From Ricordea florida (Eukaryota; Cnidaria; Anthozoa; Corallimorpharia; Ricordeidae): a DNA stretch of 64,000 nt. The stretch is taken from contig OX453277.1 in the NCBI GenBank assembly GCA_949710005.1, forward strand, positions 5,184,501 through 5,248,500. The letters are read 5' to 3'. The stretch's first letter is position 1, and every line of letters starts with the position of its first letter. Of the stretch, positions 1-64,000 are shown piece after piece. The notes beneath the pieces were generated by a model. It ran no database searches and was not told where the DNA came from. It was given only the letters and a program-made list of their open reading frames with translations. A program made the position numbers and the translations under genes.

Positions 1-969
1 CTGTGCTTGCGTTCGATTCCTCGCCACTGGTCGAGTCAGATTCTGCCAAACCAGTGGTAGCAGCTTTCGAAGCCATCAGCTTTAAACTACCGGCACCAAC
101 CTCTCTGAAAGTTAAAGGATGTGAGACTCCTGAAACATCGCTTGAAGGCTGGCCAAACCAGGAACCTTTGTCACTGGCGGCGAGGTTCCTCCTGCTTTTA
201 TCAAACAAATCGCCTTTCTCCTTTTTCTCCAGGTTTCTTACGAGATTTTGTCTAAGGCTTCTTTTCTCTTTTTGATGAATTCATAATTCCTCGCGAAGCG
301 AGGCCGAAGGCCGAGCGTAGCGAGGTTACTAATCGTGTCGGTTCCGGTCAGACCACGTGGCTCGCAAGCCCGAGTAAATCGAGCCGAGAGTTTTTATATA
401 TGTATATATATATATTTATATATATGTTTATATATATCTATATTTTAAAGGTGTCCGTTCGCAGGCCAGGTTACCTGGCAACATTACTCCATGTGAAATT
501 CCGACATTACGAATTCCTTGAATGATGTTTTGAAAATAATGCGAATTTTGTGGAAACCGATTTCACTCGTCTTGGAAGTACATCCCAGCAAGAAGATCTC
601 CGACATATACAAGAAAGAATGGTGAGAGATCGTCGTCGAGTAAGTTTGAATGCCGCACGGGAAGCGGCGACTCAAAGCAGAGATTGAGAAACGACGGTAG
701 GGACGATAACAAGAGACATCGCAGCTAAGACATGAACTGCTCGCTCAAAAAAAACAAAGGAATCAGCAAGGAAAAGGACCAGGAATACCATCAAGTTACC
801 ATCAAGTTAGATTGGATATTGAATTTGTTATGGATAGAAACAAAGACTCGTTTTAGGTATACAGGACATGAGCAAGCGATTACATAACGAAATTGGCGAA
901 CAAAATTTAGCAAAATGACTTAGAACGGAAACCGAGTAGGAACGACTTCCAGCATGCAGACAGAATCAG

Positions 970-1103
970 GGCTCCTACTCCGTGTACCGGCACAGATGAC
1001 GTAGCGCATTGTTTCATCATTGTGTGTAAAATTATTCAGTAACATGTTTGTTATTGTCTGGCTTTGTTTTACGTCATCTGTGCCGGTACACGGAGTAGGA
1101 GCC
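970..1103. mobile_element. Small hAT-like MITE with 34-bp inverted repeats
   Basis: A 134-bp non-coding unit starts GGCTCCTACTCC and ends with its reverse complement; the inverted repeats are about 34 bp. It is flanked by the 8-bp direct repeat AGAATCAG (962-969 and 1104-1111), the target length typical of hAT elements. Seen in the sequence; superfamily assignment is inferred from target length. Confidence 0.75.
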
Positions 1104-2639
1104 AGAATCAGAAGGCGAACGACAAAACAGATTACCATATCGTCGTGAAAAAAGTGCCAGGAAAGGGGAAACAGAAACCAACCGCAAAGAAATGAAAGAT
1201 GACAGTCACGTAGTATTAATACTGCAATGAGAATGCAAGTAGGTATTTTTCGTAGTGAAACGTTTGCCTTCCATTTGAAAGAAATTCCCAATACAGAGAT
1301 TGCAGTTGTGATAGCAATTATTTATAATTATGTGATCTGATATCATTGCAACAGTGAAAATATATTGTAGATTTGTTTGATGTAGCAGTTATGTTCAGCA
1401 TTTTCAACAGAATAGATACCAAACAATAAGTTACCGGTTCTGCAATATTATCACTGTTCAATGCAATTATTTGTAAATAAAGCAGATGTCGTTACGGACT
1501 TCTGAGTAGTATTTCTCTTTGCTCTATTTCTTTGCTACATATATGTATTACGTAATTAAAAAGTTTCGTTGGGACAGACAAGTTCCATAGCCATTTCAAA
1601 ATGGGTTTTTACCTTTGAGTTCCATGCATTCCTGGGAATTACTCTCTTAGCACCCACCCTTTTCCCACAAATGAAAAGTTAATTTAAGCCCTAATTTGCA
1701 AAATTAGACAACATCTTAACCTTTTTCCTTAATGCTGTTTAATTCATTTTAATGATGTCAAATACAAATATTTAATAACAACCACAATATGCAGTTGACC
1801 TTTTACATTGGAAAAACTTTACAAGGGAGAAACTAAAGTTTGAAATGCTAAAAGTTTTAGCTGTTTTTCTGTTTGCTGTTTTATGTATTCATTGCAAGGG
1901 TGCTGTATGTAATAACAAGTCTTTGAAGTTTCCTAAATGCCCTATGCTTTCAATCATGATTTTCCACACTAACTGTATGGACAAATGACTGCACTGGCAT
2001 GATTGCCACAGGTCAGAAAATGGTAAGGGAAAAAATTCTTCAAGGTCAGTGAAAAGTAAGGGAATTTCAAATCAAGTCAGGGAAAAGTGAAATTTAATAC
2101 TACTAATTTATTTCTTGCCAATTCAGCTTTGGTTTGGTGTGGTTAAGAATGTGACATGAAATGTGTTGGATTGGTGGAATTAAGTGACAAGCTGATTTTG
2201 GGTTTCCAAGAAAATCAATCCTTTTTCCATGAATTGGTTATCGTAAGAAACTATCAATCCACGTACACTGTATGTGACTTTCTGAAAGCATATTAAATAA
2301 ATGGGTGGAGAGGTTGGTTGTGAGAGGAGGTTGGAGGTCACTACCAGGACTAATTTGTGACTTTTCTAATTTAGTTGGTAAGGGAAATTTTACATTTGTC
2401 AGGGAAAAGTCAGGAAATTTAAAGATCTTATGGCTGTGGCAACCATGACTAGATTCTAAGCTTAAAAGAAGAAATGGTATTGTTCAGAGTTGAGTAATTT
2501 TTACTTCCTATGATACAAACCCTATTCACAAGAAAAACAGAATTGCATGTAGTTGTAGAGGAACAATACCTTTTCCCAGATTAGGACATACAACCCAACC
2601 CAATAACAGTATATTATGTTAAACATAAAAAATAACAAT

Positions 2640-2765
2640 GCTAATAATAATATCAATACCAGTAATAATATTAAAAATGATAATGATAATAATACGATAA
2701 TAATAATCATGATAATTGCAAAAAATGAGAAAGTACAAAAAGTAAAAATAATATAATAATAAGTA
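2640..2765. repeat. Degenerate (TAA)n-type microsatellite
   Basis: A run of taataa/aataat-type units with interruptions. The open frame across it on the minus strand is a low-complexity artefact. Confidence 0.8.
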
Positions 2766-3682
2766 AATACGTAAATTGGGGTCTTACACCTCATAGGAAA
2801 AACCATTAGGAGTCCTTTACAAACTAGCTTCGCGGGGTTTTGCGGGAGTCGTATTTCTAGTGTAAGTTTTCACGGATTCTACATTGAAATACTCACTGAT
2901 ACCAACGGCCAAAACGACGCGACACAGCACAACTTTCAATGTAAAAAAAATATTCAAATGTTTGTAATTTTAGTCCCGGATAAGATTTGCCACGAAAAAT
3001 CAGTAGGCGCTAGATGTGTTTAATGGGATTAGAACGCCTTTAGTTGTTTATTAACTCTTCTCCAAAATAGTTTTTCCCCGAAATCTCGCGATCATTGAAT
3101 GATTTCAAACAACTTTTTTCACCAAACTTTAAATCGATGTTTTAGCTATGTCAGGAGCACAGAAAAAAAAATTCGCAAAATTCAGCCTTTGAAGGTCTAC
3201 AGTAACCTTAATACTGAATCAACAACAGACTATCTTACATGTCCTTGATTACGAAACTTGGGTATTCGATTACAATGACAGGTAATAATAACCAGAGCTT
3301 GAATTTATAGTACTTTTACGTTACATAACAAAAATGGTGGAAATCTTACCTGAATCTGATGATAAAAAATGAAACAATTGGAATCAGCTCAATTTTTGAA
3401 TGGAATTCCTAATTATTTTTCTGTTTAAGTGTTGCAATTCTGAGAAATAGGTTTATACAAAATGCCCTTTCCAGCCCAGTGAGGAAATTTAATTAAAAAA
3501 TAGCTAGTCAGTATCAGGAAGATGGTTATTTTGTATACATTAATTCTCAAAAGCGGAATGCCAAAATGAGAAACCAAACACAAAGTACAGGTTTCCTATT
3601 AAATGGCAGGTGCCATGCAATATTTTTGCATGTAATAATTCCACTTTGGAAGGTTCCATTCATATAAGAAGGCTGAACTCAC

Positions 3683-3761
3683 ATGACCTGTACTTGTTCC
3701 AAGAGCCATGTTAAGACCATCTCTGAATAAAAGTTTTGTTACTGCTGGAACACTGTCAAAC
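3683..3761 (-). pseudogene. Solitary duplicate NOL10 exon
   Basis: A 79-base minus-strand block with AG acceptor and GTGAGT donor duplicates the NOL10 exon at 58722-58800 with few changes. No neighbouring NOL10 exon is present in copy A, so it is stranded and most likely non-functional. It translates to a segment ending in LGTSTGH-like residues, typical of the NOL10/Enp2 WD-repeat region. Confidence 0.7.
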
Positions 3762-4619
3762 CTAAGAGGGAGATGAACAATTTTATCAGCAGAACAGTTG
3801 CAAACTTAAGAAAAGTTAACAATTTACATTGAATCTTTTGGTCCAGGTTGAGAGTAAATTGTACCTTTGAGGAAAGTACGTAGAACATACAGTACAACTA
3901 CGTACTAATAGGCATGCAAAGCTCACTTCTAATACTGGAAATCCTATATTAATCTTATTTATGCAACGCATCTTTGGGGATGACTAATTAAAGGGGGACA
4001 GGTTAATAAGGGGGATGGCTAATTAATTTTGCTAATGCATATATCAATAGCACGAGAAGTCACTATAATGGTTCACAAAGTATCTCAGATGAGACAAAAA
4101 ATTGGGATAATCAAACAAGTTAATAAAGTTATTTGAGCCACTGTAAGGTAAAAGAAAGAAATGAGAAAAATGCATCTAAACCAGTAGCATGACCCTTTAA
4201 TCTGCTGAACCATTCCACTCAAAACATGACAATCTGTGGCCTTTCCCTACATCAGGGTAACACGGAAAGTCATAAAAACCTAGAACAAAGATTTATCAAC
4301 TTGTTTGATTATCCCATTTTCTTGTATTCCAATTCCCCACGAATGCAGCACCAGTTTCTTTAGAAATTACCCCCACAACTGATATCTCAGTTGACAGTCA
4401 CATTTAACAATTTCAATCACTTGCTTTATCTAATCAATTGAATGATATCAATTACATGATATTTCTTGTTTGGGAAGTGGGTGGCTTAAAATATTTCTTC
4501 TGCTACTTTGTTACTTTTGGTGATCAAGACCGCTGAGAACAATGTCTAGCTTGCCAACACTGCTACGGAACCTGGGATTCCAACATTCTACATGACCCTC
4601 ACAACAGAGAACAACATAA

Positions 4620-5093
4620 TCAACGGCATAAAGATACGAGTTCGTTGCGTTTCTTGAGAGTTGACAATTCGGGTCTGCAAATGTTTAGACATATTTCTTT
4701 AAGGCACACGTTGCATCTTTTATTCTCCCTGTTGTAGCATAGGCTTAATGAAAGAATGCGCCATGAAATAAAGTGGTCTACGTTGTTATCTTTGAGTGTC
4801 CAGATGTGTTTGCTGAGTTCAGTGGAGGTTCTGAGGCTTGCGTGTCGGAATGAAGCGGTGTGGTTTCTGTATCTTGTCTTGAAGTCGTATTCAGTAAGTC
4901 CCATGTATGTTTCTGTCGTGTTGTTGACGTCGCTCCGTGTGACGGTGACTTGGTAGATGACTGATGGTTGGACGCATGTGTTCTTTTGTCGGTAGTTGCA
5001 TGTTTTGTTGTTTTTTTGTGTGTGACCTGCGGCGACGTCAGTGTTACCGGTTGAATTCAGGATGCGTTTGTTGTCATTGTCGATGATCTGTTT
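4620..5093 (-). pseudogene. GIY-YIG endonuclease remnant of a Penelope-like retroelement
   Basis: The minus-strand frame contains TYMGLTEYDFKTRYRNH, TELSKHIWTLKDNN, a CNVCLKE cysteine pair and ICRPELSTLKKRNELVSLCR. This is the pattern of the C-terminal GIY-YIG domain of Penelope-like elements. No reverse transcriptase remains alongside, so it is a 5'-truncated fossil. Element 1 is inserted immediately beyond its upstream end at 5098/5099; reading frame past that point is borrowed from the element repeat. Confidence 0.7.
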
Positions 5094-5098
5094 GGTGT
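5094..5098. repeat. Left target-site duplication of element 1 (GGTGT)
   Basis: GGTGT directly precedes the AGTAG terminus; the same 5 bases follow the right terminus at 20675-20679. The empty site in copy B (61457-61461) has a single GGTGT. Confidence 0.93.
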
Positions 5099-6062
5099 AG
5101 TAGATGTAAATCGGCGGTTCTGGCGCAATTTGAATTTTTCGGCAAAGTATCGGCAAAGTCTTGGGAAAGTCTCAGCAAAGTATCGGCAAAGTATCGGCAA
5201 AGTCTTGGGAAAGTCTCAGCAAAGTATCGGCAAAGTATCGGCAAAGTCTTGGGAAAGTCTCGGCAAAGTCTTGGGAAAGTCTCGGCAAAGTCTCGGCAAA
5301 GTATCGGCAAAGTATCGGCAAAGTCTTGGGAAAGTCTCGGCAAAGTCTTGGGAAAGTCTCGGGAAAGTCTCGGCAAAGTATCGGCAAAGTCTTGGGAAAG
5401 TCTCGGCAAAGTATCGGCAAAGTCTCAGCCAAGTCTCGGCAAAGTATCGGCAAAGTATCGGCAAAGTCTTGGGAAAGTCTCGGCAAAGTCTTGGGAAAGT
5501 CTCGGGAAAGTCTCGGCAAAGTATCGGCAAAGTATCGGCAAAGTCTTGGGAAAGTCTCGGCAAAGTATCGGCAAAGTCTCAGCCAAGTCTCGGCAAAGTC
5601 TCAGCCAAGTCTCGGCCGAGTTCACAAGTCCCGTCGGAAAGCGGGAGGCCGACAGGCGGAGCGAGCCGCGCGAGCGGAGGGCGATTCTATCATTGAAACT
5701 GGCGGGTTTGTGCCAACGGCGAAGTCTCGGCAAAGTCTCAGCCAAGTCTCGGCCAAGTCTCGGCAAAGTTCGCAAGCCCCGTCGGAGGGCGATTCTATCG
5801 GTGAAACTGGCGAGTTTGTGCAGATACAAAACCGATACGAAAGCGATAAAAAAATTTAAAAAAATATGGTTTAAAAGAAAGAATAGTGGAATACAATACG
5901 AAATGGAACAATTAAAAGACGTTGAATTAAAAGAAATTTTGAGGGAGTTGCGTATACGGGGGAGAAGTGGTATGCGAAAAGCGGAGAAAATAGCGGCATT
6001 GCGCGAAAGGGGCATAAACACACAAGAGGATTTGGAAAATTACAGGCGGAGACTTAATGAAG
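5099..6062. repeat. Left terminal inverted repeat of element 1
   Basis: It matches the reverse complement of 19700-20674 through the bases cttaatgaag, after which the two sides diverge. It contains the 11-bp tandem array, a GC-rich unique part (5620-5800), an AT-rich leader and the first about 53 codons of a SAP-like frame starting at 5903. Confidence 0.93.
5140..5617. repeat. 11-bp tandem array in left TIR
   Basis: About 43 units of 11 bp, chiefly cggcaaagtat, cggcaaagtct and tgggaaagtct, plus cagcaaagtat and cagccaagtct variants. The unit has no stop in any frame, so long meaningless open frames cross it on both strands. Position next to the terminus suggests binding sites for a replication or integration protein (inference). 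Confidence 0.95.
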
Positions 6063-6196
6063 AACAGCCAAGGCTTGGCACGCCACCCGGTTCTCCTCCG
6101 CCAAGAACGCCGCCTGGGTCTCCTCCACCAAGAACGCCGCCGGCCGCGTTTCCCGGTTCTCCCTCGCCAAGAAAAATTGAAAAGGAAAAATATTAG
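5903..6196 (+). CDS. SAP-like N-terminal reading frame spanning the left TIR boundary
   Basis: The frame starts at an ATG preceded by AT-rich leader. It encodes a basic SAP-like helix-loop-helix (MEQLKDVELKEILRELR, then GRSGMRKAEKIAALRERG) followed by proline-rich GTPPGSPPPRTPPGSPPP and a stop at 6196. The frame continues upstream through the 11-bp array, but that part is a repeat artefact. The first 53 codons are identical in the right TIR. The polymerase frame overlaps it in another frame from about 6057. I infer this is the original N-terminus of the polymerase, separated by a frameshift in the proline-rich stretch. Alternatively it is a separate 97-residue DNA-binding protein. Confidence 0.6.
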   Translation: MEQLKDVELKEILRELRIRGRSGMRKAEKIAALRERGINTQEDLENYRRRLNEEQPRLGTPPGSPPPRTPPGSPPPRTPPAAFPGSPSPRKIEKEKY

Positions 6197-6281
6197 AAAA
6201 AGGAAACTAGCACCAACTTTTATAAAACCACAAAAACGATCAAAACAAACTTTTAATTGGGGAAATTATTCATTCAAGGTT

Positions 6282-9200
6282 ATGGATAAAGACGAGTTTT
6301 CTAAAAAGCTTGAAGATTTAACCAATGAAAATATTATAAAAATTACCAATAACAAACAAACAAAACCCAGACCTAGAGAAAATGTGAATATATCTGATAG
6401 TGTGAGAGATGAATTGGATGAACAATTTAATATAGAAGAACAACAAACAGCATTGCGGGGTTATCTGAAAACTCATAGGATAGATGGGAAAAAAGGGTAT
6501 GGCCCAAATGCATTTATCAATAAAATCAAACCAAAAGTTTTAGATCTAGTTAATAAGCAAAAGAAGCCCATCAAAATCAAGTTCATCTTTACCTGTAAAT
6601 TTAAACAAATAAATCCTGATAAAGATGATCTTTTGCGTCTTTTTATTTATACTTTTGGCTACTTTCATTCAAAAAATGTAGAAATAATAACAGAAGCAAC
6701 TGATTTTTCTGAATTATACGATACAATGACAAATCACTTACTTGAACAGGTTGAAGATTTTCAAAATTCAGGTTCTGGAGGGATATTCGATCAAGTGGAA
6801 TATTTTGATATTTTCATCGATCCTTATGAACCTATTTCTGGAAGTTCTTACATTCCACTGCCGCGGGTATTGGAATCAAAGAAAGCAATTATAAACGTTA
6901 AAAATGAGAATGATTATGAATGTTTCAAGTGGGCAATAACTTCCGCCGCTTTTCCAAAAGAGAAAGATCCACAAAGATTAAATAAACAAATGAGGGAGAA
7001 CTCTGAAAAGTTTAACTGGGCAGGAATGAAGTTCCCCGTTAAATTGAAAGATATTGATAAGTTTGAAAAACAAAATCCTTATTACAAGATTCACGTCCAT
7101 GGGTTTGATAAAGATAAGGGAGAAGTATACCCTCTGAGAATAAGTAAAAAAGAAAAAGGTTATGACATTGAATTACTTCTAATAACGAATGAAGAAGGAA
7201 ATAGTCACTATTGTTGGATAAAGAATTTTAGTAGACTTGTATCTTCACAAATAAATAAACAACACAAACGAGAATTTTGTCGTAGATGTTACAATTCATT
7301 TACCACAGAAAAATCATTGGAAAAACATCTGGAATATTGTGCCAAAAATAAAGAAGTTAAGATTGAAATGCCAAAGGATAAAGATGGAAATCCCAAGTAC
7401 ATTAATTTCATCAATTACAACAGAAAAATGCGAGTACCCTTTGTTGTGTACGCTGATTTTGAGAGTTTTACAGAGAAAATAGATACATGTTCACCCGACC
7501 TTCGCAAAAGCTTTACCAAACAATACCAAAAGCATACGCCATCGGGATTCTGCTATATAATTATATTTTTTGATGAAAATTATGAAAATGTTATTAGACG
7601 ATACACAGCCGAATCTCCGGATGAAGACGTTGCCCAGATATTTATGGATAGTTTAGAGTCGGATATTAGGGGAATTTACAATAATTTTAGATACAAAAAG
7701 AAAGTTAGGATGACTGAAGAAGATAGAACAAGCCATAATTCTGCTACACATTGCCACATTTGTGAAGATGAATTGGGGGGAGATAAGGTAATAGATCACT
7801 GTCACCTTACAGGAAAGTACAGAGGAGCAGCCCATAGGGAATGTAACTTAAAATTCAAAGTTCCAAAGTATTTTCCGGTAATATTTCACAACCTATCTGG
7901 TTATGACGCTCATCTTTTTATCAAAAACCTTGGCGTAACAGAAGGTAAAGTAAATTGTATCCCAAATAACGAGGAAAAGTACATTTCTTTCACAAAACAG
8001 ATTGTGGTTGATACATTTACAAACAAAGAAGGCAAGCTGGTTAAAGTGAAGCGAGAAATTAGATTCATAGATTCATTTAAATTTATGCCAACCAGTCTTG
8101 ACAAATTAGTAAATAATCTCCCTAAAGAATCTTTCAAAAACTTAGCGAGCTATTATGAAGGCGAACAATTAAAGCTGTTGTTGAGAAAGGGTGTATTTCC
8201 CTATGAATGGTTTGACAAATTTGTAAAGCTAAATGAAACCAAACTTCCATCAAAGGAAGAATTTTACTCTAAACTCAACGACGAAGAAATAAAAGAAGGT
8301 GATTATCAGCACGCGCAAAATGTATGGAAAACCTTCAAAATGAAAACAATGAGAGAATACCATGATTTGTATCTCAAGACGGACGTACTACTTTTGGCAG
8401 ACGTATTCGAGAACTTTAGAGATGTTTGCCAAAAGAATTATGGTTTGGATCCCGCCCACTATTACACGGCACCAGGACTAGCTTGGGACGCTATGTTAAA
8501 GTACACAAAAGTGAATTTGGAGTTGCTAACTGACATCGATATGTTGCTTATGATTGAGAAAGGTATTCGGGGCGGCATCTCTATGATTTCCACTAGATAT
8601 GGAAAAGCAAACAACCCCTACATGAAAAACTTTGATATTAACAAAGTAATAAGTTATATTATATATCTCGATGCAAATAATTTATATGGAGGGGCAATGA
8701 GTAGGCCACTACCTACTCACGATTTTAAATGGATGAATGAAAAAGAGCTTATATACTGGGAAAATACTCCATGCATACTAGAGGTTAATTTGGAATACCC
8801 AACTAAACTTCATGATTTACATAATGATTACCCGCTTGCTCCAGAGAGGCTTTTAGTTAATAAGGTCGAGAAATTAATCCCAAATTTAAACAATAAGGTA
8901 AAGTATGTTGTTCATCATGAAACACTAAAATTTTATGAAAGTTTGGGATTAAAAATAACAAAGATTCATAGAGGTATTACATTCAAAGAGTCTGCTTGGT
9001 TAGAACCATATATTGGCAAGAATACCGATCTAAGATCAAAAGCGAAGAATGATTTTGAAAAAGATTTTTTCAAGTTAATGAACAATTCTGTGTTTGGCAA
9101 AACAATGGAAAACATTAGAAATAGGGTTGACATTAAATTAATTACAAATCAAAAAGATGCAAAAAAATTAATATCAAAACCTAACTATCATCATCGCGCA

Positions 9201-9890
9201 ATCTTTTGTGAAAATCTTGTAGCCATTCATATGAAGAAAACAAAGTTAGTATTCAATAAACCCGTTTACTTGGGCATGTGCATTCTGGATTTAAGTAAAA
9301 CCATAATGTACAACTTTCACTACAATTACATCAAACCGAAATACGGTGAAATGGCAAAATTACTTTTTACAGATACGGACAGCCTGATGTATTTAGTAGA
9401 AACGGAAGATTTCTACAAGGATATTGCGCCGGACGTGAGAGAAAGGTTTGATACTTCAAATTTCCCTGAAAATCATAAATCAGGTATTGAGATAGGAGTA
9501 AACAAAAAAGTCGTAAATATGTTCAAAGATGAGGCTGGGGGAAAAACGATAGCGGAATTTGTGGGTCTGAGGGCCAAGCTTTACTCATACAGGATGGACG
9601 AAGGCGAAGAAGAAAAGAAATGTAAGGGGTTGAAAAAGGCAGTAGTAAAAAAGACCATAAGCTTTAATGATTACAAGGATTGTCTTTTCAGCAAAAAGCC
9701 CCAAATGAGACAAATGAATGTGTTTAGAAGTCGTTTGCATGATGTTTACACCGAAACTGTTAACAAAGTTTCGCTGTCTTGCGATGATGATAAAAGAATA
9801 ATTTGTGAAGACGGAATTAATACTTTTGCCTACGGGCATTATCGGGCGGGGTCTTTTAAAACAGAATCTGGCGGGAGTTCTGTATCATAA
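6282..9890 (+). CDS. polB: Protein-primed-type DNA polymerase B of element 1
   Basis: This would replicate the element DNA by protein-primed synthesis, as in Polintons and adenoviruses. Visible motifs in order: a C2H2-like segment (CRRCYNSF...H) near 7280-7340; exonuclease I YADFES near 7447; an HNH/endonuclease VII-like zinc insert (CHICED ... DHCHLTGKYRGAAHRECN) at about 7750-7850; exonuclease II NLSGYDAHLF near 7891; exonuclease III YLKTDVLLLAD near 8370; polymerase A DANNLYGGAM near 8667; B NNSVFGKTMENIRNR near 9079; C FTDTDS near 9370. All catalytic motifs look intact. The frame is open from 6057, but residues before the ATG at 6282 come from a shifted reading of a proline-rich coding stretch, so 6282 or a frameshifted start at 5903 is more likely. 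Its 3' end overlaps the convergent integrase by 52 bp. Confidence 0.92.
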   Translation: MDKDEFSKKLEDLTNENIIKITNNKQTKPRPRENVNISDSVRDELDEQFNIEEQQTALRGYLKTHRIDGKKGYGPNAFINKIKPKVLDLVNKQKKPIKIKFIFTCKFKQINPDKDDLLRLFIYTFGYFHSKNVEIITEATDFSELYDTMTNHLLEQVEDFQNSGSGGIFDQVEYFDIFIDPYEPISGSSYIPLPRVLESKKAIINVKNENDYECFKWAITSAAFPKEKDPQRLNKQMRENSEKFNWAGMKFPVKLKDIDKFEKQNPYYKIHVHGFDKDKGEVYPLRISKKEKGYDIELLLITNEEGNSHYCWIKNFSRLVSSQINKQHKREFCRRCYNSFTTEKSLEKHLEYCAKNKEVKIEMPKDKDGNPKYINFINYNRKMRVPFVVYADFESFTEKIDTCSPDLRKSFTKQYQKHTPSGFCYIIIFFDENYENVIRRYTAESPDEDVAQIFMDSLESDIRGIYNNFRYKKKVRMTEEDRTSHNSATHCHICEDELGGDKVIDHCHLTGKYRGAAHRECNLKFKVPKYFPVIFHNLSGYDAHLFIKNLGVTEGKVNCIPNNEEKYISFTKQIVVDTFTNKEGKLVKVKREIRFIDSFKFMPTSLDKLVNNLPKESFKNLASYYEGEQLKLLLRKGVFPYEWFDKFVKLNETKLPSKEEFYSKLNDEEIKEGDYQHAQNVWKTFKMKTMREYHDLYLKTDVLLLADVFENFRDVCQKNYGLDPAHYYTAPGLAWDAMLKYTKVNLELLTDIDMLLMIEKGIRGGISMISTRYGKANNPYMKNFDINKVISYIIYLDANNLYGGAMSRPLPTHDFKWMNEKELIYWENTPCILEVNLEYPTKLHDLHNDYPLAPERLLVNKVEKLIPNLNNKVKYVVHHETLKFYESLGLKITKIHRGITFKESAWLEPYIGKNTDLRSKAKNDFEKDFFKLMNNSVFGKTMENIRNRVDIKLITNQKDAKKLISKPNYHHRAIFCENLVAIHMKKTKLVFNKPVYLGMCILDLSKTIMYNFHYNYIKPKYGEMAKLLFTDTDSLMYLVETEDFYKDIAPDVRERFDTSNFPENHKSGIEIGVNKKVVNMFKDEAGGKTIAEFVGLRAKLYSYRMDEGEEEKKCKGLKKAVVKKTISFNDYKDCLFSKKPQMRQMNVFRSRLHDVYTETVNKVSLSCDDDKRIICEDGINTFAYGHYRAGSFKTESGGSSVS

Positions 9891-10867
9891 GGAATAACCT
9901 GTAATTCTTCCCTTACAAATCCTCGCCTTGGCCCATCTACTAAATAATACAAAACTGGCTGATTTGGTGAAACGACGCTACGAGTAATGTAATAAACTTT
10001 GATACTCCAAATAGGATCAGTAGCACGCCTTTGTTCTCCCCCTTCAAGCTCACCAGGGGCTAATAAATACCGAACTTTAACACTAGGCGGCAATCTACCC
10101 TCATCAATACCAACAACTCGTCGGTATTTTTTAGGTTCAATATCAACCTCTTTCAGTTTTATAGCCTCATTGGGCTCTTTACCGGTTATTCTCGTTGGTG
10201 TATTATTCAAAGTTTTCAAAATACCTGGTAATCTTTTCACCCATACTCTAGATCGATCATCACTGATCATTTCTTGCGCGTATTGATGACTAAATAATCT
10301 TTCTCCTAATATTCTATTTGCTCTTTCAACAAAAGCTTGGGCCTTATGATTTCCGGCTTCACTTCTCTGTATTTTCACATTATGGTAATTCATGAGTTTA
10401 CCAACTTCGCCCATAAATTCTTTCCCAGGATCAACCATTAATGTTTTGGGGTATCTCATTTTCCTGGAATAAATTTTTCTAAAAGCATTTGATATCTCTA
10501 GACTTTCTTTTGTAGTTAATGGCTCGGCATCTTTGTATCTTGAGGCCACATCAACCACAACTAACGCGTATTTATAAGTTTTTCTCCCGACTCTATCATG
10601 CGGCAAAAATAATAAATCTGCTTGGTGAATCTGGTTCGGTTTATCCACAGTCCAGTGCGGCCTTGGAATATACTTTGGAGCAGGAAGATAGATTTGCCAA
10701 ATTGCTTGTTTCTCCAACCATTGTTTTGCCTCATTTTCACTTACTTTCGCTTTTTCTGCTAATTTGGGAATCGCGGAATATCCTTTCCAATACCCCTCAG
10801 TTGAATAATATGTACGCTCGAGTTGTGGGGAGGGTTTTGCCCGATTTTTCGTTAAATTAAAACTCAT
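9839..10867 (-). CDS. int: DDE (retroviral-type) integrase of element 1
   Basis: This 342-residue protein joins the element ends to target DNA. An N-terminal helical part (YYSTEGYWKGYSAIPKLAE) is followed by the catalytic core with aspartate in HQADLLFLPHDR, second aspartate in MVDPGKEFMGEV and glutamate in AFVERANRILGERL, spaced like a DD35E integrase. A C-terminal chromo-like segment carries LYYLVDGPRRGFVREELQVIP. It is intact and fits the clean 5-bp target duplication. It is transcribed away from the capsid gene group, sharing a 31-bp divergent promoter region with the next gene. Confidence 0.93.
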   Translation of the reverse strand: MSFNLTKNRAKPSPQLERTYYSTEGYWKGYSAIPKLAEKAKVSENEAKQWLEKQAIWQIYLPAPKYIPRPHWTVDKPNQIHQADLLFLPHDRVGRKTYKYALVVVDVASRYKDAEPLTTKESLEISNAFRKIYSRKMRYPKTLMVDPGKEFMGEVGKLMNYHNVKIQRSEAGNHKAQAFVERANRILGERLFSHQYAQEMISDDRSRVWVKRLPGILKTLNNTPTRITGKEPNEAIKLKEVDIEPKKYRRVVGIDEGRLPPSVKVRYLLAPGELEGGEQRRATDPIWSIKVYYITRSVVSPNQPVLYYLVDGPRRGFVREELQVIPYDTELPPDSVLKDPAR

Positions 10868-10898
10868 TTAAGGTTAACAAAGTATCTTATAAATTAAA
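10868..10898. promoter_or_regulatory. Divergent promoter between integrase and the 70-residue gene
   Basis: The short spacer contains AAAGTATCTTATAAATTA ending two bases before the plus-strand ATG. The same string recurs in front of the candidate capsid gene (11098-11115). It is A/T-rich and TATA-like; promoter function is inferred. Confidence 0.55.
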
Positions 10899-11111
10899 AT
10901 GGAGGAAGAAAAAACAAGTTTTACCGCGTATCAATTTAATCTTATGAAAAAAACTATCATTAAAGAAATTTTGGATATTGAAGATGGTAGTGAACTTTTT
11001 AATCTTTCACTTGTAATCAATGGAGTAAGAGAAAGTTTATTGAAGCATATTAAAGAATTAGAGAATAATATCATCAACACAGGTTTAAAGGTTAACCAAA
11101 GTATCTTATAA
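10899..11111 (+). CDS. Small helical protein of unknown function, element 1
   Basis: 70 residues, starting MEEEKTSFTAYQFNLMKKTI, rich in Lys, Glu and Ile, predicted mostly helical, without membrane segment or cysteine. It sits between the integrase and the candidate capsid gene and ends 6 bases before the next ATG. I do not recognise it and see no counterpart in element 2. A repeat of its own leader (AAAGTATCTTATAAATTA) precedes the following gene, so this may be a small leader-duplicated insertion. Confidence 0.6.
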   Translation: MEEEKTSFTAYQFNLMKKTIIKEILDIEDGSELFNLSLVINGVRESLLKHIKELENNIINTGLKVNQSIL

Positions 11112-11117
11112 ATTACA
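11091..11117 (+). promoter_or_regulatory. Repeated promoter-like leader of candidate capsid gene
   Basis: GGTTAACCAAAGTATCTTAT then AAATTACA runs up to the ATG at 11118. It repeats the leader of the preceding gene almost base for base, 217 bp apart. The match overlaps the coding end of that gene, so the similarity is not just AT richness. Confidence 0.55.
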
Positions 11118-12359
11118 ATGACGTCTGAAAAAATTAACCCAAATAGAGTCCCGAAAGAGCCATTTGGTTTGAAAGCGGAATCAACATTAAATAGAATTAC
11201 TCTCAACCCCTCATCAGCCAGCCCTGGTGAAACATTATACATAAATATTCCAAAACTTTCCGAGAATTTGGTGATTGTGCCTGGAAGTGTATCTCTTTTG
11301 TTTGATTTGGATGTCGGGGGCCACACAAATAATACGGTTGTTAATAATTTGGCGGCTAATCTTGTATCCAGATTAAAAGTTCTTTTTGGCGGTGAAACGT
11401 TACAGGATACACAAAGATATGATCTATTTCAAACATATCATGATTTATTCTTAACCGAAGAAGAGCGCGAAGATAGATTAAAACAAGGCATTTCTTTAGA
11501 AAATATGAGAAAACTCAGAACAAAAGCGGGTGATGCAAAAACACAAGATGTAAAGGAAGTGGCGCTTGCTAATGTGCATGGCACAAAGTATAGAATTCCA
11601 ATAAATCATCCTATTCTAAACGATCATGGCGTTTTTTATCCAAAAGCACTAGAAAATCACCTAATATTTGAGATTACACTTGCTCCAATTAATAATATTC
11701 TTATTTATTCTGATACAACTAAAACACCATCATATTCAATCAAAAACTTGGAGTTGGAATATTCTTCAATTTCAAGCGAATACTTAGCTCGCGAGGCGCG
11801 ATCAACATATCAAGTTGGTAAAGGATTCTTTTATGAAAATATTACTTTACACAAGACTTTTACATTTTCCATAGGCGGTGATGGTGTTATTAATCAACAT
11901 ATTAATTTACCAAGAAGATCAATGAGTGGAATATTATGTTTGTTTTTATTACCGCAAGCTGCTGGAGCAAGGGATTCTGAAAATTTTTATAATCCAGGTA
12001 TATCTTCCGTTAATATTGATGTTGATGGTGTGCCAAATCGAATATACTCTAGGGGTATGATTCCGTCAGATCTTTGGGAATCTGTGAAAAAAAGGTTTGA
12101 TAGAGATGATGGTTTACAAATTTCACTAAAAGAAAAGGATTTTTATGCTGATAAGTTTGCTCTTTGGGTTGATATGAGAACTCATCCCGATAATAGTATT
12201 CATGGTGGAGGGCTTGCTCTAAATAATACGCATGATGGTGTAAAAATAGAAATTAAAAGGAAACAAAGCGGTTCAGGAACAATAACTTGTTATATGTTTG
12301 TTGTAGCCGATGCAATGATGGAAATAATGAATTCAAGCTTAAGATCAATCATGTACTGA
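11118..12359 (+). CDS. Candidate major capsid protein of element 1
   Basis: 413 residues, no membrane segment, rich in predicted beta strands. Conserved stretches shared with the element 2 homologue include NPSSASPGETLYINIPKL, VVNNLAANLVSRLKVLFGGE, NHPILNDHGVFYPKALENH, GVPNRIYSRGMIPSDLW and SGSGTITCYMFVVADAMME. The length, strand-rich pattern and place directly before the packaging ATPase fit a double jelly-roll capsid protein of Polinton-like viruses. That fold is inferred and cannot be proved from motifs. It is shorter than usual Polinton capsid proteins (about 550-650). A structure prediction would settle it. Confidence 0.65.
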   Translation: MTSEKINPNRVPKEPFGLKAESTLNRITLNPSSASPGETLYINIPKLSENLVIVPGSVSLLFDLDVGGHTNNTVVNNLAANLVSRLKVLFGGETLQDTQRYDLFQTYHDLFLTEEEREDRLKQGISLENMRKLRTKAGDAKTQDVKEVALANVHGTKYRIPINHPILNDHGVFYPKALENHLIFEITLAPINNILIYSDTTKTPSYSIKNLELEYSSISSEYLAREARSTYQVGKGFFYENITLHKTFTFSIGGDGVINQHINLPRRSMSGILCLFLLPQAAGARDSENFYNPGISSVNIDVDGVPNRIYSRGMIPSDLWESVKKRFDRDDGLQISLKEKDFYADKFALWVDMRTHPDNSIHGGGLALNNTHDGVKIEIKRKQSGSGTITCYMFVVADAMMEIMNSSLRSIMY

Positions 12360-12388
12360 CTTAAAAACCTTTAGTTGTAATACAAAAA

Positions 12389-13015
12389 ATGCAAGAATTG
12401 CGTGAAAAAATCCCATTTCATTGTATTATAACTGGACCAACAAATTGTGGGAAAACAAAGTACCTAATTGAACAGCTGCGGGGTCATTTCCGAAAAGTTT
12501 TTGAATACATTGTTTTAATATGCCCAACCTATTCTAAAAATAAAACCTATCATAATTTTGCCCGAGGAGATAAACGTTTTTTTGTATTATCGCCGGATGC
12601 AAGTAATGTAGATGAGATTAATGAATTGTTAACTGTTTGTCAAACTTTGTTCTCCGGAACAAATACATTAATAATTTTAGATGATTGTGCCGTATCCACT
12701 GATCTGAAGAAAAGATCAAATAAGTTCATAGATTTAGCATTCTCCGGAAGGCATCATGGTTTGTCAATGTGGGTTCTAACTCAGCAATTAACATCAATAG
12801 CAAAACCATTCCGGGAAAATGTTGCCTGCGTTGTTACTTTTCATAACCCATCGCAGAAAGGCATGAAAATGTTTTTTGAGGATTATGGGGGTGATTTGGA
12901 TTATGAATTAGGTAAAAAGTTTGTACAACTCCTAAAAACAGAAAAATATTCTAGGCTATGTTTATCTTTGCGCCATCCATTTAATTGCTATTTAGAGATT
13001 CCCGAGGTGATTTAA
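12389..13015 (+). CDS. FtsK/HerA-type (A32-like) genome-packaging ATPase of element 1
   Basis: 208 residues. Walker A is GPTNCGKT near residue 16 and Walker B LIILDDC near residue 95. The segment FSGRHHGLSMWVLTQQLTS carries the conserved glutamine-containing sensor of this ATPase group. It probably pumps element DNA into capsids. It follows the candidate capsid gene by 29 bp, a pairing kept in element 2. The length fits Polinton packaging ATPases and all key residues are present. Confidence 0.9.
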   Translation: MQELREKIPFHCIITGPTNCGKTKYLIEQLRGHFRKVFEYIVLICPTYSKNKTYHNFARGDKRFFVLSPDASNVDEINELLTVCQTLFSGTNTLIILDDCAVSTDLKKRSNKFIDLAFSGRHHGLSMWVLTQQLTSIAKPFRENVACVVTFHNPSQKGMKMFFEDYGGDLDYELGKKFVQLLKTEKYSRLCLSLRHPFNCYLEIPEVI

Positions 13016-13020
13016 CAAAG

Positions 13021-13545
13021 ATGGATAATATTGAAGATTACATTGAAGAAAAAACAGACCGGCCGTTGGTAAAAGATAATGAGCTTGAAATCAAACAAGA
13101 ATCACTTGCTATTCTCGCGACGCTCGGAACAACAAAGGAATATTTGGGGGTTGAAATGAGCCTGGGTGATGTAAAAAAATTAGCAGAAAAAGATGTAGAA
13201 AAATATTTTAATCGTTACCAGGCAGTAATGGGTAAGAAAATTAACGGCGGGTTAGTGGATTCATCCCTACAATTAGTTTCTAAAATTATTTCATATTTGG
13301 TTCCGGTTGATGATATAGAAGCTCTTTGCGCGGATTTGAAGAATGATGATTTGGTTAATCGCGAACTAACAAACATTGTTGGGCTCTTGGCATTGAAAGC
13401 AGGAAGATTGGCAGCACTTGCTAGCGGGTTATTTCAAGTAGCCAAGCATATAAAATTCAACAAAAATCAACAAGAACCAGCAAATACCAACACAACTAAT
13501 CAGGAAACTATGCAATCTACTGAAGGTATTGATACTGTACACTAA
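13021..13545 (+). CDS. Conserved element protein (EYLG-SLGDV family), element 1
   Basis: 174 residues from the ATG at 13021, five bases after the ATPase stop. An acidic N-terminus (MDNIEDYIEEKTDRPL) precedes a helical body with NTKEYLG-like TTKEYLGVEMSLGDVKKL, then YQAVMGKKI, and a hydrophobic, alanine-rich segment near residues 125-150. The element 2 protein at 33159-33689 matches over the same core and has the same neighbours. Function unknown; a structural or assembly role is plausible because it lies in the capsid-ATPase cluster. The open frame begins upstream at 12985, but that overlaps the ATPase and the homologue also starts MDD. Confidence 0.75.
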   Translation: MDNIEDYIEEKTDRPLVKDNELEIKQESLAILATLGTTKEYLGVEMSLGDVKKLAEKDVEKYFNRYQAVMGKKINGGLVDSSLQLVSKIISYLVPVDDIEALCADLKNDDLVNRELTNIVGLLALKAGRLAALASGLFQVAKHIKFNKNQQEPANTNTTNQETMQSTEGIDTVH

Positions 13546-13574
13546 TCAGATCTAAAAACTTATTTGCAGCAACA

Positions 13575-13976
13575 ATGTCTGAACAATCTGAAGTAGAGCA
13601 AATTACTGCAGATCCCAAACCTGAAAATAAAGATACTAAAAAGAAAGAGAAAGACCCTAAAAAGGTCGCGGCTGGAAAGAAATTAGCGGAATATAATAAA
13701 AAAGCAAAAGAAGCATTAGATAGGGAGATGAAGCGGGAGGAGCAAATGAAAATTGAAGATAATCAAGAAAAGACAAATAGTGAATATAAATCGTGGCTTC
13801 CAGAGTTATCTTTTACTACTGTTTTATCCATTGTTGGATTGGGGTTTACGGCATTTGATCTTTTTATGAGATATCGGGAAAAAGCTAGGGTTGAACAACC
13901 TTTTCAAGCCCCGCCCATAAAGATTCATAACCCGCAACCACAACCCCCAGATCGCCCAAAAATTGGAATGATGTAA
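13575..13976 (+). CDS. Small Lys/Glu-rich single-pass membrane protein, element 1
   Basis: 133 residues. A charged N-terminal half carries KEKDPKKVAAGKKLAEYNKK, a strongly helical, probably coiled or nucleic-acid-contacting stretch. One hydrophobic segment follows (TTVLSIVGLGFTAFDLFM, residues about 80-97), then a proline-rich tail. Element 2 has a homologue at 33746-33982 with KQKDPKKVAGGRALAARN and a similar membrane segment. Function unknown; gene order is conserved. Confidence 0.7.
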   Translation: MSEQSEVEQITADPKPENKDTKKKEKDPKKVAAGKKLAEYNKKAKEALDREMKREEQMKIEDNQEKTNSEYKSWLPELSFTTVLSIVGLGFTAFDLFMRYREKARVEQPFQAPPIKIHNPQPQPPDRPKIGMM

Positions 13977-14022
13977 ACCCTAAAAGACATCTAAAGATTT
14001 CTTACGGATTTAGTAAAAAATC

Positions 14023-14241
14023 ATGTCAACTGAAAACAAACTTGTGAAAACTGTTACTGATTCTGCGGTTCTTATTGGATTAGCGTCGGGAGTTGGGTAT
14101 GTGGCCAAAAAGATGATGAAAGAATCATTTTTAAACGACCCATCTTCAAGTATTACAAATTATGCAAAATGGGTTGCTGTATTATCCGGAAGTATGTATC
14201 TAAAAACATATTTAGAGGAACAAAAGATTTTACCAAAATAA
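14023..14241 (+). CDS. Tiny membrane protein (DPSSS-NYAKW family), element 1
   Basis: 72 residues with two weakly hydrophobic segments (VLIGLASGVGYVAKKM and WVAVLSGSMYL) around the conserved loop DPSSSITNYAKWVAVLSG. The element 2 gene at 34088-34309 has DPSSSIENYAKWVAVLSG, one of the best-conserved strings between the two elements. It ends 6 bases before the next gene. Function unknown; membrane or capsid-vertex association is only a guess. Confidence 0.75.
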   Translation: MSTENKLVKTVTDSAVLIGLASGVGYVAKKMMKESFLNDPSSSITNYAKWVAVLSGSMYLKTYLEEQKILPK

Positions 14242-14247
14242 ACAAAC

Positions 14248-14640
14248 ATGGCATCAATAGCGATGATGATTGGCGGAGCTATATTGAATGCAACAGCATT
14301 TACTGGCGGAAATATTCTTGCGAAATATCTTTCAGGGAATAAAGTGGATACAGAAAAAATACGACACGATAAAGCAATGGAAAAGTATCAAAAAGATTAC
14401 GCAGAATATCAGGAAAAAAGACAAAAAATGCTTGATTGGAAAATGAAGAAAAAAGATGAAAAATATCAAGCATCAAAAAATATTTCAACTACAAATCAGG
14501 CTTTTGAATTGTATAGCCAAATGCAGGAGCCAAAATTTTCAGATTATTACAAACCAAACGATGAACAAAAAACAGGAGAAATGGTATATGTTGGGGCTGG
14601 AATGCTGGGTTTAGGTTATGTGGCCAGCAAATTCTTGTGA
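14248..14640 (+). CDS. Two-membrane-segment coiled-coil protein (AILNATAF family), element 1
   Basis: 130 residues. An N-terminal hydrophobic segment (MMIGGAILNATAFTGGNIL) is followed by a charged coiled coil (about residues 35-75), a conserved FSDYYKPNDEQKTGE loop and a C-terminal hydrophobic segment (VYVGAGMLGLGYVASKFL). The element 2 homologue at 34288-34701 has the same plan (AILNATAFVGG, WSDYYRPSS, YVGGGMLAIGYAASRWL). Function unknown. It is the last plus-strand gene before a convergent junction marked by a hairpin. Confidence 0.75.
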   Translation: MASIAMMIGGAILNATAFTGGNILAKYLSGNKVDTEKIRHDKAMEKYQKDYAEYQEKRQKMLDWKMKKKDEKYQASKNISTTNQAFELYSQMQEPKFSDYYKPNDEQKTGEMVYVGAGMLGLGYVASKFL

Positions 14641-14685
14641 TGTTGGATAACATTGAGTGCATCAATTGAAATAAGTTATCCAACA
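14641..14685. terminator. Hairpin between convergent genes of element 1
   Basis: TGTTGGATAAC (14641-14651) and GTTATCCAACA (14675-14685) form a perfect 11-bp stem right after the stop of the plus-strand gene and before the stop of the minus-strand gene at 14694. A two-way transcription end or RNA-stability element is inferred. Confidence 0.6.
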
Positions 14686-14693
14686 TAAATGAC

Positions 14694-14966
14694 TTATTTA
14701 CATATTTTCGAGGTAAGTTTTTTCAACATTTCCTCATCACTAATACTATTATCATTTTCTATTCCATATTTTTCTGCTAATTCAGCTCTCATTTTCCTTT
14801 TATCTTCTTCAAGGTCTCCATCTGGATTATATTCTTTTTGAAATTTACTTAAAATTTTATTTGCATCTTGATACGAAATAACAAATCCTATTTTTTCACC
14901 GTAATTTACTAAATCGTCGGTACTAATTTTAATAGTTTTGTATTCTTGTCCTTCTTTACTCGTCAT
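14694..14966 (-). CDS. Small acidic protein of unknown function, element 1
   Basis: 90 residues starting MTSKEGQEYKTIKISTDDL, highly charged, helical, with NPDGDLEEDKRKMRAELAEK, faintly like an EF-hand loop but without the full pattern. It is the only minus-strand gene inside the plus-strand cluster and its start faces the next plus-strand gene. No counterpart is seen in element 2. Not recognised. Confidence 0.55.
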   Translation of the reverse strand: MTSKEGQEYKTIKISTDDLVNYGEKIGFVISYQDANKILSKFQKEYNPDGDLEEDKRKMRAELAEKYGIENDNSISDEEMLKKLTSKICK

Positions 14967-15030
14967 TTTATTTTACTTTCTTATCTTTAAATCACATTTC
15001 AATTTTAAAAGGTCTAAAGTTTTCTTTCTG
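14967..15030. promoter_or_regulatory. Divergent spacer, element 1
   Basis: 64 bp between two diverging starts, AT-rich, containing GGTCTAAAG 14 bases before the plus ATG. Related TCTAAAGAT-like strings precede the genes starting at 14023 and 17185. A promoter role is inferred. Confidence 0.4.
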
Positions 15031-16053
15031 ATGAGTAAAAAAATCATGGAAGAAGAAATACCATTGGAAGATTTATCAAGAGATAATGATAATGATGATG
15101 GTGATGATGATGACGACGATGATGATTATAGAAATCATATGGAAATGGATGTAATATCATCCACCACTAGACTAATTAACCCTGATGATGCGGAGGCAGA
15201 AACATCGTTTGGTGGTAGGGAATATGAGAAGGAGGGGGCTAGACCTAAAACCAAATCAGGATATACACAATTACCAAGTGAAGAGATGGAAATGGGGGAG
15301 ATCGAAAGAAACAAAGATGAGGCTTGGGGTAATATTTTAAAAATGTGTCCAAGGGCCAAACCTAATTTTCTTTTCAAATTCAATGAATGGGGTAAAATTG
15401 AAGTTGCAATCTCTAGAAAAGATCCAAAAAAAGTAAAATGGTATTATTTTTCAGATTCTTATGGCGATGTAAACAAAAAATTACCAAAAACAATTAAAGA
15501 TGCTTTAGGTCCTACAGTGGGAGAAATTGCTGAAGTTAATGAACGTGAGAAAGAAAAGATAGAAGAATTAAAAAAAAGGGAGAATGATAGGATAGAAGAA
15601 TTAAAAAATAAACCGCGGAATACCCCAGAAGAACTTAATGAAATTGAAACTAGAGAGAGAAAAGTTGTTGAGTATGATAATGAGATAGATAACATAGAGC
15701 GTGAGCAAGAAGAGGTAATTCAAAATATGTCATTACGTGATCGTGTGAAGCACATATTCAAAAAGTATGGTTTTACAGCCTTTGCAGTTTTGAGTGCTGC
15801 AGGTTTGATTATTGGAGCTATAGTTTCTAATCTTTCAAAAGGTCTATCCAAATTAGGAAAAGGTGTTGGTAATGGGTTGAAAGCTCTTGGTAAGAAACTC
15901 GGTGAAATATTACCAGGAATGGTTGGCGCAATAGTTAGCTTTCTATTCAAAACAGCTGGTGAAGTTATTGGATTTTTAGGTAAGAATGCTTGGCTTTTGA
16001 TAATGGCTGTGGTTCTGTTTTTTGTAGAACAGTTTAAAAAGAAGAGAAAGTAG
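15031..16053 (+). CDS. Acidic, coiled-coil, membrane-active protein (MSLRDRV family), element 1
   Basis: 340 residues from the ATG at 15031 (a second ATG at 15046 is equally possible). Order: acidic Asp-rich N-terminus (residues about 12-35), a globular middle, a long coiled coil (about 175-230), the conserved MSLRDRVKHIFKKYGF, a hydrophobic segment, an amphipathic glycine-spaced stretch (KLGKGVGNGLKALGKKLG), GAIVSFLFKTAGEV and a last hydrophobic segment ending in a KKRK tail. The element 2 protein at 30031-31023 has the same order. The amphipathic glycine-rich part resembles membrane-disrupting capsid-internal proteins, so a minor virion or membrane role is inferred, not shown. Confidence 0.72.
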   Translation: MSKKIMEEEIPLEDLSRDNDNDDGDDDDDDDDYRNHMEMDVISSTTRLINPDDAEAETSFGGREYEKEGARPKTKSGYTQLPSEEMEMGEIERNKDEAWGNILKMCPRAKPNFLFKFNEWGKIEVAISRKDPKKVKWYYFSDSYGDVNKKLPKTIKDALGPTVGEIAEVNEREKEKIEELKKRENDRIEELKNKPRNTPEELNEIETRERKVVEYDNEIDNIEREQEEVIQNMSLRDRVKHIFKKYGFTAFAVLSAAGLIIGAIVSNLSKGLSKLGKGVGNGLKALGKKLGEILPGMVGAIVSFLFKTAGEVIGFLGKNAWLLIMAVVLFFVEQFKKKRK

Positions 16054-16106
16054 ATTAAGAAATGCCCCATAAATGCGAGGAGGAAATAACTTTTTTGTCA
16101 ATCACA

Positions 16107-16460
16107 ATGTTAACCACAGAAACAACAATTTACCTTGATCCGCCATTAAATAATGTAAATGAAATACAAATTCTAGATTTTTCTGGAACTAATGCGTTAA
16201 ATGATAATCCATTATACTTAATGAGTGATATTATTGAATCAAAGTCTTCATATTACAATCATATACCTAGTGGAGGAAATGTTGAAATCCGGCCTTCACA
16301 ATTACTAGCTTCTATACCCTCCAAAAAATACCCAATTTTAAGAATTGCCCAAATTAAAAATCCATTGTACAACTTTAAATTGTGGATTCTGGATAAAAAT
16401 GGGACAAAAATAATTTCTAATACCGTTCGTATTCGTATCAATTTAAAGATAATATCTTAA
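16107..16460 (+). CDS. Unknown strand-rich protein, element 1
   Basis: 117 residues from the ATG at 16107 (TIYLDPPLNNVNEIQILDF near its start). An earlier in-frame ATG at 16062 adds 15 residues that look like spacer. The protein is short, mostly predicted beta, without cysteine or membrane segment. It occupies the place that element 2 fills with a 216-residue protein (27927-28577), also next to the FRLQK-family gene, but I see no clear sequence match between them. A fibre or vertex component is only a positional guess. Confidence 0.55.
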   Translation: MLTTETTIYLDPPLNNVNEIQILDFSGTNALNDNPLYLMSDIIESKSSYYNHIPSGGNVEIRPSQLLASIPSKKYPILRIAQIKNPLYNFKLWILDKNGTKIISNTVRIRINLKIIS

Positions 16461-16470
16461 GTAGTAGAAA

Positions 16471-17070
16471 ATGGACGATTACAATAGAATTTACCCCGTA
16501 TTACCTAATAATACAGATCCCATTAACTTCAGGCTGCAAAAGTCAAATGAAGTACTTAAAAAACTCGAGGATGAAATTAAACATTATGAGGAAGTAAGAA
16601 AAAAATACACTCGTGCCCGAGGAATATGCACAAAAATAAGTGTGTGTAGTGGCATGTTTTCAGTTATACTATCTGCAAGCGGTTTGGGCACTTCTCTTAC
16701 TGGTTTTGGCGCTGTTATTGGTGTGTCTTTGGGCGCTGTGGGCGGTATTTGCGGTGGAATATCTGTTATATTTGGTGTGGCAACAAAAAGGCTTTCAAAA
16801 AATGTTAGTAAACACGAGAAAACTGTTTGTTTAGCAAAAGCAAAAGTAAATACCATTAATAGTCTGGTTTCAAAAGCCATGAAAGATAATGTTATTTCCG
16901 ATCAAGAATTTTCCATAATTTTGGCGGAATTAGAAAAGTTTGAAAAACTGAAAATAGAAATACGGCAAAAATTCCGGAAAGAATCAGAAAAAAACTTCGA
17001 CATGTCGCAGATACGGAGAGACGCCCGGGAAGATATTTTAAAAGAGTTGATCGGAGGGAAAGAGCATTAA
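16471..17070 (+). CDS. Conserved double-hydrophobic protein (FRLQK-YTRAR family), element 1
   Basis: 199 residues. FRLQKSNEVLKKLEDEI and HYEEVRKKYTRARGI open the protein. A long hydrophobic glycine/serine-rich region follows (about residues 50-105, SVILSASGLGTSLTG, two membrane passes), then a helical tail with HEKTVCLAKAKVNTINSLVSK and EFSIILAELEKFEKLK. Element 2 carries a damaged homologue on its minus strand (27409-27923). Function unknown; conserved in both elements beside the WPQQLNF-family gene. Confidence 0.72.
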   Translation: MDDYNRIYPVLPNNTDPINFRLQKSNEVLKKLEDEIKHYEEVRKKYTRARGICTKISVCSGMFSVILSASGLGTSLTGFGAVIGVSLGAVGGICGGISVIFGVATKRLSKNVSKHEKTVCLAKAKVNTINSLVSKAMKDNVISDQEFSIILAELEKFEKLKIEIRQKFRKESEKNFDMSQIRRDAREDILKELIGGKEH

Positions 17071-17184
17071 AAATTTCATTTGAGAGAACTGATGTTGGTT
17101 GTAATTGTTTTGCGGGCTATAATAATTAGCATCTTATTCTTAATCTAAAGATCTGCGCGAATTGAAGTAAACACAAAGAATAAG
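17071..17184 (+). promoter_or_regulatory. Leader with inverted repeat overlapping a start codon
   Basis: CATCTTATTCTT (17130-17141) pairs with AAGAATAAGATG (17176-17187), whose last three bases are the ATG of the next gene. ATCTAAAGATCT lies between the arms. Either a binding site or an mRNA hairpin hiding the start is possible; both are inferences. Confidence 0.5.
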
Positions 17185-18798
17185 ATGTTTGATGATGTAT
17201 TATCAGATTTCAAAGCCGGGCATGGTTTATGGGTGAATTTCAAAGCTAAATACCCAAACGCCAACCTTTATAGATTTACATTTGTTAATGATTCTAATGG
17301 GGGGTACATCAAATGGGGATTCAATGATACAAAAATTATCACAAATAAAGACCCCAACGACCAAACATTAATTAACAATTTATCTACCAATATGAAAACC
17401 TTGTTATTTAGAGATTTAGGGATAATCGAAGAAAGGAAAGTTGTTGAAAATTTGCCTCATCATGCAATATCCTCGACTTTCCCAAAAAGTTTATCATTTA
17501 CAAACAAAGCATATCCAATACCTGGTGTTGAATTCGTTGAAACTGTAAAAAATGTAACAGAAATGCTGACTATTTTAGACATTTACGCTTCAGATAAGGA
17601 GAACTTCATTTCACCCATGAGAAACATTTTTAAATCACAAGTTGTAACATTTTATTCCTCAAAGGAGTGCAAAAAGTGGTTGAATAAACCAGATTTCAAT
17701 CATTGGCCGCAACAACTTAATTTCGCGGTTTGGTGCGCGACATCTGGGTGTGGTATAAGCTTAAACGAAAGTTTAAATTACCCAAGAGTTATTAAAAGTT
17801 TTGTTGCATTTCACGTATACTTTACAATAAGAAGAATATTGTATGAATTAAAGCTGCCCTTACCAGAGGAAAAACCTTTTTCCATAAAGAATAACCCATA
17901 CAACAAAGTCGCGTATAACAGATTGTGCGATGAATTTGGGATTAGTAATAATTCTGACTTTAGATGGAAAGGAGGAAGAAATCATGGTTTGGGGGATATA
18001 TTCATCGATTACGGGAATAGACCTGGAACAACAGACCATGATTATCAAAATAAGCATGTTATAAGAAATTATGATAAAAAAGCAGATATGTGGCCAAGTT
18101 CAGGAGATAAATTTTCAGATGAAGGTGGTAAGCAACTAAAAGGCAATCTAATATCTTTCATACGAAATGATGACTTTGCCGATTTTAAATATGCATGGTT
18201 TATCCCGGCAAGCGGGCATGGTCTCACAAAGGCAGGGCTTGGAAGATTAAATCGTTCCGCAGAAGCTTTTGTTTATTGCGTTTTAGGCGCACAAGTTAAC
18301 ACAAGGACCTCAATTATTGGTAACGGAGGCGGGGCGATTGAAACACAGCAAGAATTCATAGCTTTATTTGAAAGCGCCGTGGTTGAAAATGATATCGCTA
18401 ATTCCGTTTAAAGGTATCAATTGGCTGTGCAGGAATCGAAATTGAGGCTTGATTTAGCTGTAGCCCCGGGGGTTTGGCTAATGCCAAGTAACATGATCAT
18501 AAATACAGAAAGCGTGATTGGGTACAATAACAAACTCATGAAAGCCACTGGAGACATGAAATTTGGGGTAAATAATTCATTAAACATTGAAACAAAAAAT
18601 GTTGGAATAAGCCATAACTTAGGCATTTCAAAAGTAAAGTTACTGCAAAACCCAAAAACACAACCTGAAATTAAAGCAGATTCATCACAAACAGATGCGG
18701 TGAAACAACATGAAACCAATCCCCAAAATGAGCATGAAATTAGTAAATTAGCAATCATAGTTGCGATGGGCGGATTGGCTCTGTATCTATTTCGGTAA
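17185..18798 (+). pseudogene. Conserved WPQQLNF-family protein, broken by an in-frame stop, element 1
   Basis: An open frame of 408 codons ends at TAA (18409-18411). The same frame then stays open to 18798 and continues the homology to the intact region of the element 2 protein (28604 onward). Shared strings are WPQQLNFAVWCATSGCG, FHVYFTIRRILYEL, DFRWKGGRNHGLGD, GRLNRSAEAFVYCVLGAQV and, after the stop, LAVAPGVWLMPSNMI and GYNNKLMKAT. The downstream part ends in a hydrophobic tail (LAIIVAMGGLALYLFR). The gene therefore has one nonsense codon and no other visible damage; readthrough cannot be excluded. The family is unnamed to me; a virion (vertex or minor capsid) protein is possible but not shown. 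Confidence 0.78.
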
Positions 18799-18800
18799 TT

Positions 18801-18832
18801 TGTTATGTAACCAGTAATTAGGTTAAATAACA
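18801..18832. terminator. Hairpin between convergent genes of element 1
   Basis: TGTTATGTAACC (18801-18812) and GGTTAAATAACA (18821-18832) make a 12-bp stem with one mismatch, 3 bases after the stop at 18798 and before the convergent gene ending at 18929. It matches in placement the hairpin at 14641-14685. Confidence 0.55.
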
Positions 18833-18928
18833 TAAAATTAAACTTACCATTATTCGCTCTTTCTTCGATAAAATCGCAAATACTTAACTTATCGTTATTT
18901 ACGTAACCAAATTCTAATCGTTTCATTT

Positions 18929-19408
18929 TCATTTTACTTCTATTGTTAAATCACAAATCATTTTTTCTAATTTCATTCTACATTCCTTACAAGAAGCTTT
19001 TTGCTTACCATGTTCACAAATTTGCGATCCTCCGCATTCTTTGCAATGTTGTTTTTGTTTTCTGTGTACACAAATTTGTGATCCTCCGCATTCTTTGCAA
19101 CGAAACTTAACGTTATCATGTGCGCATATTTGCGATCCGTTGCATTTTTTACAAATGTACTTTAATTTCCTGTGGGCGCAAATTTGTGTTCCTCCACAAT
19201 TTTTACAAATGTACTTTAGTGTGCCATGAGGACAAATGTAAATACTATTAAAAGTGACTTTTTCAATTAAACTAACAATCTCCTCCTCTTCGAATTTTTT
19301 AAGCTTATTAATAAGATCTTTTTTACTCATTTTTGTTCTTCCTTCAATTTTTAACTCGCCCGCGATTTTTCTTACTTCGACAAAATACAAATCATTTAAT
19401 TGTTCCAT
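18929..19408 (-). CDS. SAP-like domain plus zinc-ribbon repeat protein, element 1
   Basis: 159 residues from the ATG at 19408 (other in-frame ATGs at 19414 and 19429). The N-terminus (MEQLNDLYFVEVRKIAGELK, then GRTKMSKKDLINKL) is a SAP-like helix-turn-helix paralogous to the one encoded in the TIRs. It is followed by about five tandem units of the pattern C-x2-H-(x6-7)-C-x2-C-(G/N)-G-(S/T)-Q-I, e.g. ICAHRKLKYICKKCNGSQ, each with Cys/His ligands for zinc. Similar Cys-His repeats occur in giant-virus and protist proteins (from memory, not searched). A DNA- or RNA-binding regulator is inferred. No element 2 counterpart is seen. Confidence 0.75.
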   Translation of the reverse strand: MEQLNDLYFVEVRKIAGELKIEGRTKMSKKDLINKLKKFEEEEIVSLIEKVTFNSIYICPHGTLKYICKNCGGTQICAHRKLKYICKKCNGSQICAHDNVKFRCKECGGSQICVHRKQKQHCKECGGSQICEHGKQKASCKECRMKLEKMICDLTIEVK

Positions 19409-19442
19409 TTTCATATTATATACCATTATTACTTCTTTTAAA

Positions 19443-19859
19443 TCATTTTTTCCTCGCAGAACGTTTTTTGAACGACACATATTCATCCATAGTTTTTTGA
19501 ATAAGTTTCCTTTTTCTTGATTTGGGCAGCGGCCCAGGCATTAGACTTACTAGAGGAGACCCGGGAGGAGTAGCGATATTTTGCGTCTTTTTAAGCGCAA
19601 TTTTCCTTTTCCTTTTTCTTGGCGGAGGAGAACCGGGCGGTGTGGCAGGCGGCGTTCTTGGTGGGGGCGAACCGGGCGGTGTTCCCAACATTAGCGGGCC
19701 TTCATTAAGTCTCCGCCTGTAATTTTCCAAATCCTCTTGTGTGTTTATGCCCCTTTCGCGCAATGCCGCTATTTTCTCCGCTTTTCGCATACCACTTCTC
19801 CCCCGTATACGCAACTCCCTCAAAATTTCTTTTAATTCAACGTCTTTTAATTGTTCCAT
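19443..19859 (-). CDS. SAP-like, proline-rich, basic protein starting in the right TIR of element 1
   Basis: 138 residues. The first 53 codons lie in the right TIR and are identical to the left-end frame starting at 5903 (SAP-like MEQLKDVELKEILRELR). After the TIR boundary come proline-rich repeats (GTPPGSPPPRTPP), basic patches (RKRKRK) and a Lys/Arg tail ending FKKRSARKK. It would bind DNA, possibly the 11-bp arrays (inference). It ends 34 bases before the start of the zinc-ribbon protein, so the two may be co-transcribed. Confidence 0.7.
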   Translation of the reverse strand: MEQLKDVELKEILRELRIRGRSGMRKAEKIAALRERGINTQEDLENYRRRLNEGPLMLGTPPGSPPPRTPPATPPGSPPPRKRKRKIALKKTQNIATPPGSPLVSLMPGPLPKSRKRKLIQKTMDEYVSFKKRSARKK

Positions 19860-20674
19860 TTCGTATTGTATTCCACTATTCTTTCTTTTAAACCATATTT
19901 TTTTTAATTTTTTTATCGCTTTCGTATCGGTTTTGTATCTGCACAAACTCGCCAGTTTCACCGATAGAATCGCCCTCCGACGGGGCTTGCGAACTTTGCC
20001 GAGACTTGGCCAAGTCTCGGCTGAGACTTTGCCGAGACTTCGCCGTTGGCACAAACCCGCCAGTTTCAATGATAGAATCGCCCTCCGCTCGCGCGGCTCG
20101 CTCCGCCTGTCGGCCTCCCGCTTTCCGACGGGACTTGTGAACTCGGCCGAGACTTGGCTGAGACTTTGCCGAGACTTGGCTGAGACTTTGCCGATACTTT
20201 GCCGAGACTTTCCCAAGACTTTGCCGATACTTTGCCGATACTTTGCCGAGACTTTCCCGAGACTTTCCCAAGACTTTGCCGAGACTTTCCCAAGACTTTG
20301 CCGATACTTTGCCGATACTTTGCCGAGACTTGGCTGAGACTTTGCCGATACTTTGCCGAGACTTTCCCAAGACTTTGCCGATACTTTGCCGATACTTTGC
20401 CGAGACTTTCCCGAGACTTTCCCAAGACTTTGCCGAGACTTTCCCAAGACTTTGCCGATACTTTGCCGATACTTTGCCGAGACTTTGCCGAGACTTTCCC
20501 AAGACTTTGCCGAGACTTTCCCAAGACTTTGCCGATACTTTGCCGATACTTTGCTGAGACTTTCCCAAGACTTTGCCGATACTTTGCCGATACTTTGCTG
20601 AGACTTTCCCAAGACTTTGCCGATACTTTGCCGAAAAATTCAAATTGCGCCAGAACCGCCGATTTACATCTACT
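19700..20674. repeat. Right terminal inverted repeat of element 1
   Basis: Reverse complement of 5099-6062 with very few differences: one extra 11-bp unit (975 versus 964 bp), one A/T change in an A-rich run, and one repeat unit inverted at 20010-20020. Confidence 0.93.
20145..20633. repeat. 11-bp tandem array in right TIR
   Basis: Mirror of the left array, about 44 units (unit seen on this strand as actttgccgat / actttgccgag / actttcccaag). One unit longer than the left array. Confidence 0.95.
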
Positions 20675-20679
20675 GGTGT
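20675..20679. repeat. Right target-site duplication of element 1 (GGTGT)
   Basis: Second copy of the 5-bp duplication; joining the two flanks at GGTGT gives exactly the uninterrupted sequence at 61450-61470. Confidence 0.93.
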
Positions 20680-21080
20680 TGTTCATGCATCTTTAACTAA
20701 TACATACATATAATAACTGAATAACTGAATTCTGAAATGTTATGTTATAGACACAAAGCCAATTGCTGGACCACCAGGACCCCCGGGTCCCATTGGTCCC
20801 GCCGGTCCTGAGGGGTCTCCAGGTCCGCCGGGTCCCCCTGGTCCTAACGGGGTCGCAGGACCTGCAGGAGCAGCTGGAGCCGCCGGGTCAGCCGGTCCAC
20901 AGGGCCCACCGGGTCCTCCTGGTATACCTGATGCTGCCAGGTCTCCGGGACTTCCCGGTCCAAAAGGCAGCGTCGGACGAAGGGGTTTGCGCGGGCTACC
21001 CGGTCCCCGTGGACCTCCGGGAATTACGACACAAACCAGACCGAAAGACGACAGGGATCAAGAATTGTTTGAGGGATTTT

Positions 21081-22256
21081 GTAAGTGGACACTGGTCCTC
21101 ATTCGTTATTCTAAAGAATTCTATTAGAAAATTAGACTTTTACAATCGATAATATTGTGACTTGTAGATGTATTGAGCTACGTGTGATATTAAGTATTGG
21201 AGATTTTAAACCGTTAAGTTTGGTCAAATCTGCTCCTTCCAAGTCTTGAATTCCTTAAACATTTTTGCTTATGAGGGAGAACATCATTTGTCCAATTAGA
21301 TACGCACTGAAACTTTTTCTTGTAATACACAATTGCATGTCCTGTCTAATTTCCTGTCACTTCTGCACATCAATCTCGCTAAAAGAAAAAATTCCTTTTT
21401 TATAAGAGGGTATCACCGGCCACCCCAAACGTTTTCATACGTCTGGTGTATGTCCAGTATGATTCTTAGGCTGATGGTCGGTTTGGCATCAGTACAACGC
21501 TAGAAGAGTTTGGCGTATTCTTTTTGGGACTGTTTTGACCTAAGAGCAATGTTTTGAATATGGTCAAAAGGCTAAACCAAAAATAAAGAAATCGGGCTGG
21601 GTAACCACGCATGTTGTTTGGTGGGATGAGACAGAATGAGAATTCGAATCAACAGTTTGCGTTTGCCATAAATCCTTGTCTTTTAATCGATGCACTATCT
21701 GAACCGTAAATGTTCAATTAAGATTAAATGGAAGGTACGTGTCAGAAGTTATAAATCTCATTCTAGTTCCACTTTAAAGTTAAAGCTAATATCACACTGT
21801 TCGCCTAATTATTCGTTCGATATTGGTTTTGATCTGTGATTAAACGTGAATTTTTAATTAGGCTACATTCACACTGCGGACCTCGGTACCTGTACAGTGA
21901 GAATTCATGAAGATACAGTTTGGATCCATGCAAGTTTTATACCTGTTCACAATGAGGCAGTTTCCTTATTATCGTGAGGTTACATTTTATCAGTCCACGA
22001 TCATTAGAAGATAATGATTAGATATTTTTGTCATTTTGCCATGTGCGGAACGCACGATAGTTTATAAATGGCGTCCTGGTAGGACAAAGGAGCCTAACTA
22101 ACCTGTCCACATTGTGCCCATATAAATTGAGACCGCTGCGGATTCAAAACTGTATCTACCTCTAGAGCTGATATAAAATTTGCACAGATAGGCGGTAAAC
22201 CAGCTACATGGTCGCAGCTAAGTATGAACGGTAGTTTTTCATCTTTGCTCTTTTAG
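21081..22256 (+). other. Intron of copy A gene
   Basis: About 1.2 kb between collagen and Ig exons, nearly identical in order to copy B 61878-63052. No gene, transposon end or RNA gene is evident. Confidence 0.6.
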
Positions 22257-22657
22257 TGAAACCGAACATCACCATCACACCACCCAAAACCAACGTAATC
22301 AGCAAAGGAGAAACGATAGTGCTTTAGTGTTCTGCTGTAGGAACTCCCAAACCGGATATAATCTGGGTGAATAAGAACACCGGAAGAGCCGCTATTGGCG
22401 GCACATTCATATTAAATCCCGCTCTGCCAGAGGATTCTGGGAACTGGTCTTGTAGGGCAAGCAACTTTCTGGGAACGGGTCGATACTGCTGACATAGAAA
22501 TAGTTGTGGCAAGTAAGTGCCCGCGCATGTTATTCCGTTTGCTTTGGTCGTAAACTAGCTAATTAAATGTATTCATACGGCATCTATAAGTTTTTATCTT
22601 GGCAGTTATTTTTACAACTTTTTCACCTGAATTTCACTGAAGTGATTTCGTTGCTAG

Positions 22658-23079
22658 GTTACAATGTGGGACTAGTAGCGTACGAGTGTCAGCATTATCG
22701 TCTTCTTACTGAGCATGACAGAAACCTCATGAGCGGTCATCTGCTGGAAAAATGTGATAACAACCTGGCGGAGGGCTGGTACCGATTTTCGGGTTCTGCG
22801 GGTGTTCAAATGCCAAACCGTTGCCAAGGCTCCGGCAGATGTAATACCCAGTACCTCGGATGGTTGTTTGGTATGCATCCATATAAGGATGATGGTTGCG
22901 TTGAACGACGAGTTTGTTTTGGAAATTACCTTTCAGGCTGTTGTCAATATCAGAAGAAAATCTTGGTGCGAAACTGTGGTACATTTTACGTGTACAAACT
23001 GGGACCAACTCCAGGATGTAATTTCCGCTATTGTGGAAAAAATTCACCACAGCCAACTGCAATGGATGGTTTACTTTAA
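22658..23079 (+). CDS. D8C (uromodulin/OIT3-like) exon, copy A gene
   Basis: 140 residues with the D8C signature: LAEGWYRFSGSAGVQMPNRC, LGWLFGMHP, CVERRVCF, CCQYQKKILVRNCG and YVYKLGPTPGCNFRYCG. The eight-cysteine domain occurs in uromodulin, GP2 and OIT3 ectodomains. Acceptor AG at 22656-22657; phase matches the Ig exon end. It ends at TAA. Possibly the last surviving part of the broken copy A gene. Confidence 0.8.
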
Positions 23080-24338
23080 CTTGTGTTGTCGTTGCTTTCT
23101 TCACTTTATCTTATATGCTCTCTTTATGGAATAGGGCACTTATTATCCTTACGTTTGTTTGTTAAACGTTTTCCTTCATAACAGCCTTGAAATAGATCGT
23201 TTATGAGGTTTTCAACTTTAGTAGATTTATTGTGTGGTTTTCTGTATTTTGCGTGGTTTTCTATGTTTTTATCTTTTTTAGATTTATTGTGTGGTTTTCC
23301 ATATTTTGCGTGTTTTTTATATTTTTAGACTTATTGTGTGGTTTTCAATATTAAGGTTTTTCTTTACTGAGTCATTTTTAATTCACTGCATTCGTTTAAC
23401 ATAATAATTAGAGTTGGACGATTATAATAATTGTGGAGGTTTATTTTTTTTCTCAGCGTCAGGAAAAAAATATTGCATTTAATTAACTTTTTATTCGCTC
23501 CTCCTTCGAACATTTTAAACCTGCTTGAATCAGCCTCGCAATCTGAAATTAAATGGATTTATTGTCACTAATCGAAAGTTATTTCGTGATTGCCTCGGTG
23601 TTGAACTGATGATAGGTCACGAGGTTTGTCTCCAGTGCTTGATACTGGTGACATGTAGTGGCAGATTAAATACCTTAGTCCAGACATATTATTTCAGCTG
23701 ATATCTATTTACTTTGTCTTGGATATTAATTTCGTGGCCGCCAGCATCTGTTATCCATGCCAAAAAGATTAAAAAAAGACTATGATTTTTTTTTTTACAA
23801 AGCCAATAAAACTAATAAACAATGTGGAATGTTAACAAACTATGCTCTTTAAATGCTTAAAAGCTGTGGTTTTCTATTAAGCTGTTTCCATTTCTCACTT
23901 TCTGTCACTGTCCAAAACATGAATCAAGCGAAACTACCTTAACTTATCTTATTGACATAAGTACACTTATCATACTTTTACGTGTGTTCAGATACAATAT
24001 TTCTAAGTAGCAGATAAAAATTCCTGTAAAACACTGTAGTTTGTACGACTAATAAACAGACTTGTGTAGCAGTGTGACCCTAGAAAAAAAACAAGGCTTC
24101 AACCAAAATCAACATAAAACAGATTTCAGTTCATTAATGCTAAATTTATTTCATATCTATTTACTTCGTCTTGGATAAACATTTCGTCGCCGCCAGCATC
24201 TGTATCGATGCCAAAGAGATCCAAATATGGAAGAAAGGTATTCCAATCACGAGGAAACCAGTGTGTATTGTAGATGAAATTTCATAACTTATATCAAATT
24301 CACAAAGCAAAGCAATGTTACTTAGTGTCGCTTAGAAG
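23080..24338. other. Intergenic: 3' region of copy A gene and upstream region of the next gene
   Basis: AT-rich. It contains a short direct repeat: an atatctatttactttgtctt-type stretch at about 23700-23770 recurs at about 24155-24225 with the same CGCCAGCATCTGT continuation. No coding signal was found. The next gene's ATG has context aagATGG. Confidence 0.5.
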
Positions 24339-24653
24339 ATGGCTGCGAACAAATCTTCTACGACCTTCTCTGGCATCGCGTCCTTTCTCCACTTTGGTTT
24401 CACTCTTGCGTCCGTGGCGTTACTGAGTTATAAAGTGATTTATCTGGAAAGAGAACTTAGCACGTTCAGAGAGGAATTTCTGTCACAGACATTAAAGAAC
24501 ACAGTAAAGACGGATGCTTCAGATGATACTCCAGGTGAAAGAACAGCGAGCCAAATAAACCGTCGCTCCACTGAATCTGAAGCTGTCCACGGATCGTCCT
24601 CTTCAGATGTGTATAAGACAATTTGTCTGAAGAAATGGCTGCAGCATGTTCAG
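24339..24653 (+). CDS. Exon: cytoplasmic tip, signal anchor and stalk
   Basis: MAANKSSTTFSGIASFLHFG leads into a hydrophobic anchor (FTLASVALLSYKVIYL) without cleavage site, then a charged helical stalk and Ser/Asp-rich linker ending KKWLQHVQ before GTTTGT. This is the layout of a type II membrane protein, as in gliomedin-like collagens. Confidence 0.72.
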
Positions 24654-27600
24654 GTTTGTTTGTTATCATCAATGCTAAGAAACGTTTATTTATTTATCTC
24701 TTAAGAGACGAAGTGAGCTTCTGGTTAGAGTTGGGAAAGGTATAGGTCAATAGTTTTTTATACGGAGCGCTGTATTTTGACTAAATTAAGATAAATCGGC
24801 CGCTGATTATACTACTTAGTTACCAGTTACTTGTTGATTTCAAAATTACACTTGTAAGCCGAACTTGGAGTATGCAAGGAGTTAGTTTCTAAATCAACTG
24901 GTGCTGTATCTGCTGTATTGGTGAGGAGATCAAAACACACAAAATCTGGTTTAACAAACGAGTTAATAAAATTAGTCTATACCCCAGTAGGATTAAATGA
25001 TTGCTGTCAGATGTTTCGAGCGTTAGCCTTTTGCGACAAGAACTGATTTAACGAGGAAAAGTAAGAGGGTTGAAATCAAACAACAAAGAAGAGCCGAGAT
25101 TGTTTTAGCATTTTCTTGTCATTTGCAGATCATGAAAACAAGAAATCAGACGGTGATACCAACGTGTGTTAGAGGTTTGTAAACCACGGTGGTTGAGATG
25201 CAATGTAGACCGCGGTTTTGTCAAGCTCAGTCTAAACTTCACTTTCATGAGCGGCCCATAATGCCCCTCACGTTTAAAAGAGCACTTCAAACAAGTTCTT
25301 CGTATCCCATAATAGTTCAATACTTCAGTCCCCATTTTCCACAAGTCCGGTTAATTTTCTAGAAATGAAGAGCATCATGCAGAAATAGTCCATAGTTTAA
25401 ATCTGGTTATTATTTCCAAATGAAATTATATACTTTGCGAAGTATACCAAATCTGGATGCTAAGTGCCGTCGTAATGTGCAAGGCCATTTTGCCTTGGAA
25501 CTGAACCTTGTACCAAGGTTAATTAAGGAGATAAAGGAGCAAAGATGAGGCTCCCATCATACCATGTGTCTTTCAGTGCACTGTGTCACTGTAGGGGGGC
25601 AAGGGCAGGGGGTTGGGCTCCATCTAATGCAACTGATGATTGTCAAGGGCTTCAAGTCAATTCTTCCCTCAACCACACCCCCCCCCCATCTCCCTTTCCC
25701 CAAGAGACACAAGGTCTTGTGAAAATTTCGAGAATCAGCTGTCTTCATTTTTATTGACTAACCTCTTAGGTCCTCCGGGCCCTCCTGGAAAAAGAGGCCA
25801 TCGTGGGCGCACTGGCTCAGCAGGGCCACCTGGTAAAAGAGGGCCCCGAGGCACACGAGGCCCACCTGGTAAAGGCCCTGGAGTCAATGAGACCTACATC
25901 AAAGAATTTGTGAAGAGAATATCGCCTCAGACTCAAAGCGAACCAGGAAAGTTCTGTGAGTGGAATATTACCATATCTGTGCATTGTTCAGACGATATCT
26001 TAACCCCTGGCACTAGTAGTATAAGAGGAGGAAGTTAAATTACACTTGAGCTAGAAGCCGTTTTTCAGCGTGTAAAGGTCCCCAAGTATAAAAGGAAGGG
26101 GGTTTTAATTTGGATTTTAAGAGAATTTTCCGAGCTCCGAAGATGACCCGAAGATGACCCGAAGATGACCCGAAGATTTTCCGAGCGTTTTCCGAGAGTT
26201 AATGAGCTATTTCAATTTAGACAAATATGCATACTATAAATCTTCGGAAAAACGTTGGCGTAACGCGAATCCTTGCTAAGATAAGAAAAAATGTCTTCCC
26301 CATGGGCGTGGGGGCTTATATGGGCGAGCGGTGATAAGAACCTTATTCGGGAAATGGGGCGCCGGGAGCTTCCATCTTTTAGCGAGCGAGTGAAAGCTCA
26401 GTTTAACGCGTCCGGCGTAACCGCCCGCTTGCGACGCTTAGAGCGTGAAGCCGAGGCCTTTGACTTTACGTGGCGTATGAAAGGGCTGGGCTATGTTGGG
26501 CGGCGCTTCCAGAGTGTCGATTTAAAACTAATCTACCGTGAGTGCCACCTTGCTCACCAAAGATGGGTGAAAGAGAAAACTGACGGGTGGATTATGCCCT
26601 GGGAATCCCACGAGGTCTTCATGGATCTTGTGGGCGATACGATGAGAACCTATATGTCCATTGATATAGATGATATTATTGTCTCATTGTTTAATGGGGA
26701 AAAAACGCGCTTCCATATGCAGAAAAAATTCGTAAAAATAATGATAAATCTGCAGGAAAAGTGGCGGCATTGTGGTTAAGTCGCCTAGTGCGTCTCCGGG
26801 GACATCCTTTTTTCGGTCAGGCAATTAGAGAGTAGCAACAAATAGACCGCAAAAATGGATGTAATGGTCGCTGACAGCTTGAAAAAAGAAAACTATTCCT
26901 CTACTTCCCTCTCGCAGTTAAAACACTTAGCAACCTCTTTCTTAGAAAATCCTTCAACTTCTCCCCGACTCAATCCAAAAAACATCGAGGCGTATCTTTT
27001 ATCCAGCACTCAGCTTTGTAGGCGTGTGGTCTCAGGGGAGTTTGATCATATTACATGGAACCTCCCAACTGAGAGGCAACACGAGGGGTATAGACCAAGA
27101 CCAAGATCAAAAAGTAAAAGGTTGGCGTTGAACAAATTGTTGATGAAAGAGTTCGGGCTTGATTTACTCGAAAGAAAATCGATAGTAAACCTTGTGAATC
27201 GTATTGAGGACAACTTGAGTTTTGTCTCAGACTACCGCCGGCTTCCAAAGCTGATATGGCTGTTGAAAGTAATCTTCGAACTCCGAGAGGACCACGAAAG
27301 AGCCGCCAGGTGCTACATCTCAAACATTCGACCGACGACTCTTCGAAAATACGAGGCTCTATGGTCCAAGCTGAAGTCATCGTTCAACGTGGAAATAACA
27401 ACCTCCACTTAAGCGAGTTTTTCTCGCATCTCTGCGACCAGTTCGCTGCGAATCTCGGTCCGCATCTTTGTCAGATCGAGGTCTTCGTTTTTTGTCACAC
27501 ACGTTTTCTGTCGTTTTTTGAGACCAGGTCGTTGATGGTACTCAACTTCGTCTCACCAATCGCGACGGTTCGCTCATGCTTGGAGATCTTTACGGCGATA

Positions 27601-30600
27601 CGTTTACTGACCCGGACCATCGAGGCTGATACAATTCCGAAGATGCCGCCAATAGCACCCAGTGGAACCCCGACGACAATCCCAAGACCGGTCAAAGAGG
27701 CGGCTAGGCCTGAAGCCGAAAGTATAACGCTCAGACTCCCAGCGGTTAAAGCTACCCCGTTTAGAATTGTCCGAGAGCGGGTATATTTTTTCCGAACCCC
27801 CTCGTAGTGGGCGATACTGTTTTTTAGAGCGGTCTGAATGTCACAAATCTTTTGAAGTCGAAACGAATGCCCCTCATATTTGGGGGCGGTGGGAACCTTT
27901 GGGTACAAACAATCAGATTCCATGTCCTATATACAGAGTTCTAACAAAACTTCAACCTTGGTCGACGGCACCGTCCAAACTCGAAAGAGATTTCTTTTTG
28001 TGGGGTCGACGTGGAGATAAAACGGATGCAAATGCCACACCGAAGGTCCTTGAAGCTTCAGCGGTTCGACCTTCGCCAGCAAATAGGAGGGCTTGCCACC
28101 CTCATACGACTTGTTGGGGTCCACCAAATCGCAGTAGACTGAAACAGAGGGCGGGTCCCATTGTACAGGAACGAGAATCATATTGCGCGGGACTTCGGAT
28201 ATCCCCAACAAGACGGCTAGCTTTTTGTCTAGGATCACCTGTACTTTCGAGAAGAAATACACTCCAGTAGCGGTTATCCTAAGTTCACAAGTGTCCGCGG
28301 GGACTTCCTTTACATACCCTGAGACGAAAGCCTGTTGGAGAGAGTAGAGGTTGTACTCGCCCTTTGGAATGGTGACCAAAATACCATTTTTCGGTTTAAT
28401 GGTGAGAATACTGGACAGTTGTAATAAATCGAGCACGCGATATATATTCACCGTTTCAGGTACTGTGATTTTTATTTCAGGGATCTTCACGGTTCGAGCT
28501 GCGACACTCGAGAGATCACCACCGACCGGAGGGTGAAGTTCATTCACACCCTCGCTTGCTGCTATGCTGAGGGACATTTTATTTACCTGCGTATATATAC
28601 ACCATGGATCAATCCCACGAAATAGATCTTTGGTCTGTTTTTAGAACAGCGTTTCCAAAAAAGGCTGCAGAATTCGGTAAAACCTTAGAAAAAATTAAAT
28701 TTCCTAAACAGAGCAATTTTCCACAAGCCCTCCTTCTACGTAGCCCGGACAAATACCCCGTGCCGGCCGTTCCGTTCGCTGAAACGGGCTCTGAAATCGC
28801 ACCGCTGCTTCGAGAGCTCGAGATCTTTGTTGACCCTAAAATCTCTTTCAAAGCAGGGGTCCGTGACATCTGGAAGGAAACGACCATCACACATTGCTCG
28901 GCAAAGGAGTCTCTCCGTTGCCTTTCTTCTCCGAAGTACGAATATTGGCCTCAACAGCTGAACTTCACCACATGGTGCGCAACTTCGGGGTGTGGAGTGT
29001 CGATTACCGATCCGGGCAATAAAACCTTCCCGCCTATAGTTCAGGGGCTGCTTCGCTTCCACGTATACTTCACCGTCCGCCGTATCCTATTCGAGCTCGG
29101 CTGCCCCCTCCCCGGAGACAAGGCGTTCCAAAAAACAAACAACCCACTTCGCAAGTCCGCCTTTGAAAGCCTATGCATCGAATTCGGGCTGCCTAGAGCC
29201 CCCGACTTTCGTTGGAAGGGCGGACGAAACCAAGGTCTTGGAGACTTGTTTATAACGTACCCAAGCGAGGGCCCAAAGAACTTGCACGTCATCCGTGGCT
29301 ATGACATCTCGGCCAACACATGGCCTGGTGGCGCGAATATCTTCGCAGACGAGGGAGGGCAAAAGATTTTCGGGAATTTGTTGGCATTTATCCGAAACGA
29401 TGCCCACGGCGGAGCGCAATACAGCTGGTTTGGGCTAAAAAAGGGTGAAGGACTGACGGAGGTTGGCATGGGTCGTCTCAATCGTAGTATTGAGGCTTTA
29501 GTTTATTGTGTTCTTGGCTCGCAAGTCAAAACCCGATCTACTATCGTGGGGGCGAGCGGCAGCGCTGTTGAGACCCGCCAAATGTTCAGACAACTTCTAG
29601 AGGAGACAATCGTAGTAAACGATATCTCCACCGGCATCCAGAACTATCAAAGGGCTCTGTCAGACGCCCGAGCGCAGCTGAATCTGGCTGTCGCCCCAGG
29701 GCTCTGGTTGCTCCCCAGCCGCCTTGTTATTAATTCAGAAAGCGTTCTCGGGTACAACAACGAGCTCCAGAAAGCGACCAGTGATATGACTTTCGGGGTC
29801 AATCCTAACGTAAACGAGAGGACACATAAGCGCACGCCCGTTGCACCGAAAATAAAAGCCCCAGTCCCCCCCCCTTGTATCGGAAACAACGCCGAAAATA
29901 GAAGCCCCAGTCCCACTTGTCCCGAAAACAACGCCGAAAACTAAAGCCCCCGTCGCGCCATCCGCGCGCGAGCGAAATTTAGCTGCAGTCACTGTACATG
30001 TTGTGGCCGCAGGTGCGACTTGGTGGTTGTTTAGGTAGACTTCTTCTTGTAGCGCTCGATGAGAAACACGACCACGGCTACGATAAAGAGCCAGGCGTTT
30101 TTGGCTAAGAAACCAACAACTTCTCCAGCCGTGCGGAAGAGGAATGAGACAATGGCGCCTATGGCTCCAGGAAGGAGGTCTCCAATCTTTTTTCCGATGG
30201 TCTTCAACCCCCGCCCTACCCCTTGCGCTACGCCGGCGAGCCCCCGCTGTAAAGCCCCCAAGATAACCCCAATGACCGTTCCAGCCGCTACGAGAACCCC
30301 CAGGACCCCTACTCCGTATTTCTTGAAAATAGCCCGAACGCGGTCCCGCAGAGACATTCGCTCCTCAACGGCTTCGCTTTGCCGCTCGAGTTCTTGAATT
30401 TCTTCCTCGCGGTCCGCAATCCGCGCCTCAGCGGCACGCCTATCTTCCGGTGAAGTATCGGGAGCGTCTCTTATCTCCTCGTCCTGTCGGTTTTGCTGCT
30501 CGAGCTCCTGAGTTCTGGCGTTATTCCGTTCTAAGATCTCGTCCGTGGATGGGCCTAAAACTTCTTTCAATTCTTTAGAGAAGTTCTTCGTTAAACTTCC

Positions 30601-33600
30601 ATCCACGGTTTTCAGTGGGCGCCACGTCGTGTTTCCCCCCTCCCACGGACGAATCATAATACGTCCACCTTCCATACCGAGCTCGAATCCGTTAGCGTAG
30701 GGATATTCGCTCTCCAATTCCAACTTCGCATCGTCCAGGAATCTTTTTTGGATTGGCTTCCCATCAAAAGGGTTGGTCACCATCTTCCTCCCAGTAACAG
30801 GGTCGGACGAAAACGACGTTTCTGCTACTGGGTCAGTTTCACGCGGACGTGCCCCCGGGCCTCTCGATCTTAAGTTATACATCCCGATTTGCTCGTTACC
30901 TTCGTCATCGTCGGGTAACGTGGGAAATGGGTTAATAGTTTCTCCACCTTCAGCGCCGGCGGGCTCGTCCGGGTCGTCATCGGGGGGTATCAAAGGGGTC
31001 ATCTCATCAGGGTTGATATCCATGTTTTGTTTCTGCCTATACATACATAAAAATTAAAAATGGCGTACATCTCCAAGAAGCTTGACCCAAGGGAGGAGCC
31101 GCGCGCTCTCATGGCCGCAAAAGGAAAACGTGTCACCCACCGCTTGACCTTTAACCCGAGCTCGGCGATCCACAAAGAGACTCTTTACGTTGACATTCCC
31201 AGACTTCCAGCCGACACCGTCCTAGTCCCAGACACCCTAGCCCTTGTAGGCGAGGTGTCGCTAGGCGGATCGACGAAGCACGCCAACAATCGCGTAGTCG
31301 ACAACCTGGGGCGCTGCTTGATTCGGCGAAGGATCGTCAAGATGGGCGATAAAACCCTAGAAGACCTGGAGCGCGCTGACCTTGTTGGAGCGTTCTCCGA
31401 CCTGTGGCTTCCCACCGAAGAGCGAGCTAAACGTATCGAGCAAGGGATCCAGAATGAATGGATCCAGAATTAGAATGAATTGGGAATACGACTTCAAATT
31501 TAATTGTCTTTATATGTAACCTGTAATGTAATTCTTATTTTTTTGTATTTTGTAATATTATGTTACACAGGACTCTACTTAAACTAGCTATGCTAAATAG
31601 ATGTTCCTGTTAAAATATTGAAATAAAATAAAATAAAATAAAAATAAATCCAGACAACCGCGGTCAATAAAATCCGCTCAGAGTCCGGAGACAAAGGTGA
31701 TGTGGCGGGGGACCTAGCAATTGCCGAGGCCTTCCCAAAGTATCGGCTCCCACTTGATTTTGAGCTCCTTCGCACCCACGGCGTTCTCCATACGGCGAGT
31801 CTTCCGCCAATTCGGTTGGAGCTCACACTCGCCGCCGCCAAAGATGTCATCGTAAGCTCGGATGCGACCAAGATTGGCAGCTACACGTTCAAAAACATAG
31901 AACTGGTGTATCAAGTGATTGAGTCCCCCGGTTACGCGCAGCACGTCCCGAGCGTGGTTCTTTACAACCACATCTCGCACTACAAAGTGATCTCCTTTGC
32001 GAAGGCCACCGAGGCAATTTTCACGGACAACATCCCCGTGCAACTCAAAAGCTTTGTGGGTGTCCTTTTCCTGTTCGTCAACCAGTTCCCCGCGGGAGCA
32101 AGAAACAGCGAAGCCTTTCCGAATCCGGGGGTGACAAAGGTTGAGTTCGACTTAAACGGCGTCCCCAACACGCTGTACCCCAGCGGCATGCTCCCCGCAG
32201 ATATTTGGGAGACGGCGCGAGCCGGCGCAGAGTGGTTGGTGCGCCCCCCAGCTCCACTCTCGGTGGTCACCCCTACAGGGTTCTTCCACGACAAATACGG
32301 GATCTTCATCGATCTCCGTACGGCACGCGACCACCTTGTGCACGGCGACGGACAAGCAGCCCTCGGTCCGGGAAAAAATCTTCAGTTTCGGATCTATCGA
32401 AAGACCGGCGGTAGTGGGCATGGCAACTGCCACGTCTTCCTCCTAGGCGACGCAGCATTCGACCTTGGAAGTCAAGTTGCCTACTATTAATCACCGTCCC
32501 TATATACGATGGATTGTCTTACCGATTTGATACCCGGCCATCTGCTTATCGTTGGCCCAACGGCGTCCGGGAAGTCGAGACTGGTCGTCGAAGCTCTCCG
32601 CGGTCCTTTTCGTGGGAAGTTCCACGTCGTGTGTTTGATTTGCCCCACCTACGCTCACAACAAAACATATCGGGGATTTGCCCGGAAGGACCCCGGCTTC
32701 GTAGCTCTGGCGCCAGCGAACGCAGGTGGTGAAATTGAGAAGTGCCTCCGGTTGGCGGTCGCGGTTTTCGAAGGTCGTGGCCAGGTGTTGCTTATTCTGG
32801 ACGACTGCGCCTCCAGTGAAGACGTAAAAAGACATCGCAGCGCTTTGATCGAGCTGGCTTTCTCTGGCAGGCACAAGAATTTTTCAGTGTGGCTTTTGAC
32901 CCAACAATACACGAGCGTGGCAAAAGCGTTCCGGGAGAATGTAGCGGCGACGTTGACGTTTTACAGCCCGAGCGAGCTCGATGGGAAAACGCTTTGGGAG
33001 AACTACGGGGTGGGACACTCGAAGGAGGAGCGGCACCAAATGCTATCCGCGCTCAAGGAGCATCCGTACGCCAGACTTTGCTTCCGTCTCCGTCATCCAT
33101 TCGATATCGTGTTGGAAATCCCAGCCCCCAGCAAAATTGTTTCGGCAGATATATAGTCATGGATGACACCGTGCTGGATGAAATTCTCCGCGAAGAAGGG
33201 CTGTGCTCCAGCGAGCCTCCCGTAGACGATGCTCGGGAACAACGGGAGGCGCTGGCTATTCTCGCGGCCGCGGGCAATACCAAGGAGTACTTGGGGAAGG
33301 AGCTGTCGCTGGGCGACGTCCACAAGCTCTCGAGGAAGGAGGTTGCTTCGCTCCATCTTCGTTACCAGGTGACCCTCGGAAAGCAGGTCGAGCACAGTCT
33401 CTCTAGCGGGGTTTTGAAGGTCGCGTGCAAGGCGGTAGGCCATTTGTTGGGAGCAGTAGGGAAAAAACTGGATTCCGAGCAGGCACTGTTAACAGACCTC
33501 CAGCAGGATGCTCTGATCCGACGTGAGTTGAGCTACGGAGCTGGCTGGATCGCTGTCAACGGAGGTCGGTTGGTGGCGCTAGTGGCTGCACTGGCTCATG

Positions 33601-36600
33601 TAGGTTGCCACACAGAGTCTTCGACGGCCGCAGGCCCAGATGCTAGCGATCCTGTGGTTCCTCTTGCAGAGTCTTCGACAGATCGCTAGGGTCCCGCTGG
33701 CAATTTTTTGGTGTTTGTATAGTATACGAGCCCTGTCTGAAAGTGATGGAAGAAGAAGAAGATCGTATTACAGCGCCGGCCGCTCCCGGAGCTCCGAATA
33801 AGCAGAAGGATCCTAAGAAGGTCGCGGGTGGCCGAGCCCTCGCGGCTAGGAACAAAGAAGCTCGACAAGCTCTGGCTCGAGAGCGGGCTCGCGAGAGCCA
33901 CGACGACGAACCACACCGAGCTACGACAAGCTGGAATTGGGGGCTCCTGATTGCCGCAGGGGTCTGTTTAGTCTGTATCTAGCGCATCTCAAGCAACCGC
34001 AGCAGCAGCCAAAGCTTACTCACCCGCCACCCGAGCCTGCGCGGCCTCGCGAAATTATGGAATAGATTTTTGTATTGTATAGTCTCGATGGACAACAAAG
34101 TCGTAAACACTGTGGTCGAAGCGGCAACTCTGACAGGCATTGCTGCTGGTATCGGTTGGGTGGGGAAAAAGGTTCTCAAAACGCCTATGATCTCGGACCC
34201 TTCCTCGTCGATTGAAAACTACGCGAAGTGGGTTGCAGTTCTCTCGGGAGCCGTCGCAGCTAGGCAATACTTAGTCGATAAAAAGTTATGGTTGGTGGGG
34301 CTATCTTGAACGCTACGGCCTTCGTTGGTGGTTCGTATCTCGCACGGGCGATTTCTGGTAAAGGTCCCGATGCAATGGCAGCTGAGCGGAAGCGCCACGA
34401 CAAAGCCTTGGAAAAGTACCAGGCTGACTGGGCTGCCTTTCAGAAACGCCGTGAGAAGCTTGCAGATTGGGAAGTAGAGCAGGAACGCCTGCGCAATAGA
34501 GCTGACCAAGACACAGCCTCAACAAACCGCGCTCTCGACCTGTACGCTAAAACCCATCCTCGTCCCACAGCAGTTGATGACCACGACGCCCCGCAATGGA
34601 GCGATTATTACCGACCTTCGAGTTCCCAGCGAACGGGTGAACTGGCCTATGTAGGGGGTGGGATGCTCGCCATTGGGTATGCTGCTAGCCGATGGTTGTG
34701 AGACCACAATAGCTTTTTTCGCGATGGAACTATAGACCAATGGAAAACAAGCTGTCCGATATCTACTACAGCCCCCAGGGCTATTGGAAGGGACACGCCG
34801 CGTCGAAGAAGTTGGCGGTCTCGGCTGGCGTCTCTGAAGATACCGCCCTGGCTTGGCTAGAAAAACAGGCAATTTGGCAGATCTACCTCCCGCCTCCACA
34901 ACGCATACCGAGGCCGAGGTTCAATGTCTCAACACCAAACGAGGTTCATCAGGCCGATCTTCTATTTCTTCCTCACGACCGACTTGGGCGAGGGCGGAAG
35001 CTTTACAAGTATGCTCTCACTGTGGTCGATGTTGCCTCGCGCTACAAGGAGGCTGAGCCTTTGGCTTCAAAGGAAGCGAAAGAAGTCGCGGGGGCGTTCG
35101 AGCGCATCTACAACTGAAGCCCTTTGACCTGGCCCAAGCTACTTCAAGTCGACCCGGGAAAAGAGTTCATGGGAGCTGTCTTGCCGCTACTAGCTCGCCA
35201 CAATACCGAAGTTCGGCGTGGCCGCGTGGATATCCACCGAGACCAAGCGATCGTTGAGAGGTTCAACCGGACTCTAGCCGAGCGGTTGTTCGGTTACCAG
35301 TACGCCCAGGAGATGCTTCTTCCCGAAGGAGAAAGATCGGTTGAATGGGTGACTAGGCTGCCTGCTGTTGTCGCGGCTTTGAACAACGAACCAACGCGGT
35401 TGATCGGGAAAAAACCGCAGGATGCCATCGAAGCCAAATCGGTGGCGCAAAGCAGGTCCTCCTCTGTTGTACCGGGGAGAGCGGTTGGTTTGGAGGAGGA
35501 GAGACTTTCGTCTGACGCCGACTTACGGTATTTATACCAGCCCGGCGAACAGGAGGGTGGACGAAGACGTGCAACGGATCCAATTTGGAGTCTCGAGGTT
35601 CTCGACCAAGAGCGCGCGATTGTTCGGCCTGGTGAGCCTGTGGTCTACTATCTCAGAGACGGCCCCAAACGAGGCTTCGTCCGCGAAGAGCTGCAGGTAG
35701 TTCCTTGGAATACCGAATTACCCCCGAAAGGCGTACTCAAGGGGTTCGGTGTGAATCCCGTCGGGTAGCACCCGTCTCTTGTCGTAGTAGGCGGAAAGCC
35801 CTAATTTCTCCTGGTGGTAGGTTGTCATCTGCCCGTCGACCATGCGGAAGCCTCGGTTTTCTGCCCGGTCGAGCGCTCCATCGAGGGTTGCTTTGTATCT
35901 CCCCCAGGTCAAGTCGTTGTCTTTCTTGGCCATCCCCTTCGCCGAGGTTTTACTTTTTTCTTCGCTGTCGACGTAGTACGCCTTGCAGCAGAGCGCTATC
36001 GCCCGGGTGCCCTCGAACTCTAGCTTGAACAGGCCCGGCGTCCGTCCGCTCCACTTATCCCAAGCGAGCCACTGTTTCTTGCAGCCCTCGAATTCTCCGC
36101 GGAGCTCTGAGCGTACGACTTCATCTAAGCTGGTCCCGGAGCTGGCCATGTACAAGCTGTCCGTATCCATTTGGATCAGCTCGAAGTCTTTCCTATCTAC
36201 GAAACGATCAAGGAAATCGTAATAGAATTCGAGCATCCGTAGTTTCGCTAACTGGTAAACCGTGATCCCTATTTGAAACGGGCGGGTAATTTCTATCGTC
36301 TGCTTCCTCCTGTGTAGTTCAGAGGCTTCACCTATTTCGTTGAGGTCCTCGAACCAGGAAGATCGGAGAGCACGATCGACCACCGCTTCGTCTGTTGTGT
36401 ATGAGACAAGCGTCTGGCGCTCCAGGGCTTCAATGAATTTGCCGTAGCAGTTATTCCCCAGCAGTTTGAAGAGGTCGGCGAATAGTGCTTTGTCTTTGTC
36501 GGTATCGCCTTGGCGTCTGGCTTCGGTTACTTGATCGACGAACCACCCGAATATCTTTTGGGGTTGGTAGTCGATCGTTCTGTAGACCGCGGTGACAACC

Positions 36601-39600
36601 AAACCGTGGTCGAGGTACCAACGGAGCAGAGGGGCGTACAACAGAATCTTCTTGGCCCATAGGGCCCCAACCAGCTTCGCATCTGTTGAGCGGGTTCGTC
36701 CTGTTCGCTCGAGACAGTCCAGCATCTCTTGGGGGACCGCTTCGACGGGAATCTCCTTGCTGTAGAAGAGCGGGGGCATTTCTTCGAACTTTGGCCAGAG
36801 GTATTTGGGGACCTCGATGTCAACCTCGGCGAACCCGAACCACCTTCCTTCGCGGAGAGCCGCCACGAACCCTTCTACATCGTCCGGCCTACGACAGTGG
36901 CCCTCCCCGCAGGGCATCGGGGCAGCCATGGTGGAGAGATAGAGCGCGTTGGCGTCGTAGCCGAGGATGCGCTGACAGGGGCGGGCCTCTGCGACCTGAT
37001 GGGAACGGATCCTCGAGACCCCCGCTTCGTGGTACCTCGTAAACACAATCGAGGGTCCGCCTGTGACGCTGGCTTTAAGCATGTTGTACGCTTCTTTGTT
37101 TGGGGCGTACAGCTCAGGCGCGTTGGGTCCTGTTAGCGTCCCTCGAAGTACAAACCTCATCGAGACACCCGGTAGACTTACCGCATCTTTGAAGATGTCG
37201 ATGCCATAGTCTGTGTAGAAGTCGCGCATCTTTTGGAGGGCTTCGACAAACGGGCCGACGTCAAGATTGTTATAATAGCGGAGCCAGTCCGCGAACGTCT
37301 TCATCCCCTTCTCTCGAAATAGCTTTTTGCAAGCTCGATAATCCGAAAGGGAAAGGAGATATTTGCCTTTCATTTTCGAATACCACTGTGGGTAGTCCGG
37401 TAAGCCGGGAAAGTCGAGCTCGTCGGGGATATCGAACCAGTCGTACGGGAACCACGACTTCGCGAGGGTACACCCGTAGGCTTTGACCCAGGCGTCGTAG
37501 GTTTTCCCAGGACCGATATAGTTCACAACGTCGAGGAATTTGAAGTCCGGAGTCGTAATGAACATGATCTGGTTGGCCTTACATCCTACTTTGATGGACT
37601 GGTCGGTCGTCTTACAGAGCTCTTCGACGAAGTAGTTCCGGATCAAATTCAAATCGTACTTACCCGAATTGAACCCGAGCACGGGGACTTGGTCGCACCA
37701 CTCTTCAATCGCTAGCCGATACTTTTTGGGCAAGAGCTCGAGGGTGTCGGGCAGGAACTGACGGCGGACGTCTTCTCGTATCCTAGCAGCTCGGCGTTCT
37801 AGCTTTCGCATGAACTCCTCGATAAGCAACTTCGGATCTCGATTACAAAGGTGCTCAGGAACAGGGTAGAGGGTGTCTGATAGTGAGACGGAGATAGGAA
37901 TATGTGTTCCCTCTAGTGTCAGGTCTTCTGTAGGACGACGAGTGCTGGTCTTGTCGAGATAACTCTCGAAGTCATACACGATCGCGTGGGGGTAGGTTGC
38001 CGTCTTTGGATCAAGGATGCGATCTTTTCTCCAAGGTTTTGGCTCCTCGTGCTGCCACTTGACCACAAGGCGATACCCAGCAGCTCGGATTTTGGCTTCA
38101 CGCTCGAGCGTCTGTTGGTATGGCATTTCACGCGTAACAGGGCTGTCCTTTTTCTTGGAAAGATTCTGAAGTAGCTCCTGACGTTGCTTCGGTGATGGGA
38201 AACAGATTTTACACCCGTGCCAGAGGCACCCGTTGAATTGGAAGACGGTCTTTGAAATGGGATCATAACCGTCTACGGCTATACCTTCTATCATTGGCTC
38301 GCCGGTGATGGATATGGATGCCCCTAGTGCGAGCTTCATACTCGAGCCACTGAACGGCCTGAATGCTATCTAGTTTTTGGGGGTAGAACGCAAACTCGTA
38401 GGCGGATGATGGAGCTTCCACTTTCTCTCCTTTGCAGACAACTTTTGTCTCGCCTTGGGTGCAACTATCGGCGTGGCGATAAAGGTTGTCGGTCCGTGTA
38501 AACCTTGCCTTACACTCCCCGCACACGTATACATTCGCGAGTTTCCGGATGTCGCGAATGAGAAACGCGTGCCCCTCGTAGACGCCGATCGTCATTGGTG
38601 GAGTACCTACTTTTTCATAGTGCGCTGGGTGCCTTATATGCGTCCACTCACCAACCTCTGTCGGTTCGTATACCCGAATCCCGAATTTGAAGTGGGCCTC
38701 TACTTTCCGAAGGTCGTCCAGGTGTGTACCTCGGATGTTTGGCGTTTTGAATATCTCTCTAGCAAGAGCTCGGGCTTGGGTGGTGCAACGATACACATGC
38801 GCACCTCGATGGACCGCTATACAGCGAAAGAGGCAGAGGTTATCTCCGTACGTGTCCAAGGAATACATCCCCCGCTTTCTCCTCAACCAATCTGGTAGTG
38901 GTCCTGTGCCCAACAGAGGCGCCTGCCGATCTACTACGACCTTGAATTCCACATAGATAAAGCGAATGAAGGTCCACTTGGTGCTAGGTCGCTCAATTTG
39001 GTCCCTTGACAAGCGCTTCTCGTCTTCCGCCTGCACCCAGTCTCTAGCTTCTGGCTCGAGCCGCTGGATCCAGGGACTGCCTTTTGCTGTTTTTTTCCAC
39101 AACATGATTTTTCCCGTTTCGATGTGTCTTAGTCGATAGGTGTAACTGTATCGCAGATAGCAGCTGGTGACGACCTTCTCGTGGAGCTTATCCATAATCC
39201 GATCCACCAGAGGTCCGTCCACGCCTCGGAAGAAAGACCACTTCCAGAAGCGCCGCCCGCGTTGCTCGCCCTCTCTTTCTCCATCCAACTCTTCGAGTAA
39301 TCGTGACCCTTCTGCGACAATAGATCGCGCTAAGGGTGCTCGCCGGTTTTCAATCCTTCTACGAGCTTCTGCTCTCATCGTTGGAGTAGTCCTCTTTCGG
39401 ACACCCTCCGCGAGAAGAGCGGCGTCAACCTCTCTCGCAAGTTGACGGAGTTCACGTGCTCGCTGCCACTTCTTGTGGGGGTTCTCTATATCCCCTCTGG
39501 TAATAGCAGGGTATCTCCCCGTCGTTAGCGCTCGCCGGAGTCGTTTCCTCCACTCCGCGGCGCGAGCCTCCGCGATAGCTCGTAGGAGGTCAGCTTTTCG

Positions 39601-42600
39601 CATCTTCGAAACCACAGGAAGTCCATAGCTTCGTGCTAAAGAGCGTAACTCTTTGACGGAGAACATGTTTATGGAAATACCTTTGGTGCGCCACTCTCTA
39701 AATGGAAATACTTTTTCCGAAGATTTATAGTATGCATATTTGTCTAAATTGAAATAGCTCATTAACTCTCGGAAAACGCTCGGAAAATCTTCGGGTCATC
39801 TTCGGGTCATCTTCGGGCCATCTTCGGAGCTCGGAAAATTCTCTTAAAATCCAAATTGGAACCCCCTTCCCTTTATACTTGGGGACCTTTACACGCTGAA
39901 AAACGGCTTCTAGCTCAAGTGTAATTTAACTTCCTCCTCTTATACTACTGCACTTATCATGACAACCTATTCGATTAAAGAACTAACGACGCTGTAAACA
40001 AGAAAAGAAAATAAACTCCACGCGAAAAAGTCCTTAATGTTAAACTTGTAAACTTGATCGAGATACGTACGAAAATCCTAAAAACTAACCTGATGAACGA
40101 TGAATATTGCATGCTGACCGAATAATTATTTCCCGGTTTTATAGCGAAAGATAGTACTTGCCTATTTTATGATCACTTCGATAATCACTTCGCCTTGGGC
40201 GAATAATTGTTAAATATGGCATTTTCATGAAAATACTTTCATGAATTAAGCTGTCCACTCTTGACACTCTCGAAAACCAAGTTATGCTGCGACTATCCTT
40301 AAAAATGTTGTCCTTAAATAAATTATTCTATTGCTACAGGAAAATCAAATCCTTTATTTATTAAGGTTAGCACTTACAGTAAATACGCACGAGCAAACTT
40401 GTGTCCCTTAATCTAGCGATTTACAGGAGATTTACGACCTTGAAAAAGACCACAACCATTCTATGCTTGTGTCATATATTCTGTGAGCAAACCTTTTTAT
40501 TTACATGTAATTGTAACAGATTTCAATACTTAATTTTTTTGGTCTTTTTGTTTTAGCTGCTCCTCGATTCACAAGCAAACATCCTTCAGTGATAACTGTC
40601 AAAGCTGGTGGTAATGTTTCTATTAATATCAAAGCACGTGGGTTTCCAGAGCCACATATCACGTGGTCGATACCTAGTAATAGCCATGGAAACAACAATC
40701 AACAACGGTACAAAGCAGTTGGTGGGAAACTGGAGATCACTGATGCACGCTACGAAGATACGGGCATGTACACATGTCGAGCAGAAAACGTTTTTGGAAA
40801 CATAACAAAAAATATAAAGCTGGTTGTTTTTGGTGAGCACTTTTATTTCTTTGTCCTTTCATCAACATTTAACCCAGATGTAGGGCCTTTCTTTTCTCTG
40901 ATCACTTTATGGGTAATTTTGTTTGAATTAGTACTATCCACTAGTACTACCTTTTGTTTAGTAAGGGTCTATAATCTTTTGTAAGAGGTTCAATCATGTC
41001 ATTTTCACAAATAAACCTGTTTCCGTGGAATCCCTAGTAACCAAAAGTAGCACACAGTAAGAAAGAAATACTGGTGTTAATTCAGAAATGGAGTTTTATG
41101 TTTAAACTTATGCACTGGAGTTTAAGAATTACCCACTTAGTTTTCGTTCACGCTCCTAGATTATCGTATTTTTAAAAAACGGCCGCTCATTGTCCTCACG
41201 CCACCTTAACCCTATCCAAGACCGCTCTTTTTCGAAGAACAATAATAGACAGATCCATCTACGGGTATATTACAAACTCACAACATTACCGATATCGCAG
41301 AGGTCATCGGTTCGAACCCCGTTAAGGCCTGAGTTTTTTTTTTTTTTTTTTCAGGCTTTAATTTCACAGCTGCTTAAGTTGTGTACATAACTGCGATGAT
41401 CAATTAACGTCATTAAATAATAGACAAAGTTATGTCCACATTTTACACGCTGACAATGCCTTATTTGTGGTGTAATAACGATTATTAGAAAACGTGACGC
41501 AGTATGGCTGTCATAATTATGATATCACGAAAATATTGTGTTGAATTCTGCCCCATGGTCAGTCGTGGTAACTCGTAGTCGTACTGGATCACTTGTAGTT
41601 ATACGTTGTCACTCGTAGCCATTCGTAGTCACCCTGAGTCACTCGTAGTCACTCGTAGTAATTCGTTGTCACTCGTTAGTCGTAGTCATTTGTGGTCCTC
41701 CATGCTTGTTTTGACACCTCATCGATTTCACACAATCTACAAGTTACTCATTGGACCGGTTTCCTCTTAAATCATTGACACAGGTTCTCCAAGATTCAAA
41801 ACCTTACCACCCGGTGAGATTAAGGGTTATCTCAACAAAACCACAAAGTTGCCATGTGACGTCATAGGTCACCCTACCCCCGTGGTCAAATGGAGCAGGT
41901 CTCCCCAAGCCCTCCTCCCTCAGGGTCGTACTTCATTCAAGAGTGATGGTCTGCATATAAACAACACTCAAAACGAAGATAAAGGGCTATACATTTGTCA
42001 GCCATCCAACAAGTATGGTTCAATCATTCATGGAGTTTTCCTTAAAGTAGAGACAGTAGGTGGGTCCTTACAAGATTCATCTTTTCTAATAAATTATTTC
42101 AGAACTTATTTCCTCCGATTTTTGTCACCTTTCTTTTTAACCTTCACTGTACTTTTCTCTGTTTACTTGGCTTAATAAATTTGCAACTTTTGCTTTTCAG
42201 AGACGCCATTTTTTGCCAGTACACCACCAGCATCAATTTCAGTGAATGGATCGAGAGAATCAGTTCGGGTTAATTGCTCAGCCAAAGGGTCTCCTCTACC
42301 TACTGTCATGTGGTACAGGAATGACGTCATTATGCCCGTCATTAATTACGTCACTGCAGATGAATTCACCAGTGTACTTGCTATTGATGAATTCCACGCC
42401 GCTAACCAGTCCACTTACAAATGCATTGCGCGCAATATGTACAACAATTCGGTGGAAAGAACTTCCAAACTAGGTCAGTGGATTGCTTTATAGCAAATTA
42501 AATTAATTAATTGTTAGGCAGTGACCACCATTCCATTTCGCGGGGAGGAATGTTGGCTTAGTGGTGACAGCACGCCCCGCCCACCTATTTAACTGCGATG

Positions 42601-45600
42601 CAAGTTCGGTTCCTGCCGTCTAATGTGGGTTGAATTTGTTTATGGTTCTCTCTTTGCTCCAATAATGAACACAAATTTACTGCTAGTCTTATTGTCAATT
42701 TTGAGTTCGATGGTTAAGCCTCGATCGATTTATCAATGGATCCATCCAGTGATAAACTCTACTGGTACGTGAGAGAGCAGGCGAGGGAGTGCGTTTATGC
42801 GTACATGACTGAAAGTGATTGAATGAGTGAGAGAGTGAATATGAGTGAGTGATGAACGAGTAAGTTTAGTGTCTACGTGCGTGAAAGTGAGGAAAAGAAA
42901 GGTAAGTAACTGAGAATCAGAGGAAGTGAAAAAGTCAGTGTGTGGGAATGACAGATTGAGTGACTGACAGAGAATGTTTGATTAAGTGAGTGATTGAGTA
43001 AATAAGTGATGATAGTAATAAAAATAATAATAATAATGACCTTTATTTGAGTGTCAACTGTATCTGGCACTGAGTACTAATTGGGGACACTGTAAAGCAC
43101 AAAATGAAATAAAATCTAATCAAATGTTGTAGAGAGGAAATCCGGAGTACCCGAAGAAAGTCCTGTCGGAGCAAAGAAGCTAACCAACATCGTAGTCCAC
43201 ATATGACGCCGGGAATCGAACCCGAGCCACATTGTTGGAAATCGAGCGCTCTTACCACTGCGCCAACCCTGCTTCCCTCACAGAGTGATTGGGTGAGTAA
43301 GTGGGTGGGTCGGTGAGCGACTCAGAGTGAGAGGAAGTGATAGAGTAAGTGGCTGAAAGTCGTTGAGTAAGTGGGAGATTAAGTGAGTGATTGAGTGACC
43401 GACAGTGAGTAAATGAGTGAATAAGTGAGTTCGTGAGTAAACGAGAGTGCGTTTGTGCGTGTTTGAGTAAGTGCGAGAGTGGTTGAGTTACTAAGTGAAT
43501 AACTGAGTGATTGATTGAGTGAGAAAGTGAATGAGTGAGTGGGTGAGTAAGTAAGTGAGTGCGTTTGTGCTTGGGTAATTAGGTGAGTAAATGGAAAGAG
43601 TAAATACGTGGGGGAGAAACTGAGTGAGAGAGTAAGAGAGAGTGACGAGTGAATGAGAGTGATGAAATGATGAACGTTGATGACTGCCATACTGCTTTCG
43701 ACTGAGTTAATAAGTTTGTATTTTTTTCTTTTTCTTTTTAGTTCTTGTAAACTGTGGCAATCCAGGTAGACCAGAAAACGCGACTAGTATCGCCGGTGGA
43801 TACTGGGTTGGAGAATATGTCAGATACCTGTGTCATCCGGGATATACCATGCGCGGTCCATCAGTGAGGCGGTGCTTGCCCAGCGGTCAGTGGAGTGGGA
43901 ATCAACCAATCTGTAAGGAATATTTCTTATATTACCTGTCGTAAGTCTAAGTCAACACATGAAAATAATAATAAATAAATAAAAGGAAATCAGGGAATTT
44001 CTAAAGACGTAGAGGGTATTTCAAGTTTGCGCAAAGATACGAAATTTCTCTTTCTAGTGTCGTAAAATATTTATTAAGTAATCGCAGCGAACCAGGGAAG
44101 TGTTTTATTAGCAACTACGTAATTTACTTTTTATTATGCAAATTTAACGGTATACCGAGGACAGAGTGGTAACAAATTACTGAAAACGCTATCCCCAATG
44201 ACATCGTACACGTGTGATATCATTTATATCCACACATATGTAATATCCTTTATTACTTTTTTCCAAATCATCTGAGCGGGCCAGAATCCTAAATCTTCGA
44301 ATTTGATTGGCTAATCACGAGCGCGTAACCGGTCCAGCTTTTTACGATACGGCCCACGGGCCGGATTTTTTCCCACTCAAATGGGTTTAAAATAGGTTTC
44401 GAGGTGCGCTGGTTGAGAAAACATGTTTGTGTTTTCGCAAAACATGGCTACCGCACGTTTTGTACCACCTGAATCAACTTAAGAGGATTTTATCGAGGAG
44501 CAAGCAAACAAAAACACACTGAGAAAAACCAAAAGGGATGTTTCGTTACTAAAAGGCTTTAAGAGAATGAAAGACGAAGACTCCAAAAAAAGTTAACCGC
44601 TAGAGCTCGATGAAATGCTGTGCGCGTTCATTCTGGCAGTGATAAAAAAAGGACGCAGGAGAATATGAACCCGCAACGAATCTACGGACGTTTGTATCCA
44701 GCTTTGACCGCTATTTATGGATGGATTGCCCCACGGCCATCACAGAAGGGACAGAATTTAGAAAAACCAGGGAAAGACTAGCTGCAAAGCAGAAGGATTT
44801 GAAAAAAGCGGGAAAGGAAAACAAGACAAAGGCAGCTCGCGCTCTGACTGACGAAGAGGTCGGTGTTCTTTACGGCAAAGAAATTTTGGGTCTTTCGTCT
44901 CCAGAGATCTTGTTAAACACGTTATGGTTGAACAACACTAGCACTTCGGCTTAAGAGGGTGCCAAGAACATAGAAATATGAGGTGGGGCGATCTTCAGCT
45001 TCAAACCAGTGCGGATGGAACGGAATTTCTCGAATATACCGAGAGACAAACACCAGAACCCATAATCTTTTGATTACTATTTCCGTCCGAACTATAGATC
45101 GGCGGGTCATCGGTTCGACTCGCTGGGCCGAGAGAACTCGGATTTCCCGTGTCTTTTGCGTGTGAGATGTTGAAGAAAAATACCCCTTTCAACATTGTAT
45201 TTCCTCTACAGTGCTTCTTACGTATCACAGTATCGATGATGGCACGAGATAAAGAGGTAACAGCATACGTCACAGCAGCATTGTATTCCCTTCACAGTGC
45301 TTCTTACAAAGTCCATTTAGCATGAGTTGCATTATTTAGTAAGTTATTTCTTTCAGGTACTGACAAACCAGAGTGCTATGAATATCATACTATTGATGAT
45401 CCTACGAGATATAGAGGTTACAGCACACAATACTACAAATGCGATAGCTACCTGGCTGAAGACTGGTACAGGTTTGTTGTTGGCTTGATGATGGCCGCAT
45501 CATGTACAAGTTATAAATACTGTGATACATCTGCTTCAGGGTGGTTAAGTGGAGGACATCCGAGTACCCAGGATGGTAGGGTCAGTCGACAGGTTTGTTT

Positions 45601-45727
45601 TACTTATAGTTCTAATTGCTGTCATCTCTCCACAAGTATCCTCGTACGCAACTGTGGAAGCTTCTACGTGTACAAATTAAAAGGAACACCAGGATGTCAC
45701 CTTCGATACTGTACACAATACCACTGA
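24339..45727 (+). CDS. Type II membrane protein with collagen, three Ig, sushi and D8C modules
   Basis: Exons seen: 24339-24653 (membrane anchor and stalk), 25770-25955 (collagen-like), 40557-40832, 41784-42059 and 42201-42473 (three Ig domains), 43742-43912 (sushi/CCP), 45357-45727 (D8C and stop). All joins from the collagen exon on are phase 1 and the frames agree. The first exon ends in phase 0, so at least one small exon between 24654 and 25769 is unseen. The product would be a cell-surface or shed adhesion/recognition protein; ligand unknown. Element 2 occupies the intron after the collagen exon. Homologous exons in copies A and B show a local gene family. Confidence 0.85.
24654..25769 (+). 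other. Intron region, probably containing one unseen small exon
   Basis: About 1.1 kb. Phase mismatch between flanking exons (0 versus 1) implies a missing exon of length 3n+1. A pyrimidine/C-rich run lies at 25680-25700. No transposon recognised. Confidence 0.45.
25770..25955 (+). CDS. Exon: collagen-like Gly-X-Y segment
   Basis: Frame GPPGPPGKRGHRGRTGSAG continues GPPGKRGPRGTRGPPGKGPG, then a short helical linker VNETYIKEFVKRI. Acceptor AG at 25768-25769; donor GTGAGT at 25956. Rich in Arg/Lys at X-Y positions, unlike the copy A/B collagen exons, which are Ala/Pro-rich. Confidence 0.85.
26010..26014. repeat. Left target-site duplication of element 2 (GCACT)
   Basis: GCACT precedes the AGTAG terminus; the same five bases follow the right terminus at 39950-39954. 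Confidence 0.88.
26015..26256. repeat. Left terminal inverted repeat of element 2
   Basis: Matches the reverse complement of about 39707-39949. It contains about three 11-bp direct units (gaagatgaccc) at 26140-26175 and the start of the polymerase N-terminal frame at 26202, which here runs only 25 codons to a TAA at 26277-26279. Confidence 0.9.
26291..26779 (+). CDS. Unknown protein near left end of element 2
   Basis: 162 residues starting MSSPWAWGLIWASGDKNLIR, Trp- and Arg-rich, helical, without clear membrane segment or zinc ligands. It starts just inside the left TIR. Composition matches the other element 2 genes, so it belongs to the element. No counterpart in element 1 and no family recognised. 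Its place corresponds to that of the SAP/zinc-ribbon genes in element 1. Confidence 0.6.
   Translation: MSSPWAWGLIWASGDKNLIREMGRRELPSFSERVKAQFNASGVTARLRRLEREAEAFDFTWRMKGLGYVGRRFQSVDLKLIYRECHLAHQRWVKEKTDGWIMPWESHEVFMDLVGDTMRTYMSIDIDDIIVSLFNGEKTRFHMQKKFVKIMINLQEKWRHCG
26855..27412 (+). CDS. Unknown helical protein, element 2
   Basis: 185 residues starting MDVMVADSLKKENYSSTSLS, predicted helical, with a basic patch (GYRPRPRSKSKRLALNKLL). It overlaps the convergent minus-strand gene by 4 bases at its stop. No membrane segment or catalytic motif seen; a nucleic-acid-binding role is only suggested by charge. Not found in element 1. Confidence 0.6.
   Translation: MDVMVADSLKKENYSSTSLSQLKHLATSFLENPSTSPRLNPKNIEAYLLSSTQLCRRVVSGEFDHITWNLPTERQHEGYRPRPRSKSKRLALNKLLMKEFGLDLLERKSIVNLVNRIEDNLSFVSDYRRLPKLIWLLKVIFELREDHERAARCYISNIRPTTLRKYEALWSKLKSSFNVEITTST
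27409..27923 (-). pseudogene. FRLQK-family membrane protein, damaged, element 2
   Basis: Homologue of 16471-17070. The start (MESDCLYPKVPTAPKYEG), SFRLQK, HYEGVRKKYTRSRTIL, the hydrophobic SVILSASGLAASLTGLG region and KHERTVAIGETKLSTINDLVSK are conserved. The open frame then ends at 27495, whereas a frame change plus loss of roughly 50 residues relative to element 1 is needed to reach the conserved C-terminal helix that ends at TAA 27409-27411. TATATA lies 5 bases before the ATG. Probably non-functional. Confidence 0.75.
27927..28577 (-). CDS. Unknown strand-rich protein, element 2
   Basis: 216 residues starting MSLSIAASEGVNELHPPVGG, predicted mainly beta, with GILVTIPKGEYNLYSLQQAF and WHLHPFYLHVDPTKRNLF. 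No membrane segment. It ends 4 bases before the FRLQK-family start and diverges from the WPQQLNF-family gene across a 26-bp spacer. It may replace the smaller protein at 16107-16460 of element 1, which has the same neighbours. A virion surface or vertex protein is a positional guess. Confidence 0.65.
   Translation of the reverse strand: MSLSIAASEGVNELHPPVGGDLSSVAARTVKIPEIKITVPETVNIYRVLDLLQLSSILTIKPKNGILVTIPKGEYNLYSLQQAFVSGYVKEVPADTCELRITATGVYFFSKVQVILDKKLAVLLGISEVPRNMILVPVQWDPPSVSVYCDLVDPNKSYEGGKPSYLLAKVEPLKLQGPSVWHLHPFYLHVDPTKRNLFRVWTVPSTKVEVLLELCI
28578..28603. promoter_or_regulatory. 26-bp bidirectional promoter, element 2
   Basis: One TATATATA (28592-28599) serves both directions: it ends 4 bases before the plus ATG and lies 14 bases before the minus ATG. 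There is no room for a longer promoter outside the coding regions. Function inferred. Confidence 0.6.
28604..30038 (+). pseudogene. WPQQLNF-family protein with C-terminal frameshift, element 2
   Basis: The frame is open for 446 codons to 29944 and aligns with the element 1 protein (WPQQLNFTTWCATSGCG, FHVYFTVRRILFELG, DFRWKGGRNQGLGD, GRLNRSIEALVYCVLGSQV, LAVAPGLWLLPSRL). After the C-run near 29866-29875 the reading frame departs from the expected proline-rich linker; the conserved hydrophobic tail (VAAGATWWLFR, stop 30036-30038) lies in another frame. One indel at the C-run explains this. Function unknown; a membrane-anchored virion protein is possible. Its true end overlaps the convergent gene by 8 bases. 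Confidence 0.78.
30031..31023 (-). CDS. Acidic coiled-coil membrane-active protein (MSLRDRV family), element 2
   Basis: 330 residues from the ATG at 31023; the earlier in-frame ATG at 31044 lies inside the TATA-containing spacer. Order as in element 1: acidic, proline-rich N-terminus, globular middle, coiled coil (ERQSEAVEE), MSLRDRVRAIFKKYGV, hydrophobic VLGVLVAAGTVIGVILG, amphipathic GVGRGLKTIGKKIGDLLPG, GAIVSFLFRTAGEV and a final hydrophobic segment with KKKST tail. Intact. It is on the opposite strand relative to the capsid gene, unlike element 1. A minor virion or membrane-penetration role is inferred from the amphipathic part. Confidence 0.75.
   Translation of the reverse strand: MDINPDEMTPLIPPDDDPDEPAGAEGGETINPFPTLPDDDEGNEQIGMYNLRSRGPGARPRETDPVAETSFSSDPVTGRKMVTNPFDGKPIQKRFLDDAKLELESEYPYANGFELGMEGGRIMIRPWEGGNTTWRPLKTVDGSLTKNFSKELKEVLGPSTDEILERNNARTQELEQQNRQDEEIRDAPDTSPEDRRAAEARIADREEEIQELERQSEAVEERMSLRDRVRAIFKKYGVGVLGVLVAAGTVIGVILGALQRGLAGVAQGVGRGLKTIGKKIGDLLPGAIGAIVSFLFRTAGEVVGFLAKNAWLFIVAVVVFLIERYKKKST
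31024..31059. promoter_or_regulatory. 36-bp bidirectional promoter, element 2
   Basis: Contains CTATACATACATA between the minus-strand start (31023) and the plus-strand start (31060); TATA-like strings point both ways. Function inferred. Confidence 0.5.
31060..32490 (+). pseudogene. Candidate major capsid gene interrupted by a retroelement tail, element 2
   Basis: Homologue of 11118-12359. The N-terminal part (31060-31453) has NPSSAIHKETLYVDIPRL and RVVDNLGRCLIRRRIVKMG; the C-terminal part (31648-32490) has LRTHGVLHTASLPPIRLELT, GVPNTLYPSGMLPADIW and GSGHGNCHVFLLGDAAF. They are separated by a 194-bp insert with a 7-bp duplication and stops. Both halves are otherwise open and in the same frame. 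This copy cannot yield a full protein. Capsid identity rests on strand-rich sequence and position before the ATPase. Confidence 0.75.
31454..31647. mobile_element. Retroelement 3' tail inserted in element 2
   Basis: A 194-bp AT-rich segment ending in (AAAATA)n, flanked by the direct repeat ATCCAGA (31447-31453 and 31648-31654). The simple-repeat tail and short target duplication mark a 5'-truncated non-LTR retroelement or SINE. No coding remains. Confidence 0.8.
32509..33156 (+). CDS. FtsK/HerA-type packaging ATPase of element 2
   Basis: 215 residues. Walker A GPTASGKS near residue 16, Walker B LLILDDC near residue 96, and FSGRHKNFSVWLLTQQYTS matching element 1. Intact and immediately after the candidate capsid gene. 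TATATA is 3 bases before the ATG. The C-terminus overlaps nothing; the next gene starts 3 bases later. Confidence 0.9.
   Translation: MDCLTDLIPGHLLIVGPTASGKSRLVVEALRGPFRGKFHVVCLICPTYAHNKTYRGFARKDPGFVALAPANAGGEIEKCLRLAVAVFEGRGQVLLILDDCASSEDVKRHRSALIELAFSGRHKNFSVWLLTQQYTSVAKAFRENVAATLTFYSPSELDGKTLWENYGVGHSKEERHQMLSALKEHPYARLCFRLRHPFDIVLEIPAPSKIVSADI
33159..33689 (+). CDS. Conserved element protein (EYLG-SLGDV family), element 2
   Basis: 176 residues from the ATG at 33159, chosen because ATATATAG lies just upstream and the element 1 homologue starts likewise. Upstream open frame to 32889 is a shadow of the ATPase gene. Conserved core NTKEYLGKELSLGDVHKL and LRYQVTLGKQ, then a hydrophobic alanine/glycine-rich region (about residues 125-150). 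Function unknown; same position as in element 1. Confidence 0.75.
   Translation: MDDTVLDEILREEGLCSSEPPVDDAREQREALAILAAAGNTKEYLGKELSLGDVHKLSRKEVASLHLRYQVTLGKQVEHSLSSGVLKVACKAVGHLLGAVGKKLDSEQALLTDLQQDALIRRELSYGAGWIAVNGGRLVALVAALAHVGCHTESSTAAGPDASDPVVPLAESSTDR
33746..33982 (+). pseudogene. Small Lys/Arg-rich membrane protein, frameshifted, element 2
   Basis: Homologue of 13575-13976. KQKDPKKVAGGRALAARN is conserved, followed by a hydrophobic segment (WGLLIAAGVCLVCI). The frame stops at 33982, but a proline/glutamine-rich tail similar in character to element 1 continues in another frame to about 34065. A single indel near 33960-33978 is the likely cause. TATAGTATAC precedes the gene by about 19 bases. 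Confidence 0.65.
34088..34309 (+). CDS. Tiny membrane protein (DPSSS-NYAKW family), element 2
   Basis: 73 residues from the ATG at 34088, 5 bases after TATAG. The upstream in-frame ATG at 34070 lies in the promoter. Conserved DPSSSIENYAKWVAVLSG and hydrophobic GIAAGIGWVGKKV. It overlaps the next gene by 22 bases. Function unknown. Confidence 0.75.
   Translation: MDNKVVNTVVEAATLTGIAAGIGWVGKKVLKTPMISDPSSSIENYAKWVAVLSGAVAARQYLVDKKLWLVGLS
34288..34701 (+). CDS. Two-membrane-segment coiled-coil protein (AILNATAF family), element 2
   Basis: 137 residues starting MVGGAILNATAFVGGSYLAR. Coiled coil with KRHDKALEKYQADWAAFQKR, then QWSDYYRPSSSQRTGE and a C-terminal hydrophobic YVGGGMLAIGYAASRWL. It aligns along its length with element 1 14248-14640; element 1 has a few more residues at the N-terminus (MASIAM). 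Function unknown. Confidence 0.75.
   Translation: MVGGAILNATAFVGGSYLARAISGKGPDAMAAERKRHDKALEKYQADWAAFQKRREKLADWEVEQERLRNRADQDTASTNRALDLYAKTHPRPTAVDDHDAPQWSDYYRPSSSQRTGELAYVGGGMLAIGYAASRWL
34740..35768 (+). pseudogene. DDE integrase with in-frame stop, element 2
   Basis: Homologue of 9839-10867 with the same domain order. The N-terminal part has YYSPQGYWKGHAASKKLA and HQADLLFLPHDR (first catalytic aspartate). TGA at 35115-35117 interrupts the frame, which resumes in the same frame: VDPGKEFMGAVLPLL (second aspartate), IVERFNRTLAERLF (glutamate) and YYLRDGPKRGFVREELQVVP. Only the nonsense codon is seen. Its end overlaps convergent PolB by 51 bp, as in element 1. The mutation must postdate insertion or the element was mobilised in trans. 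Confidence 0.88.
35718..39762 (-). pseudogene. polB: DNA polymerase B of element 2, split by a frameshift
   Basis: An N-terminal frame (38263-39762, 499 codons) and a C-terminal frame (35718-38339) overlap in different frames; one indel near 38320-38340 explains this. N-terminal features: start in the TIR, SAP-like FSVKELRSLARSYGLP, an OTU-like DNLCLFRCIAVHRGAHVY segment, and a C2H2-like CGECKARFTRTDNLYRHADSC-type finger near 38520. Then FNGCLWHGCKIC near 38215, exonuclease I VYDFESYLD, II NSGKYDLNLI, III NLDVGPFVEAL, polymerase A YDANALYLSTM, B NNCYGKF and C MDTDSLYM. It lacks the HNH-like insert of element 1 and belongs to a visibly different PolB branch. Confidence 0.88.
39707..39949. repeat. 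Right terminal inverted repeat of element 2
   Basis: Reverse complement of about 26015-26256, including the gggtcatcttc units (39795-39830) and the polymerase start. Ends tatactact before GCACT. Confidence 0.9.
39950..39954. repeat. Right target-site duplication of element 2 (GCACT)
   Basis: Second GCACT, directly after the right terminus. Confidence 0.88.
39955..40556 (+). other. Remainder of intron after element 2
   Basis: AT-rich intron, with a polypyrimidine tract and TTTTAG acceptor at 40551-40556. Nothing else recognised. Confidence 0.6.
40557..40832 (+). CDS. Exon: first Ig domain
   Basis: APRFTSKHPSVITVKAGGNV, ARGFPEPHITWSIPS and DARYEDTGMYTCRAENVFGN carry the core tryptophan and the D-x-G-x-Y-x-C motif of an I-set Ig domain. 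The expected first cysteine is replaced (VSINIKARG). Phase 1 at both ends. Confidence 0.85.
40833..41783 (+). other. Intron with short-period repeat and poly-T
   Basis: Contains a SINE-like B-box (GGTTCGAACCCC at about 41311) followed by a T run at 41334-41351, and a degenerate 11-12-bp repeat (gtcactcgtag) at 41560-41695. No coding signal. Confidence 0.55.
41784..42059 (+). CDS. Exon: second Ig domain
   Basis: TTKLPCDVIGHPTPVVKWSR and NEDKGLYICQPSNKYG give the paired cysteines and tryptophan of an Ig fold. Donor GTGGGT at 42060 is chosen because it keeps phase 1; GTAGGT at 42056 would not. Confidence 0.85.
42201..42473 (+). CDS. Exon: third Ig domain
   Basis: SVRVNCSAKGSPLPTVMWYR and AANQSTYKCIARNMYNN show the Ig cysteines and tryptophan. 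Several N-x-S/T sites suggest glycosylation. Confidence 0.85.
42474..43741 (+). other. Intron with two tRNA-derived SINEs and (GAGT)n low complexity
   Basis: SINE-like sequence at 42550-42660 (GGCTTAGTGGTGACAGC A-box, GTTCGGTTCC B-box), a second SINE on the minus strand at 43022-43270, and tgagtgag-type low-complexity tracts at 42770-42990 and 43280-43670. The open frames over the tracts are artefacts. Confidence 0.7.
43022..43270 (-). mobile_element. tRNA-derived SINE
   Basis: Minus strand reads GTTGGCGCAGTGGTAAGAGC (A box), GGGTTCGATTCC (B box), a shared body and a tail ACTCAAATAAAGGTCATTATT. The same family is present at 56003-56276. Confidence 0.8.
43742..43912 (+). CDS. Exon: sushi/CCP domain
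   Basis: 57 codons with CGNPGRPENATSIAGGYWVG, YVRYLCHPGYTMRGP, VRRCLPSGQWSGNQPIC: four cysteines and the G-x-W of a complement-control module. Phase 1 at both ends; the last cysteine codon spans the next intron. Confidence 0.88.
43913..45356 (+). other. Intron carrying a recombinase-like fossil and a decayed exon fragment
   Basis: Besides AT-rich sequence it contains the DUF3504-like remnant (44460-45060), a B-box-like GGTTCGACTC at 45113, and a degraded copy of the start of the D8C exon at 45208-45275. Confidence 0.6.
44460..45060 (+). pseudogene. DUF3504/Crypton-type recombinase-like fossil
   Basis: Translated pieces include LKGFKRMKDEDSKK, EYEPATNLRTFVSSFDRYL, TEFRKTRERLAAKQKDLKKA, ALTDEEVGVLYGKEILGLSS and EILLNTLWLNNT, continuing HFGLRGCQEHRNMRWGDLQL after a frame change. 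This matches the domain of KIAA1958/ZMYM/QRICH1-like proteins derived from Crypton tyrosine recombinases. Several stops and frameshifts mark a pseudogene. One open piece is 44721-44954. Confidence 0.65.
45357..45727 (+). CDS. Terminal exon: D8C domain
   Basis: After the sushi cysteine: KPECYEYHTIDDPTRYRGYS, CDSYLAEDWYRFVVG, CTSYKYCDTSASGWLSGGHP, RQVCFTYSSNCCHLSTSILV, RNCGSFYVYKLKGTPGCHLR and YC, then stop TGA. Matches the D8C domain of uromodulin/OIT3 and is paralogous to 22658-23079. Confidence 0.88.
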
Positions 45728-47953
45728 TAGTAATCACTACACTAACCACTGTTGTACCTTTTGAATCAACTCCTTATGTTACAAACGAGTGTACTTACCT
45801 TTCTTAAAGACTACTCACCGATTGAAAAAAAAAAACTCTAATTATATGTTTGTTGCCAAGTTTCATAGTCTGGGTGCAGTTAGTTGTTAATAGAACTGCA
45901 GGTGACGTTGACTGACGTTTTGAGGACTTGACTGGAAGTCATTATCACAGTCAAGTTAAAAAGTTCAGAAAACTGTGCAACTAAATGGAAATTCCCTTTA
46001 ATAATAAAGGCTTCAACAAATAAAGCAAATTCCAAAGTACGAATTGATTTATTTGCGATTGAAGTTAGGTTGACAATTAAACGAGATGAAGGAAAAACAC
46101 AAGAGCTTCATAATGTTTGTGTAAAGTATGATAAGTATTGTTGTAAAATGAATTGCTGTTACGTGAAGTAACTATAACAAGACGCCAGGAGGCGTTTACG
46201 CGGGATGGGTCAGTGTGACCATATTTATGCGTTGCGATAAACACTGTCTGTTTATACTAACCAACAAGCTTGAGGGAGGGGACCCTGCTTTAAAATGGAA
46301 CGAGCGATTGGACACGAGGAATTTTCTCACATGAAATAACTCAAGAATCTAATCAGGGCCCCAAAGGGTATTCACCGTTGAGGATATGTAATTTGACTGT
46401 TGGAAATCGCCATATCCAGTCTTCGGTGTTGTAAATTTTAGTCAAGTCCGGTTCCATCAGAAACAGCTGAAAATTACACAATTAATATCTCAAGAAACCA
46501 AAGAGCCACTGACTGTGACCCTTCAGTGTTTTCTCACACGGATTCACCCCTGATGTTGCACGTGATTCTAACGTGGACTGAAGCCAATGAAATCGCACGC
46601 ACCAACCATACCAAAAAAAAAAGCGATTTGTGACTGCAATGGAAAAAGTAAAATGGAACTCTCCCGAAACCATGACACGCTAACCTAAGGCATCCCGCGT
46701 AATAATCGCTATTGCATTTGTTGCAATTAGGAGTAGAAACTACAATAAAAGTCTCTAGGACAAAAACTGTTCTTCTCCACCACACAATTTCACTAAAACT
46801 TAAATTACTATCATGACCCACAACCCTTAGCTTTTCTCTTTCCATTACTGGTTTCCTCTGTATTAACTGTACCAGTCTTAACTATACCACAGTACAGTCG
46901 ACCCTGATGTGTTGTTTTCTTCACTGGTTTCCTCTGTAGCAGTATTAACTGTACCACAGTGCACTCGACCCTGATGTGTTGTTTTCTTTACTGGTTTCCT
47001 CTGTAGCAGTATTAACTGTACCACAGTGCACTCGACCCTGATGTGTTGTTTTCTTTACTGGTTTCTTCTGTAACAGTATTAACTGTATCACAGTGCACTC
47101 GACCCTGATGTGTTGTTTTATTCACTGGATTCCTCTGTAACAGTATTAACTGTATCACTAGTGCACTCGACCCTGGTGTGTTGTTTTCTTCACTGGTTTC
47201 CTCTGTAACAGTATTAACTGTACACGCAGTACAGTTGACCCTTATGTGTTGTTTTCTTTACTGGTTTCCTCTGTAACAGTATTAACTGTACCACAGTACA
47301 GTTGACCCTTATGTGTTGTTTTCTTTACTGGTTTTTTTCTGTTTCTATTCAAACTTTATCGCAGTACACCCGACCCTGATTTCTTGTTTCCTACATCATT
47401 TTTATGTCATCCGTGCATGTTAATGAAAGATGACATATTGTGAGGGGACGATTTGTCACTTACTCCCTCACTCAGGAGTAAACTCGATCAAGTACGCAAA
47501 TGTACCCAGGATGGATTCTGCTATGTTGCAAGTTTAATACACCGGATTTAGCCGAACCTTAGTATCTATATGCCCAAATGAACGGTAAAAAATACACAAA
47601 ATAAAGGACTTTGCCACATTTTGCCACTTTTTGTCCCAAAGTGGTATTAGTTTGTATTTATTTCTCGATCTTGTTCTTTCATTGCTTAGGCGGTCCGGTG
47701 AAATTTGCTAGTGACAAATTTCAGGAAGGATTTGGGTTTCTTCGTTCACAGATGGTCGATTGTCTATGGACTTTTCTGGAAATTAACTGTTTTCAGAATA
47801 ATTTGCGTACTAGTACATGTAAATGGGACGTAAATGAGTTATTCCTAATTCATTTGTGTTCGTAGATAAAATCGGATGATATCGCTCACAGAGCACTTTG
47901 ATTTATTCTCTCTTTATTTCTGTAACAGTTTTCTATTTTTAACCCAACAATTT
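45728..47953. other. Intergenic region with 67-bp minisatellite
   Basis: Lies between the 3' ends of the receptor-like gene (+) and NOL10 (-), so it must hold both polyadenylation regions. Besides the minisatellite no coding or transposon feature was identified; a short frame at 47611-47865 has no support. Confidence 0.6.
46844..47390. repeat. 67-bp minisatellite, about 8 copies
   Basis: Unit runs from ctggtttcctctgta through gtattaactgtaccacag and cgaccctgatgtgttg to ttttcttta. Copies begin about every 67-69 bases from 46844 and decay at the edges. Confidence 0.9.
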
Positions 47954-50900
47954 TTATTTTACCCGCTTCCCTCTCCAGAAGACAGGGCCGCGTTTTTCTT
48001 TGCCGATAACACTGTTTACTGATCGACGAAGCTTCTTTCTTTCCTTGACATGCGCACGGGTTGCTTCGTTTCTCTCTGTCTCTTTGTCACTCTGCACAAC
48101 AAATAAAATCTCACGTGAGGATGTTCGTTTTTGTTGGGGGTGGGGGTGGGAGGAATGTGGAATAGAGGGTGTCAATCCCTAGGGTCAGGTAGGACAGTTC
48201 ACAAAACTGTACTCAGAATTGGAGCCGCATTCTTACTGGAACCACTTGCGGGCTATAAAATCGTGGTCGTATTGAAGGAGTGGATCTAACAAAGCGGTTG
48301 AGGTAGTTAAACTCACTAGGTCAAGTGTACAGACAAACCTAAGCATATTGTTACAATGCATAACCTACAAGCTGCAAACGGAAAAGAAGTCAATGTAGGC
48401 TTTTTGTATTTCTCATGGATGTCACTTGATAGTCGGTCTCACCAGACAATCAACTCTTTTGAAGATGGCCTCAGTTATAACAAGGTATCTTTGGGGACTG
48501 GCTTATTAGAGTTGGGTGACTGAATAGAGGTTTATTATATGTAGTATCTTTTGTTAAGTTTTGCGGGTCAAAGCGGGAAATTACAAGCGGGAAATACGCC
48601 CATCTTGCCAGCTCGGGTAGCCAATCAGAACTCAGGGTTCGTTTCATATTGCCCGCTCGCGGAACCAGCGTATTAATAAACTCACCTTTTTCACTTTGAA
48701 AGTGATTTCCTTTTCTCCAAGAGAGGAACCAATAGATGTGATTACACCGGAACTTTCTTCGTGCTTTAAACGCTCTCCGAGGGATTCCCTAGCAAAACAA
48801 GAGGGCTCCACATAAGAATAAATTGTTTGCACTTTTCTCATATTCAACGCAACATAAAATAAGCTAGTACTTAACATGTCAACACTGAGCTGTTTAACAG
48901 TTCTACCAGCGAAGTTTTTCTTCGCCTTTTTCTAGTCAACACGCAAATTGGAGACTTGTACACCTTATTCCAAAATGGCTGCCATTTAAATTTCTTTTGT
49001 TTTTATTCAAGTTATCCCTTGATGCCTCGTTCTTAAGCTATTCAAAAGAATATTTTACATCGTTGTTTTGTTTTGCTTAATTTACCAAGTGACAACTCTC
49101 GTAAAAAGCTCTAAAGCGAGAATCAACGGGTTCATGTACGACGAGATTGTGTGGCCTGTTTTATTATATGTATAAGCCCTGGATTGTGAAAAATTGGAGT
49201 TAGGTTGTGGGACAAGGATTAACTTTGTTGTTGTTTGTAAACAGAACCATGATGTCGAGCCGACATGTTATCGAGTAGCCTGCGTAGAAGTCTTTTCCAT
49301 TTCCTTTCAGGCAAGCGGGAGTCGCGCGAGGGCACGGGGCAAAGAGGTAATAAGTAATGGCAGGGGAAGGGGCAGGGAAGGAAAGGAATTCCTCCCCACA
49401 CCCTCCCCCCGTTCCTAACTTTTTGCTCTCGCATCATGCCTTTGCGCGACTTCCTCTTGGCTCCAGAGGAAACGGAAAAGACTGCCACGCAGGCTAGTTG
49501 TCGAGCCCACATGTTGTCGAGCCGACATGTTGTCGAGCCGATGTTGACGAGCCGATGTGGACAAGTCCGGCTTTCACGGGTATTTTGTAAACTATTCATT
49601 AAGCGTTTTTGAGAATGAAATTTGTGTTCTTATTAGTACACACATTGTTTTGATTCGTTCTTTTTTCTTTGTGTTTGTGAAGTGAAAGTATTGGAATATA
49701 ACAAGACACTTAAGGTTACTGTAGACCTTCAGGGGTGTCTTCCGAAGAATCATTCGTATGCGCGCCGCTGATACTCTAACCATAGAAAAGTATATATCAT
49801 CGTAAAGCTAATAAAATGTAGAATCAGAAGAAATAATTTTTTTTAAGATTTGATTTAATGGTAAGTGCGCGCTAGCCTTCAAACGCAAAACTGACAGTAT
49901 TTGTTAAACTGAATTACCTGCCTTTCTGCTCGCAAGTACGACCAAAAAAACTGCACAATGTCAATCAGTAGGTGATAGGCTACAAAAGGGTGTGAGGCTT
50001 TTTCGATATTCCGACTGGTTGCCGAGAAAATCTATTTTGAAGTTGGCGAATTGAATATTTGCCGATCTTCGTCACATGAAAGCGCGTAAAAGAAGAAGTA
50101 TTTGAAATATCAAAAAAGCCTCAAACCCTTTTTTGCATTGATAACCAAGGAACATTTTGGCAGAATTTCATGAGAATCCATCAAATCTATATACCCTATT
50201 AATTCGCTTGAAGCAAGGAAATTCACGCAAAAATAAAGTCCGAGTTTTAGACTCCTAAAGTTTTAAAGGCTTATCACACTTCATCAAAGCGGCTGTCAAC
50301 TGGGTCATGCCGCCGACCAATGAAACACGAGCTTCGGATCCCCCGAGCGCCCGCAACAAAAATAGCTCATTGAATTTGCGGGAAGTTTTGCAGTCGCAGT
50401 CGAACACCGTCGCGTGATTGCGGCGAAAACATGGGTAAAGTTAAATCAACGAGAAAAGCTTCTGGAAAAGCAGTAAAGAGAAAAGGCACTAATCAGCGAA
50501 AGGGAGGAAAAGTTGTGGTGACCTCCAAAGAACCAAACATCCAGTCAACTGAGCGCGATCCAACACAAAACGTGGTCACACTCCAATTCCTCCGATTCTG
50601 TGCTTGCGTTCGATTCCTCGCCACTGGTCGAGTCAGATTCTGCTAAACCAGTGGTAGCAGCTTTCGAAGCCATCAGCTTTAAACTACCGGCACCAACTTC
50701 TCTGGAAGTTGAAAGATGTGAGACTCCTGAAACATAGTTTGAAGGCTGGTCAAACGCGAACCTTTGTCACTGGCGGCGAGGTTCCTCCTGCTTTCATCAA
50801 ACAATTCGCGTTTCTCCTTTTTCTCCAGGTTTCTTACGAGATTTTGTCCAAGGCTTCTTTTCTCTTTTCGATGAATTCATAATATAAGTTTTCACGGATT

Positions 50901-53900
50901 CTACAATATTCACTGATACCAACGGCCAAAACGACGCGACACAAACCAACTTTCAATGTCAACAAAATATTCAACTTTTTGTAATTTTAGACCCGGATAA
51001 GATTTGCCGCGAAAAATCAGTAGGCGTTAGATGTGTTTAATGGGATTAGAACGCCTCTAGTTATTTATTAACTCTTCTCCAAAATAGTTTTTCCCCGAAA
51101 TCTCGCGATCATTGAATGATTTCAAACAACGTTTTTCACCAAACTTTAAATCGATGTTTTAGCTATGTCAGGAGCACAGAAAAAAAAATTCGCAAAATTC
51201 AGCCTTTGAAGGTCTACAGTAACCTTAAATTACAGTTCTCTCGGGAAACTAATTATTTTTGTTTTCCTTTGACTTCTGATGCTTCCCCCGACTTTGTCTC
51301 GGAAAATTCCCTGGCTCTCGGAAAACAAGACAATCTGTTTGCCTCGCCAACTCATATTAAGTGTATAATAAAAAAGAAAAAGAGATCTTACGTTCTTCGC
51401 TGTTCATGGGATGCAGTGCTGGAGGATTGAGCAGTCTTGAAGTTTTCACCGGGCTTGAGTTCGTAAAACTTGGGTTTGTTGGTGACAAATTCGTCTTTTT
51501 TATTCCTCGCCTCTTTTCGCTGCAGGGATATCTCTGCTCGCCATTCTCGTTCATCCTCTGAGCTACTGGATCCTTCCTCTTCGCTTGGTCGACCTTCTCG
51601 CTCCTGCAAACAAAAACAACACACAAATCCTCTAGTAAGCTACCCATCTCTATCAGAAGACACTTAATAAGCCATCCTCCCCTAAAGAAGTGTCTTGGGA
51701 TCCACGCTCTCGCATTAGGGTTGGCAGGAAAGAAACCGTTTTGAGCGAGCTTCATCACCAACAGTAAGAAACTCCAAAATAAATGCCATAAATCCTCTCT
51801 TAAGTCACCTCACCAAGAAAAAACAAGCTTTCCCCACCTCCCTCATATGGGCCAACCCCAAAAAGAAGAAATCTATTAAGCCACCACCCTCCCTCCCCTG
51901 AAGGGAAAAACGTCATGTATCATTCAATCAGATCGACAAAATGATTGGAATTGTTAAATGTTACTTAAATGCATTGTTGAGTTATATAAGCACGTGGGAA
52001 ATTTTTAATAACACTTGAGAAGTGCTACTCGCACTTCTCGAGTGTTCTTAGAAATACCCAAGTGCTTATATAACTCAACAATGCACGAGAAACAAGTTTT
52101 TTAATTCCTTTTATAAAATGCCCAATTAACAAACGCTTGTTTTGCCAAGGAAGTAGAGAGTGTGTGTAAGAGAATCGAAACCCGCTAGATTTATAACGTT
52201 CATATTCTTGGCGATCAATAAAATGGGAAGTCGTTCTCCGAAATGGTTTCGAGCTTGAACAAGAAGATTTGTGAGTGACGTAGCATGCGTACATACGTTG
52301 CACTATAATGCACGCAGGTGACGTAGGCCGCGTGCTTTATTTACGGGTTGAACGAGAAATTGTCAATACTGCACGAAGCGAAGCTGAGTGCAGTATTGAC
52401 AATTTCGAGTTCATTTTACAGCCAGCAAGTGCGTGTATTTGTAAACAAACCACGAATTTCAAGTCTCTAACCCTTTTAATATTCAATCTGAGTTCAATGA
52501 AATACAAAACGGCCATTTTGATGCCAGCCGTTGTGTGATGGCATGATGTATTCTCATTAGTGCACGGTTACTAGGTGATGACGTGACGTATCACAAAATC
52601 ACGTGATTGAGTTTAGCCAATCACGCGCATGGATTTAGTACGTTGAATGAAGATTAAATATTAAGATGTTATAATGCATTCATCTTGACCAATAAGAGAA
52701 TGCGATAAATCTATTCCATTTTATCATGAGATTTAAAAAACTGTATATTAAATGAGATTACTCGATGAACTTGAGCCCTTGTAGAGTGATATATTGTGTC
52801 ACTGGTAGAAATTAAACCATTACAGGTGCATGCACAAACCGTTAAGCGAATGATACAAGGTTGAGCAACAAATGCTGCCACTTCTGTTAAACGAAAGTTG
52901 AACAGTGTATTATGTGATGTTGAATGTTGAAAATAGACCTTTCAACATGTTGAACGTTGTTGAATGTTGTTGAATGGAATAAAGCTCGGCTCTATTCCGT
53001 TCAGCCTGTTGCCGCTTGGTGAACGACATCAACCAATCGCTTTTTAGTACGGTGTCACGTGCTTTCCTGAAGGTTTCAAAATGGCCGCAGAAAAAAAAAA
53101 ACAGACGACGGAGTTAACAAGTGAGCTCATCAGTCTGTATGAAAAATGTCCTCGCTGTATGATATTCGTATGAAAGACTAAGAACAGAGACGGAAGAGAC
53201 AAAGCTACAGCAGAGAATGAACTCCTTCAAGGATGTAATATCCATACAAAGAAAATTCCGGTGACTGGAGACGTCGAGGTTTCCGAGTTCCGCCAACAGT
53301 GTGTAATATGCCCGAAAAGACTGAGTTCTGTTTTTTTAGCCATTCTTCGAGAATGACTTAAAAAAATAGAACGTCGCTTCCTGTTAATAAGATAATAACG
53401 TAGATAAAAAAAAATAAAACGTCGCCTCCCGTTAATAAGTTACCCCAAAGACAAGTTGAATAAATAAGCCAACCAGGTGGCTTACTAGGGAATTAAGTTG
53501 AATGTTTGAAGTTAGCTGACTCAGCAGAAAAATTCATTTAAGAATATGTTTATGCATAAAATAACAACACCAGAAATTTCGTTGTCTGCGTGTGACTAAC
53601 TCAAAACAATTCACCTCAATCTCATCAAACTGCTCCAACATCTGTTGCTTTTTCTTCTGTCGTTTGATTCTATCTTTTTCGTGTTTGGACACAACCGGGT
53701 GAAGAAGTTTATATTCCTGAAACAACAACACGAAATAATCCCAGTCTTAACTGAACAACAACAACAATAATAATAATAATAATAATAATATAATAAAATA
53801 CTAATAATACTAATAATGACAATGATAATAATAATGATAATGATAACATTCGCTCTATTGAAGTGTCGATATATTTAAAGCTGCTGTCCTAATTGCAGGC

Positions 53901-56900
53901 ACAGTAAATAACTAAACACACATTGCAAATTTACACAGAATCCTAAATGGTGGGAGGCGAGCCGTTTCGCTATTCTGAAGCGTGGTCCGGGATTCGAAAC
54001 TCTGGATGACCGTGTTGTAAATCCAGCTCGTGACCAGGAAGGGAGATGAACCACTCGGCCACAACGCTTTCTTTTTCCGTAATTCAATGTTATGATTTCG
54101 TTCACACTTTTTTCGTATATAATGCACATTGCTCGTACATATCTATTGACTTTCAATACAATTTTGATTTTTTAATTTTGATTTAACATAAGGCGTAAAA
54201 CCAATGAGAACATGACTCGCAGAGCTAAATCGTTATTGATTATGTTTTGTCATTCTTGTTATTATTAACAATTATTCTCTGAGGTGAATAGTGGCAAAAT
54301 ATTGGCGATAATAATTTTTTTGGTTTATATGAGGCAAACTCAGTCACATATCTCGGTAATAGCCAGTCCTGCGCTGACTATCCCGAGATGGTGAGCCAAT
54401 CAGATTGCGAAAAATGCCAAGGTTGTTGAGTTGGTACATGTATTTTCTAATCATTATCATTAATATTAATATTGTCATTAATGTTGTCTGTTACTACTAT
54501 CATTATCATTGTTATTCTTATAGTTAGTGCATCAGTTTAATCAAACATTCCGTGGTTCCAGTCCCTACCTGACTTTCTTCGTCCACTTGGAAGTCTGAGT
54601 TGGAGAACATCGCTGCAAATCTGTCATCTTCCAGAGGATTGGTGATATCAACAGCCTGGAAATCGCATTCAAATCATAATGACCTCTCACTTTCACAGTA
54701 ATAAGGAATTAAGAAATCACGCCAGAAAATACGGCGTAGAATTCAAATCTCTCTCAGCGAAACTGAAGTGCTTGTTAAACAGGTTTCAACTTGTTTTCAT
54801 GCTTGTTTACATTATTTAACTCGTTTCAATGCTCGTTCAAGAGGTTTTCAGCTTGCTTTTATGCTTGTTCGACAGGTTTTAAACTCGTCTTCGTTTTACG
54901 TACCTCAGTAGCCATTTTATTTGCGTCGCTTTTCTCGTCAATTAACTTCTCGGCTAAATTTCTGTTCACCTTAGGAAGTTTCTGGTGAGAGAAAACGCTA
55001 GTTACCACTCTCAATTTCATCACTGGACGTACTGGCAGCTGTTAACTGGGAACTACTAGACATAGTTTGATGCCACATGTACACTGGCGAAGTAAATGAA
55101 AGTAACTTACAAGTTATTATTAACCCACTAGACGTTTCAACACTGCTGTCTAGTGTCTTCTTTAGATGTGTCTTTGTCGAGGTTGTGTGGCTTTACTTAT
55201 ACCATTGTTGAATAACCTTGCTGGGTAACTACATTTAAAGTGACTTGGGCAGCAATACAACAAGACAGAGACAGCGATAATAAAGTAACAAAAAGTTTAA
55301 AATTACTTACAACTTACTCGTCTGATAAAAGGAAAACAACATTTTTGTGGCCTACCTACCTTCAGTTTGACTCTGTTAGCTCGCTCCTCTTCAATCTTGA
55401 TCTGGATACGTTTCTTGCGGTATTCCTCAAAAGCAAATGGCTCAGCCAACGATTTAGCCTGAGGAACATGGCAAAACAAGACGTGAGATTATTAAGGCAA
55501 TCCCCTACCGAAGCAAGACAAGACCATATCACAAAATGTCTTTCCACAGGGAGTTGAAACCCGTTCTCAGGGGATGCTTTCATGAAAGAGCTAGTCCCGA
55601 CCCAAGTTTCAAACTGGGATGACTTGTGTATTTTTTGTGTGGCCTACACGGGGTATGTAGCGACATTATGGCACGATCGGATTTATTTATTTACATATTC
55701 AATTTGTCCACCCGAGCCTAGCGCCTGTCACGTGGTCTAGTAAGCTACACATGTATGCACTGCGGACTACACATGTATGCACTATTTTTCGTTTCGTGTT
55801 TATTTTAAGACTATCTTATTCAAAAGAGTATTGAAGTGACAAGATCATACATGCGCATCATGTTTCACTACACCAAAATGCCGATTTTCAAACAGAATCG
55901 AGTAGTATACCGGAACGAGCTTCGTCATAAAAACTGGAGTGAACTCGCTCCGGAGTGACTCAACTTGTTGTAACTTATTTAGTGGAAACTCACATACATC
56001 ATAGGGTTGGCGCAGTGGTGAGAGCGCTCTCCTTCCACCAATATGGCCCGGGTTCGATTCTCGGCCCCAGCATCATATGTGGGCTGAGTTTGTTCTCCAG
56101 TTTTCTCCTCTCCGCAAAAACCAACATTTGACTTGATCGGTTGATTTAATTTAACATGATTTCATTTCATTTCATTTGTGTTTTACAGCATCCCTGATTA
56201 GTACCGTCAGTGCTAGATACAGATCACACTCAAATAAAGGTCATTATCACTATCATTATCAATATCATTACCATAGGCCTCACCTTGGGGTAGAGACGTA
56301 TATCTACGAAGTAGCCGTGCATGTAGGCTCTCAGCAGGTTTGTTCCAATCAAATGTGATAGCCCTAACAAAAAAATGAGATCAACTTGCATACGTTTAAA
56401 AAAAATACTGCTAACTAGCTACTGCAGCTACCGCATCAAAGCACGAAAAACATAAAAAAAATTATTATATTTGAGCTTCACATAATTCGTAGTGGCTATT
56501 TTAGATTGGCGAGTCTCCTGTTAATTTTTCCCTTACTCTACGGCTTTATCATTTAAAGGATTTATTATCTGTAGCGCGTTTTCTAATTGGATATCCTAAA
56601 AGAAAAAGCAAAATAATTTTTCTGGCCGATCACAAACGATCTACGCAGTCCACAGTCTTACCTAAACTATCCAGGTCTTGCTTGGTTACAAACTTGTAAT
56701 CATCGTACACTAAAAAGAAAAAACAGTTTAACTTTAAGTTTTGAATTCATTGTACTGCCTATCATAAACTCTACTAGACCTTAAAAACAACTAAATTCAT
56801 CTTTTACTGAAGGGGGCATTCTAGTCAAAGAAGAATGACAATAATCAAATCCTATAAAAATGTAATAACCAGCCAAAATATCTGGAATTGTCACCAAACA

Positions 56901-58800
56901 GGCACCTGGCCAAGTTATCTGAGATGCTGTTCTTAACTTGCTGCTGACTATGCATTTCTGAAGTTAATAATTAACCCCATAGAGAAGGATAGTATTTTTA
57001 GACTTGATTTACTGCCCCCAACGGTTTCGTTCTCAGAAAACAAGAAATGTTTGCACGCGCACTTTCCAAGACAATTCAACTAGATAATTCATAATGAAGT
57101 AGGGACCTGTGCGGAAATCATTCCGAGATCTGTCCAGACATGGAATGGGAAACGAACGGACGAAACGTCACGCCTCCGGCATCAAACGAAAATCCATGGT
57201 TTACCACGTGTTGAGCAGAGGTGGGTAGTTCTCTGTAGCTACGTCACACTACCAAAGCCAATTTGATTGGTTTAGTTGGTTGCTCCCGATTTTCCACATA
57301 TTTGTTACTTGTTAGATTGAAAGTGGACAAGCTGTGGTTAAAGACATTCAAAGGCAGTTGTGCGTTTCAAGTCTTATGAAATTCTGGTATTACCAATGAG
57401 AAGGTGCTAAAGCATCAAGACAGGTAATCACTGTGGGGTCATTCAATTTCCTCCTTAGTATTCACTGCTGTGTATTAATATCACTAAAAAAATTGTAAGC
57501 TGATCATTTTTCAGTAAAATGGTTAAAAAAAATCAATCAGATCACTTATAAAATACCAAACATTCATGGGTAAAGGCATAGTTCATTAATATCTGTTGAT
57601 GGTTCTATGGAAGTAAATGGTTTTCCCTTAAAAAAAAAGAAAGTGAAAATTGTGGTTCACAGTTTGTTCCAGTTGAACCAGGTCAAACAACACAATAACA
57701 AGAAAATTAACTGTCATTTCTTCAAAAAAAAAATGCAAACACTGCACAGTATCATTGTCAGAAAAGTATAACTTGAAGACGAGGAAGAATCTTAGATTAG
57801 GAAGGTGTGTTCAATACTGTTAAAAGGAGCTGATATTGAGTGTTAATGTAAGTCAGAATTAGACTGAAGGGTGGTTAGGTTTCATTACAAAACGTGTACC
57901 TCCAAGCAGTACCTCCTTTATGGACTCCTTTTTAAATTACCTATGATACCCTCGTCCTGTTACTGGTAGCAAAAATCAACAAAGGAATGGTGACAACCAA
58001 CAGCATGCACTACGCTTTTTTACAACTTAAAGAAGCCAAAACATTCCACAACTACAAAAACATTCCCATTACAATATTTTATCACAACTTAAAAATGCAC
58101 TTTATTTCTGTAATTCTTCTATACAGTTACAATTAATTTCAATTTCACGCTCACCGTTTCCCTGTCCCAAATCTTGAGGATTTTTGAATCAGACGATAAC
58201 ACCACATCAAGCTTGTTCTGAAATGCGATACTGTTGATCGGCAAGCCATACTGATGATCTTTTATCAGCAGCGGTTTTGTTGACCGCAAATCAAACAACA
58301 ACACCTACCGTGATAAAGCAAAACAATTAATCAATGTAAGAAACACCAAGTATTATAACTGAGAAAAATAGAGTTAATTGCATGGCCATACAGATGATAA
58401 AAAATGAAACAATTGGAATCAGCTCAATTTTTGAATGGAATTCCTAATTATTTTTCTGTTTAAGTGTTGCAATTCTGAGAAATAGGTTTATACAAAATGC
58501 CCTTTCCAGCCCAGGCAGTAAGGAAATTTAATTAAAAAATAGCCAGTCAGTATCAGGAAGATGGTTATTTTGTATACATTATTTCTCAAAAGCGGAACGC
58601 CAAAATGAGTAACCAAACACAAAGCACAGGTTTCCTATTAAATGGCAGATGCCATGCAATATTTTTGCATCTAATAATTCCACTTTGGAGGCTTCCATTC
58701 ATATAAGAAGGCTGAACTCACATGACCTGTACTAGTTCCAAGAGCCATGTTAAGACCATCTCTGAATAAAAGTTTTGTTACTGCTGGAAAACTGTCAAAC
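47954..58800 (-). CDS. NOL10: Nucleolar protein 10 (Enp2 family), C-terminal and part of WD-repeat exons
   Basis: NOL10/Enp2 is a WD-repeat nucleolar protein needed for small ribosomal subunit assembly. Exons in transcription order: 58722-58800, 58155-58304, 56662-56709, 56284-56363, 55360-55458, 54904-54981, 54569-54655, 53615-53716, 51392-51603, 48686-48788, 47954-48091 (stop). Diagnostic strings: LLFDLRSTKPLLIKDHQYGL, VYDDYKFVTKQDLDSLG, LLRAYMHGYFVDIRLYPK, EDDRFAAMFSNSDFQVDEES, NKPKFYELKPGENF and ERKKLRRSVNSVIG. Splice phases agree except between 58155 and 56709, where exons for about 60 residues before VYDDYKF were not found. The N-terminal exons are also absent: upstream DNA is copy B with other genes. 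Either exons are missed or this copy is rearranged. Confidence 0.88.
48092..48685 (-). other. NOL10 intron
   Basis: About 0.6 kb; GT-AG boundaries. A G-rich stretch (tgggggtgggggtggg) at 48134-48150. Otherwise unremarkable. Confidence 0.5.
49714..51224. mobile_element. TTAA-flanked repeat 'X' (complete, 1.5 kb), in NOL10 intron
   Basis: Starts GGTTACTGTAGACCTTCA and ends TGAAGGTCTACAGTAACC, an 18-bp inverted pair, flanked by TTAA (49710-49713 and 51225-51228). TTAA duplication is typical of piggyBac-like elements, so a non-autonomous TTAA-specific transposon is inferred; no transposase is present. A partial second copy ends at 3207. It carries the small frame at 50431-50646. Confidence 0.7.
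50431..50646 (+). CDS. Small basic open frame inside repeat X
   Basis: 71 codons starting MGKVKSTRKASGKAVKRKGT with aagcATGGG-like context (acATGGG). Lys/Arg-rich up to about residue 47, after which the frame probably shifts or splices: another frame there reads Ser/Asp-rich (NSSDSVLAFDSSPLVESDS) and is conserved in the partial copy at 1-275. It could be a captured first exon of a nuclear or nucleolar protein. The MGKVK start recalls SLX9/FAM207 proteins, but too little matches to claim this. Low confidence that it is a gene. Confidence 0.3.
   Translation: MGKVKSTRKASGKAVKRKGTNQRKGGKVVVTSKEPNIQSTERDPTQNVVTLQFLRFCACVRFLATGRVRFC
51970..52085. repeat. Fold-back element, about 55-bp arms
   Basis: Left arm starts tgcattgttgagttatataa and the right arm ends with its complement (ttatataactcaacaatgca). 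The centre reads agtgctactcgcacttct. Almost the whole unit is palindromic; MITE-like origin inferred. Confidence 0.8.
52350..52412. repeat. Fold-back hairpin, 18-bp perfect stem
   Basis: aaattgtcaatactgcac and gtgcagtattgacaattt surround a 13-bp loop (gaagcgaagctga); weaker pairing extends outward. Confidence 0.8.
53757..54075 (-). mobile_element. tRNA-derived SINE with (ATT)n tail
   Basis: Minus strand begins GTTGTGGCCGAGTGGTTCA (A box of Leu/Ser-tRNA type), has GTTTCGAATCCCGGACCACG (B box) and ends in an ATT microsatellite seen on the plus strand as aataataataat at 53766-53850. Intron of NOL10. Confidence 0.7.
56003..56276 (+). mobile_element. tRNA-derived SINE next to a NOL10 splice donor
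   Basis: GGTTGGCGCAGTGGTGAGAG (A box), GGGTTCGATTCTC (B box), body and CTCAAATAAAGGTCATTATC tail; same family as 43022-43270. Its 3' end lies about 8 bp from the exon at 56284-56363, so the donor of that exon abuts the SINE tail. Confidence 0.8.
56710..58154 (-). other. NOL10 intron where conserved exons are missing
   Basis: About 1.4 kb, AT-rich. Related NOL10 proteins have about 60 residues between the flanking exons; I found no matching minus-strand exon. A-runs at 57520-57650. Confidence 0.5.
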
Positions 58801-59336
58801 CTAAGAGGGAGATGAACAATTTTATCAGCAGAACAGTTGGAAACTTAAGAAAAGTTAACAATTTGCATTGAAAGATTTGGTCCAGGTTGAGAGCAAATTG
58901 TACCTCTGAAGAAAGTAGAACATACAGTACAACTACATATTAATAGGCATGCATGCAAAGCTCACTTTTAAAACTGGAAATCCTCTATTAATCTTACTTA
59001 CACCCTCTTTGGGGGTGACTAATTAAAGGGGGCAGGTTAATAAGGGGGGATGGCTAATTAATTTTGCTAAATGCATATATCAATAGCACGAGAAGTCACT
59101 ATAATGGTTCACAAAGTATCTCAGATGAGACAAGAAATTGGGATAATCAAACAAGTTAATAAAGTTATTTGAGCTACTGTAAGGTAAAAGAAAGAAATGA
59201 CAAAAATGCATCTAAACCAGTAGCATGACCCTTCAGTTTAATCTGCTGAATCATTCCACTCAAAACATGACAATCTGCGGCCTTTCCCTGCATCACGGTA
59301 ACACGGAAAGCCATAAAAACCTAGAACAAAGATTTA

Positions 59337-59565
59337 TCTTCCAACTGGGTTCTCTTAATCCCCACAGTATCAACGAACGTTTTTCATTCATTTACTTAAT
59401 TTACTCTTGTTCACTTGTTGCTATGGCTCCACCAACAGCATAGCTCCAAACCTCCCTATATAAATTGCACAATTAACTCATAATCCTCTCATTCGCTCTG
59501 AGAAAGGGCTAACGCTTGAAACTTCAGCACCCCCTTTTTTACCTCACGGTGGTATAAGTTACTTC
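59337..59565. mobile_element. Penelope-like element tail fragment (probable)
   Basis: Present only in copy B. Includes GAAAGGGCTAACGCTTGAAA within ctctga...ttcagc (59496-59527), a motif I associate with Penelope-like element termini in cnidarians (from memory). No coding. Confidence 0.4.
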
Positions 59566-59814
59566 ATCAACTTGTTTGATTATCCCAATTTCTTGTATTC
59601 CAATTCCCCACGAATGCAGCACCACTTTCTTTAGAAATTACCCCCACAATATCTCAGATGACAGTCGCATTTCAGTAATTTCAATCACTTGCTTTATCTA
59701 ATCAATTGAATGATATCAGTTACATGATATTTCTTGTTTGGGAAGTGGGTGGTTAAAAAATTTCTTCTGCTTCTTTGTTACCTTTGGTGATCAAGACCAC
59801 TGAGATCAATCTCT

Positions 59815-60910
59815 AGCTTTTTCTCTCTTCAAATTATCTATTAAATATTTTTCTTCGTCATAAAGACTTGGCTACTTTAACTAGAATGATTAATCAAGAG
59901 CTTTCTCATGTCTCCTCCTGGTTTAACGCAAACAAGCTTACTGTTCATCCTAATAAATCCAAATTCATTATCTTTCATCCACGACGTAAACAGATCAATC
60001 CTTCAGAATTAAACATCTTAATAAATAACACCCCTATAGCACGGGTACAGGAACATAAATTTCTTGGAATAATTATTCACGAAAACCTTTCATGGAAACC
60101 GCACATCACTTCCATCTGCGATATTAAGTCGCTAAGGTTATAGGAATTTTGTCTAAATCGAGACGATATTTACCTTCGGTCACTCTAAAAACTTTATATA
60201 ATTCCCTCTTTCTACCTTATATCAACTATTGTAACCTCATCTGGGCATCTACATATGCCTCCTACCTTGAACCCCTCTATCTACTCCAAAAGAAAGCCAT
60301 TCGAATTATCACCTTTTCTCCTCTAATAACTCGTTCTAAGCCTCTTTTTTCAAAGCTTAATATTCTTCCTCTCCATTCACTTTATAAATTCCATGTTTCT
60401 TGTTTTGTATTCTCACACTTTAATCGCCTTTTACCTGCCTCTGTTTCCTCCCTCCTCCACTTTAATCGTGATTTTCATGATTATCTAACTCGTTCTCGTT
60501 TCAACTTGCATAAAAGGTCTCTCAGGTATCAATTTGCGATTAGTTCACAATCCCCGACTATTTGGAACGATATCCCCTTGACTGTCCGTGACAGCCTTAC
60601 CACTACTAACTTCAAAAAGAAACTAAAACTTCACTTTTTAAGCCTAAGTTGAACTAGCGCAGGATTCTCATAGCTTATTGTTAGTTTATTTGTCACCAGT
60701 CATGGACTGTTATAGGACTATCAGGACTGCATGTATGCAAACTTATTTAATTTCAGTTTTGTACCTTGTTTTAGTTTTGTAGTTTAACCTACAGTCTTCA
60801 TTTCTGTATAAAATAATTTCTGTCATTCTGACCACAGGCCGTATAAGCCCCCGGCTTTGGCTTTACTGAGTTTGTACCATATGAGCGATAGAATAATAAA
60901 GATAAGAAAG
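59815..60910 (+). mobile_element. 5'-truncated LINE (CR1/L2-like) 3' fragment
   Basis: Encodes the C-terminal part of a reverse transcriptase: FNANKLTVHPNKSKFIIFHP, VQEHKFLGIIIHENLSWKPH, then in a second frame LFLPYINYCNLIWAST, LEPLYLLQKKAIRIITFSPL and FAISSQSPTIWNDIPLTVRD. The catalytic Y-x-D-D part is missing. A frame break lies near 60140. It ends in ataataaagataagaaag. Inserted in copy B only. Confidence 0.8.
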
Positions 60911-60959
60911 ACTCTTGCTAATACTGCTATGGGACTTGGGTCCCAACACTCTACATGAC

Positions 60960-61468
60960 CCTAACAACACTGAGAGAACAGCATCATGAACGGCATGAAG
61001 AGTACGAGTTCGTTGCGTTTCTTGAGAGTTGACAATTCGGGTCTGCAAATGTTTAGACATTTTTCTTTAAGGCACACGTTGCATCTTTTGTTCACGCTGT
61101 CGTAGGACAGGCTTGATAAAAGAATGCGTCATGAAATAAAGTGGTCTACGTTGTTGTCTTTGAGTGTCCAGATGTGTTTGCTGAGTTCAGTGGAGATTCT
61201 GAAGCTTGCGTGTCGGAATGAAGCGGTGTGGTTTCTGTGTCTTGTCTTGAAGTCGTATTCAGTAAGTCCAGTGTATGTTTCTGTCGTGTTGTTGTCGTTC
61301 CGTGTGACAGTGACTTGGTAGATGACTGATGGTTGGAGGCATGTGTTCTTTTGTCGGTAGTTGCATGTTTTGTTGTTTTTTGGTGTGACCTGCGGCGACG
61401 TCAGTGTTACCGGTTGAATTAAGGATGCGTTTGTTCTGATTGTCGATGATCTGTTTGGTGTTGTTCAT
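60960..61468 (-). pseudogene. GIY-YIG endonuclease remnant, copy B
   Basis: Counterpart of 4620-5093 with the same order (ICRPEL, HIWTLKDNNVDHF, then upstream pieces NTKQIIDNQNKRILNSTGNT). Frame breaks relative to copy A, including a 3-base loss near 61300. Penelope-like fossil. Confidence 0.65.
61457..61461. other. Empty (pre-insertion) site of element 1
   Basis: gatctgtttGGTGTtgttcatgc is continuous here; in copy A the same bases are split by element 1 with GGTGT on both sides. Confidence 0.93.
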
Positions 61469-61532
61469 GCATCTTTAACTAATACATACATATAATAATT
61501 GAATAACTGAATTCTGAAATGTTATGTTATAG

Positions 61533-61877
61533 ACACAAAGCCAATTGCTGGACCACCAGGACCCGCGGGTCCTGTTGGTCCCGCTGGTCCCGAGGGTTCT
61601 CCAGGTTCGCCGGGTCCCCCTGGTCCTAACGGGGTCGCAGGACCTGCAGGAGCAGCTGGAGCCGCCGGGTCAGCCGGTCCACAGGGCCCACCGGGTCCCC
61701 CTGGTATACCTGGTGCTGCTGGGTCTCCGGGACTTCCCGGTCCAAAAGGCAGCGTCGGACGAAGGGGTTTGCGCGGGCTACCAGGTCCCCGTGGACCTCC
61801 GGGAATTACGACACAAACAGGACCGAAAGACGACAGGGATCAAGAATCAAAAGAAAAAGCATTGTTTGAGGGATTTT
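61533..61877 (+). CDS. Collagen-like exon, copy B gene
   Basis: Uninterrupted Gly-X-Y run (e.g. [38 protein letters not shown]) then [20 protein letters not shown]. Acceptor TTATAG, donor GTAAGT, phase 1. It keeps the two glycines lost in copy A. An overlapping frame starting at 61545 is a shadow. Confidence 0.85.
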
Positions 61878-63052
61878 GTAAGTGGAAACTGGTCCTCATT
61901 CATTATTCTAAAGAACTCTATTAGAAAATTAGACTTTTACAAACGATAATATTGTGAATTGTAGATGCATTGAGCTACGTGTGATATTAAGTATTGGAGA
62001 TTTTAAACCGTTAAGTTTGGTCAAATCTGCTCCTTCTAAGTCTTGAGTTCCTTAAACATTTTTGCTTATGAGGGAGAACATCATTTGTCCAATTAGATAT
62101 ACGCAGTGAAACTTTTTCTTGTAATACACAATAGCATGTCCTGTCTAATTTCCTTTCATTTTTGCGCATCAATCTCGCTGAAAGAAAAAATTCCTTTTTT
62201 ATAAGAGGCTATCACCGGCCACCCCAAACGTTTCCTACGTCTGGTGTATGTCCAGTGTGATTCTTAGGCTGATGGTCGGTTTGGCATCAGTACAACGCTA
62301 GAAGACGGTTTGGCGTATTCTTTTTGGGACTGTTTTGACCTAAGAGCAATGTTTTGAATATGGTCAAAAGACTAAACCAAAAATAAAGAAATCGGGCTGG
62401 GTAACCTCGCATGTTGATTGGTGGGATGAGACAGAATGAGAATTCGAATCAACAGTTTGCGTTTGCCATAAATCCTTGTCTTTTAATCGATGCACTATCT
62501 GAACCGTAAATGTTCAATTGAGATTAAATGGAAGGTCCGTGTCAGTAGTTATAAATTTCATTCTAGTTCCACTTTAAAGTTAAAGCCAATATCACACTGT
62601 TCGCCTAATTATTCGTTCGATATCAGTTTTTGATCTGTGATTAAACGTGAGTTTTAGGCTACATTCACACTGCGGACCTCGGTACCTGTACAGTGAGAAT
62701 TCATGCAGATACAGTTTGGATCCATGCAAGTTTTATACCTGTTCACAATGAGGCAGTTTCCTTATTATCGTGAGGTTACATTTTATCAGTCCACGATCAT
62801 TAGAAGATAATGATTAGATATTTTTGTCATTTTGCCATGTGCGGAACGCACGATAGTTTATAAATGGCGTCCTGGTAGGACAAAGGAGCCTAACTAACCT
62901 GTCCACATTGTGCCCATATAAATTGAGACCGCTGCGGATTCAAAACTGTATCTACCTCTAGAGCTGATATAAAATTTGCACAGATAGGCGGTACAACAGC
63001 TACCTGATCGTAGCTAAGTATGAACGGTATTTTTTCATCTTTGCTCTTTTAG
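61878..63052 (+). other. Intron of copy B gene
   Basis: About 1.2 kb, matching 21081-22256. No feature recognised. Confidence 0.6.
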
Positions 63053-63304
63053 TGAAACCGAACATCACCACTACACCACCCAAAACCTACGTAACCAGCA
63101 AAGGAGAAACGATAGTGCTTCAGTGTTCTGCTCTAGGAACTCCCAAACCGGATATAATCTGGGTGAATAAGAACACCGGAAGAGCTGCTATTGGCGGCAC
63201 TTTCATATTAAATCCCGCTCTACCAGAGGATTCTGGGAACTGGTCTTGCAGGGCAAGCAACTTTCTGGGAACGGATACTGCTGACATAGAAATAGTTGTG
63301 GCAA
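63053..63304 (+). CDS. Ig exon, copy B gene
   Basis: 84 codons, phase 1: KPNITTTPPKTYVTSKGETI, LQCSALGTPKPDIIWVNKNT, LPEDSGNWSCRASNFLGTDT. Intact I-set Ig domain, in contrast to copy A. The following exon would lie in or beyond the N gap. Confidence 0.85.
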
Positions 63305-63528
63305 GTAAGTGCCCGCGCATGTAATTTCGCTTACTTTGGTCGTAAACTAACTAATTAAATGTATTCGTACGGCATCGGCCTGTGATTGGTAAATTATAAA
63401 TGCCACATAAAATCTGATTGTGTCTTGGCTGTTGTTAACAGCTATGCTTGCAACCACGCACTGAATGAAGTGTTTTAACCATTCATATTAATAATGATTA
63501 ATTCAATAAGCATTAAAATACGCATTAA

Positions 63529-63728
63529 NNNNNNNNNNNNNNNNNNNNNNNNNNNNNNNNNNNNNNNNNNNNNNNNNNNNNNNNNNNNNNNNNNNNNNNN
63601 NNNNNNNNNNNNNNNNNNNNNNNNNNNNNNNNNNNNNNNNNNNNNNNNNNNNNNNNNNNNNNNNNNNNNNNNNNNNNNNNNNNNNNNNNNNNNNNNNNNN
63701 NNNNNNNNNNNNNNNNNNNNNNNNNNNN
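63529..63728. other. Assembly gap (200 Ns)
   Basis: A run of exactly 200 N; true length unknown. The flanking AT-rich sequence (63305-63528, 63729-64000) shows no gene. Confidence 0.98.
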
Positions 63729-64000
63729 CAATTAAACTTTCATGTGGTATATACTTTTGACTGATTGATGTTGATTTCACATTATTTTTTTACAGGAGTA
63801 CGTAGTGCAGCAATCTTTTTGAACATGTTAAGATTTCAATAACTCTTTCTTACATGTATTGTTTTTATGATATGACCTAAAAATAGCACAACCACATACT
63901 ATACAGTGGGCACTCACTATTACCAAACCTTTATTCAAAGCTTTTGTAGAATCCAATTGTTTTACCCCCAATTTGTTGATATGGCATCTCTTTTGAGGGA

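Follow-up and report, generated by a model that had tools for sequence, protein, structure and literature searches.

Two Elements in a Ricordea florida Contig, Probably Endogenous Copies of One Virus Lineage with a Polinton Replicon and a Giant-Virus/PLV-Type Capsid

Closest Described Systems

Polintons (Mavericks), adintoviruses and Polinton-like viruses (PLVs) are the described systems closest to the elements analyzed here, and Meld23486 (PMC11071296) is named among them. According to the available part of Yutin 2015 (PMC4642659), the signature of the Polinton replicon is a pDNAP together with an RVE integrase. A packaging ATPase is found in 83% of Polintons and an adenain/Ulp1-type protease in 74%, as given in the accessible portion of Krupovic 2014 (PMC4028283). 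A Polinton/Maverick polymerase with an N-side vOTU domain has been described, with a model in which the primer is cut from the polymerase (PMC11071308).

The 64-kb window, the whole stretch of DNA that was analyzed, contains two such elements, A and B. We consider it highly likely that they are endogenous copies, two members of one integrating dsDNA virus lineage that combines a Polinton replicon with a capsid of the giant-virus/PLV kind and conserved small proteins, and has no adenain-type protease. The outline of such elements is already known: in the parts available of two papers, two sea-anemone Polintons stand among PLV capsids as possible chimeras with pDNAP and RVE integrase (Yutin 2015, PMC4642659), and capsids from cnidarians lie outside the main Maverick cluster (Bellas 2023, PMC10120064). 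As far as the accessible text goes, these sea-anemone Polintons (PMC4642659; P-3_NV, PMC4028283) share with A and B an anthozoan host and apparently pDNAP, RVE integrase and a non-Maverick double jelly-roll capsid; the likeness is one of description and not of compared sequences, and small genes, target-site duplications (TSDs) and ends are not given in those parts.

Comparison with the other groups gives a mixed picture. Vertebrate Mavericks, in what is available of PMC8097293, have in common with A and B the pPolB, the integrase, the ATPase, a jelly-roll capsid and inverted ends starting with AGTAG; they differ in gene order, in capsid type and in the adenain-type protease, which we did not find in A or B. 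Adintoviruses (as defined in PMC11071296) likewise have an rve integrase and a polymerase with an OTU-like domain, for which A and B have a candidate. Their integrase, however, carries a C-terminal chromodomain, whereas A and B have no chromodomain match and no protease was found in them; the capsids were compared by fold alone. PLVs resemble A and B in having capsid and ATPase without a protease, but lack an RVE integrase, with one exception in the available part of Yutin 2015 (PMC4642659), whereas both A and B carry one.

Boundaries and Ends

A and B are real elements with exact boundaries:

5099..20674, element A, entire, 15,576 bp, TSD GGTGT at 5094-5098 and 20675-20679, ends AGTAGATG
5099..6116, A left inverted end, with an 11-bp tandem array inside (5139-5616)
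19646..20674, A right inverted end, 11-bp array at 20146-20634
26015..39949, element B, entire, 13,935 bp, TSD GCACT at 26010-26014 and 39950-39954, ends AGTAGT
26015..26252, B left inverted end, 238 nt, 98%, 11-bp repeats at 26137-26200
39712..39949, B right inverted end, 11-bp repeats at 39764-39828

The inverted repeat of A extends over 978 nt at 95% identity (5139-6116 versus 19646-20623), and the initial 60 bp are identical between its two ends. The 11-bp units of A and B seem to have a CCGA-like core in common, in opposite orientation relative to the ends; our literature search found no description of 11-bp arrays in element ends. A and B are the only copies within the window, and Rfam has no match anywhere in it.

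The ends bear on a reading in which A and B are ordinary Mavericks or adintoviruses, with a capsid and small genes too diverged for detection by sequence and no distinct lineage involved. The TSD is 5 bp in both elements, by itself a weak difference, as TSDs of 5–6 bp were given in early Maverick papers. The element termini, AGTAGA in A and AGTAGT in B, resemble (AGT)2, the motif at the ends of vertebrate Mavericks, whose TSD is 6 bp and not 5 bp, in the available part of PMC8097293.

Polymerase and Integrase

The replication and integration genes are as follows:

6231..9890, + strand, A family B DNA polymerase, motifs looked for present, EndoVII-like insertion
9839..10867, − strand, A integrase (rve, PF00665 E=9e-8; D84, D146, E181)
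34740..35768, + strand, B integrase, in-frame stop at 35115-35117, same rve motifs as in A
35718..39753, − strand, B DNA polymerase, two pieces in different frames (35718-38339 and 38263-39753)

Exonuclease and polymerase motifs are present in both polymerases. That of B has a SAP/Rho_N-like start and matches DNA_pol_B_2 (E=2.5e-16); that of A matches no polymerase family in Pfam, and its Endonuclease_7 match (E=8.1e-5) falls narrowly short of the cut-off. The only PDB match of the A polymerase by sequence is short (RNA-binding protein 7 chains, E 8e-4, residues 373-406) and was taken for chance. The two polymerases match each other by BLASTP (4e-23), and because they are 23% identical versus 32–65% for eight other common genes, the comparison suggests that the polymerase was probably exchanged in one of the two elements.

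N-terminal to the polymerase proper, both proteins carry a candidate cysteine-protease (vOTU-like) signature, Cys231/His326 in A (counted from 6231, where there is no start codon) and Cys307/His395 in B (counted from 39753). The N-side region with Cys/His and a C2H2-like finger aligns between A and B at a score that none of 1000 shuffles reaches, whereas the score of the candidate vOTU sub-region alone is reached by 581 of 1000; Pfam gives no OTU match in either polymerase. The sequence-only reading had reported that no adenain-type protease was seen. This held for a C5/C48 (adenain/Ulp1-type) protease, of which a Pfam scan at E up to 1, run without a positive control, found none in the 30 ORF pieces scanned from the two elements. 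Given the vOTU-like signature, "no protease" would be too wide and is valid for the adenain type alone.

The Polinton/Maverick replicon signature is present in both elements as family B polymerase motifs and an RVE integrase with DDE residues. Both also carry the packaging ATPase, which Polintons typically but not universally have. Polymerase and integrase are of a kind that fits ordinary Mavericks too, although Pfam detects rve in the integrase without a chromodomain.

Capsid and Packaging ATPase

11118..12359, + strand, A major capsid protein, predicted double jelly-roll (structure model, fold comparison, Capsid_N)
12389..13015, + strand, A packaging ATPase, Pox_A32 E=1e-11
31060..32490, + strand, B capsid gene, two ORF pieces (31060-31473 and 31648-32490)
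32509..33156, + strand, B packaging ATPase, Pox_A32 E=1.7e-8

The A capsid protein has 413 residues, and its predicted structure (pLDDT 88.9, pTM 0.88) places it in the DJR major capsid protein superfamily, with a double jelly-roll fold. The best Z of the model for each virus was 25.6 for PBCV-1, 24.5 for faustovirus, 22.9 for SGIV, 22.3 for ASFV p72, 20.3 for vaccinia D13, 17.8 for Sputnik, 17.1 for mavirus, 15.1 for adenovirus, 14.2 for STIV and 13.9 for PRD1; some giant-virus structures score as low as virophages (6ojn_A, Z 17.4; 8y3q_A, 17.2; 8y3r_A, 15.3). Capsid_N matches 59 of 71 capsid family members at E up to 0.1 (best 2.1e-7), and 24 columns are invariant in the 71 sequences. Searched against PDB by sequence, the capsid profile found nothing beyond one chance match (E 0.63), and the packaging ATPase had no match. 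The capsid gene of B is broken near 31471-31647 by a short A/T-tailed insert.

It is rather unlikely that these are ordinary Mavericks with a diverged virion module. An adintovirus capsid model does appear in Foldseek, at rank 11 (E=1.8e-15, 11% identity), but by fold Z the capsid is closest to those of giant viruses, and cnidarian capsids fall outside the main Maverick cluster in the part available of Bellas 2023 (PMC10120064). The virion module looks different from the one common in animal Mavericks and adintoviruses. That A and B are host-integrated giant-virus (NCLDV) fragments, with Polinton genes neighboring them by chance, is extremely improbable: the capsid fold is closest to NCLDV and the ATPase matches Pox_A32, but all of these genes are enclosed by precise inverted ends flanked by TSDs, and the same gene set occurs in both of two distinct 14–16 kb insertions.

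Shared Small Genes

The remaining genes and ORFs of the two elements are:

13021..13545, + strand, A EYLG-SLGDV family (BLASTP)
13575..13976, + strand, A KDPKKVA family (Smith-Waterman shuffles)
14023..14241, + strand, A DPSSS-NYAKW family (Smith-Waterman shuffles)
14248..14640, + strand, A AILNATAF family (BLASTP)
14694..14969, − strand, A small ORF, partner in B not detected
15031..16053, + strand, A MSLRDRV family (BLASTP), two hydrophobic segments, C-side
16107..16460, + strand, A small ORF, candidate minor capsid by position alone, the same relative position as B 27927-28577
16471..17070, + strand, A FRLQK family (BLASTP), glycine-rich hydrophobic segment
17185..18798, + strand, A WPQQLNF gene, in-frame stop at 18409-18411, same frame continuing to 18798
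18929..19414, − strand, A gene with Rho_N/SAP-like domain (Rho_N E=1.2e-5), four 18-residue Cys/His repeats (54-bp repeats)
26291..26779, + strand, B ORF, no A partner, no Pfam match
26855..27412, + strand, B ORF, no A partner, no Pfam match
27495..27923, − strand, B FRLQK family (BLASTP)
27927..28577, − strand, B ORF, candidate minor capsid by position
28604..29944, + strand, B WPQQLNF gene (BLASTP)
30031..31023, − strand, B MSLRDRV family (BLASTP)
33159..33689, + strand, B EYLG family (BLASTP)
33746..33982, + strand, B KDPKKVA family (Smith-Waterman shuffles)
34088..34309, + strand, B DPSSS-NYAKW family (Smith-Waterman shuffles)
34288..34701, + strand, B AILNATAF family (BLASTP)

The initial claim that A and B have capsid, ATPase and small families in common was confirmed by BLASTP of A versus B (E 9e-22 to 1e-102). 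Identities are 48% for the ATPase, 43% for EYLG, 45% for AILNATAF, 47% for MSLRDRV, 49% for FRLQK and 47% for WPQQLNF; for the capsid they are 41% and 32% (two ORF pieces in B), and for the integrase, which like the divergent polymerase adds to the set first noted, 65% and 53% (two pieces). KDPKKVA has no partner by BLASTP, a run that left out DPSSS-NYAKW of A, and the Smith-Waterman score of both A/B pairs is reached by 0 of 1000 shuffles. There is also a match between the A FRLQK and the B MSLRDRV protein (E=7e-4), which we attribute to the hydrophobic composition that they have in common. Capsid, ATPase, EYLG, KDPKK, DPSSS and AILNA follow one another in identical order on the + strand of both elements.

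That the small families match no familiar standard Polinton gene was borne out in Pfam, where none reaches the curated cut-off (the scan covered all except DPSSS of A). PHROGs gives no clear match for five of the seven families, and NCBIfam nothing above cut-off for three of the seven; weak matches below cut-off do occur, such as that of the charged central part of MSLRDRV to a PHROGs family of minor tail proteins (E 0.0011). A description of the conserved small gene set was not found in the literature. Homology of the two candidate minor capsid ORFs is not supported by sequence, as their score is reached by 109 of 1000 shuffles; the B ORF has no match in Pfam, PHROGs or NCBIfam and a single one in PDB by sequence (E=0.44).

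A C-terminal tail anchor in WPQQLNF was likewise considered. Among relatives of at least 500 residues, 89 of 96 pass a C-end hydropathy test (90 end in FR or FK), compared with 240 of 1920 interior stretches. The test is not specific for WPQQLNF, because 111 of 116 capsid relatives pass it as well, and the anchor was dropped.

Relatives and State of the Genes

The capsid has 861 homologues and WPQQLNF 1553, among them intact relatives of the interrupted WPQQLNF gene of A. Relatives of the two proteins occur on equal-sized contigs five times versus 0.25 expected (sizes typed by hand). Of the 120 capsid matches listed, 53 have a longest contig >100 kb, which fits chromosomal integration. A tblastn search of phage records with the capsid found no relatives. 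IMG/VR viral contigs gave 0 confirmed loci in scans with few exact peptide patterns, which do not prove absence; free viral forms are thus not in evidence.

These data bear on whether A and B are mere transposons that retain capsid genes and no longer make virions, a reading that we regard as quite unlikely. Both copies are integrated, genes are broken in them (three in B, at least one in A), and the free form was not seen in IMG/VR. Against this, long ORFs persist in capsid and WPQQLNF, and columns are conserved across their many relatives, which suggests that the products are used.

Model and Implications

In the favored reading, that of endogenous copies of a virus lineage, a replication and integration module of the Polinton/Maverick kind (family B polymerase, candidate vOTU-like domain, retrovirus-like integrase) would be joined to a virion module of short double jelly-roll capsid, packaging ATPase and small, partly hydrophobic proteins. 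The integrase would insert the linear genome through a 5-bp staggered cut, as the observed duplications imply, and the polymerase, by its family, would copy linear DNA from the inverted ends with a protein primer, which the vOTU-like domain may separate from the polymerase, following the model in PMC11071308. Fold and family suggest that capsid protein trimers build an icosahedral shell into which the ATPase packs the DNA. MSLRDRV, FRLQK, KDPKK and WPQQLNF may be parts of the virion or of a membrane, perhaps one inside the particle, given their hydrophobic segments and the neighborhood of the capsid gene. The lineage would do without an adenain-type maturation protease, like PLVs.

The suggestion that this is a distinct, poorly described lineage stands in part. 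The capsid and the lack of a detectable adenain-type protease set A and B apart from the typical Mavericks and adintoviruses of animals, but the lineage is not wholly undescribed, as the available parts of Yutin 2015 (PMC4642659) and Bellas 2023 (PMC10120064) indicate.

More tentatively, A and B may belong to a family-level group of integrating viruses that extends across cnidarians and unites a Polinton replicon with a giant-virus-type capsid and some seven other conserved genes peculiar to the group. This possibility, to which we give less than an even chance, includes assembly without an adenain-type protease, exchange of the polymerase between branches and perhaps a virion with an internal membrane, as hydrophobic segments in several conserved genes hint. 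The capsids of giant viruses and of Polintons are thought to descend from one root, and chimeras that join a Polinton replicon to a giant-virus/PLV-type capsid are relevant to the link between them. If true, a protease-free, abundant animal lineage with unnamed conserved genes would provide markers for free particles in corals and anemones.

Structure of the two elements

The sequence-only reading proposed two related virus-like elements of Polinton type in the interval 5099..39949. Both are confirmed as separate insertions, A and B, each flanked by an exact target site duplication (TSD), and the interval starts at the first base of A and ends at the last base of B, exactly.

Boundaries and terminal arrays of elements A and B
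5099-20674, element A, 15,576 bp, flanked by exact duplicate GGTGT
5139-5616, left end of A, period-11 tandem repeats
20146-20634, right end of A, period-11 tandem repeats with a 77-bp higher-order unit
26015-39949, element B, 13,935 bp, flanked by exact duplicate GCACT
26137-26200, left end of B, period-11 tandem repeats
39764-39828, right end of B, period-11 tandem repeats

Within each element the inverted ends match at 95% over 978 nt in A, whose ends read AGTAGATG, and at 98% over 238 nt in B, whose ends read AGTAGTATA. Two exact 5-mer matches at inverted-repeat ends are not chance, because random 5-mer pairs from the window were identical in only 142 of 100,000 cases. TSDs of 5-6 bp are reportedly given in early Maverick papers, so the 5-bp length is a weak difference from Mavericks. 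Vertebrate Mavericks have 6-bp TSDs, against 5 bp in A and B, and (AGT)2 ends (PMC8097293). The period-11 tandem repeats lie inside the inverted ends of both elements, with about 44 copies in A and about 4-6 in B, and are possibly a binding array for end-recognition or replication machinery. The period nearly equals a single turn of the DNA helix.

Shared genes

When 14 translated ORFs of A were compared with 17 from B by BLASTP, with shuffled B as control (best E 0.22), matches were obtained for the integrase (65% and 53% identity, two pieces), the ATPase (48%), the double jelly-roll major capsid protein (41% and 32%, two pieces) and the polymerase (23%, E 4e-23). Among small protein families, named here by sequence stretches, FRLQK (49%), WPQQLNF and MSLRDRV (47% each), AILNATAF (45%) and EYLG (43%) were matched as well. 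A cross match of A's FRLQK to B's MSLRDRV (E 7e-4) we take for common hydrophobic composition. The KDPKK partners gave no match in this run, which left out A's DPSSS; for KDPKK and DPSSS, the Smith-Waterman score between A and B was reached by 0 of 1000 shuffles each. The proposed common gene set is confirmed. Capsid, ATPase, EYLG, KDPKK, DPSSS and AILNATAF follow the same order on a single strand in A and B alike. Seen from the polymerase end, coordinates place this six-gene block inverted in B relative to A, and the WPQQLNF gene moved and turned.

No C5 or C48 protease was matched, at E up to 1, in 30 ORF pieces scanned without a positive control and excluding A's DPSSS and piece 18412-18798, in agreement with the earlier remark that no adenain-type protease is seen.

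Further features in and around the elements
4623-5057 (-), ORF bordering A on the left, no Pfam match
16107-16460 (A) and 27927-28577 (B), small ORFs in equal relative place, minor capsid candidates by position only
18929-19414 (-), Rho_N/SAP-like gene at the right end of A, four 18-residue Cys/His repeats, 54-bp DNA repeats
46867-47389, tandem array, 67-bp unit, about 7 copies, 89-92% match

Homology between the two minor capsid candidates is unsupported by sequence comparison.

Polymerase

The B polymerase matches Pfam DNA_pol_B_2 (E 2.5e-16) and starts with a SAP/Rho_N domain. In Pfam no polymerase family was found for that of A, its sole match being Endonuclease_7 (E 8.1e-5, just under the cut-off) at residues 489-540; Pfam reported no such stretch in the pieces of the B polymerase. 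The exonuclease and polymerase motifs searched for are present in the A polymerase. Among the shared genes, BLASTP shows the lowest conservation for the polymerase and the highest for the integrase, a contrast that we read as a likely replacement of the polymerase in one branch. A vOTU protease domain has been proposed for Polinton polymerases, where it would release the terminal protein (PMC11071308). Candidate Cys and His residues stand at corresponding positions in both polymerases, ahead of a C2H2-like finger; the A-B alignment was equalled in 0 of 1000 shuffles over the wider region and in 581 of 1000 over the narrow one. A second ORF, whose start looks like that of the 18929-19414 gene, is present in each of A's two inverted ends, with a SAP match at E 0.08 only.

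State, surroundings and relatives

WPQQLNF of A has an in-frame stop at 18409-18411, and relatives with an intact gene exist. In B, the integrase has an in-frame stop (35115-35117), the polymerase is spread over two frames, and the capsid gene is split by a retroposon-like insert (31471-31647; <200 bp, A/T-rich tail, short flanking duplication). G+C is 52% in B (26015-39949), 34% in the core of A (6200-19400) and 37-40% around them; between two related elements, this is a strong contrast in base composition.

In the flanks, ORFs matched collagen, I-set immunoglobulin and uromodulin-type D8C domains, which marks the host as an animal, probably an anthozoan. B is bracketed by a collagen-type ORF (25640-26014 side) and three I-set immunoglobulin ORFs (40523-42490 side), and probably lies inside an intron of a single host gene. 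The ORF at 4623-5057 resembles the terminal endonuclease region of Penelope-like elements.

Searches found 861 capsid and 1553 WPQQLNF relatives, with 120 of each listed. Among the 120 of 861 capsid relatives listed, 53 had a longest contig >100 kb, up to 3.4 Mb; capsid cluster P0087 represents 4980 member sequences. The B capsid piece had 7 relatives, one from the anthozoan Actinostola sp. cb2023 (50% identity). Capsid and WPQQLNF relatives fell on equal-sized contigs in 5 cases versus 0.25 expected, with sizes entered by hand. IMG/VR scans confirmed no relative.

Standing of the lineage

Several papers bear on such elements. PBCV-1 Vp54 was the sole significant HHpred hit of the Hydra Polinton PY protein, and Nematostella P-3_NV is similar to a PgVV protein (Krupovic 2014, PMC4028283). 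Two sea-anemone Polintons were placed in PLV group X, perhaps as chimeras with pDNAP and RVE integrase (Yutin 2015, PMC4642659), and the sole animal capsids outside the main Maverick cluster are cnidarian (Bellas 2023, PMC10120064). Polinton-type polymerase and integrase combined with virion proteins resembling those of large DNA viruses are described (PMC11071296), as are giant-virus-type genes in two cnidarians (PMC5294986).

The suggestion of a poorly described lineage holds in part: its outline was previously noticed in sea anemones, but in the open-licence papers searched neither the small gene families nor the 11-bp arrays were found described. We found no previous report of the gene set, of the likely exchange of the polymerase or of the arrays at the two ends. 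A and B represent a real lineage that, as far as current evidence goes, stands apart from the most common animal Polintons.
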